DNA of 57,970 nt from Caldifarciminota bacterium (GCA_025060695.1 JANXBH010000011.1:1-57970); one strand, 5' to 3'. Positions 1 through 57,970 are shown, counted from the stretch's first letter. Numbers and translations: made by a program. Notes: generated by a model not told the origin, from the letters alone.

Positions 1-1
1 T

Positions 2-376
2 AATGAGGAAGTTGGAAAGGAGTTTTATGATAGATTATTATGTGGAAAATATGAATATGGACCATATCTTGGAATTAATAGTTTCTTAGCTCATATTGAA
101 AATCCAAAGGAGCTACCAAATGAAGAAGTGAAAGAAGTAGAAATAATTCACTCTCCAATTTCAACAAAATTTGCAGACAAGTTGGACGTAAAGTCAAATG
201 ATTTTATAGTTATAGAGAAAATACCTCTTGACTTTGAGTTTGTTAACGAAAACGAATATAGAAAGCTAAAGAATTCTGGAGATTTTGTTGCGAATATTGA
301 AGCAAAACCGTTGTGTTTGAAGGAAAAAGTAGAAGCTATTTTATTAGATGGGGAACATATACTATGGATGGAATGA
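2..376 (+). CDS. cas5: Cas5, C-terminal part (5' end outside window)
   Basis: The frame is open from the first bases and ends with TGA at 374-376, so this is the 3' part of a gene starting upstream. About 124 residues are visible. The stretch YGPYLGINSFLAHIE matches the Cas5 signature in which a PYLG segment is followed by an acidic FxAxIE-type strand. Cas5 binds the crRNA 5' tag within the type I Cascade complex. The stop overlaps the cas3 start as ATGA, which indicates translational coupling in a cas operon. The subtype cannot be told from this fragment, although cas5 followed by cas3 fits type I-B-like loci. The call rests on the motif and on the neighbouring cas3. Confidence 0.85.
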   Translation, partial: NEEVGKEFYDRLLCGKYEYGPYLGINSFLAHIENPKELPNEEVKEVEIIHSPISTKFADKLDVKSNDFIVIEKIPLDFEFVNENEYRKLKNSGDFVANIEAKPLCLKEKVEAILLDGEHILWME

Positions 377-2667
377 AGTTTTATTCTCATAAAGGTAAAC
401 TTCTTATAGAACACTTAAGGAAAGTTTCAGAAAATATGGTAAAAATATACGATTCTCAAAAGGATTTTATAGATTTGAATTTGGATAAAGAAAAGCTTAG
501 AGAGTTTATCAGAATAGTAGGAATGAGTCATGACTTTGGAAAGTATACGACTTTCTTTCAGAAGTATCTAATGAATGGGGAAAAGAACGAATATTCTAAT
601 CATAGTCTAATTTCCGCTTTATTTTGTGCTTATTGGCTTGAAAATAAGAAATTGGAAGATTTATCACTATTTGGATATATTATAGTTAAAAATCATCATG
701 GTGAATTGGAAAATTATTCCAATAATAGAATAGAATCTCAGAAAATGATAATAGAAAAACAAATAGATAACTTAAAAGAGAACAAAGATAGGATTTCAGA
801 AGAGTTGGGTTTTAATATTGGAGAATTTCTTTCAAAAGAATTAGCTGACCATATTGATTTTCTGGATAGTTGGGATTTTCGTATAAGAGATTATTATTTG
901 AGAGAAGATTTTAGAAACTACTTTCTAATTAGCTATGTTTATTCCTTACTTTTAGACTGTGATAGAAGGGACACTATAGATTTAGATTCCACGGATAGAA
1001 GTACTATAGAATCTTATATTGTGAATAACTATATTAGAAACTTAAATCAAAACAGTGATATTTCACAATTGAGAAAAAAATTATACCAAAGTGTTGTCAG
1101 TAAGATAAATAACTCAGATCTTAGCAATAAAATACTATCAATAAATGCCCCAACTGGTCTTGGAAAAACCCTTATAAATCTAAAGTGTGCACTTTTAATA
1201 AGAGAAAAAATACAAGGAGAAGGAAAAAGAAACTATATTCCAAGGATTATTTATTCGTTGCCATTTATAAATATTGTTGAGCAAACCTATGAAGTTTTTT
1301 GCGAAGTTCTTGAAAAGGGTATTAATGATTTTAAGAGAAATGAAAGTAGGTATATAATCAAGCATCATCATCTTTCTGAAATAGATTATAAAAGCGAGGA
1401 GAAAAAGTATAAAGATGATAACGGAAAAAGTCTTGACGAAAGTTTAATGCTAATAGAATCTTGGGATAGTGAAATTATAGTTACTACTTTTGTTCAACTC
1501 CTTTATTCTATAATTGGATATAAAAAGTCATTTTTGAAGAAATTTCATAATATTGTAGGTTCTATAATTATTCTTGATGAGGTTCAAAGTATTGACATAA
1601 AGTATTGGAAGTTAATAGAAAATGTTATAAAATATATGTCAAAGTATCTTGGATGTTACTTTATTATTTCAACTGCTACTAAGCCATTGATTTTTAATTC
1701 TTTAGAGTTAGTAGAGAACTACCAGGATTATATTTTAAATAGAACGAAAATAAATATTAAACTCGATATAAATAGTTTAGAACAGTTAAAGGAGTTAGTC
1801 CTTAATGGAATAGACAAACTCAATTCTCATCTTATTGTTTTTAATACTATTAAAAACTCTATTGATTTTTATCAGAAGATAAAAACTGAAGTAGAAAAAA
1901 AAGGCTATAAACTATTTTATCTTTCAACTAACATAATTCCAAAGCATAGAAGAGATAGAATTAATAAGCTAAAAGATTATTTAAAAAAAGGAGAAAAAGT
2001 TATACTTGTTTCTACACAAGTCGTAGAAGCAGGTGTAGATTTAGATTTTGATATTGCATATAGAGATTTAGGACCTCTTGATAGTATAATCCAGGTTGCA
2101 GGAAGGGTAAATAGAAACAATAATAAGAATATATCTGATGTTTTTGTATTTAAAATTAAAGAAAATGGAACTTTAAGCTGTAGAAAAATTTATGGTTTTG
2201 TATTGACAGATATTGTTGAAGAGATACTAAAAGGGGAAAACCATATAGAAGAAAAGGATTTTTATAAACTAATTCAGAAATACTATGAAGAAGTTCAAGA
2301 AAGAAAGCAATTTGATGAAGAAATTTTGAAAGCTTTAGAAATTCCTGACTTTGAAAAGATCAAAAAATTTAAGATCATTGAAGATAAGCAAGATTATATA
2401 GATGTATTTGTAGAGGTTGACGATGAAGCAAAAAAAGTATTTGAGAAATTTATTGAAATTTATGAAAAGGAAGATTTTATAGAAAGATACAAGGAATTTC
2501 TAAAGATAAAGAAAGAGTTTTTTGACTATGTAATTTCTATTCCTAAAAGTTTTGCATCTGAATTTGATAATGAATATTTTCCAAGGATAAAAAAAGAAGA
2601 TTTGGAAAACTTTTATGACAAAGAGTATGGTTTTAAAAGATTTGAATCAAATGAAATTATTTGGTAA
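373..2667 (+). CDS. cas3: CRISPR-associated HD nuclease/helicase Cas3
   Basis: Cas3 is the effector of type I CRISPR systems; it nicks and unwinds the target DNA that Cascade has marked. I chose ATG 373 (764 aa) because it overlaps the cas5 stop as ATGA; a GTG at 313 lies deep inside cas5. The N-terminal HD domain shows H6, H53-D54 in SHDFGK, and H108-H109. The helicase part shows Walker A APTGLGKT near 259-266, DEVQ near 402-405, STATKP, and a motif VI region ending in QVAGRVNR. It ends 21 bases before nuoD, and no cas4, cas1 or cas2 follows. The HD and helicase domains are fused and all key motifs look intact. Confidence 0.97.
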   Translation: MKFYSHKGKLLIEHLRKVSENMVKIYDSQKDFIDLNLDKEKLREFIRIVGMSHDFGKYTTFFQKYLMNGEKNEYSNHSLISALFCAYWLENKKLEDLSLFGYIIVKNHHGELENYSNNRIESQKMIIEKQIDNLKENKDRISEELGFNIGEFLSKELADHIDFLDSWDFRIRDYYLREDFRNYFLISYVYSLLLDCDRRDTIDLDSTDRSTIESYIVNNYIRNLNQNSDISQLRKKLYQSVVSKINNSDLSNKILSINAPTGLGKTLINLKCALLIREKIQGEGKRNYIPRIIYSLPFINIVEQTYEVFCEVLEKGINDFKRNESRYIIKHHHLSEIDYKSEEKKYKDDNGKSLDESLMLIESWDSEIIVTTFVQLLYSIIGYKKSFLKKFHNIVGSIIILDEVQSIDIKYWKLIENVIKYMSKYLGCYFIISTATKPLIFNSLELVENYQDYILNRTKINIKLDINSLEQLKELVLNGIDKLNSHLIVFNTIKNSIDFYQKIKTEVEKKGYKLFYLSTNIIPKHRRDRINKLKDYLKKGEKVILVSTQVVEAGVDLDFDIAYRDLGPLDSIIQVAGRVNRNNNKNISDVFVFKIKENGTLSCRKIYGFVLTDIVEEILKGENHIEEKDFYKLIQKYYEEVQERKQFDEEILKALEIPDFEKIKKFKIIEDKQDYIDVFVEVDDEAKKVFEKFIEIYEKEDFIERYKEFLKIKKEFFDYVISIPKSFASEFDNEYFPRIKKEDLENFYDKEYGFKRFESNEIIW

Positions 2668-2673
2668 TTTTCT

Positions 2674-2685
2674 CTTTAAAATTTT
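2674..2685 (+). promoter_or_regulatory. -10-like box for nuoD
   Basis: CTTTAAAATTTT, with TAAAAT at 2677-2682 ending 6 nt before the nuoD ATG and no Shine-Dalgarno between. The same box precedes many operon-leading genes here, which suggests a leaderless transcript and separates nuoD from the cas operon. No clear -35 is seen. Confidence 0.65.
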
Positions 2686-2688
2686 ACC

Positions 2689-3855
2689 ATGACACATCTT
2701 GGTATGGGATTTGAGGTTGAAAGTATTGAAGGAGAGAAGTTAATTTTGAATATGGGACCACAACATCCTTCTACGCATGGAGTTTTAAGACTTGTTCTTA
2801 CAATATCGGGAGAAAATATTGTAGATTGTAAGCCTGATATAGGTTTTCTCCATAGGGGAGTTGAAAAGCTTTGCGAAAGTCTTAATTACGTTCAAATACC
2901 TCCAATATTAGAAAGAAATGACTATCTATCTCCAATTAGTAATGGTCTTTGCTTTATTCTTGCACTTGAGAAAATTGCAAAAGTGGAAGTTCCAAGAAGA
3001 GCAAAATACATTAGAACACTACTTTCAGAAATTTCCAGAATAACTTCGCATATGATAGCTATTGGGACATATGGATTGGACCTTGGTGGGGCGTTGGGTG
3101 GTGGGACAAGTGTATTTATGAGAGCATTTAGAATTAGAGAATTCGGACTTGCCCTTATGGAAGAATTTACTGGGACAAGATTTCATATGAATGCAGTTCA
3201 AATAGGTGGAGTTAGATACGATATTCCATCAACTGAATGGATAAGCAATTTAAAAAAGTTCTGTAATGAAACTGAAAGGTTTATTTACGATGAATTGGTA
3301 CCATTGGTAGAGAAAAATCCAACCTTTAGATTAAGAACTATTGGTATTGGAATTTTACCCCCGGATATTGCAAAGTTATATGGTTGTTCTGGACCAGTTT
3401 TAAGGGGAAGTGGTATAGCATACGATGTAAGGAAGGCTGAACCTTACGATGCATATGGAGAATTAAACTTTAATGTAATTGTTCAAAATGGTTGTGATTG
3501 CTATAGTAGATGGATGGTTAGGGGTCTTGAGGTTATTGAAAGTGTAAAAATAATAAGACAGATTATTGACGGTATTCCAAGTGGTCCAATTAGTAGTAGA
3601 CCTCCAATTAAGGCACCAATTGCATTTAAACCTCCTGAAAATGTAGAAGTATATGCAAGGGTTGAATCTCCAAGAGGAGAAATGGGAGCATTTATAGTCT
3701 CAGATAATACTACAAAACCATATAGACTAAAGCTAAGATCTCCATCATTTTCAAATCTCTCAGTATTGCCTTATTTAGTAAAGAATGTAAAAATACCAGA
3801 TGTAATTGCAATACTTGGAAGTTTAGATCCTGTTTTTGGTGATGTAGATAGATAG
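2689..3855 (+). CDS. nuoD: NADH-quinone oxidoreductase subunit D
   Basis: NuoD is the 49-kDa-type subunit of respiratory complex I and helps form the quinone site at the base of the peripheral arm. The 388-residue product has the family start NMGPQHPSTHG, the segment GFLHRGVEKL, and the typical C-terminus DPVFGDVDR. It lacks the paired CxxC metal ligands of the related hydrogenase large subunits, so complex I is the better call. The start at 2689 is set by the upstream -10-like box; ATG 2704 is an alternative. No other nuo gene is in the window. The stop touches the next ATG (TAGATG). It directly follows cas3, which is an unusual neighbour. Confidence 0.95.
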   Translation: MTHLGMGFEVESIEGEKLILNMGPQHPSTHGVLRLVLTISGENIVDCKPDIGFLHRGVEKLCESLNYVQIPPILERNDYLSPISNGLCFILALEKIAKVEVPRRAKYIRTLLSEISRITSHMIAIGTYGLDLGGALGGGTSVFMRAFRIREFGLALMEEFTGTRFHMNAVQIGGVRYDIPSTEWISNLKKFCNETERFIYDELVPLVEKNPTFRLRTIGIGILPPDIAKLYGCSGPVLRGSGIAYDVRKAEPYDAYGELNFNVIVQNGCDCYSRWMVRGLEVIESVKIIRQIIDGIPSGPISSRPPIKAPIAFKPPENVEVYARVESPRGEMGAFIVSDNTTKPYRLKLRSPSFSNLSVLPYLVKNVKIPDVIAILGSLDPVFGDVDR

Positions 3856-4812
3856 ATGTCAAGGGAAAAAATCAGATTTGGAATAATAGGTGTTGGGTAT
3901 TTAGGTTCCTTGCATTGTAGAATACTAACTGAAATAAAGGAGGTAAATTTTGTAGGAGTTTATGATACAGATGAGGAGAGAAAAAATAAAATTGCAAGTA
4001 TTTATAAAGTAAAAGCTTTTGAAAGTGAAGAGGAGCTAATAGATAATGTAGATGCGGTAATATGTGCGGTTCCTACAAAGCATCATTATAGAGTAGGAAT
4101 TAAAGTTTTAGAAAAAAATAGACATGTTTTTATAGAGAAACCTATTAGTGAAACAATTGAGCAAGGTGAGAAATTAGTAAAACTTGCAAGAGAGAAAAAC
4201 CTAAAACTAATGGTAGGACATGTGGAAAGATTTAATCCTGCAATTATTAGTTCAGAAAAATATATAGACCAACCCTTTTATATTGAAACCTTAAGGATTG
4301 CTCCATTTAATCCAAGAGGAACTGACGTAGACGTAGTAAGAGACTTAATGATACATGACTTGGATATTGCACTAAATTATATAAAAAGTGAACCAATTTT
4401 CGTTCATGCAGTTGGTGCGCCTGTTTTAACTAATAAAATTGATATAGCAAGTGCAAGAGTAGAGTTTAGCAATGGTGCAATAATAAACTTAACTGTAAGT
4501 AGAGCATCGCTAAAGAAAGTAAGAGAAATTAGGATTTTTCAAAGAGATAGGTATATTTCAATAAATCTACTTTCAAAGGAAAGCTATATGATAGTAAAGG
4601 AAGATGATGCAATTTTGCCCTATTTTATAGAAGTAGACGAACATTTAGAACCATTAAAACTTGAGGTTCAGGAATTTGTAAACTCCATTATAGAAAATAG
4701 AGAGCCGAGAGTAAGTGGTGAAGATGGACTAAAGGCTTTGAAAATAGCCCTCCTAATTATTCAGGACATTGAAAGAAGGATAAGTAGACTGGATGTTTCC
4801 ACTAAAGGATGA
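3856..4812 (+). CDS. Gfo/Idh/MocA-family NAD(P)-dependent oxidoreductase
   Basis: 318 residues, starting immediately at the nuoD stop. The N-terminal Rossmann fold shows GVGYLG at 12-17 and the family EKP motif at 94-96. The second half has DLMIHDLDIAL, a usual site of catalytic-domain residues. The segment GHVERFNPA resembles UDP-N-acetylglucosamine 3-dehydrogenases (GnnA-like) of lipid A pathways, which would fit an LPS-making cell, but this assignment is tentative because the family is broad. The last 20 bases overlap the rhomboid gene, so the two are probably co-translated. Confidence 0.85.
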   Translation: MSREKIRFGIIGVGYLGSLHCRILTEIKEVNFVGVYDTDEERKNKIASIYKVKAFESEEELIDNVDAVICAVPTKHHYRVGIKVLEKNRHVFIEKPISETIEQGEKLVKLAREKNLKLMVGHVERFNPAIISSEKYIDQPFYIETLRIAPFNPRGTDVDVVRDLMIHDLDIALNYIKSEPIFVHAVGAPVLTNKIDIASARVEFSNGAIINLTVSRASLKKVREIRIFQRDRYISINLLSKESYMIVKEDDAILPYFIEVDEHLEPLKLEVQEFVNSIIENREPRVSGEDGLKALKIALLIIQDIERRISRLDVSTKG

Positions 4813-5470
4813 AATAAGACCATATTCCTTTCCTATAGTTAGCTATCTGATTATATTGGTAAATACTTTGGTTTTTATATATCAATACTTTTTTTATCCC
4901 GATCCGAACGAGTTTATACTAAAGTATGGCTTTATTCCAAGAGAATTTAGTTTTATGGATATAATTACCTCTATGTTCATTCATGGTGGATTTTTCCACA
5001 TTTTTTCAAATATGCTGTTTTTATTTATATTTGGTGATAATGTTGAGGATGTAATGGGACATTTAAGATTTTTATTTTTCTATATAATTTGGGGCTTTTG
5101 TGCGGTATTCCTACAAACATTATTCTATTCTGATTCTAATATTCCTATGGTGGGTGCAAGTGGTGCAATTAGTGGAGTTCTTGGAGCATATTTAGTATTT
5201 TTCCCATTCTCAAAAATTATATCCTTCGTATTTATTCCATTTATCTATATAGGTATTGCAAGTATACCCGCTATAATTTATCTTGGTATATGGTTTATAA
5301 ATCAGTTTATTCAGGGAACTTTAAGCACGTTATTGAATATTCATGTAGGTGTTGCATTTTGGGCACATATTGGAGGTTTTGTTGGAGGTTTGATAACTGG
5401 AGTATTTTTTTATCCTTTTAAGAGACAATATATAAGAGGAAAAAGAAGAAGATACTATTTTTATGATTAA
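4793..5470 (+). CDS. Rhomboid-family intramembrane serine protease
   Basis: A 225-residue polytopic membrane protein. The catalytic Ser is in GASGAISG (S123) and the partner His is in FWAHIGGFVGG (H192); N73 in FSNMLFLFIFGDNVED fits the oxyanion position. The N-terminus MFPLKDEIRPYSFPIV is the usual bacterial rhomboid start, with hydrophobic segments following. Rhomboids cleave transmembrane segments within the bilayer; the substrate is unknown. The start overlaps the preceding oxidoreductase by 20 nt. The end lies 4 bases from the convergent recG gene. Confidence 0.94.
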   Translation: MFPLKDEIRPYSFPIVSYLIILVNTLVFIYQYFFYPDPNEFILKYGFIPREFSFMDIITSMFIHGGFFHIFSNMLFLFIFGDNVEDVMGHLRFLFFYIIWGFCAVFLQTLFYSDSNIPMVGASGAISGVLGAYLVFFPFSKIISFVFIPFIYIGIASIPAIIYLGIWFINQFIQGTLSTLLNIHVGVAFWAHIGGFVGGLITGVFFYPFKRQYIRGKRRRYYFYD

Positions 5471-5474
5471 TGCT

Positions 5475-7529
5475 TTATCCTACTACAATATCCAGTTCTT
5501 TCTTATAATTTTCTATTGCCTTTAAAAGTTTTGGATAATTTCTTAACTTTGGGTCTTTTTTAAGTAGTTCTATTGCATCCATTCTTGCAAGTGAAATTAT
5601 CTTTTTATGTCTATTATTTAATATGTTTGTAAATTTAAATTCCAGCAAACCATGTTGCTTCGTTCCAAGTAAATCTCCAGGTCCTCTAATTTCCAAATCA
5701 ACTTCAGATAGTTTAAATCCATCTGTAATTGAAACTAATGCTTCAAGTCTTTTTTTTGCGTCTTCGCTTACTTTCCTTGGTGTTATAAAAACGCAATATG
5801 CAGTTTTCTCTGACCTTACTATTCTTCCTCTTAATTGATGTAGTTGTGAAATTCCAAACCTTTCTGCATGTTCTATTATCATAATAGTTGCATTTGGAAT
5901 ATCTATACCTACTTCAATCACACTTGTAGCAAGTAATATATGAAACTTATTATTCCTAAAATTTTCCATATTTTTCTGTCTTTCCTCTCTATTCATCCTA
6001 CCATGAACTATACCAATTAGAACTTCTTTTGGTTTTATCTTTTCTAAATATTCGTATATTTCTTCAAGTGCCTTAACTTCAAGCTTTTCACTATGCTCTA
6101 TTATTGGGACTACTACGTAAGCTTGTTTATTTTTGTTTAGGACTTCATTAAACAACCAGTTATATACAATTTCTCTTTTTTCATCAAATACCCACCTATT
6201 AATGATTTTAGTATTAAATGGTTTTTGATCAATTATGGAAACATCTAAATCTCCGTATATTGTAAGTGCAAGTGTTCTTGGTATTGGTGTTGCTGTCATT
6301 ACTAAAAAATGTGGTGTCCAACTTTTTGATTTTTTCAATAGTAATGCTCTTTGATTTACTCCGAATCTATGTTGCTCGTCTATTATTACTAATCCAAGTT
6401 TTTTAAACTTCACATCCTCTACAATTAGTGAGTGAGTTCCTACTATAAGGTCAATATTTCCCTCAGCCAAATCCTTAAGTATGGTATGTTTTTTGGATGG
6501 TTTTATATCGCTAACTAAGAGTTCTACTCTTATACCTAAACCAAAAGTATAGTAGTTTATAACATTGTATAACTGCTCTGCTAATATCTCAGTTGGTGCC
6601 ATAATTGCAACTTGGTACTTATTTTCAATAGCTATTAGTGATGTATATAGTGCAACTATAGTTTTACCACTTCCTACATCTCCCTGAAGTAATCTATGCA
6701 TTGGAGTATTTTTGTTTAAATCCTCCTCAATCTCTGAAATTACTTTCATTTGCGAAGGTGTTAGTTTAAAAGGTAATCTCTCTAATAGTTTATTAACTAA
6801 TGTTCCCTTTTTTTCAAACTTTGGAGAAAATAATTCTTTATATGGCATGGAGAGAAATAGATTTAAAAAGAAAATTAGCATTTCTTCATAAACAAGTGCA
6901 TCTCTCATTTCTATTGCACTTTCTATTTCATTCGGTCTATGTACTATATCTAAAATAGTAAATTTATCCTTTATGTTTCGCGCTTTTTTTATATCCTCGG
7001 GTAAAATATCCAATTGTTCCAAAATTTCTTTTTTATAGTTGTCTAATATAAAACTAACGGTTTTCCTTATGAAATCATTATTAATTCTTTCAGTTAGTGG
7101 ATATACTGGAATTATTCCTTTCATAGAACTATTCTCATTTATACCTAATATTTCAAACTCTGGAAATAGTATTCTATAACTTCCTCTAAATTTATAGACT
7201 TTTCCTGCAGCTATGACAATATCTCCTCTATTGAAATACGAAAGAATATAGGGCATTTTTTTCCATACAAGCTCCAAGAATTCACCATCTGATTTTAAAA
7301 CCACTATGTTTTCGTCTTCTACTGTCCCCTTTGAAACTACCTCACCTTTTGTAATAATATCCTTTCCTATGACTGCACTTGATAGTTTTACAATGTTCCT
7401 CCTATCTAAGTATTTTCTTGGTAAGTGATAGAGTAAGTCCTTAATTGTTCTAATCCTAATTTTATTCAACCTTTTTGCTCTTGTTTCGCCTATACCTTTT
7501 AAAAACCTTATTTCTGTGTTTAAATCCAT
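5475..7529 (-). CDS. recG: ATP-dependent DNA helicase RecG
   Basis: 684 residues, the normal size for RecG, which remodels stalled replication forks and Holliday junctions. The N-terminal wedge region begins with a helix-hairpin-helix-like FLKGIGETRAKRLNKIRI. The helicase core shows GDVGSGKT (Walker A), DEQHRFGV (motif II), TATPIPRTLAL (motif III) and QLRGRIVRS (motif VI). The LEIRGPGDLLGTKQHG segment is typical of RecG and Mfd. It is the last gene of the tpx-DCC-recG operon and overlaps the upstream small gene by 10 nt. Confidence 0.98.
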   Translation of the reverse strand: MDLNTEIRFLKGIGETRAKRLNKIRIRTIKDLLYHLPRKYLDRRNIVKLSSAVIGKDIITKGEVVSKGTVEDENIVVLKSDGEFLELVWKKMPYILSYFNRGDIVIAAGKVYKFRGSYRILFPEFEILGINENSSMKGIIPVYPLTERINNDFIRKTVSFILDNYKKEILEQLDILPEDIKKARNIKDKFTILDIVHRPNEIESAIEMRDALVYEEMLIFFLNLFLSMPYKELFSPKFEKKGTLVNKLLERLPFKLTPSQMKVISEIEEDLNKNTPMHRLLQGDVGSGKTIVALYTSLIAIENKYQVAIMAPTEILAEQLYNVINYYTFGLGIRVELLVSDIKPSKKHTILKDLAEGNIDLIVGTHSLIVEDVKFKKLGLVIIDEQHRFGVNQRALLLKKSKSWTPHFLVMTATPIPRTLALTIYGDLDVSIIDQKPFNTKIINRWVFDEKREIVYNWLFNEVLNKNKQAYVVVPIIEHSEKLEVKALEEIYEYLEKIKPKEVLIGIVHGRMNREERQKNMENFRNNKFHILLATSVIEVGIDIPNATIMIIEHAERFGISQLHQLRGRIVRSEKTAYCVFITPRKVSEDAKKRLEALVSITDGFKLSEVDLEIRGPGDLLGTKQHGLLEFKFTNILNNRHKKIISLARMDAIELLKKDPKLRNYPKLLKAIENYKKELDIVVG

Positions 7530-7801
7530 TTTCTATGCCTTGCTATAAAGCGATACAGAAGACTGCCAATTCTATCAAAACACGGAAAGTAAAATATAGG
7601 TAAGAAAATCCAAAATATTGGAATATTCAACATAATCTTCCTTATTGCATAAAAACCTCTGTAAGTTTTATTATTTTCAATGTAAATAACTTCATCTTCT
7701 ACATTTTCAGGGTCAAAAATAAAATTTTTTGAAAAAGGCTTTATTATACTTATACTCATTCTACAGAGTTTGCACTTTCCATCGTATTTTACAACTTTCA
7801 A
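7520..7801 (-). CDS. DCC-family (DUF393) thiol-disulfide-like protein
   Basis: A small 93-residue protein with the DGxCxxC signature near its N-terminus (DGKCKLC, C10 and C13) that defines the DCC family of predicted thiol-disulfide oxidoreductases. The middle holds a hydrophobic stretch (IPIFWIFLPIFYF) as in relatives. The start is TTG and sits directly on the tpx stop (TAATTG); no ATG fits. It is somewhat shorter than usual for the family. Its place next to a peroxiredoxin supports a redox role, but the substrate is unknown. Confidence 0.75.
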   Translation of the reverse strand: MKVVKYDGKCKLCRMSISIIKPFSKNFIFDPENVEDEVIYIENNKTYRGFYAIRKIMLNIPIFWIFLPIFYFPCFDRIGSLLYRFIARHRKWI

Positions 7802-8299
7802 TTATTTTATATTAACTAAAGCACTTTCAATATCTTCATAATTGGGCTCGTTTGTAATTTCATTTACAAGCTGAATATATCTAAGTTTGTTATCTTTATC
7901 TACTATAAATATGGCTCTTGCCAAAAGTCCAAGTTCTGAAACATATACTCCGTAGTTTAGCCCAAAAGACTTATACTTATAGTCTGAAAGCGTAATTACT
8001 TTTTCTACATTATTAACACCACACCATCTACTTTGTGCAAATGGTAAGTCCATACTTACTGTCAAAAATACAAACTCATCTGAGAATTTTTTCATCATTT
8101 CTTCTATTTTTTTAGTTTCTATTGAGCATACTGATGTATCCAACGATGGTACAGAAGATATGATTCTTATCCTGTCAGAAAAGTCATTTAGAGTTTTTTC
8201 CTTTAGTTCTCTATCTACTACAACAAAATTGGGTGCGTATTCACCTAACTTTGGAAGTTTCCCGTTTAATTTTACTTCCTTACCTTTGAAAGTAATCAT
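7802..8299 (-). CDS. tpx: Thiol peroxidase (2-Cys peroxiredoxin, Tpx)
   Basis: 165 residues. The motif SVPSLDTSVCS places the peroxidatic Cys at 58, and C93 in RWCG is the resolving Cys, as in classic Tpx. It reduces hydrogen and alkyl peroxides using thioredoxin-like donors in the cytoplasm. It is first in the minus-strand operon with the DCC protein and recG. The start is supported by a -10-like box whose core ends 9 nt upstream. It is divergent from the secreted-protein gene at 8378 across 78 bp. Confidence 0.97.
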   Translation of the reverse strand: MITFKGKEVKLNGKLPKLGEYAPNFVVVDRELKEKTLNDFSDRIRIISSVPSLDTSVCSIETKKIEEMMKKFSDEFVFLTVSMDLPFAQSRWCGVNNVEKVITLSDYKYKSFGLNYGVYVSELGLLARAIFIVDKDNKLRYIQLVNEITNEPNYEDIESALVNIK

Positions 8300-8306
8300 A
8301 ATATCT

Positions 8307-8317
8307 AAATTTTATAG
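8307..8317 (-). promoter_or_regulatory. -10-like box for tpx operon
   Basis: On the minus strand this reads CTATAAAATTT, with TAAAAT ending 9 nt before the tpx ATG. A palindrome TTGTATACAA lies at 8325-8334 between the two divergent promoters and could be an operator, which is speculative. Confidence 0.55.
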
Positions 8318-8339
8318 GATAAGCTTGTATACAATAAAT

Positions 8340-8372
8340 TTGTCAGATTTAAACTTTTTACTTTAAAATTTT
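8340..8372 (+). promoter_or_regulatory. Promoter of the 8378 gene (-35 and -10 visible)
   Basis: TTGTCA at 8340-8345, an 18-nt spacer, then TAAAAT at 8364-8369 inside CTTTAAAATTTT. The box ends 8 nt before the ATG with no Shine-Dalgarno. This is the clearest -35/-10 pair in the window and supports reading the recurrent box as a -10 element. Confidence 0.65.
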
Positions 8373-8377
8373 CAGTT

Positions 8378-9946
8378 ATGAAAAAGTTAATAATAGTTTC
8401 ATTAATTTTAATTGTGGCGGATTTAGCTTATTCTCAGCAAACCTGTCCAAAACCTTCAGTTTATTACAATATGAGGGTGTTCATAGATCCAAATGGTGTT
8501 ATAGCAAGGAGTATAAGAGGTGGTGAACCTGAAATTCAAAGAAGTCTAAATGCTGTTCTTACTAAGATGGATACACTAATTGATAAATCGCTTGTGAATG
8601 TAGGTAAGAATATGAAAAGAATAGACAGAGATGAGTTTGTTCAGCTTACAGGTAGAAATCCAAGAAATCCTGAGGTTTTTATAAATACACTTTCAATACC
8701 TTCAAATGCAGAATTTGTTTTTGATGTGGTTGTGGGTGAAGATGTTAGGGGTGTTAGTATGTATGGATTTTTGATAAATGTCAAGTCTAAGAAAATATAT
8801 AAGGAAATTTCAACTTATGTTTCTGCAAATGAGGCAAAACAAAACGTTATACAAGCATTGATAAAATTAACCTATAATCTTGCTACTCAGTATATTAATT
8901 TTGCGGGAAGTAAAGACCATTTAGCAACAATTATTAGAAATACAGAATATCCAAGAAGTATTGATGTTGTAGTTAATCCAAGACAACCTCATATAAGGGA
9001 AACGAGGTTTGCAAGAGTAAAAATAGTTAAAGCGGTAAATTATTATGGCGAAAATGTTTTTGATTTTCTTAGCAACAATACTGGTTTTGCTGTAAAGTTG
9101 GATAATGGTAAAGTAACTAATGCACCAACGCTTTCAGATGGATTTTACTATATAAGGTCAGATAATCCTGAGTTTGTAGTTGAGCTTCCTTCATGTGATA
9201 AGTTCGATATTACAGGTAAAATTGATATAAATATGCAATTTGCCTATATGTGTCCAAGAGCTAATGTTTCAGAAGGAGTTATTCAAGCTAGTTTGACTAA
9301 GTTTACAGTAGAGGCACCACTTGCTTGGGATGTTGTTGAAAATTGGAAGTTTCAAGGAAAAAATATAAACTTAGAATTTACTAATAAATATCAACTTCAT
9401 TTAAAAGCCAATTGTGAGAGGAAAATTGTTAGAAGCATATATATGCAAGGTATGAAAGTAGCAGAAGCTGATTGGATAAGTGATGGATTTGTATCAGGTA
9501 TGAGCATAAAACCAGCTGAAATATTAAATGTAAAGTACTCGGATTGTGGTGTGCTTGACCCTTGGACTAGTGTGGATAAGCTATTAGATACAATTTTCAC
9601 AGTAGGTTTTGATAATAAAAATGAAGGTTTTACTGAACTTGGTTACTTCTTTCAAGGTTTAGACATGAGAAGTTCTATAAATGAAATTAATGACCTTTTT
9701 GACCTAATAGGTGCAAAAATTATAGGTGCAAGAGTAAAATTTGGTGATTATCCTCTATATATTCAATCGCTAATACCTGTTGATATGAATAGATTAAGAA
9801 GCTTTAAATCATTTACTTATCAATTTCCATTCCAATATAGGTTTTCTAATAGTGCTTGTGGTGAAGAGAATGTAAATGTTGTGGTTAACTATCAATTTAG
9901 TCCAAGGGTAGACTGCGGGTGTGTACAAACAGCCCAGCAACCTTAG
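8378..9946 (+). CDS. Secreted protein of unknown function with classical signal peptide
   Basis: 522 residues. The signal peptide is MKK plus a hydrophobic core with a likely cut after AYS, leaving Gln first, as is common in Bacteroidota-like secretomes. Residues roughly 30-170 form a mixed region (VVVGEDVRGVSMYGFLINV and following) that loosely recalls periplasmic CsgG/LpoB-type domains, but I cannot assign it. Paired cysteines occur later, and the C-terminus ends with CGC near the stop. The stop is TAG, and the barrel-like ORF continues in the same frame straight after it. No function is assigned. Confidence 0.8.
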   Translation: MKKLIIVSLILIVADLAYSQQTCPKPSVYYNMRVFIDPNGVIARSIRGGEPEIQRSLNAVLTKMDTLIDKSLVNVGKNMKRIDRDEFVQLTGRNPRNPEVFINTLSIPSNAEFVFDVVVGEDVRGVSMYGFLINVKSKKIYKEISTYVSANEAKQNVIQALIKLTYNLATQYINFAGSKDHLATIIRNTEYPRSIDVVVNPRQPHIRETRFARVKIVKAVNYYGENVFDFLSNNTGFAVKLDNGKVTNAPTLSDGFYYIRSDNPEFVVELPSCDKFDITGKIDINMQFAYMCPRANVSEGVIQASLTKFTVEAPLAWDVVENWKFQGKNINLEFTNKYQLHLKANCERKIVRSIYMQGMKVAEADWISDGFVSGMSIKPAEILNVKYSDCGVLDPWTSVDKLLDTIFTVGFDNKNEGFTELGYFFQGLDMRSSINEINDLFDLIGAKIIGARVKFGDYPLYIQSLIPVDMNRLRSFKSFTYQFPFQYRFSNSACGEENVNVVVNYQFSPRVDCGCVQTAQQP

Positions 9947-11047
9947 TTGATATTTTTGAATCTATTAGGAAATAATGATTTAGGATATAGAGGATTTATT
10001 GAATTTTTTTCAAATGCTTATGCTAATTCTAATATTGAACTTAACTTATATAGTAGAGTTTATTTTGGTAGAAAAGATTTTCCATTCATTTCTCCTTCGC
10101 ATTTTTCATTCTTTTGGGAAGGCTTTTATTATTATAGAAAGTTTTTTATTTATTATATTCACAATTGTGAAAATGGTATTGATAAGAACGCATTTGATAA
10201 TAGGAGGTGGGATTTTTTAGGTTTAGGTTTTGACTATAAGAATCTAAAACTAATTTTAGGTCATGTAGTTTCACCATTTAGAACATCATATGATAATCAA
10301 GATTATGGACTCATTTTCAATATAAAAGGACAGTATGGTGTTATTTTGTTTAACTATTTTTTAATTTTGGATAGAAAAAATAGCCTTAGAAACTTATTTT
10401 CCTTAAAATTTAACTATCCGATTTATATTGGATATGAAAGGAGAATAGATATGTATTCTATGAAAAAGCAAGATGAGAGAAATTTGTACTTTTTAGGTTT
10501 TGGCTTGACGGACAATTTTAAGGTATTTAGATTTTATAATCTTTTTAGGCTAAACCATTTGTCTTATAATGTTCTTTATATATCGGAGTTTGGCTATAGT
10601 TTTTTAAAGTTCAATATTGATGGTTTGTCCGCAGATAATAGATGGACACCGGGCTCTGTAGTATTTAAGGTATTTTTAGGTAAGGGCTTTAGTCTCAGTT
10701 GGTTTTCAAAGCACTTTATTGATTTAAACTATTTAAAAGATAGAGTTTATGAATTTGATTATACTAATAAATTTCCATATGCACTTTCAATTGGTTATAA
10801 AGATGAAAATTTTGGTTTTTTCTATAGTATTTTCTCTCGCTCAGCAAAAACTTTAAGTGTTTATTTAAGTTTTAAATACTTTTCATATACTCTCTATTTT
10901 GATGAAAATTTTAACTTTAGCGATGAATACTATATTTACTATGGGTATAGTTTTTCAAAAGGTGTGAAATTAGTTTTAGGTATTTTTAAAAATTACTATC
11001 TGGAATTTAATAATATCTTTTTGGGAATTATGTTATCTAATCAATGA
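9947..11047 (+). CDS. Predicted outer-membrane beta-barrel protein
   Basis: 366 residues, very rich in Tyr and Phe, with alternating hydrophobic and polar strands through to the end, as expected of an outer-membrane barrel. The start is TTG, directly after the TAG of the previous gene and in the same frame. There is no in-frame ATG until the middle of the protein (MYSMKKQ). The N-terminus MIFLNLLGNNDLGYRGF has only a few hydrophobic residues, so a normal signal peptide is missing. It may be re-initiated, or joined to the upstream ORF by readthrough. The 3' end overlaps the convergent M23 gene by 15 nt. Confidence 0.65.
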   Translation: MIFLNLLGNNDLGYRGFIEFFSNAYANSNIELNLYSRVYFGRKDFPFISPSHFSFFWEGFYYYRKFFIYYIHNCENGIDKNAFDNRRWDFLGLGFDYKNLKLILGHVVSPFRTSYDNQDYGLIFNIKGQYGVILFNYFLILDRKNSLRNLFSLKFNYPIYIGYERRIDMYSMKKQDERNLYFLGFGLTDNFKVFRFYNLFRLNHLSYNVLYISEFGYSFLKFNIDGLSADNRWTPGSVVFKVFLGKGFSLSWFSKHFIDLNYLKDRVYEFDYTNKFPYALSIGYKDENFGFFYSIFSRSAKTLSVYLSFKYFSYTLYFDENFNFSDEYYIYYGYSFSKGVKLVLGIFKNYYLEFNNIFLGIMLSNQ

Positions 11048-11734
11048 AAGTGGGTTAATTGGTTTATTGTTTTTCCATACTTCATAGTGTAAATGTGGTC
11101 CCGTTGAGTGTCCTGATGAACCTGAGTATCCTATAACTTGTCCCCTCTTTACACTGTCTCCTTGTGATACTATTACTCTTGAAAGGTGTGCATATAAGGT
11201 TTTATAATCTTTATTATGAGAAATTACTATGTGAAGTCCAAATTTTGCATTGCTATCAATTTTTTCTACTTTTCCAACAGCAGTTGAAAAGACGAATGAA
11301 TTTCTATTTAGCGCAATATCTACACCAATATGATTTTCACTATGTTCTTGTGTAATTACACCACTTGCGGGCAAACCTATTGGAGTATCAACCTGCTCTA
11401 ATAGGTCGGGACTATAGTAATTATAATTTTGCATTGTATCTTTCACTTCACTATCAAGACCAAGTGCTAAATATAGAGTGTTTTTTATTCTTCTAAATTC
11501 TTCAATTTCTTTTTCTAATTTTTTAAACTCTGCAAGTTTTTTCTTTAATTCATAGTTTTCTTTAATTAGCATAATATCGTTAAAATTTAAAAATAGAAAG
11601 AAAACATTCATAATGAACACTATAACTACGATAAAAATCAGAGCTTTAATAACATTCAACTTAAACTTAGAAATTGTATATCTTTTAAGATTACCTCTAT
11701 TATCCAAAATTATAACTTCAATGAATTTTTTCAT
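11033..11734 (-). CDS. Membrane-anchored M23-family peptidase (LytM domain)
   Basis: 233 residues: a short cytoplasmic N-terminus, one transmembrane helix (about 29-50), a coiled-coil stretch (about 55-85), then a C-terminal M23 domain. Zinc ligands are visible in HIGVDIA and GPHLHYEV. M23 peptidases cut peptide cross-links of peptidoglycan; with the N-terminal coil it could be an endopeptidase or a scaffold in cell-wall remodelling. The start overlaps the folE stop as ATGA, so it is coupled to folE. Confidence 0.92.
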
Positions 11735-12306
11735 TCTATTAGCTTGAAGTTCCTTTGAAGGTGAATCATAAGTTCCATTCTTGTTCTTTGGTCGTCTCTA
11801 AAGGCACCTAAAAGAGAACTTGTAATCATTTTACTTCTTGGCTTTTTTACTCCTCGCATGACTGAGCATAAGTGTATTGCTTCTACTATGACAGCTACAC
11901 CTTTTGGATTTAACTTCTCCCATAGAATTTTTGCAATTTCATTAGTCAATCTTTCTTGAACTTGAAGTCTTCTTGTATATGCCTCTACTATTCTTGGTAT
12001 TTTTGAAAGTCCGATAATTTTACCATTTGGAATATATGCAACGTGTGCAACTCCAAAAAATGGAATAAGATGATGTTCACAAAGGCTATAAAAATCAATA
12101 TCTTTTACTACTACCATTTCATCGTAGTTTTCATTAAATATAGCATTATTTATAATTTTATCTGCGTCCATATTATAGCCATATAGTATTTCAGTTAATA
12201 GCATTTTTGAAACTCTGTATGGGGTTTTAATCAGACCCTCCCTATTAGGGTCTTCTCCTATCTCTTCTAATATTGTCCTAACTGCATCTTCTATTTTTTT
12301 ATTCAT
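11731..12306 (-). CDS. folE: GTP cyclohydrolase I
   Basis: 191 residues. The enzyme converts GTP to dihydroneopterin triphosphate, the first step of folate and pterin synthesis. Zinc and active-site residues are seen in [10 protein letters not shown] and HLCSVMRGV; the C-terminal [10 protein letters not shown] is typical. It leads a two-gene operon with the M23 peptidase. The start is supported by a -10-like box ending 9 nt upstream. Confidence 0.98.
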
Positions 12307-12312
12307 AAAAAT

Positions 12313-12324
12313 AAAATTTTAAGG
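12313..12324 (-). promoter_or_regulatory. -10-like box for folE
   Basis: Minus strand CCTTAAAATTTT; the TAAAAT core ends 9 nt before the folE ATG, with no Shine-Dalgarno between. Confidence 0.6.
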
Positions 12325-12361
12325 TTTAGAGTTCTTTGTTTAAATCTAATAACATCCACTT

Positions 12362-12694
12362 TTAAAATCTCAAGTCTTTCGGGTTTATTCCATGTTTTGA
12401 TAATGTAAATACAGGTTCAAGCTGTTTCCCAACCCTTCCTAAATATTGTTGTCATGCTTTTTGCAATTGTATCTTGCCTTATTTTTTCTTCCTTTTTCTG
12501 TTTCCATTCTAATAGAAGATTTTTGACCTTTTCTCCCAGCAATGCTTCGTATTGTTTTCTAAATTCTTCAGTTTTTGAGTATATTCTATTCTAATTGCTT
12601 TTAGTTCTTCTTTCCATTGGTTAAACATTCTTGTTGCTTTCCGCTTTACTTTTTGTTCTAAATAATTACAAGCAATGTAAATATTAAAGCCCAT
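12362..12694 (-). pseudogene. Decayed gene related to archaeal Holliday-junction resolvase-like endonucleases
   Basis: The 431-bp gap between folE and the TPR gene holds pieces of one protein in different frames. In order on the minus strand: a broken hydrophobic start (LIFTLLVII in another frame), KRKATRMFNQWKEELKAIR, then, after a slip at an A-run near 12573, TEEFRKQYEALLGEKV through KIRQDTIAKSMTTIF, then, after another slip near 12438, GRVGKQLEPVF and GINPKDLRF, and then a stop at 12362-12364. The order (membrane helix, coil, IxxS, GKVxEQLxP, NPKDLRF) fits the Endonuc_Holl (PF10107-like) family, as I recall it. The catalytic C-terminal part is missing, so this is a dead remnant. Confidence 0.7.
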
Positions 12695-12721
12695 TCAAGT
12701 ATTTAATCCTCCCTTTTAAAC

Positions 12722-12732
12722 CTTAAAATTTT
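12722..12732 (+). promoter_or_regulatory. -10-like box for TPR operon
   Basis: CTTAAAATTTT with TAAAAT at 12724-12729, ending 8 nt before the ATG at 12738. No Shine-Dalgarno is present. Confidence 0.6.
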
Positions 12733-12737
12733 AAACT

Positions 12738-13844
12738 ATGAAATATTTCTCTATATTTTTACTATTTTCAGTTGCATATGCAAGTGTAAGTGCAACATCT
12801 ACTAAAATATATGTTCAGCAAGAAAATTGGAATAAGGCTTTAGAAAATGCTAATAAGTGGAAAAGTGAACAACCAAATAGTGCTGAACCATATTTATGGC
12901 TTGGTTATATCTATACCAGATTAAATAACTATAAAACTGCTACACTTAACTTTTTAGAAGGTTATGAGAAAAATCCAAAGCTTTACGTAAAAAAAGAATT
13001 TGAGAAAAAGCTTTCTATTGGTGGACAGAACCTTTTAAATTACGAGCAATTTTTGATTGTTTTAACTAATGGAGATATTCAATTTTACAATGAGGGTGAT
13101 TATGACAGTGCTATTAAAGTTTCAGAATTTATAATAAAATTAGACTCATTGAATTCAACTGCATATCAAATTGCTTCAAGTTCATATCAGATAAAGGCAC
13201 AAAAAGAAACCGACGAAAGTAAAAAGAAAGAATTACTAAATAAATCAAGGTTGCTATTAGAAATATATAATCAAAAAAATCCAAATGACGCAAAGGCAAA
13301 ATACTACTTGGCACTATTTTATTACGATGATGCACAGAATTACTTATTAAGAAATGATACTATAAACTATAAGCAAAGTATAAATAAGGCAAAGGACCTA
13401 TTGCTATCATCTGTAAAACTTGATACTACCATGCCTGAGATATACTACGAACTTGCTGAAATTTACTTTGAACTTGACGATTACAAAAATGCAGTAATAA
13501 ACTACGAAAAATCTATTAAGTATGACAGTTCAAGATACGAAACTTTTTATAATCTCTCTATATCATATATGAAATTGAAGGAATACGATAATGCACTAAA
13601 AGCAATGTTAAAAGCCGATAAATTAAAACCAAATGACTATCAAATACTATACTTTATTTCACTACTATATTTTGAATTAAAGAACTATAATGAAGCATTA
13701 AAATATGTAGATAGTGCAATAAGTGTGAAAGAAACTTCATCTGTATACGAATTAAAGGCTAATATACTAAAGGCAATGAAGAGAAACGAAGATGCACTAA
13801 AAGCATTTGAAAAGGCGGAAAGTTTGAAGAAAAAAGGATTATAG
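12738..13844 (+). CDS. Secreted TPR-repeat protein
   Basis: 368 residues with a classical signal peptide (MKYFSIFLLFSVAYASVSA) followed by tandem tetratricopeptide repeats through most of the chain, for example EPYLWLGYIYTRLNNYKTA, EIYYELAEIYFELDDYKNA and QILYFISLLYFELKNYNEA. TPR arrays are protein-binding scaffolds, here periplasmic or surface-exposed. Nothing in the sequence names a partner. The stop overlaps the PASTA gene start by one base (TAGTG), so they are likely co-translated. Confidence 0.85.
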   Translation: MKYFSIFLLFSVAYASVSATSTKIYVQQENWNKALENANKWKSEQPNSAEPYLWLGYIYTRLNNYKTATLNFLEGYEKNPKLYVKKEFEKKLSIGGQNLLNYEQFLIVLTNGDIQFYNEGDYDSAIKVSEFIIKLDSLNSTAYQIASSSYQIKAQKETDESKKKELLNKSRLLLEIYNQKNPNDAKAKYYLALFYYDDAQNYLLRNDTINYKQSINKAKDLLLSSVKLDTTMPEIYYELAEIYFELDDYKNAVINYEKSIKYDSSRYETFYNLSISYMKLKEYDNALKAMLKADKLKPNDYQILYFISLLYFELKNYNEALKYVDSAISVKETSSVYELKANILKAMKRNEDALKAFEKAESLKKKGL

Positions 13845-14368
13845 TGAATAACTTTTTAGAAAGGTTATTTTATTATGTTTTAGGTTTAATTGTAGTTGGT
13901 TTTATACTCTTATCTATTTTAAATTACTTGATAATGCCAATAGTAGTAAGGAAAGGAGATGAAGTGTTAGTTCCAAACGTGGTAGGTATACATATAGATA
14001 GTGCAAGTAAAATTTTAAAAAAGTATAGTCTTATTCCTATAGTAGATACTATTATTCCATCAAAGGTTTATCCACAGGAGTATGTAATTGAGCAAAATCC
14101 ATATCCTAAATCTAAGGTTAAAAAAAATAGAAAGGTTTTTTTAGTAGTAAGTAAGGGAGTTGAAATGATTGAAGTTCCAGATGTTGTTGGAATGAAAAGG
14201 GATGAAGCGGAGGATATAATAAAAGGTCTTGGTTTTGAAGTAGAAATTGAATATAGTGAGGTTAAAGGTGTTGAAAATGACATAATATTAGAAACTTTTC
14301 CAAGTCCAAAAACAAAACTTCCAAAAGGTTCAAAAATTAAGATTATTGTAAGTAGGGAAACTTTATGA
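13844..14368 (+). CDS. Membrane-anchored PASTA-domain protein
   Basis: 174 residues with one N-terminal transmembrane helix (about 10-35) and two PASTA domains, beginning near VPNVVGIHIDSASKIL and VPDVVGMKRDEAEDII. PASTA domains bind peptidoglycan fragments or lipid II-like ligands and usually sit on Ser/Thr kinases or penicillin-binding proteins; here they stand alone on a membrane anchor. The start is GTG overlapping the TPR gene stop. The end overlaps the sua5 start as ATGA. Confidence 0.9.
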   Translation: MNNFLERLFYYVLGLIVVGFILLSILNYLIMPIVVRKGDEVLVPNVVGIHIDSASKILKKYSLIPIVDTIIPSKVYPQEYVIEQNPYPKSKVKKNRKVFLVVSKGVEMIEVPDVVGMKRDEAEDIIKGLGFEVEIEYSEVKGVENDIILETFPSPKTKLPKGSKIKIIVSRETL

Positions 14369-15345
14369 TATTGTCTGCAAATGAAGAAAATATTTTACTT
14401 GCGGCTGAAATTATAAAAAAAGGTGGAATAGTAGCATTTCCTACTGAAACAGTATATGGACTTGGTGCAAATGCTTTAAATAAGGATGCAGTAATAAAGA
14501 TTTTTGAAGTAAAACAAAGACCATATTTTGACCCTCTGATTGTTCATATAGATAATATCTCTTGGCTTGAAAAATTAACACTTAATTACAAAAATGAAAT
14601 AGTTGAAAAGTTAATAAATATCTTTTGGCCAGGACCGCTAACTATTGTATTTAAAAAATCTGAAATTGTTCCATATATTACAACAGGTGGTTTAGAAACG
14701 GTTGCAATTAGAATGCCTAAAAATAACATTGCTTTAAAACTTATTAAATATTCAGGTGTTCCAATTTCCGCACCAAGTGCAAATAAATTTGGATATATAA
14801 GTCCTACTAATGCAAGTATGGTGTATGAACAATTAGGAAATGAAGTTGATATTATTTTAGATGGTGGAAGGACTGAAATTGGTATTGAATCTACTATAGT
14901 GTATGTAGAAAATAATGATGTTTATGTTCTAAGATTAGGTGCTATTAGTATTGAGGAAATAGAAAGTGTGATAGGAAATAGTGTAGAGATATCTGAAAAA
15001 GTTAAAAGTCCTGGGCAATTTAAATTTCACTATGCTCCTTATACTAAAGTTGTTATTTTTGATAATATAGAAGACGTTATATCTTGTATAAATGACTATA
15101 AAAGTGCGGTTGTTATAACTGATAAAAAAGAAAGTCCAGATTTACCGGATAATGTGATTTATGACTATTTTAGTGAAAGTGGAGATTTAAGAGAAATTGC
15201 AAAAAACCTTTTTGAAAAGCTTTACTATTACGATAAAATGGGTATTGATGTAATCTTCGTAAAAAGTATAAAGGAAGAAGGTATTGGAAGAGCTATTATG
15301 GATAGACTGAAAAAAGCAAGTAGAAGAGGTGCCTTAAAATTATAA
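14365..15345 (+). CDS. L-threonylcarbamoyladenylate synthase (Sua5 type)
   Basis: 326 residues, with an N-terminal YrdC domain (FPTETVYGLGANA, PISAPSANKFGYISPT) and a C-terminal Sua5 domain after a linker (SPGQFKFHYAP). The enzyme makes threonylcarbamoyl-AMP from Thr, bicarbonate and ATP for the t6A37 tRNA modification. TsaD, which uses this product, is encoded at 35061 in the same window. The start overlaps the PASTA gene as ATGA. Confidence 0.96.
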   Translation: MILSANEENILLAAEIIKKGGIVAFPTETVYGLGANALNKDAVIKIFEVKQRPYFDPLIVHIDNISWLEKLTLNYKNEIVEKLINIFWPGPLTIVFKKSEIVPYITTGGLETVAIRMPKNNIALKLIKYSGVPISAPSANKFGYISPTNASMVYEQLGNEVDIILDGGRTEIGIESTIVYVENNDVYVLRLGAISIEEIESVIGNSVEISEKVKSPGQFKFHYAPYTKVVIFDNIEDVISCINDYKSAVVITDKKESPDLPDNVIYDYFSESGDLREIAKNLFEKLYYYDKMGIDVIFVKSIKEEGIGRAIMDRLKKASRRGALKL

Positions 15346-15348
15346 ACT

Positions 15349-15936
15349 ATGATTTATCTAATCATAAATTTAACTGTAGATGATATATTTCAAAAGACCT
15401 ATAAAAGTTGGGAAAATGTAAAAGACTACTATGCTATTTTTTATTCTTGGACTGCAAAGGACGATAAGGTAGAACTAAAGGAATATGAACAAAAATATTT
15501 ACAACCGGGATATTTATATCTTAAAGTAATTAAAGGAGGTTCTGGTGAGGCATGCTATGACCCAAATACGAACAAAGCAAAAGGGAGAAGGTTTGGAATT
15601 ACTCTAACACTTGACCCTGAAAAAGACGGGAGAATTCAATCTATTAGAGGGGATAGGATTTATCATGCAGGTATGTTAAAAACTATTGAAAGAATAAGGA
15701 CATACTCTGAGCCAACACTAATAGGCGAAAAGACGATAGATAATATAAAAGTATATGAAATAAGTGCAAAAATCGACCCAAGTAAAAATTTTTCCGCAGA
15801 AAGGGAGATTATTTTTATAAGACAGGACAATTTTCTACCCTATGGATTTATTCAATATAAGTCAAATAGAAAAGTAAAAGAAGTATATTGGAGAAATTTG
15901 AAAATAAATAATGGATACACTAAGGTATGCTTTTAA
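15349..15936 (+). CDS. Putative exported LolA-like/DUF1571-like protein
   Basis: 195 residues. The sequence begins MIYLIIN and then runs directly into TVDDIFQKTYKSWENVKDYY, which resembles the mature start of LolA-fold proteins (D-I-hydrophobic-x-K...Y/W...I/V-K-D-Y). Later strands (GEKTIDNIKVYEISAK, PYGFIQYKSNRK) fit the same fold. LolA proteins carry lipoproteins across the periplasm, but the family match is weak. An in-frame stop lies 4 nt upstream of the ATG, so a longer signal peptide is impossible. The end overlaps the DUF192 start by 10 nt. Confidence 0.6.
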   Translation: MIYLIINLTVDDIFQKTYKSWENVKDYYAIFYSWTAKDDKVELKEYEQKYLQPGYLYLKVIKGGSGEACYDPNTNKAKGRRFGITLTLDPEKDGRIQSIRGDRIYHAGMLKTIERIRTYSEPTLIGEKTIDNIKVYEISAKIDPSKNFSAEREIIFIRQDNFLPYGFIQYKSNRKVKEVYWRNLKINNGYTKVCF

Positions 15937-16313
15937 TATTTTTTCAGCTTGAAAAAGTTGAGATAAATAATAAAGTGTTATATGTAGAAATTGCTGATAG
16001 CCCATTTGAAAGAGAAAGAGGGCTTATGTTTAGAACTTTTTTACCTGATAGTATCGGTATGTTGTTTATATTCGATAGTGCTGGAATTTATCCATTTTGG
16101 ATGAAGAATACATATATTCCTCTATCTATTGCATTTATAGACGAAGATTTTAAGATTATTGATATCTTGGACTTAGAGCCATTGGATGAAAGACCTGTAT
16201 TTCCTATTAAAAAGTTCAAATATGCAATTGAGGTAAATAAAAACTGGTTTAAAAGGAAGAATATAAAAGTTGGAGATAGGGTAAATTTTAAATTTTTACG
16301 AACTTCCCGTTGA
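15927..16313 (+). CDS. DUF192 family protein
   Basis: 128 residues with the DUF192 pattern: IADSPFERERGLMFR, then GMLFIFDSAGIYPFWMKNTYIPLSIAFID. Members are usually secreted or periplasmic and have no firm function. The N-terminus is only MLLIFFQ before the domain starts, and an in-frame TAA two codons upstream rules out a longer signal. The 3' end overlaps the convergent subtilase by 26 nt. Confidence 0.9.
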   Translation: MLLIFFQLEKVEINNKVLYVEIADSPFERERGLMFRTFLPDSIGMLFIFDSAGIYPFWMKNTYIPLSIAFIDEDFKIIDILDLEPLDERPVFPIKKFKYAIEVNKNWFKRKNIKVGDRVNFKFLRTSR

Positions 16314-18546
16314 TTACTTGATTTTCTAAAATCACACTTACTATGTATAATCCACTTTGCCAATCTTTAATATCAATCTTTATTTCAAAGCCTTTTAATT
16401 CTATATCCCTTTCAAATACAATTTTACCTGATAAAGTCATGATTCTCAACTTTGCTATATTATCTATATACCCATCTATCTTTATTTTTAAGAATTCTCT
16501 TGCAGGATTAGGATATATTCTTAGTGAAATAGGACTTTTAATAGGTTCATAATTTACTAATTTATATGCATCTATAAGACCATATCCTACAAAGTTATTT
16601 GGTTTTGAATAGTTTGGTATTTCTTTTGCGGTTTTTAATATCACATCCCTTAGTTTTCTTGCAGACCAGTTTGTGTGAGCTTGTAGTGCTAAGGCACATA
16701 TTCCTGAAACCATTGCGGTGGATAAACTTGTTCCGTATGCATAGTGAAACCCGTTATAATTACTAATATAGTAAGGACCAAATAGCGCGGAAATATCAGG
16801 TTTAATTCTTCCATCAGATGTTGGACCGAAAGAGGAATTTTTTGAGGGTGTTAGATCGTAGTTTATACCACCGACTGCAATAATACTGTCCGCATCAGCA
16901 GGAGCAAAAAGTGAAGTGTCAGGACTATTTGGAAGAGTATTTCTCTGAACATTTCCCATAGCAGTTATTATAAGTGCGTTATAGTTTATTACTTTGCTTG
17001 CAAATTTTGATGATATTGCTGTTTTACCATCTAAATCTTTCTTGCTATACCAGTCAATATAACCAAGAGAACTAGATATAATCCTTGCACCATTTCTAAC
17101 AGCCCACTCAGCCGCATTTACCCAAAAGTCTTCTTCTACAATACTTTCAAAATAATTACTATCCGTTGTAATAGTTTTTTCGGTTTTTGCAAGGATTAGT
17201 TTAACACCGGGACTTACACCAATTAGAGAACCTTCGGAAATTCCTGCAATTACTGAAAGCATGGAAGTTCCATGATATTGACCTCCTAAGTTTGGATACT
17301 CAGGATAAACATTACTATCACCTCTTCTAACAATTGCTATTAGAGTATCATTGTATATTCTAAGAACTCTTGCAAAATCAAAATTATAGAAATTACCATT
17401 ATAAAAAAAACCATCTTTAAATTGAGCTAAAACTTTTAAATTTTTGCAATCTGGTCTATCAGAAAAAATTTCATATAAGATAAAATCGTTATCAAGAAAA
17501 ACTGAGTCATTTCTAACATATGAAATCTTACCATTACAATAACTTGGATATCTTCCAATAAATCTAAATACCTTATACCAGCTTCCATTTTCTTTGTATA
17601 TCAAAAAAATGCTATCATTTAAACTAACAACCATACTATCTTTACTAAAATAATGTATTCCTCCAAATTTCCCAAAAAACAAAGTATTATCGTAGATTTT
17701 TATACTGCTTGAATTTCCGTATGCAAAGTAAATACTATCATTTACAAGAATATCGTATTGTATAATTTCATCTATAGTGAGTGTGTTTGTATCACCACTA
17801 CTTAGATTTATATAACTTAAAGCGTAATTTTTTCCATTTATCCAAGACTTGTAAAATACAACTATACTATCTACCTTTCTTCTAATTTTCGGCTCTAAAA
17901 GGAACCTTGAAGAAATTGAACTAATTTCGCTAACCTCTCCATTTTTTATATTAGATAAATAAATTCTCCATTTCGGATTGTTAGTTAGTTCATTTTCAAA
18001 TGAAAGTGAAATTACAAACAAGCTATCCAAAAAGTCGTAATCTGAGATATATATTATTTGATTTGAAGGTATTGGTAATTTTACTAAGTTGCTATTTTTT
18101 ACATTAAATAAAAACATACTATCTCCCGAGTTAAAGTCCCAAGATTTTATAATCCTTCTATCTCTCCATAAATGTGAAATTGTTGGGTTTGTAGAGTCAA
18201 AACCTGTATCCAAGATTGCAAGCTTAACATCTAAACCAATTATACCTTGTTCGTGAACTTTTATGATATTGTGAAATTCTAAGTGTTCTCTACTTTTTCC
18301 ATAGTCGTATTTAAAGGAACTTTTAAAGTATTTTCCTCTTAATACTGGTTGAAACTTCCTATTTTTTAAAGCTTCCTCTTTAAGTAAATATCCCGGATAA
18401 TACGCAGATGCAATGTTTAAAATATAACTCTTAGTTAGGACTATTCCCCCATTTAGTCTTAAAAAGTATGGTTCAACTTGATAAGTCCAAACTTTTAAAA
18501 TTTCATAGTCATTTTTTACACTTAGCATGAGTACAGTAAAATTCAT
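16288..18546 (-). CDS. S8 subtilisin-like protease with central insertion and C-terminal sorting-type domain
   Basis: 752 residues. The catalytic triad is D113 (LAILDTGFDS), H425 (GQYHGTSML) and S607 (AYGTSLSTAMVSG), with an oxyanion Asn at 532. Asp and His are 312 residues apart, far more than in ordinary subtilases; residues about 143-400 are strand-rich and propeller-like. The C-terminus (from about 673: YPNPAREFLKIKI, then LSGKIVFERDI and QSGLYIVSVI) matches type IX secretion sorting domains. The N-terminus MNFTVLMLS has no full signal peptide; an in-frame stop lies 6 bases upstream. The start is supported by a -10-like box ending 7 nt before it. Confidence 0.93.
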   Translation of the reverse strand: MNFTVLMLSVKNDYEILKVWTYQVEPYFLRLNGGIVLTKSYILNIASAYYPGYLLKEEALKNRKFQPVLRGKYFKSSFKYDYGKSREHLEFHNIIKVHEQGIIGLDVKLAILDTGFDSTNPTISHLWRDRRIIKSWDFNSGDSMFLFNVKNSNLVKLPIPSNQIIYISDYDFLDSLFVISLSFENELTNNPKWRIYLSNIKNGEVSEISSISSRFLLEPKIRRKVDSIVVFYKSWINGKNYALSYINLSSGDTNTLTIDEIIQYDILVNDSIYFAYGNSSSIKIYDNTLFFGKFGGIHYFSKDSMVVSLNDSIFLIYKENGSWYKVFRFIGRYPSYCNGKISYVRNDSVFLDNDFILYEIFSDRPDCKNLKVLAQFKDGFFYNGNFYNFDFARVLRIYNDTLIAIVRRGDSNVYPEYPNLGGQYHGTSMLSVIAGISEGSLIGVSPGVKLILAKTEKTITTDSNYFESIVEEDFWVNAAEWAVRNGARIISSSLGYIDWYSKKDLDGKTAISSKFASKVINYNALIITAMGNVQRNTLPNSPDTSLFAPADADSIIAVGGINYDLTPSKNSSFGPTSDGRIKPDISALFGPYYISNYNGFHYAYGTSLSTAMVSGICALALQAHTNWSARKLRDVILKTAKEIPNYSKPNNFVGYGLIDAYKLVNYEPIKSPISLRIYPNPAREFLKIKIDGYIDNIAKLRIMTLSGKIVFERDIELKGFEIKIDIKDWQSGLYIVSVILENQVINGKFVKI

Positions 18547-18551
18547 TATTT

Positions 18552-18562
18552 AAATTTTAAGG
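18552..18562 (-). promoter_or_regulatory. -10-like box for subtilase
   Basis: Minus strand CCTTAAAATTT; the TAAAAT core ends 7 nt before the ATG. It shares a 43-bp divergent gap with the lpd promoter. Confidence 0.6.
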
Positions 18563-18574
18563 TCAATACTATAA

Positions 18575-18586
18575 CTTTAAAATTTT
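18575..18586 (+). promoter_or_regulatory. -10-like box for lpd
   Basis: CTTTAAAATTTT, with TAAAAT at 18578-18583 ending 6 nt before the ATG. No Shine-Dalgarno between. Confidence 0.65.
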
Positions 18587-18589
18587 CTT

Positions 18590-19978
18590 ATGGAGGAAAT
18601 TAAGACTGATTTAGCTATTATAGGTGCAGGTCCTGGGGGTTATGTTGCAGCAATAAGAGCAGGACAACTTGGAATTAAGACTACTTTAATAGAGAGAAAA
18701 TATATAGGCGGTGTATGCTTGAATGTAGGCTGTATTCCTACTAAGGCACTGCTACATGCATCTGAGCTGTTTTCAAGTTTAAAAAAATCAAAGGAAATGG
18801 GTATTGAAGTTTCTGACTTAAAATTTAATCTTGAAAATCTAAATGCTTGGAAAAAGAAAGTAGTAAATAAACTTACTTCTGGTATAAGTTTTCTTCTAAA
18901 AAACTATAATATAAATGTAATTTTAGGACATGCGGAGTTTATAGATAAAAATAGCTTACTTGTAAAAACAAGTAGTGGAAACATTAAAATAGAAAGTAAA
19001 AATATAATAATAGCAACGGGTTCAAGACCAATGGATTTAATAAATATAAAAAGGGATGGAGATTTTATATGGAATTCAGATGATGCGGTCGAAATGAAGG
19101 AAATTCCAAAAAAACTATTAGTAATAGGGGCAGGTGCTGTAGGGCTTGAATTTGCAAGTATATATAGCAGACTTGGAAGTGAAGTAGTAGTTATAGAAAT
19201 TGCTCCAAATATACTTCCGGGAAGTGATAAGGAGTGTGCAAATATTTTAAAAAGAGCTTTAGAAAAGCAAGGAATAAAAATATTTACCAATTCAAAAGTA
19301 ATATCGTATAAAGATAAAAAATTTGAGATAGAAATAGAGGGAAAGGTTCAAGTTTTTGAATTTGATAAGGTTTTGCTTGCAGTAGGAAGAAAGCCTAATA
19401 CTGATAGTCTTGGTCTTGAGAGAATAAATATAAAGTTGGATGATAAAGGATTTATAGTAGTAAATAATAAACTTCAAACGAATATAGAGAATATCTATGC
19501 AATTGGTGATGTAAAAGGTCAGCCATTACTTGCACATAAGGCATCAAGGGAAGGTATAGTTGCAGTAGAGATTATTGCAAGTATAGAAAAAGAATACGAT
19601 GTTAGGTATATTCCAAATGTTGTATATACTATGCCTGAGTTTGCAAGTGTGGGTCTTTCAGAAGAAGAAGCTGTTAAAAGTGGATATAAGATAAAAGTAG
19701 GTAAGTTTCCTATTTCAGCAAATGGAAGGGCATTAACTATGAACATTACAGATGGTATAGCAAAATTAGTAGTAAATAAGGATAATGGTGAGATACTTGG
19801 AGTTCATATTGTATCACCTGAGGCAAGCTCTCTTATATCTGAGGCTACACTTGGTATGGAAAGCTGTTTATCCTATGAAGATATTGCGCTTACTGTACAT
19901 CCCCATCCATCCATTAGTGAGATACTTATGGAAGCGTCTGATAATGTAGATAAAAAGGCTATACATATCGTAAATTAG
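18590..19978 (+). CDS. lpd: Dihydrolipoamide dehydrogenase
   Basis: 462 residues, the E3 component of 2-oxoacid dehydrogenase or glycine cleavage complexes. An FAD-binding GAGPGG site is near the start, the redox-active disulfide is in GGVCLNVGCIPTK, the NAD site is GAGAVGLEFA, and the C-terminal VHPHPSISE supplies the catalytic His of the partner subunit. It is a single-gene unit here, with no E1 or E2 genes nearby. Its 3' end overlaps the DivIVA-like gene by 4 nt. Confidence 0.97.
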   Translation: MEEIKTDLAIIGAGPGGYVAAIRAGQLGIKTTLIERKYIGGVCLNVGCIPTKALLHASELFSSLKKSKEMGIEVSDLKFNLENLNAWKKKVVNKLTSGISFLLKNYNINVILGHAEFIDKNSLLVKTSSGNIKIESKNIIIATGSRPMDLINIKRDGDFIWNSDDAVEMKEIPKKLLVIGAGAVGLEFASIYSRLGSEVVVIEIAPNILPGSDKECANILKRALEKQGIKIFTNSKVISYKDKKFEIEIEGKVQVFEFDKVLLAVGRKPNTDSLGLERINIKLDDKGFIVVNNKLQTNIENIYAIGDVKGQPLLAHKASREGIVAVEIIASIEKEYDVRYIPNVVYTMPEFASVGLSEEEAVKSGYKIKVGKFPISANGRALTMNITDGIAKLVVNKDNGEILGVHIVSPEASSLISEATLGMESCLSYEDIALTVHPHPSISEILMEASDNVDKKAIHIVN

Positions 19979-20550
19979 CTCAAAAGTTCTTTTTTAGCTC
20001 TTTCTATAATAGGTTTTATTTTTACTTTTAAAGGTTCGGGAAAACTTTCAAAAGCTTTTTCAATGTCATCGATTGTTTTTTGTTTTATTTTTAATGCTGT
20101 CTTTCTTGCTATTTCTATAATTTCAGAAGGATTTTCATTTTGTATTTTTGGTGTATTTTCAAGCTGTCTTTTTAATTCATCTATTATAGCTTCCTTTTCT
20201 GCATTTTCAAGCTTTAATGCTTCTACTAAGTCTTCGTATTCTGATAGTTTGCTTCTTAGTTGTTGATTTTCTCTTCTTAAAGCCTCAGTCTCTCCTTCTA
20301 AAATGAGATTTTTATCTTTTATCTTTTCATAGTCAGTTTTAATTTCATCTGCTTCTAAAACTTTTATTCGCATCTGGGTAAGAGTATTTTCAAGCTCTTT
20401 ATTTTCCTTAAGAATTTCACCGTAGTCCTGTGCCACTTTTTCAAGAAAAGTCTCTACATCTGATTTTTTTAGTCCTCCTATTATCGTAGTTTTGAATTTC
20501 GCATTCTTTATATCAACAGGTGTAAGTCTTGCTTTTTTCTTTTCCGCCAT
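19975..20550 (-). CDS. DivIVA-like coiled-coil protein
   Basis: 191 residues. The N-terminal segment LTPVDIKNAKF and GGLKKSDVETFLEKV matches the DivIVA lipid-binding start, followed by a long coiled coil (about 45-130). Proteins of this kind sit at curved membrane (poles, division sites) and organise division or cell-wall growth. The exact role here is inferred. A variant box CTTTAACATTTT on the minus strand (20555-20566) ends 7 nt before its ATG by core position. It is divergent from tuf across 143 bp. Confidence 0.85.
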   Translation of the reverse strand: MAEKKKARLTPVDIKNAKFKTTIIGGLKKSDVETFLEKVAQDYGEILKENKELENTLTQMRIKVLEADEIKTDYEKIKDKNLILEGETEALRRENQQLRSKLSEYEDLVEALKLENAEKEAIIDELKRQLENTPKIQNENPSEIIEIARKTALKIKQKTIDDIEKAFESFPEPLKVKIKPIIERAKKELLS

Positions 20551-20554
20551 ACTT

Positions 20555-20566
20555 AAAATGTTAAAG
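20555..20566 (-). promoter_or_regulatory. Variant -10-like box for DivIVA-like gene
   Basis: Minus strand CTTTAACATTTT with core TAACAT ending 7 nt before the ATG. It is one base off the common box. Confidence 0.45.
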
Positions 20567-20588
20567 CATGAAGAGATAAATTTTTATG

Positions 20589-20600
20589 CTTTATACTTTT
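20589..20600 (+). promoter_or_regulatory. Putative promoter of the tuf/S10 operon
   Basis: CTTTATACTTTT fits the recurrent box with TATACT (20592-20597) as -10. Unlike other genes it lies about 96 nt upstream of the ATG, leaving an untranslated leader of roughly 85-90 nt that holds a structured element and a Shine-Dalgarno. Confidence 0.55.
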
Positions 20601-20610
20601 CAAACTTCTT

Positions 20611-20686
20611 TTTAGTCCCTTGGTCCTGATTTTCAGGGCACTTAATATAAGGGACTAAGTTAGAAACAAAAAGTAAGATTAGGAGG
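20611..20686 (+). promoter_or_regulatory. Structured leader of tuf/S10 operon with Shine-Dalgarno
   Basis: A 10-bp outer stem pairs TTAGTCCCTT (20612-20621) with AAGGGACTAA (20649-20658). Inside it GTCCTGA (20623-20629) pairs with TCAGGGC (20633-20639) as a 7-bp hairpin with one wobble and a 3-nt loop. AGGAGG at 20681-20686 then precedes the tuf ATG. A nested hairpin ahead of a ribosomal protein operon suggests autoregulation, for example by L4 or S10; this is inference. Confidence 0.6.
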
Positions 20687-20693
20687 TTAAGCT

Positions 20694-21911
20694 ATGGCTA
20701 AGGAGAAGTTTGAAAGAAAGAAACCGCATGTGAATGTTGGGACAATAGGGCATATAGATCATGGTAAAACTACACTTACTGCTGCTATAACTAAGGTTCT
20801 ATCCACTAAAGGTTATTCTAAGTCAATGGATTATGATGATGTTGCTAAAGCAGATGCTAAGATGTTTAGAAGAGATGCTACTAAAATTCTAACGGTTGCC
20901 ATTGCACACGTAGAATATGAGTCTGATAAGAGACACTACGCTCATATTGATTGTCCAGGACATGCGGACTATATCAAAAATATGATTACAGGTGCTGCAC
21001 AGATGGATGGTGCAATACTTGTTGTATCTGCAGTTGATTCAGTTATGCCACAAACTAAAGAGCACGTTCTACTTGCAAGACAAGTGAACGTTCCATCTAT
21101 TGTTGTCTTTATTAATAAAGTGGACTTAGTAGATGATCCTGAGCTTATTGATTTAGTTGAATTGGAAGTTAGAGAACTACTTTCAAAATATGGATATGAT
21201 GGAGATAATGCTCCTGTAATTAGGGGCTCAGCATTAAAAGCATATCAAAACCCAAATAATCATGACGATCCAATTGGAGCAGGTGCAATATTAAAATTGA
21301 TTGACGCTTTAGATAATTATGTCCCTGAGCCTGTAAGGGAATTAGACAAACCATTTCTTATGGCAATTGAAGACGTATTTTCAATAACTGGTCGTGGAAC
21401 TGTAGTTACAGGTAGGGTTGAAAGAGGAATATTAAAACCCGGTGATGAAGTAGAAATTGTTGGCTTTAGAAAGGATGCCTTAAAGACAGTAGCTACGTCA
21501 GTTGAAATGTTTAGAAAGATTCTTGATGAAGCACAGCCCGGAGATAATGTGGGTATTCTTCTAAGAGGTATAGAAAAAGATGATGTTAGTAGAGGTATGG
21601 TAATTGCAAAGCCTGGGACAATAAAGCCCCATACTAAATTCAAAGCAGAGGTTTATGTCTTAAAGCCTGAAGAAGGTGGAAGACATACACCATTTTTTAG
21701 TGGATATAGACCGCAATTTTATTTTAGGACAACTGATGTTACAGGTACAATAAAGCTACCTGAGGGAAGGGAAATGGTTATGCCTGGTGATAATGTGAAT
21801 CTTGAAGTAGAACTTATTTCTCCTGTTGCACTTGAAAAAGGTTTGAGATTTGCAATTAGAGAAGGTGGAAGAACTGTTGGTGCAGGTATAATAACTGAAG
21901 TAATTGAATAA
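20694..21911 (+). CDS. tuf: Elongation factor Tu, with atypical switch I
   Basis: 405 residues. The GTPase carries aminoacyl-tRNA to the ribosome. GHIDHGKT (P-loop), DCPGHADY with the catalytic His, [14 protein letters not shown] and the domain 2-3 motifs VVTGRVERG and [15 protein letters not shown] are all present. Switch I is strange: where nearly all EF-Tu read RGITIN, this has KILTVA (about 64-69, preceded by MFRRDAT). The Mg-binding Thr is kept. DGP after the switch II strand is DSV. The strong Shine-Dalgarno and linkage to rpsJ argue that this is the working tuf. Confidence 0.97.
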
Positions 21912-21913
21912 TT

Positions 21914-22225
21914 ATGATAAGTGCTAAAATTAGAATAAAGCTTAAGTCTTTCGACCCTGTTGTACTTGATAGGTCAGCAAAAAGAATTGCTTTAACCGCA
22001 AAATCTACAGGGGCTGATGTTTCAGGCCCCATACCACTTCCAACCAAAACTACACTAATATCTGTTATAAGGAGTAATCACATTGATAAAAGAGGACAAG
22101 AGCAGTTTTTCTTAAAAAGACATGCAAGGCTTATAGAAATTAGAAATGTAAATAATGAAACTATAGAGAAGATATCAAAACTTGAGCTTCCTGCAGGTGT
22201 TGAAGTTGAAATAAAGGTAGGCTGA
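21914..22225 (+). CDS. rpsJ: Ribosomal protein S10 (uS10)
   Basis: 103 residues, normal length. The start AKIRIKLKSFDPVVLD and the conserved GPIPLPTK loop identify S10, which binds the 30S head and also serves as NusE in antitermination. It lies 2 nt after tuf, so tuf and the S10 operon are joined. The end is 1 nt from rplC. Confidence 0.98.
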   Translation: MISAKIRIKLKSFDPVVLDRSAKRIALTAKSTGADVSGPIPLPTKTTLISVIRSNHIDKRGQEQFFLKRHARLIEIRNVNNETIEKISKLELPAGVEVEIKVG

Positions 22226-22226
22226 G

Positions 22227-23147
22227 ATGATAGCAATGATTTGTCAAAAAGTCGGAATGACGCAGATTTTTAATAATGAAGGGAAAGTTATTCCAATAAC
22301 TTTAGTCTACTCATCTGGAAATTACATTTTAGATATAAAAACTAAAGAAAAAGATGGATATAGTGCAGTCGTTATTTCCTATGGAAATAAGAAGATAAAT
22401 AAAATTAAAAAGCCAATACTTGGAAAATTCCTGAGAGCTGAGTTAGAAAGAATTAAGAGTAGCTTAAAAGAGATATTTTCAAATGAAAATTTACTATCCT
22501 TATATACATCAATTTTAAAAGAGCAAGATTTTGTCAAAAGAGAAGAGCTCATAGCACAGCATAAGATTGATAAGATATTGCTTTATTCCATAGATTTCTT
22601 TAAAATCAATGACTCAAATTTTGAAAATTCTCTTAATAAACAGTCAATGAAGCAGTTCTTCGAATTTTTATTAGCAAAACAAGGTGAAGACGCGCTAAAA
22701 GCAAAAGAATTAGGAGTAAAGAATAATCACATATATTTACCTGCAAGAATTATAAGAGAATTTAGAACTGAGGATGTTAGTAAGTATAAATTGGGAAGTT
22801 ATATAAATGTTTCGGACTTTAAGGATATAAAATTGGTAGATATAACTGGAATAAGTAAAGGTAGGGGTTTTGCAAGTGTAATAAAAAGATGGGGCTTTAA
22901 AGGTGGTCCTGCGGCTCATGGCTCTAAGTTTCATAGAAGACCTGGTTCTATTGGCTCTACGACCTATCCCGGTAGAGTAATAAAAGGTAAAAGGATGCCT
23001 GGACATTATGGAAACGAGAGGGTAACTATTATTAATCTTGAGCTTGTGGATATAATAGAGGATAGGAATGTAATGCTTATAAAGGGAGCAATCCCTGGTG
23101 CAAATGGTAATTGGGTAATTGTAAGGAAAGCAAAAAGGAGTAGTTGA
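22227..23147 (+). CDS. rplC: Ribosomal protein L3 (uL3) with large insertion
   Basis: 306 residues, against about 205-215 in most bacteria. Normal L3 landmarks are the start GMTQIF, DGYSAVVISYG, KPILGKF (62-68), REFR (177-180), GISKGRGFASVIKRWGFKGGPAAHGSKFHRRPGSIG in pieces, and GNERVTI. Between KPILGKF and REFR there are about 108 residues instead of a dozen; the extra part (about 70-168) is charged and helical. ATG 22227 is used; ATG 22236 (MICQKVGMTQ) is possible. L3 lies near the peptidyl transferase centre and is an early assembly protein. Confidence 0.96.
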   Translation: MIAMICQKVGMTQIFNNEGKVIPITLVYSSGNYILDIKTKEKDGYSAVVISYGNKKINKIKKPILGKFLRAELERIKSSLKEIFSNENLLSLYTSILKEQDFVKREELIAQHKIDKILLYSIDFFKINDSNFENSLNKQSMKQFFEFLLAKQGEDALKAKELGVKNNHIYLPARIIREFRTEDVSKYKLGSYINVSDFKDIKLVDITGISKGRGFASVIKRWGFKGGPAAHGSKFHRRPGSIGSTTYPGRVIKGKRMPGHYGNERVTIINLELVDIIEDRNVMLIKGAIPGANGNWVIVRKAKRSS

Positions 23148-23148
23148 G

Positions 23149-23775
23149 ATGAAAGCTTTAGTTTATAATCTAAATGGTGAGAATATAGGCGAATACGAAC
23201 TACCTAGTAGTATATTTGATGTTGAAATAAACGAACATTTAATATGGGAAGTAATAAAAATGTATCAAGCAAATCAAAGACAAGGGACACACTCAGCAAA
23301 GAATAGGAGTGAGGTTAAAGGTTCAAGAAGAAAAATTTGGGCTCAAAAACATACAGGAAGAGCAAGACATGGTGATAGATATGCACCAATATTCGTAGGT
23401 GGTGGTCAAGCTCATGCGGTAAAACCAAGAGACTATTACTATAGATTACCAAAGAAAGCACTGAAGCAAGCTTTAAAAATGGCTCTTAGTGATAGAGCAA
23501 GGGAAAATAAAATACTAATATTTGAGAACTTCCAATTAAAAGAAATAAAAACAAGAAATGTATATCAACTATTGAAGAAAATTAACTTAGTAGGAAATAG
23601 AATTGTCTTTGTCCCAAGTGCATATAACAAGGAACTTTATCTCTCTGCGAGAAATATAGAAAAAGTTAGTATAAGACCAGCAGTTGTACTAAATACACTT
23701 GATGTTATCTCATCTGATTTTGTTTTATTAGAAAAAGAAGCCATAGATGGGCTCTTAAAAAGACTTGGAGGTTGA
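23149..23775 (+). CDS. rplD: Ribosomal protein L4 (uL4)
   Basis: 208 residues. The extended loop RQGTHSAKNRSEVKGSRRK and following GRARHG region is typical; this loop reaches the peptide exit tunnel. L4 often represses its own operon by binding the leader, which makes it one candidate ligand for the structured element before tuf. It lies 1 nt after rplC. Confidence 0.97.
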   Translation: MKALVYNLNGENIGEYELPSSIFDVEINEHLIWEVIKMYQANQRQGTHSAKNRSEVKGSRRKIWAQKHTGRARHGDRYAPIFVGGGQAHAVKPRDYYYRLPKKALKQALKMALSDRARENKILIFENFQLKEIKTRNVYQLLKKINLVGNRIVFVPSAYNKELYLSARNIEKVSIRPAVVLNTLDVISSDFVLLEKEAIDGLLKRLGG

Positions 23776-23777
23776 AT

Positions 23778-24074
23778 ATGGACTTAAGGGATGTGATAAT
23801 TAGACCCATTATAACTGAGAAAGCATTAAGATATAGGGATAACTATAAAATTTATGTATTTGAAGTTCACATGGATGCAAATAAGAGTCTTGTAAAAGAA
23901 GCTGTAGAAAAATTATTTGATGTAAAGGTTGAAAAGGTAAGAACTTGCATTATGAAGCCAAAACCAAGGAGTAATATAAGAAATAGAAGAAGGACTGGTT
24001 ATACGAAAACTTGGAAAAAGGCTTATGTTAAGCTAAAAGAAGGTTATAGTATAAAAGCCTTAGAGGGGGTATAG
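23778..24074 (+). CDS. rplW: Ribosomal protein L23 (uL23)
   Basis: 98 residues from ATG 23778. A TTG at 23772 would add two residues, but GGAGG at 23767-23771 sits 6 nt before the ATG, so the ATG is the better start. IIRPIITEKA at the N-terminus and the basic loop NIRNRRRTGYTKTWKKA are L23 features. L23 sits at the tunnel exit and binds trigger factor and SRP. Confidence 0.96.
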   Translation: MDLRDVIIRPIITEKALRYRDNYKIYVFEVHMDANKSLVKEAVEKLFDVKVEKVRTCIMKPKPRSNIRNRRRTGYTKTWKKAYVKLKEGYSIKALEGV

Positions 24075-24077
24075 ACT

Positions 24078-24929
24078 ATGCCAATAAAAAGATATAAACC
24101 ATATACTCCAAGCAGAAGGTTTATGACAGTTATAGACTATTCGCAATATATTACGAAGGAAGAGCCCGAAAAGAGTTTAACTATAAGATTAAAGACTACA
24201 GGTGGAAGAAATAATTTAGGAAGAATTACCGCAAGATTTAGAGGAGGAGGGAATAAAAAACTATATAGGATTATTGATTTTAAAAGAAATAAGTTTGATA
24301 TTTGGGCAACTGTTGAATCAATAGAATATGATCCATATAGAACTGCATTTATAAGTCTTGTAAAATATGATGATGGTGAGAAAAAATACATATTAGCACC
24401 TGAAGGATTAAAAGTTGGCGATAGAATAATCTCTTACTCATACGAAAGTATAGCAAACAATCAAGTTGAACCTGAAATTAAAATAGGAAATAGTTTGCCT
24501 TTAAGGTTTATACCAGAGGGTGTCCCAATTCACAATATAGAGCTTTTCCCTGGTAGAGGAGGGCAGTTTGTTAGGTCTGCAGGCACTCAAGCACTAATTC
24601 TATCTAAAGAAGAAAAGTATGCATTTGTACAGTTGCCAAGTGGAGAAGTAAGGAAAATAAATTTAAAATGTAGAGCAACTATTGGTCAGGTTTCTAATGT
24701 TGATTGGGAGAATGTAGTAATAGGTAAGGCAGGAAGGTCAAGATGGATGGGTATAAAACCTCATGTAAGAGGTATGGCGATGAATCCTGTTGACCATCCT
24801 CAAGGTGGTGGAGAGGGTAGGGGAAAGGGTAGAATACCAAGAGGTCCAACCGGTGTTCTTTCTAAAGGTGGAAAAACCAGACATCCAAGGAAAAATTCTA
24901 ATAAATTTATAGTAAAAAGGAGAAAATAA
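24078..24929 (+). CDS. rplB: Ribosomal protein L2 (uL2)
   Basis: 283 residues. L2 bridges the subunits and supports peptidyl transferase activity. [13 protein letters not shown], the [12 protein letters not shown] region and the C-terminal [17 protein letters not shown] identify it. The His of VDHP, essential in E. coli, is kept; the next conserved bacterial His (HPH) is Gln here, a position that also varies in other domains of life. It is the normal neighbour of rplW and rpsS. Confidence 0.98.
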
Positions 24930-24931
24930 TA

Positions 24932-25213
24932 ATGGCAAGGTCTATTAAAAAAGGTCCCTACGTAGATGAAAAATTGTTAAAAAAAGTAAAAGAGATGAAT
25001 GAAAAAGGTGAGAAAAAGCCAATTAAAACCTATTCAAGAAGAAGTACAATAATTCCTGAATTCGTTGGTCATACATTTTTAGTTCATAATGGTAAAAAAT
25101 TTATCCCTGTATATATTACTCAGGATATGGTAGGTCATAAGCTTGGTGAATTTTCGCCTACGAGAACCTTTGGTGGTCATAAAGAAAAAACTGCAAAAGT
25201 AAAGGAAGGTTAA
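24932..25213 (+). CDS. rpsS: Ribosomal protein S19 (uS19)
   Basis: 93 residues. [39 protein letters not shown] and the C-terminal [13 protein letters not shown] are typical of S19, a 30S head protein contacting S13. It follows rplB by 2 nt. Confidence 0.98.
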
Positions 25214-25215
25214 GC

Positions 25216-25638
25216 ATGATAGTTATAGGAAAGTCATATTTAAAATATATAAGACTATCTCCGAAAAAAGCAAAATTGGTTGCTGATGCTATAAGAGGAA
25301 AGAGTGTATATGAAGTAAAGAACATTTTAAAGTTTATAAGAAAGAGAGCTGCAGTATGGTTTAGTAAAGCTTTGAGTGGTGCTATTGCTTCTTATAAAGA
25401 GAAAACAGGTAATAGTGATATAGATGAAAGCAATATTTTAGTTTATACTGAGGTTAAGCAAGGACCAACATGGCGAATACTTAAACCTGCAATAAAACCT
25501 ATGAGGTTTGGTGGATATTCTACATTTAAAAGAAGAACCAGTCATATTTTACTTGAGGTTGTAGAAATTAAAGACTGGCAAGACTATATTAAAAAGAGAA
25601 ATTTACCGTATAGTAAAAGAAGGGAGGTGATACGCTAA
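25216..25638 (+). CDS. rplV: Ribosomal protein L22 (uL22)
   Basis: 140 residues, slightly longer than usual at the C-terminus. The N-terminal KYIRLSPKKAKLVADAIRGKSV is typical, as is the tunnel-lining loop region KPMRFGGYSTFKRRTSHI. L22 lines the exit tunnel. Its stop overlaps the rpsC ATG by one base (TAATG). Confidence 0.97.
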   Translation: MIVIGKSYLKYIRLSPKKAKLVADAIRGKSVYEVKNILKFIRKRAAVWFSKALSGAIASYKEKTGNSDIDESNILVYTEVKQGPTWRILKPAIKPMRFGGYSTFKRRTSHILLEVVEIKDWQDYIKKRNLPYSKRREVIR

Positions 25639-26291
25639 TGGGACAAAAAGTACATCCTATAGGCTTTAGGATAGGTGTTAATAAGGATTGGCAAGCTCAT
25701 TGGTTTTCAAGGGATAAGGATATAGCAAAATTTTTACTTGAAGACCAAAAGATAAGAGAATACATTGTTAAGAGGTTTCCTAATGCCCAAATATCAAAAA
25801 TATTAATAGATAGAGCAAGTGAAAAACTAACTGTTACAATTCATACTGCAAAGCCTGGTGTAATTATAGGAAAGCAAGGTAAAGAAATTGAAAATCTTAG
25901 AAATGAGCTTGCAAAATTACTTAATAGAAAATTCGTAGGTATAAATGTTCTTGAAATTAGAACTCCTGAGTTAGATGCCCAAGTTGTAGCCGAAACGATA
26001 GCAAAAAGAATTGAACAAAGAGCAAATCATAGAAGAGTAATGAAAAGGGCAGTAGAAATTGCGCTTAAGATGGGTGCAAAGGGTGTAAAGGTTCAAGCAA
26101 AGGGAAGACTTGCAGGTGCGGAAATGGCAAGAAAGGAATGGTATATAAAGGGCAGAGTTCCTCTTCAAACAATAAGAGCTGACATAGACTACGGTTTTGC
26201 CACTGCATATACTAAATACGGAACTATTGGAGTAAAGGTTTGGATATATAAGGGTGATAAATTAGAGAGAATTACTGAGGAGGTGATATAA
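25638..26291 (+). CDS. rpsC: Ribosomal protein S3 (uS3)
   Basis: 217 residues. [13 protein letters not shown], the KH domain with [15 protein letters not shown], and the second domain [13 protein letters not shown] identify S3, which forms part of the mRNA entry tunnel. GGAGGTGAT at 25623-25631 is a near-perfect Shine-Dalgarno, in contrast with the leaderless-looking starts elsewhere. Confidence 0.98.
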
Positions 26292-26292
26292 T

Positions 26293-26712
26293 ATGTTAAT
26301 GCCTAAGAAGGTAAAGTATAGAAAACAGCAAAGAGGAAGACTTGATGGAAAAGCAAAGGGTGGGTGGTATCTTGCTTTTGGTGATTATGGACTTAAGGCA
26401 CTTGAAAGTTCTTGGATAACAGCAAATCAAATAGAATCCTGCAGAGTTGCCATTACCAGAGCTTTAAAGAAGGGTGGAAAACTATGGATTAGAATTTTTC
26501 CTGACAAGCCTATAACTGCAAGACCTCCAGAAACGAGAATGGGAAAAGGAAAAGGTAATGTGGAAAAGTGGGTAGCAGTTGTAAAAAGAGGAAAGATACT
26601 ATTTGAAATTGCAGGGGCAAAGGAAGAGGATGCTATAGAAGCACTAAAATCCGCACAGTATAAGCTCCCAATAAAAACAAGAATTATAAAAAGAAGTGAT
26701 GGGGGTGTATAA
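26293..26712 (+). CDS. rplP: Ribosomal protein L16 (uL16)
   Basis: 139 residues. [25 protein letters not shown] and [19 protein letters not shown] in order are diagnostic for L16, which positions the A-site tRNA elbow. GAGGAGGTGAT at 26277-26287 is an excellent Shine-Dalgarno. The stop overlaps the rpmC ATG. Confidence 0.98.
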
Positions 26713-26915
26713 TGAAGCCCTTAAAAGCAAAAGACCTAAGAAAGTTAACTAATGACGAATTAAAAGTAAAATACAATGAATTAAAAAACAAGCTATTTGA
26801 AGCAAGGATTAAAAAGACTTTTGGACAATTAGAAGACACCGCATCTATTAGAATAATAAAAAGGAACATTGCAAAGATTTTAACTATATTAAATGAAAGG
26901 GGGATTAAAATATGA
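26712..26915 (+). CDS. rpmC: Ribosomal protein L29 (uL29)
   Basis: 67 residues: a short two-helix protein with [20 protein letters not shown] and a C-terminal [18 protein letters not shown]. It lies at the tunnel exit next to L23. It overlaps rpsQ by 4 nt (ATGA). Confidence 0.96.
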
Positions 26916-27154
26916 GAAAACAAAGGATAGGAGTAGTTATTTCAGATAAAATGAATAAAACAAGAGTAGTCTTGGTTGAAAGGTTGAAAATGCATCCAAA
27001 ATACAAAAAGTATATAAAAGCAAGAAAAAAATTCTATGCACATGATGAAAACAACGAAACAAAGAATGGTGATATAGTTTTAATAGAGGAAACAAGACCC
27101 CTTTCTAAGTTAAAAAGATGGATAATAAAACAGATAGTAAGAAGGAGTGAATAA
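26912..27154 (+). CDS. rpsQ: Ribosomal protein S17 (uS17)
   Basis: 80 residues. [18 protein letters not shown], the [19 protein letters not shown] segment and a late [11 protein letters not shown] identify S17, an early 30S assembly protein. It overlaps rpmC by 4 nt. Confidence 0.97.
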
Positions 27155-27156
27155 AC

Positions 27157-27537
27157 ATGATACAGGACTTTACTTGGGTTAAAGTTGCTGACAATAGTGG
27201 TGCACAAGAAGCTATGGTTGTAAGAGTATTAAAAGGTTCTGGTAAAAAGAAGGGTAGAGTTTATGGAAGAGTTGGAGATGTAGTAGTTGTATCAATAAAA
27301 AAAGCACTTCCAAATGCTCCTATTAAAAAAGGTGAAGTTCATAGAGCTGTAATAGTAAGGACTAAAAAAGAAGTTAGAAGAAAAGATGGCAGTTATATTA
27401 GATTTGACGACAATGCAGTTGTTTTAATAAACCAAGCGGGTGAGATGCGAGGAACTAGAATATTTGGACCTGTTGCGAGGGAATTAAGAGAAAAAGGATT
27501 TTTAAGAATAGTTTCACTTGCACCGGAGGTCCTATAA
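27157..27537 (+). CDS. rplN: Ribosomal protein L14 (uL14)
   Basis: 126 residues. It begins with the [16 protein letters not shown] region typical of L14; [32 protein letters not shown] and FGPVARELR follow. L14 forms an inter-subunit bridge and binds the silencing factor RsfS. It starts 2 nt after rpsQ. Confidence 0.97.
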
Positions 27538-27882
27538 ATGGCAAAGATAAAGAAGGGAGACCATGTAGTTGTAATTTCTGGAAAAGATAAAGGTAAAAAG
27601 GGTAGAGTTTTAAAAGTTATTTACGATGAGAAAACAAGAAAACCAATAAAGGTAATAGTGGAAGGTGTTAATCTTGTGAAGAAGCACCAAAAAGCAAGAA
27701 GAGCTAATGAAAAATCAGAAATTGTAAAAAAAGAAGCACCAATTCATATATCCAAAGTTATGATAGTTGACCCTAAAACAGGTGAAAGAACAAGAGTTGG
27801 ATTTAAATTTATTGAAAAAAAAGGTAAGTTAATAAAAGTCAGATACTCAAAGAAAAGCGGGGAGGTTTTAGACAATGTCTAG
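27538..27882 (+). CDS. rplX: Ribosomal protein L24 (uL24)
   Basis: 114 residues. The KOW motif [20 protein letters not shown] is at the N-terminus, then [13 protein letters not shown], typical of L24, an initiator of 50S assembly. It directly abuts rplN and overlaps rplE by 8 nt. Confidence 0.97.
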
Positions 27883-28417
27883 ACTGTTAGAAATATACAG
27901 GAAAGACATAGTTCCAAAATTAATGAAAGAGTTAAATTGTACAAATATTTATGAGGTTCCAAAAATTATAAAAGTTGTAGTAAATACATCTTTAAATGAA
28001 GCTATATCTGATCCAAAGATTATTGATATAGCTTCAAATGACTTAGCAATAATTACAGGTCAAAAACCTGTTGTAATAAAAGCAAAGAAAAATATTGCAT
28101 CGTATAAGTTAAGAAAAGGTATGCCAATAGCCCTAAAAGTTACACTAAGAGGAAAAAGGGCGTACAATTTTATAGATAGATTAGTTAATTTCGCACTACC
28201 AAGAATTAAGGACTTTAAAGGTCTAAAAAGGAATGGTTTTGATGGTAGAGGAAGCTACAATTTTGGTATAAACGAGCAAACTATTTTTCCTGAAATTGAC
28301 ATAGACAAAGTTCAAAGAGTATTTGGAATGAATATAACTATAGTCACAAGTGCTAATAACGATGAAAGTGCATATAAACTTCTTGAAAGTTTAGGATTTC
28401 CTTTTGAGAGGAGGTAA
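27875..28417 (+). CDS. rplE: Ribosomal protein L5 (uL5)
   Basis: 180 residues. [38 protein letters not shown] and [13 protein letters not shown] are hallmark segments. L5 binds 5S rRNA and the P-site tRNA elbow. The start lies inside the end of rplX. Confidence 0.98.
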
Positions 28418-28420
28418 ACT

Positions 28421-28606
28421 ATGGCTACTAAGGCGAAAATAGAAAAAGCAAAAAAAGAACCAAAGTTTAGGACAAGAAAAAGAAATCGTTGTAAGTTATG
28501 CGGAAGAGATAATGGATATATTAGGAAGTTTGGAATTTGTAGAGTCTGCTTTAGGGAGCTTGCACTTCAAGGTAAAATACCAGGAGTAATAAAAGCAAGT
28601 TGGTAG
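28421..28606 (+). CDS. rpsN: Ribosomal protein S14, zinc-binding type (uS14)
   Basis: 61 residues with two CxxC pairs ([20 protein letters not shown]), the short zinc type of S14. The C-terminal [10 protein letters not shown] is typical. It sits between rplE and rpsH as in most spc operons. Confidence 0.97.
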
Positions 28607-28617
28607 GAGGCAAAACT

Positions 28618-29004
28618 ATGCTAACTGACCCAATTTCAGATATGCTAATAAGAATAAAAAATGCACAAGAAAGGAAAAAAGAAGAGGTAGAGATTTATCC
28701 TAAGTCAAAAATAAAATTAGAGATTTTAAAAATTCTAAAAAGAGAGGGGTTTATAATAGACTATCAGGAAAAAGAAAGATCAGTAATTGTCAAGTTAAGA
28801 TATTATCCTGATGGAAGTCCTCTTATTTCAAATGTAAAAAGAGTTTCAAAGCCTTCAAGAAGGGTTTATATTGGTTATGAAGAACTTAAACCTGTTGTAA
28901 ATGGTTTAGGTATTGCAATACTTTCTACATCTAAGGGTATTATTACTGATAAAGAAGCAAGGAAACTAAAAATAGGTGGAGAGTTACTTTTGGAGGTGTG
29001 GTAA
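28618..29004 (+). CDS. rpsH: Ribosomal protein S8 (uS8)
   Basis: 128 residues from ATG 28618, which has TAGGAGG at 28604-28610 in front; the longer frame from 28600 adds six residues that no S8 has. TDPISDMLIRIKNA at the start and the C-terminal STSKGIITDKEARK are diagnostic. S8 is a central 30S assembly protein and the classic spc-operon repressor. Its stop overlaps the rplF ATG (TAATG). Confidence 0.97.
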   Translation: MLTDPISDMLIRIKNAQERKKEEVEIYPKSKIKLEILKILKREGFIIDYQEKERSVIVKLRYYPDGSPLISNVKRVSKPSRRVYIGYEELKPVVNGLGIAILSTSKGIITDKEARKLKIGGELLLEVW

Positions 29005-29552
29005 TGTCAAAGCTTATAAAAAAGCCGATTTTAGTGCCAAAAGGTGTAGAAATTCATATTGATGGGAATCTTGTGAAAGTTAAGGGTCCAAAGGGTGAAA
29101 TATCTAAAAAATTCCATCCTGATGCTATTATTAAGTATGAAAAGGAAAAAAATGAAATTTGGGTATTTAAAAAATCTGATGAAAAATTCCATAAGGCTCT
29201 TTCTGGGACTGTTTATAGAATTATACATAATATGGTAAAAGGAGTAGTAAGTCCATATAAAGTTGAGTTAGTTGTTCAAGGGACAGGCTATAGAGTAAGG
29301 CTTGAGGGTAGGAAATTAGTATTCCAAGTTGGTTATGCACATCAACCAGAATTTATTGTCCCTGATGATATAGTAGCAAAAGTAGAAGGTCAAAACAAAA
29401 TTATTTTAGAAGGTCCGGACAAGGAGAAAGTTGGACTTGTTGCAGCACAAATTATAAGGATAAAACCACCTGACATATACAAAGCTAAAGGTATATGGTA
29501 TGCTGATAAACCACTTAAACTAAAAGCTGGCAAAGCAGTTGCCAAAAAATAG
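29004..29552 (+). CDS. rplF: Ribosomal protein L6 (uL6)
   Basis: 182 residues from ATG 29004; GGAGG at 28992-28996 is well placed, so the GTG at 28998 was not used. [13 protein letters not shown], the [21 protein letters not shown] region in parts, and the C-terminal [16 protein letters not shown] identify L6, which lies near the GTPase-associated centre. Confidence 0.97.
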
Positions 29553-29563
29553 GAGTTTTTAAT

Positions 29564-29980
29564 ATGCAAGGTACAAAAATAAGAGAAAAAATAATTTCAA
29601 TTGAAAGGCGAGAAAGAAGAAAAAGAAGACATAGAGCAATTAGAGAAAGACTAAATATAAGGGGGACAAGTGAAAGACCCAGATTAGTCGTATTTAGAAG
29701 TCATAAGCATATATATGCTCAGATTGTAATAGACTCACCAGTTGGACCTTGTAGAGTTATAACTTCAGCTTCAAGTTTATCTCCTGAAGTTAGAAATAGA
29801 GTAAAGGAAGAGAATATTAAAACTAAAACAAATATTGCAAGGTTGGTTGGTATATTAATTGCAAAAAGGTCTATAGAGAAAGGATATAAAACTATAGTTT
29901 TTGATAGGGGTGGATATAAATACCATGGTAGAGTAAAAGCTCTTGCAGAGGGTGCAAGAGAAGGCGGTTTAAAATTTTAA
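29564..29980 (+). CDS. rplR: Ribosomal protein L18 (uL18)
   Basis: 138 residues. [20 protein letters not shown] and the C-terminal [21 protein letters not shown] are diagnostic. L18 binds 5S rRNA with L5. Normally rpsE, rpmD, rplO and secY follow; here the run of ribosomal genes stops and ino1 comes next. Confidence 0.97.
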
Positions 29981-29995
29981 ATAGGAGGCTAGATT

Positions 29996-31078
29996 ATGTC
30001 AAAGAAGATAAGAGTGGCAATCATAGGTGTTGGTAATTGTGCTTCAAGTTTAGTTCAGGGTGTTTATTATTATAGAAATGCGAAAGAGGATGATTTTATA
30101 CCCGGTATAATGAACCCTGTTTTAGGAGGTTATCACATTTCTGATATTGAATTTGTTGCAGGTGTAGATATAGATGAAAGAAAAGTTGGTAAGGACCTTT
30201 CAGAAGCAATATTTGAATATCCTAATAATACATATAAATTCACAGATGTGCCAAGATTAAATGCAAAGGTATATAGAGGAATGACACATGACGGCATTGG
30301 CAAATATTTATCGGGTATTATCAAAAAAGCACCGGGTTCTACTGAAAATATAGCAAAAATTTTTAAAGATTTAGGTGTAGACGTTGTTATTAATTTCTTG
30401 CCTGTCGGTAGCGAGGAGGCAACTAAGTGGTATGTGGAACAAGTAATAGATGCTGGTGTTGCTTTTGTAAATGGTATTCCTGTTTTTATTGCTTCTTCAG
30501 AATATTGGAGTAAGAGATTTGAAGAGGCAGGACTACCTGTTCTTGGAGACGATATTAAATCACAAGTCGGTGCAACAATACTACATAGAGTATTAACTCA
30601 GTTATTTATTGAAAGGGGAGTAAAAATTGAAAGGACATATCAAATAAATTTTGGCGGTAATACTGATTTTTTAAACATGTTAGAAAGGGAAAGACTTCAG
30701 TCTAAGAAAATTTCTAAAACTAATGCAGTTAAGAGTATGCTACCTTATGAAATTGATGATAAAAACATCCACATTGGACCATCTGACTATATACCTTGGC
30801 TTGAGGATAGAAAATGGTGCTATATTAGAATAGAAGGAACTTCGTTTGGAAATGTCCCTTTGAATGTTGAGCTAAAACTTGAAGTTTGGGATTCACCAAA
30901 TAGTGCAGGTGTTATGATAGATGCAATAAGATGTGCAAAGATAGCAAAGGATAGAGGACTTGCAGGGGCGATTGTTGAACCATCTGCATATTTCTTTAAA
31001 ACACCACCAAAGCAAATACCTGACTTTGAAGCAAGAAAAATTTTAGAAAATTGGATAAAAGCTAATACGCAAGTTTGA
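29996..31078 (+). CDS. ino1: Myo-inositol-1-phosphate synthase
   Basis: 360 residues. The Rossmann start [18 protein letters not shown], the [14 protein letters not shown] region and [15 protein letters not shown], with the Lys used in catalysis, mark this NAD-dependent enzyme, which turns glucose-6-phosphate into inositol-1-phosphate. It is the short archaeal/actinobacterial type. In thermophiles the product can feed di-myo-inositol phosphate or inositol lipids. AGGAGG lies 15 bases behind rplR, so it is likely co-transcribed with the ribosomal genes. The stop overlaps the tmk TTG start. Confidence 0.94.
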
Positions 31079-31701
31079 TAGAATTTGAGTATAGTGGAAA
31101 GTTAATAACCTTTGAAGGTATTGAAGGTAGTGGAAAATCAACATTAGCTGTAGAATTGCACAAATATTTAAAGAGTAAAAATTACGAAGTAGTATTTACA
31201 AGAGAGCCAGGAGGAACAATTTTAGCAGAAAAAATTAGAGAAATACTACTAAGTAGATTCTGCGAAATTTCGGATTGGACAGAACTATTCTTATTTTTAG
31301 CAAGTAGGTATGAGCACACTAAAAGCTTAATTTTACCCTCACTAAAAAGTGGCAAAATTGTAATATGTGATAGATACTTGGATTCTACTATTGCATATCA
31401 AGGATATGGAAGAGGTCTAAATTTAGAAATAATTAATAACTTAAATGCTATAGCGACACTCGGTATTAAACCTGATATTACATTTCTCATAGATATACCA
31501 GAGCATCTTGCGGTAGAAAGAATAAAAAATAAAAATTTAGATAGAATAGAAAGTGAGAATATAGAATTTTATAGAAGGGTGAGACTTGGATATTTAGAAA
31601 TTGCAAAAATTGAAAATTCAAGGTTTGTAATCTTGGATGGTCAAAAGGAAATCTTAGATTTAAAATCTCAGGTTATAGAATTAGTTTCAAGTAGGCTATG
31701 A
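31075..31701 (+). CDS. tmk: Thymidylate kinase (dTMP kinase)
   Basis: 208 residues. P-loop [11 protein letters not shown], then TREPGG, the DR-Y motif [17 protein letters not shown] and the lid region identify Tmk, which makes dTDP. The start is TTG overlapping the ino1 stop; no ATG is close. It is the last gene of the long tuf-to-tmk unit, since a new promoter follows. Confidence 0.96.
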
Positions 31702-31717
31702 AAAAAAGAGTTTTTAG

Positions 31718-31731
31718 GTTTATAATTTTAA
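31718..31731 (+). promoter_or_regulatory. Promoter of ctpA with separate Shine-Dalgarno
   Basis: TATAAT at 31721-31726 in TTTATAATTTT resembles the recurrent box. Here it lies 36 nt before the ATG, and GGGAGGA precedes the start at ordinary spacing, so this is a leadered transcript. It supports reading the box as a -10 element. Confidence 0.55.
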
Positions 31732-31762
31732 ATATACAGAAGTTTGAAAGTGGGAGGATAAA

Positions 31763-33298
31763 ATGAAAGTGAGAAACCTTATAATTATCTTAGTTTCTAT
31801 ATTCTTTGGGTTTGCAATTGGTTATGCTTTACAATCGACTTCTTCTAAAAGTTTGAGAACTCTTCAAACTATATACGATGAAGTAATTAGGATTATACAG
31901 AATTATTATGTGGAAGAGGAAAATCCTGCGGATTTGATAGAAGAGTCAATTAAAGGTATGCTCCAAAGTCTTGATCCATATTCAGAATTTCTAACCCCTC
32001 AGGACCTTGAAAAGTTAAAAACTACTACGACAGGCACATATGGTGGTGTAGGTATGGAAGTAAGAAAACAAGGAAATAATGTTGTTATTGTATCTACATT
32101 TGAGGGAACACCTGCTTATAGAGTGGGCTTAAAGTCTGGCGATATCATTATTAAGGTAAACGATACAAGTGTAAGCAATATGGAATTAGAAGATGTAATA
32201 AGTATGATTAAAGGGGACCCTGGGACGAGAGTAAAATTAACAATTTTAAGACCGGGGTTTAGTGAATTCTTAACATTTGATTTAGTAAGGGAAATTATAA
32301 ATGTACCTGTTGTCTCATATTTTGGTATATTAAATGATAATGTAGGATATATTAGATTTGCACAATTTTCGCAGGGTTCAGCTGATAAGCTAAATACCGT
32401 AATAGACAGTTTAAGAAGAATGGGTGCTAAGAAGTTTATATTGGACCTAAGGGGTAATCCAGGAGGTCTTCTCTACGAAGCAGTAAGAGTATCAAATATA
32501 TTTCTTGATAAAAATATGCTCATAACTTTTACCAAAGGAAGGTCTCCTGATGCGGAAGAATACTATAGAGCAACTGATAAAGTGTCCTTGGATTTTAACA
32601 TTCCTGTGGTGGTATTAATAGATTATGGTTCCGCAAGTGCATCTGAAATAGTAGCTGGAGCTCTTCAAGACTGGGATAGAGCAATAATTATAGGAGATAC
32701 TTCCTATGGCAAGGGTTCGGTTCAGAGAGTAATACCATTAGGAGATAACTACGCAATAAAGTTAACTACTTCAAGATACTATACGCCATCAGGTAGGTCC
32801 ATAGATAGAACTACTAAAACTTTAAGGGAAAGAAAAGAGAAAATTAAAAGGGAAGACAATCTACTTTTCTTTACTAAAAGATTAAATAGAAAAGTATATG
32901 GTGGTGGTGGTATAGCTCCCGATATTCCAGTTGAAGTTAAAACTGAACCACAAATTGTTGCGAAAATGATAGGTGAAGGTTTATTTAACGAATTTGCGAT
33001 GGATTGGAAAAGAAGAAATCCTAATGTTTCTAATTTTAACGTAAATGAAGAAACTTACAATCAATTTAAGGAATTTGCAAAGAAAAAGGGTTATGATGAA
33101 AAGGAGATAGAATTTAACAAGGATAGAATTATGAGAAATTTAGATATAAGTATATCTGAACTAATTAGTGGTTCAAAGGGAAGATATGAAAAATTACTTA
33201 AATATGATGAAGTAGTAAAGAAGGCACAGGAGTTTTTATCAAAAGTAAAAACTACAGATGACTTGTTTAATCAACTAAAAGCTTATAGGAATGAATAA
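31763..33298 (+). CDS. ctpA: Carboxy-terminal processing protease (S41 family, PDZ)
   Basis: 511 residues. One N-terminal signal anchor (about 5-24), an N-terminal helical part, a PDZ domain (about 90-175: GTYGGVGMEV, GLKSGDIIIKVN), and the S41 protease core with the catalytic Ser in GSASASEIVAGAL and Lys in GDTSYGKGSVQ. It cleaves C-termini of envelope proteins in the periplasm. It overlaps kdsA by 8 nt. A long C-terminal extension (about 380-511) is helical. Confidence 0.95.
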   Translation: MKVRNLIIILVSIFFGFAIGYALQSTSSKSLRTLQTIYDEVIRIIQNYYVEEENPADLIEESIKGMLQSLDPYSEFLTPQDLEKLKTTTTGTYGGVGMEVRKQGNNVVIVSTFEGTPAYRVGLKSGDIIIKVNDTSVSNMELEDVISMIKGDPGTRVKLTILRPGFSEFLTFDLVREIINVPVVSYFGILNDNVGYIRFAQFSQGSADKLNTVIDSLRRMGAKKFILDLRGNPGGLLYEAVRVSNIFLDKNMLITFTKGRSPDAEEYYRATDKVSLDFNIPVVVLIDYGSASASEIVAGALQDWDRAIIIGDTSYGKGSVQRVIPLGDNYAIKLTTSRYYTPSGRSIDRTTKTLRERKEKIKREDNLLFFTKRLNRKVYGGGGIAPDIPVEVKTEPQIVAKMIGEGLFNEFAMDWKRRNPNVSNFNVNEETYNQFKEFAKKKGYDEKEIEFNKDRIMRNLDISISELISGSKGRYEKLLKYDEVVKKAQEFLSKVKTTDDLFNQLKAYRNE

Positions 33299-34079
33299 CT
33301 TTTTTCTTATAGCAGGACCTTGTGTAATTGAAAGTGAGGATGTTGTCTTTTATACTGCAAAAGTTTTAAAAGAAATTGCAACTAAATTAAATTTAAAATT
33401 ATACTTTAAAACATCTTACGATAAAGCAAATAGAACATCTATTAAAAGTTATAGAGGTCCTGGTATTCAGAAAGGTTTAGAAATATTGAAAGAAGTAAAA
33501 AATAAGTTTGGTCTTGAAATATTAACTGATGTTCACGATGTTCACGATGTGGAAAAAGTTGCAGAAGTTGTGGATGTTATTCAAATCCCAGCTTTTCTTT
33601 CTAGACAAACCGATTTAATTTTAGAAGTTGCAAGGACTAAGAGAATAGTAAATGTAAAAAAAGCTCAGTTTATGTCTCCTTGGGATGTAAAGTTTGTAAT
33701 TGAGAAAATAGAAAGCACGGGAAACGGAAAAATATGGATTACAGAAAGAGGTTATATGTTTGGATATAATAATCTTGTAGTTGATTTTAGATCTATTGTA
33801 ATAATGAGAAAATTTGGATATCCAATAGTATATGATGCCACACATTCATTACAAAAACCATCTGCTGAAAGCGGTTTTAGCGGGGGCGAGAGGGAATTTA
33901 TTCCATATCTTGCAAGAGCAGCTGTAGCAGTTGGTATAGATGGGTTATTTATGGAAACACATCCTAATCCTGAAGAAGCTCTAAGCGACAATAAAACTCA
34001 ATACCCATTAGATAAAATTGAGGAATTGTTAAAACAACTTATTGAAATAGATAAATTAGTTAGGTCTTCCTCTTTCTAA
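33291..34079 (+). CDS. kdsA: 3-deoxy-8-phosphooctulonate synthase (metal-dependent class)
   Basis: 262 residues. The enzyme joins PEP and arabinose-5-phosphate to make Kdo-8-phosphate for lipopolysaccharide. AGPCVIES with Cys11 marks the metal-dependent class (Asn in the E. coli type). QIPAFLSRQTDL, NVKKAQFMSPWD and FMETHPNPEEALSD are conserved. Its presence is direct evidence for LPS-type outer membrane chemistry. The start lies inside the end of ctpA; the 3' end overlaps slyD by 24 nt. Confidence 0.97.
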   Translation: MNNFFLIAGPCVIESEDVVFYTAKVLKEIATKLNLKLYFKTSYDKANRTSIKSYRGPGIQKGLEILKEVKNKFGLEILTDVHDVHDVEKVAEVVDVIQIPAFLSRQTDLILEVARTKRIVNVKKAQFMSPWDVKFVIEKIESTGNGKIWITERGYMFGYNNLVVDFRSIVIMRKFGYPIVYDATHSLQKPSAESGFSGGEREFIPYLARAAVAVGIDGLFMETHPNPEEALSDNKTQYPLDKIEELLKQLIEIDKLVRSSSF

Positions 34080-34517
34080 TTCTTCCATAGTTGCATCTCT
34101 AATATTTTTTACTTTTATGCTAAATATTAGTGTCTTTCCTGCAAGTGGATGATTAAAGTCCACCATCACACTTCTTGAAGCCATATCTATCTTCTTTATG
34201 TTAAAGTATACAATTTGACCATCTTCAGTTTGTGCATAATAAGTTTCATTTTCTTCTATATCAACTCCTTCAAAGATGTCTATTGGAATAGTTTGTATTT
34301 TTTCTATATCATAGTTCCCATATGCCTTGTCTGGAGTTAGTATTATCTCCTTTTCTTCTCCAACTTTTAATCCTTCAAGTGCTTTTTCTAATTCTGATAT
34401 AATATTGTTATATCCATGGAGATATGTGAAGGTCTTGGAGGTTTCTATTATTTCGTTGTTTTCATCTTTTAGTTGATATTCTATTTCAATTATTTTATCT
34501 TTTTTTACACTTTCCAT
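34056..34517 (-). CDS. slyD: FKBP-type peptidyl-prolyl isomerase, SlyD-like
   Basis: 153 residues. FKBP segments flank an insert-in-flap chaperone domain as in SlyD: LHGYNNIISELEKALEGLKVGEEKEI, TPDKAYG, then VDFNHPLAGKTLIFSIKVKNI. The His-rich metal tail of the E. coli protein is absent. It is a cytoplasmic folding helper. The -10-like box ends 6 nt upstream of its ATG in a 41-bp divergent promoter shared with the macro-domain gene. Confidence 0.95.
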   Translation of the reverse strand: MESVKKDKIIEIEYQLKDENNEIIETSKTFTYLHGYNNIISELEKALEGLKVGEEKEIILTPDKAYGNYDIEKIQTIPIDIFEGVDIEENETYYAQTEDGQIVYFNIKKIDMASRSVMVDFNHPLAGKTLIFSIKVKNIRDATMEELERGRPN

Positions 34518-34521
34518 TTTG

Positions 34522-34532
34522 AAATTTTAAAG
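34522..34532 (-). promoter_or_regulatory. -10-like box for slyD
   Basis: Minus strand CTTTAAAATTT, core ending 6 nt before the ATG. Confidence 0.6.
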
Positions 34533-34541
34533 TATAAAAAA

Positions 34542-34553
34542 CTTTAAAATTTT
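34542..34553 (+). promoter_or_regulatory. -10-like box for macro-domain/tsaD operon
   Basis: CTTTAAAATTTT with TAAAAT at 34545-34550, 8 nt before the ATG. It lies back to back with the slyD box, with only 9 bp between the two boxes. Confidence 0.65.
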
Positions 34554-34558
34554 TACTT

Positions 34559-35080
34559 ATGAAATTAGAGATTAAATTAGGTGATATAACAGAGGAAGAA
34601 GTAGATGCTGTTGTAAATCCTGCAAATGAATATTTGAAACTTGGTAGTGGAGTAGCAGGTGCAATTTTAAGAAAGGGGGGAAAGATTATTCAGGATGAAT
34701 GTGATAAAATTGGATATTGTCAAACAGGAAAGGCTGTAATTACGACTGGTGGAAGCTTAAAGGCGAAATACGTAATACATGCAGTAGGACCTATATGGAA
34801 AGGCGGAAATAGTAATGAAGATGAACTTTTATATAGTGCTGTAGAAAGTGCACTCATGTTAGCTCATAGCTATAATCTAAAAAGTATAAGTTTTCCTGCA
34901 ATAAGCACTGGTATTTTTGGTTTTCCAAAGGAAAGGGCAAGTAAAATAATAATTAGTGCTATTCTTGAGTTTATGAAAAAATACGAAAATAGAACTTCGA
35001 TTGAAGTGATAAGAATTTGTTTATTTGATAAAGAAACTTATGGTATATTTTTAAAAACTTATGAAAATATTGGCATTTGA
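34559..35080 (+). CDS. Macro-domain protein (ADP-ribose-binding or deacetylase type)
   Basis: 173 residues, a single macro domain: GDITEEEVDAVVNPANEYLKLGSGVAGAI in parts, TGGSLKAKYVIHAVGP, and FPAISTGIFGFP. Such proteins hydrolyse O-acetyl-ADP-ribose or remove ADP-ribose from proteins or nucleic acids. The substrate cannot be told. It overlaps tsaD by 20 nt, so they are probably co-translated. Confidence 0.95.
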   Translation: MKLEIKLGDITEEEVDAVVNPANEYLKLGSGVAGAILRKGGKIIQDECDKIGYCQTGKAVITTGGSLKAKYVIHAVGPIWKGGNSNEDELLYSAVESALMLAHSYNLKSISFPAISTGIFGFPKERASKIIISAILEFMKKYENRTSIEVIRICLFDKETYGIFLKTYENIGI

Positions 35081-36035
35081 GACATCTTGTGATGAAACCT
35101 CAGTTGCAATAGTTGAAGACTTTAATGTAATTGTAAACTATACGAGACAGCAACTTGTTCATAGTGAATTTGGAGGAGTTGTGCCTGAACTTGCAGCAAG
35201 AGAGCACATTAGATATATATATCAACTTACAAAACTTGCACTAAAAGAAGTAAGTTTAAGTGAAATAGAAGGTATTGCATTTACTTATGGTCCTGGTCTT
35301 GCAAGCTCACTTTTAATAGGAATAACATTTGGAAAAACAATTTCACAGCTAATTAATAAGCCTTTTATTGGTATAAATCATCTTGAAGGTCATATATTTT
35401 CAATTTTCATAAATAATAAAGTGGATTTTCCTTTTCTTTGTCTAATTGTTTCAGGTGGTCATACTGAGCTCGTTTTAGTTGAGGATTTTTTAAAATATAA
35501 AGTCATAGGATATACTCTTGATGATGCTATTGGTGAGGCATTTGACAAAGGTGCAAAAATGTTAAATTTAGGTTATCCCGGTGGTCCAACTATAGATAAA
35601 CTTTCAAAAAGCGGAAATAAAGACTTTATTAAATTTCCAAAGCCTAAAATTAAAAGTGGAAAGTTCAATTTTTCTTTTAGTGGAATAAAAACCTCTTTAA
35701 GACTATATCTAAAAGACAAAAGTGAAGAATTTATAAAAGAGCACATTTCAGATATATGTGCCAGTTATCAAGAAGCACTAATTGATACTGTTTTAGACAC
35801 TACATTGAAAGCTATTAAGGAGTATAACATAAGCAGAATTTGTGTTGTTGCAGGTGTTTCTTTAAATAGTAGACTGAGAGAAAAGTTCAAAGAGCAAATA
35901 GATGAAGTATATTTTCCTCTTCCTGAATATTGCATGGATAATGCAGCTATGATAGGTGTAGCAGGTGCTTATAGACTTAAGAAAGGCTATAGAAGTAATT
36001 TAGATATTAGTGCAGAGCCTAACTTAGAACTTTAA
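35061..36035 (+). CDS. tsaD: tRNA N6-threonylcarbamoyltransferase TsaD
   Basis: 324 residues. FETSCDETSVAIVED at the start, metal-binding HLEGHIF and the following SGGHTELVLV are hallmarks of TsaD (Kae1/Gcp). It moves threonylcarbamoyl onto A37 of ANN-decoding tRNAs, using the product of the Sua5 encoded at 14365. The 3' end overlaps the convergent DUF58 gene by 17 nt. Confidence 0.97.
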   Translation: MKILAFETSCDETSVAIVEDFNVIVNYTRQQLVHSEFGGVVPELAAREHIRYIYQLTKLALKEVSLSEIEGIAFTYGPGLASSLLIGITFGKTISQLINKPFIGINHLEGHIFSIFINNKVDFPFLCLIVSGGHTELVLVEDFLKYKVIGYTLDDAIGEAFDKGAKMLNLGYPGGPTIDKLSKSGNKDFIKFPKPKIKSGKFNFSFSGIKTSLRLYLKDKSEEFIKEHISDICASYQEALIDTVLDTTLKAIKEYNISRICVVAGVSLNSRLREKFKEQIDEVYFPLPEYCMDNAAMIGVAGAYRLKKGYRSNLDISAEPNLEL

Positions 36036-36864
36036 ATGCATTAGTAATAGGTTCGTCCGTAAACAGGAGTTTATATCTTATACCTGATTTCAAGAAACTT
36101 TCCTTTATTTCATTTAACCAGCTATTTAATGCAACCTTATAGTCTTCAATATAAAATAGTGTATTAAGTAAAACAGATGTCTTTGTTTCAGGTTCAACGA
36201 ATCTAAAATTCCCCCTATCCTCTATTTCTCTTTCCTGTGGAGATAAAATTTGAAATACTACTACATCAAAACCACTATTATTTATTGCTCTTAAAATTCT
36301 AATAGTAGATGTTTTATCCGCTATAAGGTCAGATATGAGTATAACTAAACCTTTTCTCTTTAGTTTACTTGCTGAAACTAAAAGAGGATTTTCAATATAA
36401 GTTTTTCCTGAAGGCTTTAAATTACTTAGTGTTCTTAATACTTTATATAAGTGTATTTTTGAGGAAGAAGGATTTAGAACTACTTCTAATTTATCTGAGA
36501 ATGCAATGAAACCAAAGGCATCTCTTTGCAAATAGAGAATATAACTTAAAATTGCACAAAGATTTTGAGCGAATATAAACTTATTAGGTTTTCCAAAGTC
36601 CATAGATTTAGAAATATCAAGTAATAAATATGCCCTTAGATTAGTTTCTTCGTAAAATTTTTTAATAAATAGCTTATCTTTTCTTGCAAGAACTTTCCAG
36701 TCTATAAATTTAAAGTCATCTCCCTTCGTATATTCTCTATGTTCTGCAAACTCTACTGAAAAACCTTGGAATATACTCTTGTGTTTTCCTGAAAGATATC
36801 CTTCTACCACTTTTTTTGCTCTTAAGTATAAGTTTTCAATTTTTAGTAAATCTTCAATTTTCAC
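36019..36864 (-). CDS. DUF58 / VWA-like domain protein
   Basis: 281 residues. The DUF58 signature is clear: SVEFAEHREYTKGDDFKFIDW, followed by the VWA-like metal site LDISKSMDFG. Such proteins usually work with MoxR-type AAA ATPases; none is adjacent here. The start is GTG overlapping the previous stop (TAGTG). It is the last gene of the BNR - small protein - DUF58 operon. Confidence 0.93.
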   Translation of the reverse strand: MKIEDLLKIENLYLRAKKVVEGYLSGKHKSIFQGFSVEFAEHREYTKGDDFKFIDWKVLARKDKLFIKKFYEETNLRAYLLLDISKSMDFGKPNKFIFAQNLCAILSYILYLQRDAFGFIAFSDKLEVVLNPSSSKIHLYKVLRTLSNLKPSGKTYIENPLLVSASKLKRKGLVILISDLIADKTSTIRILRAINNSGFDVVVFQILSPQEREIEDRGNFRFVEPETKTSVLLNTLFYIEDYKVALNSWLNEIKESFLKSGIRYKLLFTDEPITNAFKVLS

Positions 36865-37151
36865 TATTCTAATTTTACACTGTGAATTTTACCTATGCAA
36901 TTTCCACTAATTGTTAAAGGTACGCTCCTTGGTTTGCTTCTTGTAGGAATGAGTTTGGCATCTTTTAGCTCTACTGATAATTCACCTTTCGGATTTTCTA
37001 TATTTAAGTATATCCTATAAATATCGTAATTTTTTCTGAAAGTAATTTCAAGCTCACAACTTTCTGCAAAATCATATTCTACGATAAGTTTCTCCCTATC
37101 TTTTAGGTCATATATATCAACTTGATAAATAAAGTTTATTAAAAGTAGCAT
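36864..37151 (-). CDS. Small predicted exported protein of unknown function
   Basis: 95 residues, strand-rich. The N-terminus MLLLINFIYQ is a very short hydrophobic run followed at once by polar strands. An in-frame stop five codons upstream excludes a longer signal peptide. GGAGG on the minus strand lies before the ATG, and the gene begins 1 nt after the BNR gene. I do not recognise the family. Its position between two coupled genes supports it being real. Confidence 0.65.
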   Translation of the reverse strand: MLLLINFIYQVDIYDLKDREKLIVEYDFAESCELEITFRKNYDIYRIYLNIENPKGELSVELKDAKLIPTRSKPRSVPLTISGNCIGKIHSVKLE

Positions 37152-37152
37152 T

Positions 37153-38535
37153 TCAATAGCCTCCTATTTTGTAAGTTTTTTCATTTATTTTAACTATTAA
37201 AACTTCAGGTTTTTTTAATTCGTAAATTATATTGTGTCCTTTTGTTGTTCTTGTATTTTTTTGAAAAATTAGACTTCCATCAATTTTGTAAATTTTTACA
37301 CTTATGTTTTCTGTCCCATCTGCAAGATATATTATTTTCTTATTATTCAAGAATAATTTAGAAATTTCTTTACTTTCATAAGTTTTTACAATTTGAGAAA
37401 TTTTTGCATAGGTAGAATAAACATGGAAATAACCTGTTCTGTTATCAGACCAGGCAACATATACATTTTGGCTGTCCGCATATGCTTCAATATAGTGCCC
37501 GGGCCAGCAATAGTAGTCCACATTATCAACACCTCCACACTCATTCTCATCTACAAATTCAAAAGTAGTATCACTTACTCTAATAGGATTACTCCAGTTA
37601 TTTCCAAAGTCGCTTGAATATGAATGATATAATGCCCACTTTTTATTAGTAATTCTGTAAAAATAAAACAAATGTGCATTTCCATATGGATCAAATGTGA
37701 TTGCAGGCATGTAATATATTGAATTATCACTATTAGGTGAAACCATAAAACTATCCCACTCGATTAAGTTATATCTAGATATGTAAACTCTCCAGTCATT
37801 TCTACTTCCAGTTCTTGTATGCATGTATGCATTTAAAACTCTTCCTGCAAATGCGTCCGCATGAATACCTTGTGGATATGGGTTAGGTCCGATTACTGCA
37901 TCCATAACAGCCACTTTTTGTGGTGTGCTCCAGTTTAAACAATTTGTAGAACTTGAAACTACAATACCTATTCCTGAAGGGTCATAATCCCAAAATATAG
38001 CCCAAAACTTTTGCCTATCAGTTGTAATGATGGGAACTGCTCCATTGGTAATATTTACAAGTGTCCAAGTATTTCCACCATCAAATGAACAGGCAACTGT
38101 AATGATATTACTTACATTATAAGATGTGAATATAATTGCTATTGTATCCTTTTTAACAGCCATCCAAGGATGATCAAGAAAACCTTGAGCTATAACTTTA
38201 TTAGGTATGAACGAGTTTCCAAAATCATCAGTTCTTGTATATTCAATGGAATTCCAGTTTAGCCATACTAAGTGGATTATACCGTTATATTCCTTTGCAA
38301 CAGGATCGCAACAGTCATCATTTCCGAATACATTATTTTTATCAATATTCCAATTATTCGTTGTATCAATACTTACATCGTACCAATTTCCTCCACTACC
38401 TATCCAGCTTGAAAGAGACTTGAATTTCGTAATCGTAATACTAATTTCTGCTTGCTCATCAGCTCCTACTTTATCATCTATCTTTATATTCGGTCTAAAT
38501 GGAAAATCAGAAATAAGCACATAGTTTAAAAACAT
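37153..38535 (-). CDS. BNR/sialidase-like beta-propeller protein with C-terminal sorting-type domain
   Basis: 460 residues. Asp-box-like turns SFDGGNTWT and SSDFGNNWSNP, and repeated strands, point to a sialidase-type propeller, but no Arg triad of true sialidases can be confirmed. The last 75 residues (VKIYKIDGSLIFQK, ELKKPEVLIVKI) resemble a type IX secretion C-terminal domain. The N-terminus MFLNYVLISDFPF is too short for a normal signal peptide although the -10-like box fixes the start 7 nt downstream. Likely a surface or secreted protein. Confidence 0.8.
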   Translation of the reverse strand: MFLNYVLISDFPFRPNIKIDDKVGADEQAEISITITKFKSLSSWIGSGGNWYDVSIDTTNNWNIDKNNVFGNDDCCDPVAKEYNGIIHLVWLNWNSIEYTRTDDFGNSFIPNKVIAQGFLDHPWMAVKKDTIAIIFTSYNVSNIITVACSFDGGNTWTLVNITNGAVPIITTDRQKFWAIFWDYDPSGIGIVVSSSTNCLNWSTPQKVAVMDAVIGPNPYPQGIHADAFAGRVLNAYMHTRTGSRNDWRVYISRYNLIEWDSFMVSPNSDNSIYYMPAITFDPYGNAHLFYFYRITNKKWALYHSYSSDFGNNWSNPIRVSDTTFEFVDENECGGVDNVDYYCWPGHYIEAYADSQNVYVAWSDNRTGYFHVYSTYAKISQIVKTYESKEISKLFLNNKKIIYLADGTENISVKIYKIDGSLIFQKNTRTTKGHNIIYELKKPEVLIVKINEKTYKIGGY

Positions 38536-38540
38536 AAAAT

Positions 38541-38551
38541 AAATTTTAAAG
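38541..38551 (-). promoter_or_regulatory. -10-like box for BNR operon
   Basis: Minus strand CTTTAAAATTT, core ending 7 nt before the ATG at 38535, within the 10-bp gap from purS plus its last codons. Confidence 0.55.
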
Positions 38552-38806
38552 CCTATTTAATTCTTCAATTTCTATTTCAAACTTTTCAACTACAGGGTTA
38601 GCAAAAAGTGTTGCAAGTTGTTTATTTATAGTTTCTAAAATTTCCTCCTTGCTGTTTGATTTTATATTAAATACTATCAACTTTCCAATTCTAACATTTT
38701 CTACATTTATATTCTTTGACTTTATAATATCCTCAATTACTTTTCCCTGAGGGTCAAATAGACCGTCCTTTAGTAAAACCAATACTTTAACTTTGTATTC
38801 TTTCAT
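38546..38806 (-). CDS. purS: Phosphoribosylformylglycinamidine synthase subunit PurS
   Basis: 86 residues. YKVKVLVLLKDGLFDPQGKVIEDII and the C-terminal NPVVEKFEIEI are typical of PurS, the small subunit that links PurQ and PurL in purine synthesis. purQ and purL are not nearby, so it is uncoupled from its partners. It overlaps the end of the aconitase gene by 20 nt and is probably co-translated with it. Confidence 0.93.
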   Translation of the reverse strand: MKEYKVKVLVLLKDGLFDPQGKVIEDIIKSKNINVENVRIGKLIVFNIKSNSKEEILETINKQLATLFANPVVEKFEIEIEELNRL

Positions 38807-41414
38807 TTTTTAAGAACTTTCTTAAAACGTATTGCAATATTCCTCCATTTCTATAGTATTCAACCTCTACATTGCTGTCCAACCTGCAAATTACTTCAAA
38901 TTCTACTTTCCTATTATCATCTCTTATCGCTTCTACTTTTAATATTTTTCTTGGTTTTAGTCCTTCACTAATACCCTTTATGTTATATATTTCTCTACCA
39001 GTAAGACCAAGACTTTTATAACTTTCACCTTCTATGAACTGAAGTGGTAGTATACCCATACCTACTAAATTGCTTCTATGGATTCTTTCAAAACTTTCTG
39101 CTATAACCGCTTTTATTCCAAGTAAATATGGTCCCTTTGCAGCCCAATCCCTTGAAGAACCACTTCCATACTCCTTTCCTGCAAGGACAATTAGTGGTAT
39201 CCCATTTTCCCTATACTTTAAACTTGCTGAGTATATTGTCATTTCTTCATTGTCTAAAAGATAAACTGTCCACCAACCCTCTTTATCTACTAATAAGTTT
39301 CTCAGTCTTACATTAGCAAACGTCCCTCTTACCATTACTTCATGATTTCCTCTTCTTGAACCATAAGAATTGAAATCTTTGATTTCTACATTCTTTGATA
39401 TTAAATATTCTCCTGCAGGTGATTTTGGATGAATTGAACCAGCAGGTGAAATATGGTCGGTTGTAATGGAATCTCCAAGCATTACTAAAACCCTTGCATT
39501 TAATATATCCTTTTCCTTTTCTATTTCTAACTTCATATCATCAAAATATGGTGCTCTTTTAATATAAGTTGATTTTTCATCCCACTTATAAAGTTCTGAC
39601 TTTTCTACTTCAAGCTTTTTCCATCTTTCATCTCCTTCAAATATATTTTTATAGTTTTCTATAAAATCCTCTGCACTTAAAACTCTATTTACAAGACTTG
39701 AAATCTCATCTAAAGAGGGCCAAATATCCCTTAAATATACAGGTTCTCCATTACTATCGTAATCTAATGGCTCATTTAAAATATCTATGTCCATTTTACC
39801 TACAATTGCATATACTACTACAAGTAATGGAGACATAAGAAAGTTCATTTTTACAAGTGGATGGATTCTTGCCTCAAAGTTTCTATTTCCTGAGAGAACA
39901 GACGCTACATTTAAGTTGTTTTGAACTATGGCGTCTGAAATCTTAGGAGGTAAACTTCCTGAGTTTCCTATACAAGTTGTGCATCCATATCCAACTACAT
40001 GAAAGCCCAGAGCTTCTAAATATGGTAATAAATTTGCTTTTTGTAAATATTTAGTTACAACTCTTGAGCCAGGTGCAAGTGATGTCTTTACCCAAGGTTT
40101 TTTACTCAGTCCTCTTTCTATAGCCTTTTTTGCTACTAATCCTGCTCCAATCATAACACTTGGATTGGAAGTATTAGTGCAACTTGTAATTGCGGATATT
40201 ACTACATAATTGTCCTTCAGTTCAAATTCTATATTTCCATAATTGATTTTTGCACTTTTTCCATTTGTACTAATTACTTCTTTTATCTTTTTTAATGGTA
40301 TTCTATCATGTGGTCTTCTTGGTCCTGCAACACTTGGCTCTATTATGCTTAAGTCTAGTTCAATAATATCAGTATATACTATACTATCTTCATGCTCTCT
40401 CCAAAGCAGATTTTCCTTTACATATCTTTCCACTATATTAACTAATTCTTCGCTTCTCCCAGTATTTCTTAAATAATCTATAGTTTGATTGTCTATTGGA
40501 AAATATGTGATTGTGCAACCAAACTCAGGAGACATATTGGAAATAGTTGCCCTATCAGGAACTGTTAAATATTCTAATCCAGGTCCAAATACTTCAACGA
40601 ATTTATCAACAACCCCGTATTTTCTGAGTATTTGTGCTATAGTTAAGACTAAATCTGTTGCTGTTGCGCCTTCTTTTAGTTTTCCAGTAAGTTTTAAGCC
40701 TATAACTTCAGGTACCCTCATATATAGTGGTTGTCCAAGCATTACCGCCTCCGCTTCAATACCCCCTACCCCCCATCCTATAATTCCTAAACCATTTACC
40801 ATAGGAGTATGCGAATCAGTACCAATAAGGGTATCAGGATATAGAAAGTCGTCTTTTTGCCATATTACTTTTGAAAGGTATTCAAGGTTTACCTGATGAC
40901 ATATTCCAAGACCTGGAGGAACTACTCTAAAGTTCTTAAAAGCACCCTGTGCCCACTTTAAAAACTTATATCTCTCTTCATTTTGTTTATATTCTAAATC
41001 TACATTTTTCTCAAATGCATAAACTGTGCCAAATGACTCTACTATTACTGAATGGTCAATTACTAAGTCTATCGGAATTACAGGATTTATTATGCTTGGA
41101 CTTTTGTTAAATTTTACGCATGCATCTCTCATACTTGCTAAATCTACAATTGCAGGAACACCTGTAAAATCCTGCATTAATATTCTTGCAGGCATATATG
41201 GTATTTCTTTGTCGGGCAAATTCTTTGCACTATAATTTAAAATGGTATTTAAATGTTCTTCATTTACTAAAAATCCATCAAAATTTCTTATTATATTTTC
41301 AAGTAAAATTCTGATGGAAAAAGGAAATTTTTCTACATTCTTAACCCTTTTTATATCGTAGAATTTATACTTTTTGTTGTTTATTTCTATTTCACTTATG
41401 TAATTTTCTTTCAT
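38787..41414 (-). CDS. acnA: Aconitate hydratase
   Basis: 875 residues from ATG 41414. The Fe-S cysteines lie in AITSCTNTSNPSVMIGAG and YGCTTCIGNSG; the C-terminal swivel domain with GDSITTDHISPAGSI and GKEYGSGSSRDWAAKGP is present. It converts citrate to isocitrate in the TCA cycle. A start at 41444 would add ten residues, but the box CTTTAAACTTTT ends at the right distance from 41414 only. It is divergent from pckA, which shares the promoter region. Confidence 0.97.
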   Translation of the reverse strand: MKENYISEIEINNKKYKFYDIKRVKNVEKFPFSIRILLENIIRNFDGFLVNEEHLNTILNYSAKNLPDKEIPYMPARILMQDFTGVPAIVDLASMRDACVKFNKSPSIINPVIPIDLVIDHSVIVESFGTVYAFEKNVDLEYKQNEERYKFLKWAQGAFKNFRVVPPGLGICHQVNLEYLSKVIWQKDDFLYPDTLIGTDSHTPMVNGLGIIGWGVGGIEAEAVMLGQPLYMRVPEVIGLKLTGKLKEGATATDLVLTIAQILRKYGVVDKFVEVFGPGLEYLTVPDRATISNMSPEFGCTITYFPIDNQTIDYLRNTGRSEELVNIVERYVKENLLWREHEDSIVYTDIIELDLSIIEPSVAGPRRPHDRIPLKKIKEVISTNGKSAKINYGNIEFELKDNYVVISAITSCTNTSNPSVMIGAGLVAKKAIERGLSKKPWVKTSLAPGSRVVTKYLQKANLLPYLEALGFHVVGYGCTTCIGNSGSLPPKISDAIVQNNLNVASVLSGNRNFEARIHPLVKMNFLMSPLLVVVYAIVGKMDIDILNEPLDYDSNGEPVYLRDIWPSLDEISSLVNRVLSAEDFIENYKNIFEGDERWKKLEVEKSELYKWDEKSTYIKRAPYFDDMKLEIEKEKDILNARVLVMLGDSITTDHISPAGSIHPKSPAGEYLISKNVEIKDFNSYGSRRGNHEVMVRGTFANVRLRNLLVDKEGWWTVYLLDNEEMTIYSASLKYRENGIPLIVLAGKEYGSGSSRDWAAKGPYLLGIKAVIAESFERIHRSNLVGMGILPLQFIEGESYKSLGLTGREIYNIKGISEGLKPRKILKVEAIRDDNRKVEFEVICRLDSNVEVEYYRNGGILQYVLRKFLKNERIQS

Positions 41415-41418
41415 AATG

Positions 41419-41430
41419 AAAAGTTTAAAG
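41419..41430 (-). promoter_or_regulatory. -10-like box for aconitase, deciding its start
   Basis: Minus strand CTTTAAACTTTT; the core TAAACT ends 7 nt before ATG 41414, the spacing seen at other leaderless-type starts. Confidence 0.5.
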
Positions 41431-41444
41431 TTTGAATAGTCCAT

Positions 41445-41453
41445 TAAAATTTC
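41445..41453 (+). promoter_or_regulatory. -10-like box for pckA
   Basis: TAAAAT at 41445-41450, 9 nt before the pckA ATG. No Shine-Dalgarno is seen. Confidence 0.55.
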
Positions 41454-41459
41454 AAAATC

Positions 41460-42977
41460 ATGAAGAGAAATTTAAGCGTTGCAGAGTTGTATGAAGAGAG
41501 TATAAAGAAGAATTTAGCTTTGCTTTCAGTGGATGGAGCTCTTGTGGTAGATACAAGACCATATACTGGAAGATCTCCAAAAGATAAATTTATCGTTTAT
41601 GAGGAGAATTTAGAGAATGAGGTATGGTGGGGTGAAGTAAATCAAAAGTTTAGTAAGGAAAGCTTTAATAAACTTCTTAATGAAGTAAAAAACTACTTAC
41701 TTTCAAATGAATATTACATTGAAGATTTATATGTAGGTGCGGATGAGAAATATAGACTAAGAATTAGACTAATAACTGAAAGTCCATGGCATGCACTATT
41801 TGCAAAAAATATGTTTATAAGAACAAAAAATATTAACTACGAAGAATTTAAACCTGACTTAGTAATATACCATGTACCATTTTTCAAAGCAAATCCAAAA
41901 ATACACAATACTAATAGCGAAGTATTCATTATTTTAAATTTAAACGAAAGAATTATACTTATTGGAGGGACTTTATATGCAGGTGAAATTAAAAAGTCCG
42001 TTTTTACTTTTTTAAATTATTACTATCCAAAACAAGGTGTTTTATCTATGCATTGTGGGGCAAATTTAGGGAAGAATAACGATAGTGCGTTATTTTTTGG
42101 ACTTTCTGGCACTGGTAAAACTTCACTTTCAACTGACGAGAAAAGACCATTAATTGGAGATGATGAACATGGTTGGTCGGATGACGGAATATTTAACTTT
42201 GAAGGTGGATGCTACGCAAAAGTAATTAGAATATCGAAGGATAAAGAACCATCAATATATAAAGCATCGCTAAGATTTGGGACAATATTGGAAAATGTGG
42301 TTTTAAGAGAGGATAGGAGTATTAATTTTGATAGCGATGAGAAAACTGAAAATACGCGTTCAAGTTATCCTATTGAGTTTTTAGAAAATATAAAACTTGA
42401 TGGAAAAGGTCCTCATCCAAAGAATATATTTTTTCTTTCGGCCGATGCTTTTGGAATACTTCCACCAATAGCGAAACTTACAAAGGAACAAGCTCTATTT
42501 TATTTTCTCTCAGGTTATACTGCTAAACTTGCAGGGACTGAAAGAGGTATAAAAGAGCCTACTGCTACGTTTTCCGCTTGTTTTGGAGCACCTTTTTTAG
42601 TATTAAAACCTATTGAATATGCAAAAAAACTCTTAGAAAAAATTGAAAAATATAGACCAAATATTTGGCTTTTAAATACAGGTTGGTTTGGAGGTCCATA
42701 CGGTATTGGAAAAAGAATAGATATTAACTATACAAGGAAAATGATAGATTGGGCAATAAGTAGTGCAGAAGCAGAGTATTACGAATTTCCTATATTTAAC
42801 TTACTTGTTCCTAAAAAAATACATGAAATACCTGAGTGGATATTTTATCCACAAGATAGTTGGGGAGATAAAGATAAATATTTTGAGAGTGCAAGGAAAC
42901 TTGCGGGCATGTTTATAGAAAATATAAAGAAGTTTGAAGTAAGTAAAGAGATTATTTTAGCAGGTCCAAAAATATGA
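41460..42977 (+). CDS. pckA: Phosphoenolpyruvate carboxykinase (ATP)
   Basis: 505 residues. The kinase P-loop GLSGTGKTSLSTD, the metal site IGDDEHGWSDDG, and RSPKDKF near the N-terminus identify the ATP-type enzyme, which converts oxaloacetate to PEP for gluconeogenesis. It is divergent from aconitase, so the two central-carbon genes share a 45-bp control region. It overlaps gmk by 4 nt (ATGA). Confidence 0.97.
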   Translation: MKRNLSVAELYEESIKKNLALLSVDGALVVDTRPYTGRSPKDKFIVYEENLENEVWWGEVNQKFSKESFNKLLNEVKNYLLSNEYYIEDLYVGADEKYRLRIRLITESPWHALFAKNMFIRTKNINYEEFKPDLVIYHVPFFKANPKIHNTNSEVFIILNLNERIILIGGTLYAGEIKKSVFTFLNYYYPKQGVLSMHCGANLGKNNDSALFFGLSGTGKTSLSTDEKRPLIGDDEHGWSDDGIFNFEGGCYAKVIRISKDKEPSIYKASLRFGTILENVVLREDRSINFDSDEKTENTRSSYPIEFLENIKLDGKGPHPKNIFFLSADAFGILPPIAKLTKEQALFYFLSGYTAKLAGTERGIKEPTATFSACFGAPFLVLKPIEYAKKLLEKIEKYRPNIWLLNTGWFGGPYGIGKRIDINYTRKMIDWAISSAEAEYYEFPIFNLLVPKKIHEIPEWIFYPQDSWGDKDKYFESARKLAGMFIENIKKFEVSKEIILAGPKI

Positions 42978-43561
42978 AATATCAAAATTTTATAATTATA
43001 ATTTCAGGTCCATCAGGAAGTGGTAAAACTACAATTTGTAAAGAGCTTTTAAAATTAGATAGAAGTCTGTTTTATTCTGTATCAGTTACTACAAGACTAA
43101 AAAGGAAAAATGAGATAGATGGATTGGATTATATTTTCATTAGTGAGGATAAATTTTTAGAAATGGTAAAGAGTGGTGAGTTTTTGGAGTGGGCGGAGAT
43201 TTATGGAAAATTCTATGGGACTTTAAAAAGACCAATATTAGAGCAATTGAGCAAAAATAAGGATATTATTATGGATATAGATGTTCAAGGAAAAAGAAAT
43301 ATAGAGAGAAATTTTTCAGGAAGAGTAGTAAGTATTTTTTTAATACCTCCAAGTAAACAGGTTTTAATTGAAAGGTTAAGAAGAAGGGCGGACTTAAGTG
43401 AAGAGGAATTAGAAAAGAGAATAGCTTTATTAGATGTAGAGATGAACTATAGGTGGGAGTATGATTATTGGGTAGTAAATGATAATTTAGATGAAACTAT
43501 TTTAAATGTGAAAAAAATTATAGATGCTGAAAGGATGAGAGGAAGGTTTACCCTACTTTGA
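42974..43561 (+). CDS. gmk: Guanylate kinase
   Basis: 195 residues. P-loop IISGPSGSGKTTI, then SVTTRLKRKNEIDGLDYIFI and FLEWAEIYGKFYGT are typical. The enzyme makes GDP from GMP. It is translationally coupled to pckA by ATGA. The 3' end overlaps the convergent M23 gene by 9 nt. Confidence 0.97.
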   Translation: MKYQNFIIIISGPSGSGKTTICKELLKLDRSLFYSVSVTTRLKRKNEIDGLDYIFISEDKFLEMVKSGEFLEWAEIYGKFYGTLKRPILEQLSKNKDIIMDIDVQGKRNIERNFSGRVVSIFLIPPSKQVLIERLRRRADLSEEELEKRIALLDVEMNYRWEYDYWVVNDNLDETILNVKKIIDAERMRGRFTLL

Positions 43562-44611
43562 TATTAGACAGCAAATACTTTCTAATAAATCCTTATTTTT
43601 CAAGAATATTTCTTTCTTTTCTTCCTTAACTGGTTCGCTTGGAGGGTTTTCAATTTTTAGTGGATTTACTAATTTTCCATTTTTTCTCATTTCTAAATGT
43701 AAGTGTGGACCTGTTGAAAGACCTGTGGAGCCTACATTGCCAATATATTCACCTGCAGATACTCTTTGCCCTACTTTTACCGCTATTTTTGATAAATGTG
43801 CATATCTTGTTTCATATCCATTTGGATGTTTGATAATTACAAGTTTTCCATAACCTCCATTCCAGCCTGCAAATGTAACTATTCCAGGACCCATTGAAAA
43901 TACGGGAGTCCCATAAGGTGCAGCATAATCTACACCATGATGCATTCTATATACTCTTAATATTGGATGGAACCTATAACCCATGAGAGAAGTAATTTTG
44001 TAAACTTTTAGAGGTGATTTTAAAAATAGTTTATTTATTGCTTTTCCATATTCATCAAAATACTTTCCTTCAAACCATATAGCTTTTTTCTTTCCAAGTT
44101 TTTTGCTATGATATAGTGCATAGTATATATTTCCATATCCTATTAGTTTTCCATTATAGTAAAGTTTTTCCACTACTATAGCAAAACTATCTCCATTTTC
44201 TGTTTCTACGGAAAAGTCAATATCCCATGCAAATATATCTACGAACTTTTCTACAAGCTCAGGAAGTTCGTTCAATTTTAAAACTGCGCTATATAAATTA
44301 TCTTCTACACTACCAGAGATGGTTTCTAACTTTTTTTGTATAAAGCCTCTTTTAAATACAACCTTATCAACACTGTCTTTTAGTTCTAAGTATAACTTAT
44401 CAAGACCTTTTTTTATGCTAATGGCTATAGTGCTATCGTTGTATATTCTAATAGTAACACTATCTCCTAATTTAAATGTCCTATCGTCAAAGTAGTTTTT
44501 TGCAGTTTTGACAATAATATAGGACTTTTCTTGACCTATATTTGATTTTAAAAGTATGTTCCATAAGGGTTGATTTATAGAACTTTGATATATAAAAAGA
44601 AGACTATTCAT
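43553..44611 (-). CDS. M23-family peptidase (OapA/NlpD-like)
   Basis: 352 residues. The C-terminal half is an M23 domain with MGYRFHPILRVYRMHHGVDYAAPYGTP in parts and GPHLHLEMRKNG, so the zinc ligands are intact. The N-terminal half (about 10-200) resembles the opacity-associated domain of cell-wall endopeptidases such as MepM. The start [11 protein letters not shown] offers only a short hydrophobic run, and an in-frame stop lies four codons upstream, although the protein should act outside the membrane. It overlaps glyQ by 8 nt. Confidence 0.92.
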   Translation of the reverse strand: MNSLLFIYQSSINQPLWNILLKSNIGQEKSYIIVKTAKNYFDDRTFKLGDSVTIRIYNDSTIAISIKKGLDKLYLELKDSVDKVVFKRGFIQKKLETISGSVEDNLYSAVLKLNELPELVEKFVDIFAWDIDFSVETENGDSFAIVVEKLYYNGKLIGYGNIYYALYHSKKLGKKKAIWFEGKYFDEYGKAINKLFLKSPLKVYKITSLMGYRFHPILRVYRMHHGVDYAAPYGTPVFSMGPGIVTFAGWNGGYGKLVIIKHPNGYETRYAHLSKIAVKVGQRVSAGEYIGNVGSTGLSTGPHLHLEMRKNGKLVNPLKIENPPSEPVKEEKKEIFLKNKDLLESICCLISK

Positions 44612-45449
44612 CGTATTTTTTTATATATGCCTTTGCGACTTCCCTTGAGCACTTTCTTATTCTTGAAATATATATTGTCCTTTGAGAGGGTGAAATAGAA
44701 CCCCTTGCATCTAAAATATTAAATACATGTGATAATTTTATAACAAAGTCATATGCAGGAAAAATAAGTCCTAAATCTAACATTCTAAAAACTTCTTTTT
44801 CATATGAATCAAATAGTTTTTTATAAAACTCCACATCCGCATAGTCAAAATTAAAATAGCAAAATTCCCTTTCAAAGTCTTTATAAATTTCTCCCCAAGT
44901 ATAGTCCTTATTCCACTTTATATCGAATATACTATCTACACCTTGTATAAACATTGCTAATCTTTCAAGTCCATAAGTAATTTCAACTGCGGGAATTTTC
45001 AGGTCAATTGAGCCTGACTGCTGAAAATAAGTAAATTGAGTTATTTCAAGTCCATCTATCCATACTTCCCAACCTATTCCCCATGCTCCGAGTGTAGGAC
45101 TTTCCCAGTCATCCTCTACAAATCTTAAATCATGTTTTTGAATATCTATTCCAATTGCTTTTAGCGAATCAATGTAAATATCTATTACATTATCTTCAGG
45201 TGGTTTTAAAATTACTTGAAATTGATAGTATTGTTGAACACGGTTAGGATTTTCTGCATACCTTCCGTCCTTTGGCCTTCTTGTAGGTTCAATATATGCA
45301 GTCCTCCAAGGTTTTTTATCTAAAACTCTTAAAAATGTTGCAATGTTAAAAGTAGCAGCTCCAAGCTCAGAATTATATGGTTCAAATATTAAACAATTTT
45401 TACTTTTCCAATAATTCTTTAAGCTTAGTATTATATCCTCAAAATACAT
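44604..45449 (-). CDS. glyQ: Glycyl-tRNA synthetase alpha subunit
   Basis: 281 residues from ATG 45449; a TTG at 45455 is possible. [38 protein letters not shown] in parts and [22 protein letters not shown] are diagnostic for the alpha chain of the bacterial alpha2-beta2 enzyme. The beta subunit gene glyS is not adjacent, which is unusual. The start overlaps the end of ridA. Confidence 0.97.
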
Positions 45450-45810
45450 ATGCAATTGCTTCTATTTCAATTAAGGCACCTTTTGGAAGCCTTGAAACTT
45501 GAACTGTAGTTCTTGCAGGATATGGCTTTTTAAAATATTCCTCGTAAATTTCATTTACTTTCCGAAAATCATCTAAATTTACCAAGAATATAGTAGTTTT
45601 TACCACGTTATCCAAACTTAAATTTATTGATTTTAATATTTCTTGTATATTTTCAATTGCCTGCCTTGTTTGCTCTTCTATATTCCCTTTTAGTTCGCCG
45701 TTTTTATCTTTACCAATTTGACCGCTTATATATATCCAGTCGTATACTCTTATTGCTAAACTATATGGACCTATAGGCTTTAAATTTGGGAGTTTTATTT
45801 CTTCTTTCAT
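45439..45810 (-). CDS. ridA: RidA-family reactive intermediate deaminase
   Basis: 123 residues. [19 protein letters not shown] and [23 protein letters not shown] contain the family's key Arg and Glu. RidA hydrolyses reactive enamines and imines made by PLP enzymes. It leads the ridA-glyQ-M23 operon; a -10-like box ends 9 nt upstream. Confidence 0.96.
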
Positions 45811-45817
45811 AGTTTTG

Positions 45818-45828
45818 AAATTTTAAAG
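45818..45828 (-). promoter_or_regulatory. -10-like box for ridA operon
   Basis: Minus strand CTTTAAAATTT, core ending 9 nt before the ridA ATG. It sits in the 19-bp gap behind valS. Confidence 0.6.
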
Positions 45829-45829
45829 C

Positions 45830-48394
45830 TTAGTATAATATTTTCTTCAGTTTATTTATTTTATCTTCAAGTTCTAAAAGTTTATTTTTTTGATTTTCTA
45901 TTACGTCCTTTGGTGCCTTGTTTAAAAACTCCTGATTATTTAACTTATCGTTTATAGACTTGTGTATTTTTATAATTTTTTCAAGCTCATTTATTAGCCT
46001 TTCTCTTTCTTTTTCAAAGTCTATATTTGGAAATTCTAAAAATCCTAAAAATCCTTCTAATGCAACTATTCCATAGTTTTTTAATTTTTCATTAGTTTCT
46101 TGAAGCTCCTTTATTCCTCCAAGTAATTTTAAAATTCTAAAATTTTCCTCTATAATTTTTCTATTCTCCTGGCTTGTTTCGTATATATGAACATAAAGCT
46201 TTAAATCTCTTAAAGTTTGAACTTTAAATAGTCCCTTTATCTCCCTGATTTCGTCAATAATTTTCTTTATAAATTCAAACTTCTTTGCATCTTCGTCTAA
46301 ATTATCAAGTTCAATTATATCGGGAAATTCCTCCTGCATTATAGATAGTTTCTTTTTAAGTGGAAATTTTTGATAAAGCTCCTCTGTAATAAATGGCATA
46401 TATGGGTGATGTAGTTTTAAAATATTTTGAAATATAAATATTGCATTTGAAATTGCATAGGTTTTATCTTCTCTTGTTTTCGTTGCTTCAATATACCAGT
46501 CCGCAAATTTATGCCAAGTAAAATCGTATAATAGTTTTGCGGTATTATTAAACTCAAAACTTTCTATTCCACTTTTTACTTCTTTTATCAATTTATTAAA
46601 CTCCGATATAATCCACTTGTCTTCAATTTTTAAAACTTTTAATGGTTCATACTTATCTTCAAAATTTAAAAACAAGAATCTTGCAATATTCCATATCTTA
46701 TTTGCATAGTTTCTTCCAACTTCCATATACTTTTCAGAAAATCTTACATCTTGACCTTCTGGTGTAATAAGCATAAGACCAATTCTAACTCCATCTACTG
46801 AATATTTTTCAAATAATTCTAATGGTTCGGGTGAATTTCCAAGACTTTTTGACATTTTTCTTCCCTTTTCATCTCTAACTAATCCATGTAAATATACTTT
46901 TTTAAAGGGAACTTCATTTTTAAAAAATAAACTCATTACTATCATTCTTGCAACCCAGAAAAATAGTATATCCCATCCAGTTATTAACACACTTGTAGGA
47001 AAGAAAGCTTTCATTTCTTTAGCTTCATTTGGCCAGCCAAGTGTTGCAATTGGCCAAAGTGCAGAACTAAACCAAGTATCTAATACATCCTCTTCATTTT
47101 CTAAAGGTATTTTATGACCCCACCATATTTGCCTAGATATTGCCCAGTCTTTTATATTATCCCACCAGTTAAAGTAAATCTTCTTCCCATACTCAGGAAT
47201 AATCTCTATTATATTATCTTCTACTACCTTTTTTGCAATGTCTTTAAAAGCACTTAGTTTTAAAAACCATTGCTCGGAAATTATAGGCTCAACTATTGTT
47301 TCACATCTATAGCAAACACCAACATTATACTTATAGCTTTCAATCTTTTCAATAAATCCATTTTCCGCTAATTTTTTTACTATTTCTTCTCTTGCTTTAA
47401 ATCTATCTAAATTCTTAAAAATTCCTGCATTTTCATTTAATCTTCCATCGTAGTTCATAATTAATACCATAGGTAATTTATATTTCTTGCCAATTTCAAA
47501 GTCATCCTTGTCATGTGCAGGTGTAATCTTTACCGCTCCTGTCCCAAATTCCATATCTACAAATTCATCCTCCATAATTTCAATTTCATTTTCTACATGA
47601 TTTCTAAAGTAGTCAAATCTTTGCCATTCTACTAATGGCAACTTTACTTTTTTGCCTACAAAATGCTTATATCTTGTATCATTTGGATTTATAGCTATTG
47701 CGATATCTCCTAAATACGTTTCAGGTCTAGTGGTTGCGACTACTATATATTCGCTTGAATTTAAGACTGGATATCTAATATAGTATAACTTTCCATTTAT
47801 TTCCTTATCTTCAACTTCATCATTTGATAAGGTAGTATAACATCTTGGACACCAGTTTACAATATAAAGTCCCTTATAAATTAAACCACTTTCATATAAC
47901 CTTTTAAATGCATATATTACCGCATTATAATAGTCTTCATCCATCGTAAATTTAATTCTTGACCAATCCGCACTAATTCCAAGTTTCTTTAACTGATTTA
48001 TAATAATACTTCCATAATCCTCTTTCCATTTCCATATTCTTTTTATAAATTCTTCTTTTCCAATTTCATGTCTAGTTTTTCCTTCTTTTAATAGTTCCCT
48101 CTCTACTACATTTTGTGTAGCTATGCCTGCATGGTCAGTCCCAGGTTGCCAAAGCACTTCATAACCTATCATTCTATAGTATCTTGCAAGTATATCTTGA
48201 ATAGTATTATTTAGTAAATGACCCATATGTATTCTACCTGTAATATTCGGTGGTGGCATCATAATAGAAAATGGACTTTTCCCTTTTTCTAAAACATTTT
48301 CCGGATTTGCTCTAAATAATTCGTTTTCAAGCCAAAAATTGTATATTCTCTCCTCTATCTCATTATATTCGTATGTTTTTGGAAGTTGTATCAT
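45830..48394 (-). CDS. valS: Valyl-tRNA synthetase
   Basis: 854 residues. The class I motifs are NITGRIHMGHLLNN (HIGH-type) and GRKMSKSLGNSPEP (KMSKS). An editing domain lies between, with TTRPETYLGD and a tRNA-binding C-terminal coil from about 790. Charging of tRNA-Val. It overlaps bioY by 4 nt and ends the five-gene minus-strand operon. Confidence 0.98.
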   Translation of the reverse strand: MIQLPKTYEYNEIEERIYNFWLENELFRANPENVLEKGKSPFSIMMPPPNITGRIHMGHLLNNTIQDILARYYRMIGYEVLWQPGTDHAGIATQNVVERELLKEGKTRHEIGKEEFIKRIWKWKEDYGSIIINQLKKLGISADWSRIKFTMDEDYYNAVIYAFKRLYESGLIYKGLYIVNWCPRCYTTLSNDEVEDKEINGKLYYIRYPVLNSSEYIVVATTRPETYLGDIAIAINPNDTRYKHFVGKKVKLPLVEWQRFDYFRNHVENEIEIMEDEFVDMEFGTGAVKITPAHDKDDFEIGKKYKLPMVLIMNYDGRLNENAGIFKNLDRFKAREEIVKKLAENGFIEKIESYKYNVGVCYRCETIVEPIISEQWFLKLSAFKDIAKKVVEDNIIEIIPEYGKKIYFNWWDNIKDWAISRQIWWGHKIPLENEEDVLDTWFSSALWPIATLGWPNEAKEMKAFFPTSVLITGWDILFFWVARMIVMSLFFKNEVPFKKVYLHGLVRDEKGRKMSKSLGNSPEPLELFEKYSVDGVRIGLMLITPEGQDVRFSEKYMEVGRNYANKIWNIARFLFLNFEDKYEPLKVLKIEDKWIISEFNKLIKEVKSGIESFEFNNTAKLLYDFTWHKFADWYIEATKTREDKTYAISNAIFIFQNILKLHHPYMPFITEELYQKFPLKKKLSIMQEEFPDIIELDNLDEDAKKFEFIKKIIDEIREIKGLFKVQTLRDLKLYVHIYETSQENRKIIEENFRILKLLGGIKELQETNEKLKNYGIVALEGFLGFLEFPNIDFEKERERLINELEKIIKIHKSINDKLNNQEFLNKAPKDVIENQKNKLLELEDKINKLKKILY

Positions 48395-48921
48395 CTTTTA
48401 CTTATTGGAATAATTGAAAGAATTATAATTTTAATGAAATCACCTATAATAAATGGAAGAAAACCCATTTTAAATGCATTTTCAATACCTACAAAAATTG
48501 AAAGCCACAAACTTCCAATAATTAATATATAAAGACTTGTTAAAAGAAGGGCAAAGAATCTTGGAACATATCTTAAAAGAAACTTTAAAATAAAAACTAC
48601 AAATATCCAAGATAGAATATATCCACCTGTTGGACCAAGTATTACATTAATACCACCCTTAAAGTTGGCAAACACAGGGAAACCCAAAGCTCCCTCTATG
48701 ATATATGCAATTATACTATAAAAAGCCCACTCTTTTGGAAGTATTAAAGATATTAGTAAAATAGTAAATGTTTGACCTGTAATGGGAACAGGTGTAAATG
48801 GTAAGTTTATGGATATTTGTGCGGAAAGGAAGATTAAGAAACTTGAAATTATTACTAAAATAACTTTATATACTATATTTACCTTCAGCCATATGTTTTC
48901 AAGAACTATATCAGCTTTCAT
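48391..48921 (-). CDS. bioY: Biotin transporter BioY
   Basis: 176 residues, with about six membrane helices. FTPVPITGQTFTILL and GPTGGYILSW are BioY signatures; it is the S-component of an ECF or stand-alone biotin importer. BirA, which attaches biotin, is encoded at 54417. No biotin synthesis gene is in the window, so uptake may be the route, which is inference. It overlaps its neighbours by 4 nt on each side. Confidence 0.95.
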   Translation of the reverse strand: MKADIVLENIWLKVNIVYKVILVIISSFLIFLSAQISINLPFTPVPITGQTFTILLISLILPKEWAFYSIIAYIIEGALGFPVFANFKGGINVILGPTGGYILSWIFVVFILKFLLRYVPRFFALLLTSLYILIIGSLWLSIFVGIENAFKMGFLPFIIGDFIKIIILSIIPISKR

Positions 48922-50012
48922 ACTTTAAATCTTAAAATTGCTCCTACTTGATATGCTATTAGTTCATTTAATTCTTGAGTATGTGCAACTTCTATCTTGC
49001 CTTGACTTTCAATAACTGCATCTACTATATAATCTACTATATCTTTTACTTTTTCTATATCATCACACGGAAAGTCTAATTCTTTATGATAAAATACACC
49101 ATTTGAATGACAAACATAACCTTCATGTGAAAAATTCGGATTTATTATTAAAGTCCTTATATTATGCATTAAAGCATGTTTTATGACATTTTCTAATCCT
49201 ACTACTGCTAAGTTATATCCCGCCTTTTCTCTAAATTCCTCAAATACTCCTTTTTCTTCCTCAATATCAATTTCTGATAGTTTTTCAAGAAGTTTATTTA
49301 AAAGCTCATTTTTACTACTATTATTTAAACTAATAAAACCCTTAAATATACCTTTTGTCCTTTTTGAAAGATAATCAGATACGATATTTTTACTTTTTTC
49401 GTCAGGACTTGATATAAATAATCTGTCTATTTGAAATTTACTTACAATTTCCTCTATTCTATCTGCAATATACCTTGAGAGTCTTTTTTCTTCTTCATTT
49501 ATAACGCTATCAATATTTTGACCACCTATAGTTCTTAAAACTTGCCTTCCTTCTCTCATTGAAGTCCTATAAACTCCACTTTCAAAATGTGGCTTAATGT
49601 AGTCTAAATCTTCACTTATAGCTTGAAACTTATTACTACTAATAATGTATGACTTAAATTCTTTCTTTGAGTAGGATACTATAAGGTTATTTCCAAACTC
49701 ACTTTCAAGATAGTTTAAATACTTATCATATGGATTTCTTGAAACGACTATTTTGTTTGGCAGTTTAAATGGAAACCCCTTTATTTTTAATTCTTTATTT
49801 GATACATTGTAAAATATTGCAATGGAATATACAGGCAGTCCTGTTTCACTTTCTATATAGTTGGTGTTCTTTATAATTTCAGCTATTTCTTCAAGTTCTT
49901 TTTTATACTCTTCATATTCCTTTATGAGATTTTTATAGTTAATTAAATATCTTGGTGGTTTGTCCCCTCTTTCCTCAGGTGTTGTAGAAAGGTAGATGTT
50001 AATATATTTCAT
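48918..50012 (-). CDS. Bacterial eRF1-like (baeRF) family protein
   Basis: 364 residues. The C-terminal third resembles eRF1 domain 3 as found in bacterial eRF1-like families: GLENVIKHALMHNIRTLII, then ELNELIAYQVGAILRF. The middle part (about 145-250) looks like an eRF1 domain 2 (Sokolova-type fold), with RQVLRTIGGQNIDS possibly holding its loop. Members are proposed to act in ribosome rescue. I see no clear GGQ, only GGQN near residue 169, which may be chance. The name is by motif only. Confidence 0.7.
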   Translation of the reverse strand: MKYINIYLSTTPEERGDKPPRYLINYKNLIKEYEEYKKELEEIAEIIKNTNYIESETGLPVYSIAIFYNVSNKELKIKGFPFKLPNKIVVSRNPYDKYLNYLESEFGNNLIVSYSKKEFKSYIISSNKFQAISEDLDYIKPHFESGVYRTSMREGRQVLRTIGGQNIDSVINEEEKRLSRYIADRIEEIVSKFQIDRLFISSPDEKSKNIVSDYLSKRTKGIFKGFISLNNSSKNELLNKLLEKLSEIDIEEEKGVFEEFREKAGYNLAVVGLENVIKHALMHNIRTLIINPNFSHEGYVCHSNGVFYHKELDFPCDDIEKVKDIVDYIVDAVIESQGKIEVAHTQELNELIAYQVGAILRFKV

Positions 50013-50589
50013 ATATACCCCCCTTTATTTGTTTCTCCATAGGCTCCTCATCCCTATATCCACAATTTAAAACAAAAGCTATTTTCCATTTATTATTATC
50101 CATCCTTAAATATCCTTCAATAAGCTCTTTTTCTACACTTTTACTTGAAAATGTAATAGAACCAGTATCAAGCCCTTCAGCTTTTGCTTGTATCATTATT
50201 GCTTGTGCTATTATCCAACTCACATTCCAGTTATAAATATTATCTGTATCAGTTAATCCTATAAATAGAATAGGTGCTCCTCCAAGCGTATTTATAAAGT
50301 TCTTCATATATTCCCTATACCAGTCCTTTAGTTCGTCAGGGACCATATTATGTAAAATAGCCAAGTCTTTCGCAATTGAATATGTTTGCCTCATTATCCT
50401 TACAGCCTTTTCTCTTGCTTCATATTCCAATATCACGAGTTCAAATGGAATTGGAAAGTCTTGTAAAATAAAGTATGGAACTTCAACTATTCTTCTTATT
50501 AGATCTTTTGTTGGAGCATCAGGTTTATACTTTCTTATAGTTCTTCTTTCTTTTATAGTATCAAATACAAAACTTGAAAGCTTATTCAT
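49999..50589 (-). CDS. Nitroreductase-family protein (second of a pair)
   Basis: 196 residues. IKERRTIRKYKPDAP at the N-terminus and the helical core SWIIAQAIMIQAKAEGLDTG match FMN-dependent nitroreductases. It overlaps the baeRF gene by 14 nt and the other nitroreductase by 1 nt. Since members are dimers, two adjacent divergent copies could form a heterodimer; this is inference. Confidence 0.88.
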   Translation of the reverse strand: MNKLSSFVFDTIKERRTIRKYKPDAPTKDLIRRIVEVPYFILQDFPIPFELVILEYEAREKAVRIMRQTYSIAKDLAILHNMVPDELKDWYREYMKNFINTLGGAPILFIGLTDTDNIYNWNVSWIIAQAIMIQAKAEGLDTGSITFSSKSVEKELIEGYLRMDNNKWKIAFVLNCGYRDEEPMEKQIKGGIYEIY

Positions 50590-51089
50590 TACTCAATCCT
50601 CCATATAACATTCCTTTGGGCTTGTTTAGGTTCTACCTTTTGTGCAGAATATCCAAAGAATACAATTGCACTAAGTATATATTCCTCATTTTTTATATTA
50701 AAATCTCTATATATACTCTCTTTGAGTTCTTCGTTTACCTGAAATACTATATCATAAGTTATTCCATAGCTAATTGCTTGAAGGACCATGTTGTAAATTG
50801 ATGCGAAGGTTGAACCAAAGTTCGTTAATTGATTATAGTAATCCTTTACTTTTGGAGAAAAGCAAAGGACTACACAACTTGAATTACTATCTAATTTTCT
50901 TGATATACTAAGTGCTTTATTTCCTAAAATTCCGATAAATTTCCAAGGCTGTGGTGGATTTAAACCATAGGGTGCATATGTTCCTGCATCTAAAATTTTT
51001 TTTAAAGTCTCTTTATCTATTGGTTTAGATGCAAAGTTTCTTGACCTTTTTAAAAGTCTATTTAATTCATATATAATTTTTCCTTTCAA
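50589..51089 (-). CDS. Nitroreductase-family protein (first of a pair)
   Basis: 166 residues. RSRNFASKPIDKETLKKILDAGTYAPYGLNPPQPWKF in parts is the nitroreductase start with the Pro-rich FMN loop. It is rather short. The start is TTG at 51089, since no ATG fits; the box CTTTATAATTTT, with a consensus TATAAT, ends 9 nt upstream. It leads the operon nitroreductases - baeRF - bioY - valS. Confidence 0.88.
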   Translation of the reverse strand: MKGKIIYELNRLLKRSRNFASKPIDKETLKKILDAGTYAPYGLNPPQPWKFIGILGNKALSISRKLDSNSSCVVLCFSPKVKDYYNQLTNFGSTFASIYNMVLQAISYGITYDIVFQVNEELKESIYRDFNIKNEEYILSAIVFFGYSAQKVEPKQAQRNVIWRIE

Positions 51090-51095
51090 AGTGCG

Positions 51096-51107
51096 AAAAT
51101 TATAAAG
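51096..51107 (-). promoter_or_regulatory. -10 box (TATAAT) for nitroreductase operon
   Basis: Minus strand CTTTATAATTTT contains the canonical TATAAT hexamer in the same sequence frame as TAAAAT elsewhere. This is good support that the recurrent box is a -10 element. Confidence 0.65.
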
Positions 51108-51108
51108 G

Positions 51109-51118
51109 TTTAAAATTT
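51109..51118 (+). promoter_or_regulatory. -10-like box for MBL/xer operon
   Basis: TTTAAAATTT with TAAAAT at 51111-51116, 8 nt before the ATG at 51125. Confidence 0.6.
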
Positions 51119-51124
51119 ACATAA

Positions 51125-51745
51125 ATGCAGTTTAAAAAGTTTACTCATCCAATTTTTAATTCTAATTCATATATAATATACGATAGTCAAAATTGCATAA
51201 TAGTTGACCCTACGGACATTGCTTCACAACATATAATTTATTTTGTAGAGAAAAATAATTTAAAGCCAATATGTATTGTAAATACGCATGGGCACTACGA
51301 TCATATTAGTGGTAATGATATACTTGCAAGTTATTTTAACTTAGAAATATACATTCATGAAGAAGATAGTAAATTCCTTTCTGACCCGTCATTAAATCTA
51401 TCGACTTATTATAAGGAAAAATTCGTAGTAAACTCAAAATTAAGGCATATAAATGAAAATCAGAGATTTATGAACTTTAAAATTATACACGTACCGGGTC
51501 ATACACCCGGAAGTATCTGTTTAAAGTATGAGAATATGCTTATATGCGGAGATTTGATATTTTCAGATAGTATAGGTAGGGTAGATTTACCACTTTCAAG
51601 TGAAAAGGACATGAAAATGTCATTAAAAAAGATTATGAACTATATTGATAAGAATACGATAATTCTACCAGGACATGGTAAATTTTTTTATTTAGAGAAC
51701 CTATATAGAGAAAATGAAATACTATGGAGCTTTATAAATTCTTAG
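51125..51745 (+). CDS. Metallo-beta-lactamase-fold hydrolase (glyoxalase II-like)
   Basis: 206 residues. The metal ligands are in NTHGHYDHISG, HVPGHTPGS, CGDLIFSDSIGRVDLP and LPGHGKF. The GRxDLP segment is typical of the glyoxalase II-like/YcbL subgroup. The substrate is unknown. It overlaps xer by 22 nt. Confidence 0.93.
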   Translation: MQFKKFTHPIFNSNSYIIYDSQNCIIVDPTDIASQHIIYFVEKNNLKPICIVNTHGHYDHISGNDILASYFNLEIYIHEEDSKFLSDPSLNLSTYYKEKFVVNSKLRHINENQRFMNFKIIHVPGHTPGSICLKYENMLICGDLIFSDSIGRVDLPLSSEKDMKMSLKKIMNYIDKNTIILPGHGKFFYLENLYRENEILWSFINS

Positions 51746-52614
51746 ATGAATTTATAAACTACTTGCTGTCGGAAAGAGGTTATAGTTATCATACATTAGA
51801 TGGCTATAAAAGGGATGTTGAAAAATTTATTTTCTTTATTACGATTAACGAGTATAGTATTGAGAACTTGGAAATAGATGAGATTCAAAAGTTTATAAAC
51901 TATCTTTCAAACTTAGGATTTTCTTCGTCTTCTATAGAAAGATGCATAGCAGCAATTAGAAGCTTTTTAAAGTTTTTATATACTTATTACAATATAAATG
52001 TTTCCGCAATTAGTTTTATAGAAATACCAAAAAGAGAGCAAACTATACCAGATGTAATGAGTATTGAGGAAATAGAAAGGATATTGAACCAACCTGATAT
52101 TACTACTCCAAAAGGCTTAAGAGATAGAACTCTTATTGAACTATTGTATGCAACAGGTATGAGGGTTAGTGAAGCACTTTCACTTAAGGTTTATGATGTG
52201 AATTTAGAAGATAAAGTAGTAAGAGTTTCAGGTAAAGGCAATAAAGAAAGATTTGTCCCATTTCATGAAACTGCTAAAGAATTTTTAGAGAATTATATTT
52301 ACAAAGTAAGAAAATACTTTATAAAGCATAAAGATATTGGATATTTGTTCTTAAATGCAAGGGGTGGAAGATTGTCAAGAATTGGTTTTTGGAAAATTCT
52401 AAAAGAATATGCTATGAAAGTTGGCTTAGAAGATAAGGTTCATCCGCACGTGCTTAGACATTCATTCGCTACACACATGCTAATTAATGGATGCGATTTA
52501 AGAGTATTGCAGGAAATTTTAGGACATTCGTCTATATCAACAACTCAAAGATATACTTACGTTTCAATTTCGTATTTAAAAGAGGTTCATAAAAAGTATC
52601 ATCCGAGAGCATGA
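51724..52614 (+). CDS. xerD: Tyrosine recombinase, XerC/XerD type
   Basis: 296 residues. An N-terminal SAM-like core-binding domain (YLLSERGYSYHTLDGYKRD) and catalytic domain with Arg in ATGMRVSEALSL, Lys in VSGKGNKERFVPF, HxxR in HVLRHSFATHML, a second His in LGHSSISTTQRY, and the Tyr nucleophile in that same block (RYTYVS). It resolves chromosome dimers at dif. I see no second Xer gene and no dif site in the window, and no mobile element around it, so a housekeeping role is more likely than a phage integrase. Confidence 0.92.
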   Translation: MELYKFLDEFINYLLSERGYSYHTLDGYKRDVEKFIFFITINEYSIENLEIDEIQKFINYLSNLGFSSSSIERCIAAIRSFLKFLYTYYNINVSAISFIEIPKREQTIPDVMSIEEIERILNQPDITTPKGLRDRTLIELLYATGMRVSEALSLKVYDVNLEDKVVRVSGKGNKERFVPFHETAKEFLENYIYKVRKYFIKHKDIGYLFLNARGGRLSRIGFWKILKEYAMKVGLEDKVHPHVLRHSFATHMLINGCDLRVLQEILGHSSISTTQRYTYVSISYLKEVHKKYHPRA

Positions 52615-53207
52615 GAATACTTGCCATAAATGGTTCTCCGAGAGGAAGGAAGTCCAGAACTTACTTTTTAATAGAAAAAGCTCTTGAAATATGCTATAAA
52701 TTAGGAGCAGAGGTAGAAACTATTCATCTTTCTGACTACTATATTGAACATTGTGTGGCTAACTATAGTAAAGATAGAGAAAGTTGTAATTTGGAAAATT
52801 GTATTAAGACACGCGATAGTTTTAAATTAATAATAAATAAAATGTTATATAGTGATGGAATAATATTTGGTTCTTCTGTTCATTGGTTTTCAGTTTCCTC
52901 CATAATGAAAACTCTAATAGATAGATTAACAAGTTTAGAAAATAAGGAAAAATATTTTGATGGTAAGGTTGCGGGTTTTGTAGCGGTTGCAGAAGAGGAT
53001 GGAGCTGTTAGTGCCATAGTACAAATGGTTTCGGTGTTTAACTTTATGGGATTTATAATACCACCATATGCTTTTGTTTATAGTACAGGTTATTATGAGG
53101 ACATTAGTAAGGATATTGAAGCTATTGAAGATGCTAAAAGACTTGGAAGAAACATGGTTAAATTAATTAAATTGTTAAAGCAAAGTGAACAAAGTTGGTG
53201 GGGTTAG
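52611..53207 (+). CDS. NAD(P)H-dependent FMN reductase / flavodoxin-fold protein
   Basis: 198 residues. ILAINGSPRGRKSRTYFLIEKAL is the flavin-phosphate loop, and GIIFGSSVHWFSVSSIMKTLIDR the second flavin segment. Several Cys residues around 48-65 (HCVANYSKDRESCNLENC in parts) might hold a metal cluster, as in some iron-sulfur flavoproteins. It overlaps xer by 4 nt. The function beyond redox is unknown. Confidence 0.88.
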   Translation: MRILAINGSPRGRKSRTYFLIEKALEICYKLGAEVETIHLSDYYIEHCVANYSKDRESCNLENCIKTRDSFKLIINKMLYSDGIIFGSSVHWFSVSSIMKTLIDRLTSLENKEKYFDGKVAGFVAVAEEDGAVSAIVQMVSVFNFMGFIIPPYAFVYSTGYYEDISKDIEAIEDAKRLGRNMVKLIKLLKQSEQSWWG

Positions 53208-53209
53208 AA

Positions 53210-53220
53210 CTTTAAAATTT
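53210..53220 (+). promoter_or_regulatory. -10-like box for ACT/panD/birA operon
   Basis: CTTTAAAATTT with TAAAAT at 53213-53218, 12 nt before the ATG at 53231; this is the widest gap among the likely leaderless genes. Confidence 0.55.
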
Positions 53221-53230
53221 CAAAAACTTT

Positions 53231-53704
53231 ATGCAATTAGATATTAAAACAAAAGTTGGTAAAATAGTAGTTAGAGGATTAAAAGATAAGCCTGGTATTG
53301 CAGCAGATATTTTTACAGAACTTTCAAAAAAAAATATTCAGGTGCTTTGTATTAGTTTTGATACTGCTACTAAGGGAAGAGCTGATTTAGCATTTGTAGT
53401 ATATAAAAGTCAGTTAGAAGAGGCAAAATCAAATCTATATGCATTACTATACGATGAAGATATTGAAATTCTTAGTGATGAAAGAGTAATACTGCTTATA
53501 TTTTCTGGGATAGAAGGAAATACACAACTTATAGCTGATGCTTTTAATTTAGTAGCAAGTTCAGGTGCAAATATAGAGATGATAAGCTCTTCAAGTAATG
53601 AGGTTTATTTACTAATAAAGGAAAGGCTTGTAGATTCAGTAGTTGATATGTTTAAGGCAATATATCCAAAGTCATATATAACTGTTGATAATCAAGAGAT
53701 ATGA
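53231..53704 (+). CDS. Stand-alone ACT-domain protein, aspartokinase regulatory-like
   Basis: 157 residues with two ACT-like units. VVRGLKDKPGIAADIFTELSKKNIQV and, later, LVASSGANIEMISSSSNEVYLLI match the C-terminal regulatory part of aspartokinases (the separate beta chain in some bacteria). No catalytic kinase domain is present. It is followed by panD with a 4-nt overlap, so aspartate metabolism is a reasonable theme. It could bind Lys or Thr to control an aspartokinase elsewhere; this is inference. Confidence 0.85.
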   Translation: MQLDIKTKVGKIVVRGLKDKPGIAADIFTELSKKNIQVLCISFDTATKGRADLAFVVYKSQLEEAKSNLYALLYDEDIEILSDERVILLIFSGIEGNTQLIADAFNLVASSGANIEMISSSSNEVYLLIKERLVDSVVDMFKAIYPKSYITVDNQEI

Positions 53705-54057
53705 TAAAGATTTTAAAGGCAAAGCTTCAAAATTTAACAATTTTAGATAAAAGTATACACTATGAAGGTAGTATTGGAATAGATAAAAAATTTCTTGAAA
53801 TATCTGGAATTTTACCATATGAAGAAGTATTAGTAGTTAATGTAAATAATGGTCAAAGATTTGAAACTTACGTAATTGAGGAAGAATACGGTAGCTCGCT
53901 TGTAGTATTAAGAGGTGCTGCTGCAAGACTTGGGGAAATTGGTGATAAAATTATAGTAATGGCATTTAGATATATAAAAGAGGAAGAATATAAGCTCTAT
54001 AAACCTAAAATTATTGTATTTAAGGAAAAAAATGAAATTGCCAATATTTTCATATAG
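53701..54057 (+). CDS. panD: Aspartate 1-decarboxylase proenzyme
   Basis: 118 residues. HYEGSIGID holds the Gly-Ser bond where self-cleavage makes the pyruvoyl cofactor; NNGQRFETYVI and LRGAAARLGEIGDKIIVMAF are the other conserved blocks. It turns aspartate into beta-alanine for pantothenate and CoA. It overlaps the ACT gene by 4 nt. No other pan gene is nearby. Confidence 0.93.
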   Translation: MIKILKAKLQNLTILDKSIHYEGSIGIDKKFLEISGILPYEEVLVVNVNNGQRFETYVIEEEYGSSLVVLRGAAARLGEIGDKIIVMAFRYIKEEEYKLYKPKIIVFKEKNEIANIFI

Positions 54058-54442
54058 AATTAAGACAAGATATTCTGAAACTGATAAAATGGGTCTAATT
54101 CATCATTCAGTATATTTGGTATATCTTGAAGAAACAAGAACTGCGTTTTGGGAAACATTGGGTTTCCCTTACTATAAAATGGAAGATGAAGGTTATTTTG
54201 TAGTAGTAACATCTATTGAGATATCTTATAAAAAGCCCTTGTTTTATGGTGATACAATAAGAGTAGATATTTTAAATTTTGAAAGTAATGGTCTTAAATT
54301 TAGCTATTTTTATAATATTTACAATGAAACAAGGGATTATCTTAGTTCATATGCAAAAACTAGTCATGTTTTTACAAATAAGGAAAAAAAGGTCATAAGG
54401 ATACCAAGCGAGATAAATGAAATTGTTAAAAAATTTCTATAA
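54032..54442 (+). CDS. Acyl-CoA thioesterase, YbgC/4HBT hot-dog fold
   Basis: 136 residues from ATG 54032, which has AAGGA upstream; a TTG at 54014 is less likely. YRIKTRYSETDKMGLIHHSVYLVYLEETRT has the catalytic Asp region of the YbgC group (TDxxGxxHxxxY). It hydrolyses acyl-CoA or acyl-carrier thioesters. It overlaps panD by 26 nt and birA by 26 nt. Confidence 0.92.
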   Translation: MKLPIFSYRIKTRYSETDKMGLIHHSVYLVYLEETRTAFWETLGFPYYKMEDEGYFVVVTSIEISYKKPLFYGDTIRVDILNFESNGLKFSYFYNIYNETRDYLSSYAKTSHVFTNKEKKVIRIPSEINEIVKKFL

Positions 54443-55097
54443 GTTTGAAATATTGGATTCTACTCAAGATAAAGCATTTGAACTTTTAAAAAATCATAAC
54501 GAGGTAGTAGTAATTTCTGAAAAAATGCTAAAAGGAAGGGGGAGATATGGTAATACTTGGATTAGCGATATTGGTGGTCTTTATATGTCTATTGGTTTTA
54601 AAGATAAGAATTTAGATTTTTCAAAAAAACTTCTAATAATTTCTCCTGTTTGCATAGTTGAACTTTTAAAAGAATATAGTATAAACGCATATATAAAAAT
54701 TCCAAACGATATTTACTACTATGATAAAAAACTATGTGGTATTCTCGTAGAAATTAAAGATAATGACATAGTGCTTGGCATTGGACTAAATGTAAATCAA
54801 AATTCATTTCCAAGTGAAATAAATGCAACTTCAATATTTTTAATTAGCAAAAGAATTTATAACATTGATGAAATTGCAGTTAAAATTTATAGTGCAATAA
54901 AAAATTTAATAAATTATGATTTTGAGGAAGTAGTAAAAGTTTACAATCAGTATCTTTTATTAAAAAGATATGCTTTTGAATATGAAGGAAAATACTATGA
55001 AGGCAATTTATACGGCATTGACAAAAATCACAAAGCAGTTTTTGATATTGGTAAGTTTGATATGTTTCACATTAGAAACTTAAGACAATTAGAATAA
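54417..55097 (+). CDS. birA: Biotin-protein ligase (monofunctional BirA)
   Basis: 226 residues. ILDSTQDKAFELL, the biotinyl-AMP loop KGRGRYGNTW and KIPNDIYYYDKKLCGILVEI, then GIGLNVNQ, are diagnostic. No N-terminal helix-turn-helix is present, so it does not repress transcription. It joins biotin to carboxylase carrier proteins; BioY for biotin uptake is at 48391. Confidence 0.95.
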   Translation: MKLLKNFYKFEILDSTQDKAFELLKNHNEVVVISEKMLKGRGRYGNTWISDIGGLYMSIGFKDKNLDFSKKLLIISPVCIVELLKEYSINAYIKIPNDIYYYDKKLCGILVEIKDNDIVLGIGLNVNQNSFPSEINATSIFLISKRIYNIDEIAVKIYSAIKNLINYDFEEVVKVYNQYLLLKRYAFEYEGKYYEGNLYGIDKNHKAVFDIGKFDMFHIRNLRQLE

Positions 55098-55100
55098 ATA

Positions 55101-55111
55101 CTTTAAAATTT
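55101..55111 (+). promoter_or_regulatory. -10-like box for the C26 gene, favouring its GTG start
   Basis: CTTTAAAATTT with core at 55104-55109 ends 7 nt before GTG 55117. The ATG at 55112 opens a frame that stops after seven codons. Confidence 0.55.
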
Positions 55112-55116
55112 ATGGT

Positions 55117-55788
55117 GTGGATAAATTTGTTATAGTTTCTCCGAGGAGTTATCCATATGAAAACTATATTAGATATTTACATGATATTGCGGAAATTAAA
55201 TTTATTCCAGATGAAATAGGCGAAATTCATCCAAGAAAATACAAAGGTCTAATTTTAATCGGAGGAGAGGATGTTCATCCAAAATTCTATAATGAGGAAA
55301 ATTTGTATAGCGAAATAGATGAAGAGAGAGATATTATAGAATTTGAAATTTTAGATAAATTCGTAAATTATCAAAGAATGGTTTTTGGTATATGTAGAGG
55401 ACTTCAGGTTATAAATGTATTTTTTAAGGGTTCTCTATATCAGGATATTCCAAAACAGCTAAATAGTTATATTCATAAATATTACGAGGATAAAACGCCT
55501 AAACAAGTAGAAGTTTTTAATAATGATACCTATCATAAGGTAAAAATTATTAGTGAAAATCCATTTTTTAAAGAAATTGAGTTTATTGTAAATAGTAGAC
55601 ATCATCAAGCAATAAAAGATTTAGCAAAGGATTTTTATGCATTTGCAATATCAGAAGATGGAATTATAGAAGCTATAGCACACAAAAAACTTTTAATTTT
55701 TGCAGTTCAATGGCATCCTGAGAGAGTAAAGAGTGAATATAATAAAATATCAAAAAGAATATTACAAGTATTAAGCACATATGATTGA
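55117..55788 (+). CDS. Class I glutamine amidotransferase, peptidase C26 (PuuD-like)
   Basis: 223 residues. The nucleophile Cys is in FGICRGLQVINV and the His in VQWHPERV; GLILIGGEDVHPKFYNEE and NSRHHQAIKDL are typical of gamma-glutamyl-GABA hydrolase-like C26 proteins. They remove gamma-linked Glu; the substrate is not evident. The start is GTG. It overlaps the next gene by 8 nt. Confidence 0.92.
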   Translation: MDKFVIVSPRSYPYENYIRYLHDIAEIKFIPDEIGEIHPRKYKGLILIGGEDVHPKFYNEENLYSEIDEERDIIEFEILDKFVNYQRMVFGICRGLQVINVFFKGSLYQDIPKQLNSYIHKYYEDKTPKQVEVFNNDTYHKVKIISENPFFKEIEFIVNSRHHQAIKDLAKDFYAFAISEDGIIEAIAHKKLLIFAVQWHPERVKSEYNKISKRILQVLSTYD

Positions 55789-56563
55789 TTTTGAACCTGT
55801 TGAGATTTTTCTAAAGGATAGACATGAATATCTTTTTAAATTTTCTTCACTTTTAAATATGTATAGCAAAAGGTTTGGTATAGGAATTCAAAGAGAAACA
55901 ATAAACAACTGGGAAAACGCAGATTTCTTATTAAAAGTCAAGAAATCCTATGAATTCTTAAGGTTGAATTTTTATAAAATTGTGAAAGACTTTTATAATA
56001 AAACAGGCTTTAGTTTTATTGAATTTCCATTTATACCGTTTGTTGGTTTAGGTGTTGTAAACGAATGGGTGGATATATATAAAAATAAAATTTCTACCAT
56101 ATTTCCGTTGGAAAATATAAACTCAGTTAAGTCCTTAATTTCTCTAATTTATAAAAACTACGCATTTGGATATTTTCTTAATATAAATGAAAGTTCAAAT
56201 AAAGTTAGTTTTTATAACAATCTAAGAAGTCTTATGCTTTACGGTTTTTCTAATTATATTTCAAGACTATGCTCAAACTATAGTGTACTTGTTCCTATAT
56301 GGCTAAGTCAGAGGTCAATATATAAGATATGGTTATCTGATATAGAAATGAACTTAGTTTATTATTTAAAAAAATTTATCTCTGAAATAAGAGATAGTTC
56401 ACTGGGTCAGTTTTTAAATTGGTTTGTAGTTTCAAGAAGAGGTCAATATATTGGTTATAAAGTTTTTGAATTTTTCGGCACAAAATTGGTGAGTATAAGT
56501 TTAGAAATTTTTGAGTTTAAAGTGCTTGAATTTTATGGATATTTGAGACAAAGTAATAATTGA
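55781..56563 (+). CDS. Hypothetical protein beside the CRISPR array
   Basis: 260 residues, rich in Tyr, Phe, Ile and Lys, with helical stretches but no clear membrane segment or motif that I recognise. The start overlaps the C26 gene, so it is probably in that operon rather than part of a CRISPR system. The stop is only 15 bases from the first, degenerate CRISPR repeat. I see no HNH, HD, RAMP or Cas1-like motif in it. Confidence 0.7.
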   Translation: MIDFEPVEIFLKDRHEYLFKFSSLLNMYSKRFGIGIQRETINNWENADFLLKVKKSYEFLRLNFYKIVKDFYNKTGFSFIEFPFIPFVGLGVVNEWVDIYKNKISTIFPLENINSVKSLISLIYKNYAFGYFLNINESSNKVSFYNNLRSLMLYGFSNYISRLCSNYSVLVPIWLSQRSIYKIWLSDIEMNLVYYLKKFISEIRDSSLGQFLNWFVVSRRGQYIGYKVFEFFGTKLVSISLEIFEFKVLEFYGYLRQSNN

Positions 56564-56578
56564 ATTCTAATTCTCAGT

Positions 56579-57970
56579 ATTTTAATCCCTCATAGGGACG
56601 ACAAAAACAAAGCACAATAAAAAGCAGATAAATTTAAATAGGCTTATGTTTCAATCCCTCATAGGGACGATAAAAACAATATTGCCCGATAATAATAATT
56701 TTTCATTAACACAATGTTTCAATCCCTCATAGGGACGATAAAAACATAATTCGTCTATTCCTAATCCTTTGCTAAGGTCCATAAGTTTCAATCCCTCATA
56801 GGGACGATAAAAACCTATTGTTGGCCTCCCAATCAGTTCTTCAGAATGGTCTAAGTTTCAATCCCTCATAGGGACGATAAAAACTTACGAATTTCCCTGA
56901 AGTGGAAGTAAACCAGGCATGGTTTCAATCCCTCATAGGGACGATAAAAACTGTAGCTATAAAGCTAATTGATGTGTTATCAAACTGATGTTTCAATCCC
57001 TCATAGGGACGATAAAAACGTGAAAATAAAAAATGAGGTATTCAATCTTGAGAACCCGTTTCAATCCCTCATAGGGACGATAAAAACATATTCATGACAA
57101 ATTTATTTGCAAACTTTCGGGAAGTTTCAATCCCTCATAGGGACGATAAAAACCTTTATTTGCACGCACTATTTCTCGGACAGCACTTTGTTTCAATCCC
57201 TCATAGGGACGATAAAAACAATTTATCCCATTTTCATTATAAATTAGCCCTATCGTGTTTCAATCCCTCATAGGGACGATAAAAACACACTATTGAAGAA
57301 TTAGCATACAATATCAGATTTTAGTTTCAATCCCTCATAGGGACGATAAAAACCTATCCCAAACCCAATTGGACCCATTGGACCAACCCCAAGTTTCAAT
57401 CCCTCATAGGGACGATAAAAACAATATGGTAGAGTTCTTTGAAAAAAATAAAGAACTGAGTTTCAATCCCTCATAGGGACGATAAAAACCGGAAATGTCA
57501 ATCAAGATGGTAGAACTAACAAAAAAAAGTTTCAATCCCTCATAGGGACGATAAAAACGAAATAGAAAGGGCTATAAAAGATATAAAGAATATAAGTTTC
57601 AATCCCTCATAGGGACGATAAAAACTTTTGTTATACTTTTTGCTTCTGCTCAAAAGTGACAGGTTTCAATCCCTCATAGGGACGATAAAAACTCATAGAA
57701 AAAGAGACAGATGGTTTCGCATTCAGATTGTTTCAATCCCTCATAGGGACGATAAAAACACCCACAAGGCACACAAGGAAATGCTAATGATTTTGGTTTC
57801 AATCCCTCATAGGGACGATAAAAACATGGTCTAGGGTTTTACAAAAGATACAAAATGGTCCAGGTTTCAATCCCTCATAGGGACGATAAAAACTTTTCCG
57901 TGAGGAAAGAAGGAAATTTTCCCAAATCAAGTTTCAATCCCTCATAGGGACGATAAAAACACATTTTTGT
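56579..57970 (-). CRISPR. CRISPR array, I-B-like repeat, at least 21 repeats, open at window edge
   Basis: The 30-nt repeat on the plus strand starts GTTTCAATCC and ends CGATAAAAAC. Repeats start at 56579, 56648, 56716, 56785, 56855, 56922, 56990, 57058, 57124, 57190, 57257, 57324, 57393, 57460, 57529, 57596, 57663, 57730, 57796, 57864 and 57931, giving 20 full spacers of 36-40 nt and one cut by the window edge. The first repeat has three mismatches (positions 1, 5 and 24). All others look identical. The reverse complement ends in ATTGAAAC, the usual crRNA 5' tag of I-B systems, so transcription should run leftward from a leader to the right of the window. Confidence 0.98.

Follow-up and report, generated by a model that had tools for sequence, protein, structure and literature searches.

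Under the Q-rule described for Bacteroidetes, Gln stands directly behind the signal, at a frequency that averages 71% across these bacteria, and the same work reports that the rule does not extend to the entire FCB group (PMC5837995, PMC10653852). In Parcubacteria, neither ffh nor 4.5S RNA has been detected in the entire lineage (PMC4508563), and SRP loss has proved survivable in Escherichia coli suppressors (PMC7844537). We found no relevant report in the open-access literature on SRP loss in WOR-3 or on export signals as short as those described below.

The stretch of DNA analyzed here (57,970 nucleotides; JANXBH010000011.1:1-57970, hereafter the window) is part of a 1.5-Mb genome with 30% GC (G000), which BamA matches place within candidate division WOR-3, in a class to which Ca. 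Hydrothermus pacificus belongs, as probably does Ca. Caldipriscus. A sequence-only reading had pointed to seven predicted exported proteins of this window that start with a very short hydrophobic N-terminus. All seven are present in the sequence as described, and they are listed here together with their neighboring promoter-like elements and two ordinary signals.

8378..8437, + strand: ordinary signal MKKLIIVSLILIVADLAYSQ, for comparison
9947..9970, + strand: probable mini-signal MIFLNLLG of a putative barrel protein (9947-11047), the TTG start of which abuts the stop of 8378; in-frame stop 0 codons upstream
12738..12794, + strand: ordinary signal MKYFSIFLLFSVAYASVSA, for comparison
15335-15341, + strand: -10 box TAAAATT, located about 14 nt 5' of the ATG of the LolA-like gene
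15349..15369, + strand: mini-signal MIYLIIN of the LolA-like protein (15349-15936); in-frame stop one codon upstream
15927..15947, + strand: mini-signal MLLIFFQ of the DUF192 protein (15927-16313); in-frame stop 1-2 codons upstream
18520..18546, - strand: mini-signal MNFTVLMLS of a subtilase with Por_Secre_tail (16288-18546), from Pfam and sequence; in-frame stop 1 codon upstream
18553..18559, - strand: -10-like box TAAAATT, 13 nt 5' of the subtilase ATG, a leaderless-type start
37122..37151, - strand: mini-signal MLLLINFIYQ of a 95-aa protein (36864-37151) with no Pfam match; in-frame stop 4-5 codons upstream
38509..38535, - strand: mini-signal MFLNYVLIS of a BNR-like protein (37153-38535), from sequence; in-frame stop about 8 codons upstream
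38542..38548, - strand: -10-like box TAAAATT, 13 nt 5' of the BNR-like start
44585..44611, - strand: mini-signal MNSLLFIYQ of an M23 peptidase (43553-44611), from ortholog comparison; in-frame stop 3-4 codons upstream

The close upstream stops noted in that reading were thus confirmed, as were the ordinary signals on proteins 8378, 12738, and 31763 (ctpA). Its family assignments held for DUF192 (105 bits, with the Pfam model beginning at residue 19 of the protein), M23 (134 bits), and the subtilase with its Por_Secre_tail (42 bits), while its LolA-like call (22 bits) and its BNR call (25 bits) lay under the Pfam cut-off; a sorting-type domain had also been claimed for BNR protein 37153, and Pfam found none there. 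Proteins 36864 and 9947 matched no Pfam family; the N-terminus of the latter is probably a mini-signal, and its export is putative. Neither a lipobox Cys nor a twin arginine occurs in any of the seven mini-signals, and no Lys/Arg precedes the hydrophobic core in any of them or in the BamA proteins of families f1 and f2. Orthologs of the M23 peptidase start with MHNFLLIYN in the same genus and MIHLLSSYLMVA in the same family, and their conserved mature part begins with SSIN.PLW immediately behind the short signal. The BNR-like protein starts with MFLNYVLISDFPFRPNIKI, and a protein of an order-level relative, similar to it by eye, starts with MILLLLTDYPFMPNVKI. Elsewhere in the window (313-2667), there is an ORF with helicase motifs that by eye resembles a Cas3-type protein.

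It is BamA that decides the question, since its structure model places the short start directly before the first POTRA strand. The protein of the source genome (L052:1751-4003, TTG start) begins with MLIIILGQ-FIGKIEVQGLKY, and in its AlphaFold model (mean pLDDT 81) residues 1-6 are predicted to be disordered and POTRA strand 1 to comprise residues 9-16. Orthologs from the same family and order start with MWLFLTAQ, MILLLIGQ, MFVLFLAQ, and MILFLLVQ, and those from elsewhere in the class with MLIAFLVS, MYLLLLFS, and MTVWLLLLIQ, or with 12-13 residues, e.g., MFKILLLIFISQ of Ca. Hydrothermus pacificus. Some other WOR-3 families also have BamA signals of 8-9 residues (MILSIIFA, MLGLIFLFA, MIWILALFP), others have normal 20-residue signals, e.g., MKKVLLITGILIFATSLYSQ, and BamA of the Desulfobacterales controls carries ordinary ones. 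This patchy distribution across WOR-3 families indicates that the short BamA signal is a lineage trait independent of GC content and, because BamA is short across the class and in some other WOR-3 families while others retain normal signals, such N-termini are most likely real, reduced Sec signals.

The mini-signals are, very probably, genuine Sec signals cut down to the h-region and a merged cleavage site, Sec dependence and cleavage being deduced from the sequences. They have no n-region with Lys/Arg, leaving the free N-terminal amine as the sole positive charge; the hydrophobic core spans 5-8 residues, i.e., about two helical turns, and the cleavage site would be fused into its end, often as a small residue followed by Gln or Asn. 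SecA would pass such signals to an ordinary SecYEG, in the lateral gate of which the two-turn hydrophobic helix would lie with its N-terminus on the cytoplasmic side, and SPase I would cut those having a small residue at -1, whereas bulky-ended ones (FFQ, IYQ) might have their cut at another position or not be cleaved at all. Ordinary signals that lost the n-region and had the core shortened are the most likely origin of the mini-signals. Predicted full-length, Tat, and charged lipoprotein signals coexist with them in the same cell. One WOR-3 branch appears to export most of its envelope proteins, among them BamA, which is essential for building the outer membrane, via uncharged signals of 7-9 residues.

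Only one feature of the export machinery is clearly odd: SRP was not detected in this class. The Ffh M domain was detected in 0 of 40 class genomes (G000-G039), 25 of which have a completeness of 90% or more and low contamination, SRP-type GTPases (Ffh, FtsY) gave only weak generic matches in the class, and 4.5S RNA was found neither in the class genomes nor, with lax filters, in the family; in control genomes, these searches were positive in 14/14, 14/14, and 11/14. Among the other genomes of the phylum, 38/60 have Ffh and 38/60 have 4.5S RNA, and several other WOR-3 families also appear to be without SRP. On the SecY tree, a branch (99/99) sets the SRP-less class apart, and at least three changes in SRP presence or absence are required overall. 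The sequence-only reading proposed that the mini-signals could use a dedicated or modified route. Such a route might involve, e.g., a SecY tolerant of weak signals or an adaptation to SRP loss, and targeting must differ where SRP is found in none of 40 genomes. We consider this route unlikely. The part of that proposal concerning the signals stood, as they are real and very short and sit on exported proteins, but the translocon sequences gave no sign of a dedicated or visibly modified system: SecY aligns end to end with a solved bacterial SecY (403 bits), so that an odd SecY was rejected; SecA is full length; and SPase I and LspA are represented by one ordinary protein each, judging by family match. 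Furthermore, short signals and SRP absence do not track each other across the phylum, as families f14, f25, and f34 combine short BamA signals with SRP and f12 and f17 normal signals with its absence (signal status of f7, f10, f14, and f34 was judged from BamA alone), and a strict coupling of the two traits was accordingly rejected. The order-level genome G010, in which BamA and SecY each occur as two genes of differing affinity and contamination is 7%, is probably a mixed bin.

The end of the signal was compared with the reading that several of these N-termini terminate in an aromatic residue plus Gln, which proved to be only part of the pattern and not a general rule. Gln was modestly enriched as the first polar residue behind the hydrophobic run (19% versus 8% in the null, p = 0.02), and the residue before it in 25 mini-signals was Ser in 9, Leu in 4, Ala in 3, Phe, Tyr, and Gly in 2 each, and another one in 3. 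Ala, Gly, or Ser thus precedes Gln in 14/25 mini-signals and in most BamA orthologs, a bulky residue in FFQ and IYQ, and about half of all mini-signals have no small residue ahead of the first polar one. The Q-rule calls for Gln at +1 in no less than about half of the SPI substrates, and with 19% observed here the rule was rejected as a complete explanation. An acidic mature start that offsets the missing n-region was considered and found too weak an effect (net charge of residues 8-22, -0.23 versus +0.29, p = 0.04). In seven pairs from G000 and its same-genus relative G001, signals were 49% identical and mature starts 71%, with hydrophobicity retained; a signal less conserved than the mature start, yet hydrophobic, is as expected for signals. 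A few other mini-signals of G000 do have a lipobox Cys (e.g., MTILLISC), nearly all of its lipoprotein signals retain Lys/Arg, and Tat-like signals are intact elsewhere in the genome. The lipoprotein signals are shortened too, their median Cys position being 14 in G000 versus 18-20.5 in the more distant genomes G052 and G017, as would be expected if signals were short because the membrane is thin; this explanation is very improbable and was rejected, as the lengths of uncharged runs in multi-pass proteins overlap, with medians of 20 in G000 versus 22 in both G017 and G052.

The observation proved to be right and larger than first stated, extending genome-wide and into relatives. ORFs were called in 634 kb of G000 (42% of the genome) and in small samples of seven other genomes, namely G001, G002 (52% GC) and G003 from the same family, the order-level relative G008 (54% GC), and the more distant G017, G018, and G052. 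An N-terminus was counted if residues 2-9 held a 5-residue core with a mean hydropathy of at least 2.3 that was itself uncharged, had no charged residue ahead of it, and was followed by a drop, provided that there was no membrane helix; internal Met positions served as the null (61/1974 pass in G000, 3.1%). In G000, 78/620 N-termini consisted of Met and 5-8 hydrophobic residues without Lys/Arg, the absence of which is a selection rule of these counts (p = 3e-25), and a strict version retained 56/620 versus 1.4% of internal Met positions (p = 3e-27). The hydrophobic run ends mostly at positions 7-11, giving 5-9 residues, compared with a minimum of about 7 for the h-region of a Sec/SPase I signal, and mini-signals are the commonest type of non-lipoprotein signal in this genome. 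A tabulation of N-termini in relatives had been proposed by the sequence-only reading, and the excess was significant in G001 (17/116, p = 5e-8), G002 (14/102, p = 4e-7), and G008 (16/156, p = 1e-4), weak and below significance in G003 (p = 0.14), and smaller in the three distant samples. Charged canonical signals showed the opposite trend, occurring in 31/1112 ORFs of the five close genomes versus 36/329 of the three distant ones, both figures including some false positives.

Part of the flagged N-termini sit on cytosolic proteins (null 3%), and the mini-signal proteins scanned with Pfam were hand-picked from the flagged list with evident cytosolic ones omitted, so that the scan shows what the class contains and not an unbiased rate. 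Among them were Omp85/POTRA (BamA), LptD, LolA, a TonB plug (receptor), YceI, and a lytic transglycosylase (SLT); M28+PDZ, M14, S8, and S15 peptidases, PPIC rotamase, and a TlpA-like thioredoxin; and a penicillin-binding transpeptidase, PhoD, PorV, OmpA, SpoIID, and Por_Secre_tail. Nine of ten random control proteins belonged to cytosolic families and the tenth had no match. The PhoD-type phosphatase (L055:4182-5498, - strand) carries the mini-signal MLYFITFF, with its N-terminal domain from residue 11; certain other bacteria export PhoD by the Tat route. A PorV-like protein (L067:8406-10298, - strand) and the Por_Secre_tail protein at window 16288-18546 are a hint of type IX secretion in WOR-3. 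AT-rich genomes do favor Leu, Ile, and Phe, and about 3% of internal Met positions look alike, but that the short hydrophobic start is a chance product of AT-rich codons with no use in export is hardly credible: the excess over the internal-Met null is four-fold, or six-fold in the strict set, the pattern is present in relatives at 52-54% GC, it is concentrated on envelope proteins needing export, e.g., BamA and LptD, and orthologs elsewhere have normal signals in the same place. A composition artifact was therefore rejected.

As to the starts themselves, a TAAAATT box lies 12-15 nt 5' of the start codon in about one-quarter of the sampled genes, which suggests that leaderless transcripts are frequent. 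At positions -15 to -12, it precedes 21 of 69 mini-signal genes and, with equal placement, 123 of 533 others, and a -10 box at this distance implies an mRNA that is leaderless or nearly so, with nothing upstream to translate; further mini-signal genes start behind a clear Shine-Dalgarno site (e.g., AAGGAGG) at normal spacing, as other genes do. Several mini-signal proteins carry a Pfam domain that starts at residue 9-12 (CarboxypepD_reg, YceI, PhoD_N, PGA_cap, CBM_4_9), e.g., YceI at residue 10 (model position 1), PhoD_N at 11 (position 2), and PGA_cap at 12 (position 1). Upstream stops are not specially close in mini-signal genes (medians of 3 versus 4 codons, p = 0.39), and this notion was dropped. 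Although start annotation is often wrong in uncultured genomes and BamA has a TTG start, there is next to no chance that the true proteins are longer and gain normal signals through a nonstandard upstream start codon or readthrough of a stop, and we rejected hidden starts because the in-frame stops lie only 0-8 codons upstream, BamA of G002 and G003 has space for only about 12 residues from the stop to POTRA, the same start is marked by a -10 box at -13 or a Shine-Dalgarno site, several domains start at residue 9-12, and the pattern holds at 52-54% GC.

Taken together, we lean toward the view that a diderm, non-CPR class has lost SRP and exports most of its envelope proteins by signals of 7-9 residues without an n-region, which would put the minimal Sec signal far below the textbook one and make co-translational SRP targeting dispensable class-wide. 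If so, Sec export uses a positive n-region and a longer core by habit and not by need; signal predictors that learned from textbook signals would probably overlook a large share of the proteins exported in this lineage; and the mini-signals offer a natural test system for the real needs of SecA, SecY, and SPase I. With SRP missing and signals short, the phylum would be suited to asking how SRP-free membrane targeting works, and a cultured strain, sy37 (NBRC 116057, genome AP038914; PMC12285271), should render it testable.

Among known systems, SRP loss in Parcubacteria is alike in that ffh and 4.5S RNA are undetected lineage-wide, but Parcubacteria belong to the CPR and have very small genomes, whereas the WOR-3 class is diderm, has genomes of 1.2-2.6 Mb, and FtsY was not found in it either. 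The Bacteroidetes Q-rule is matched by the enrichment of Gln directly behind the signal and by the presence of Por_Secre_tail and PorV proteins, though not by the frequency of Gln, about 19% in mini-signals. Compared with the classical Sec/SPase I signal, the mini-signals are shorter (7-9 residues versus about 18-25), with a core of 5-8 residues and no Lys/Arg n-region, yet they are likewise N-terminal hydrophobic segments on envelope proteins, in a cell that has SecA, SecY, and SPase I, and a small residue often precedes the polar one.
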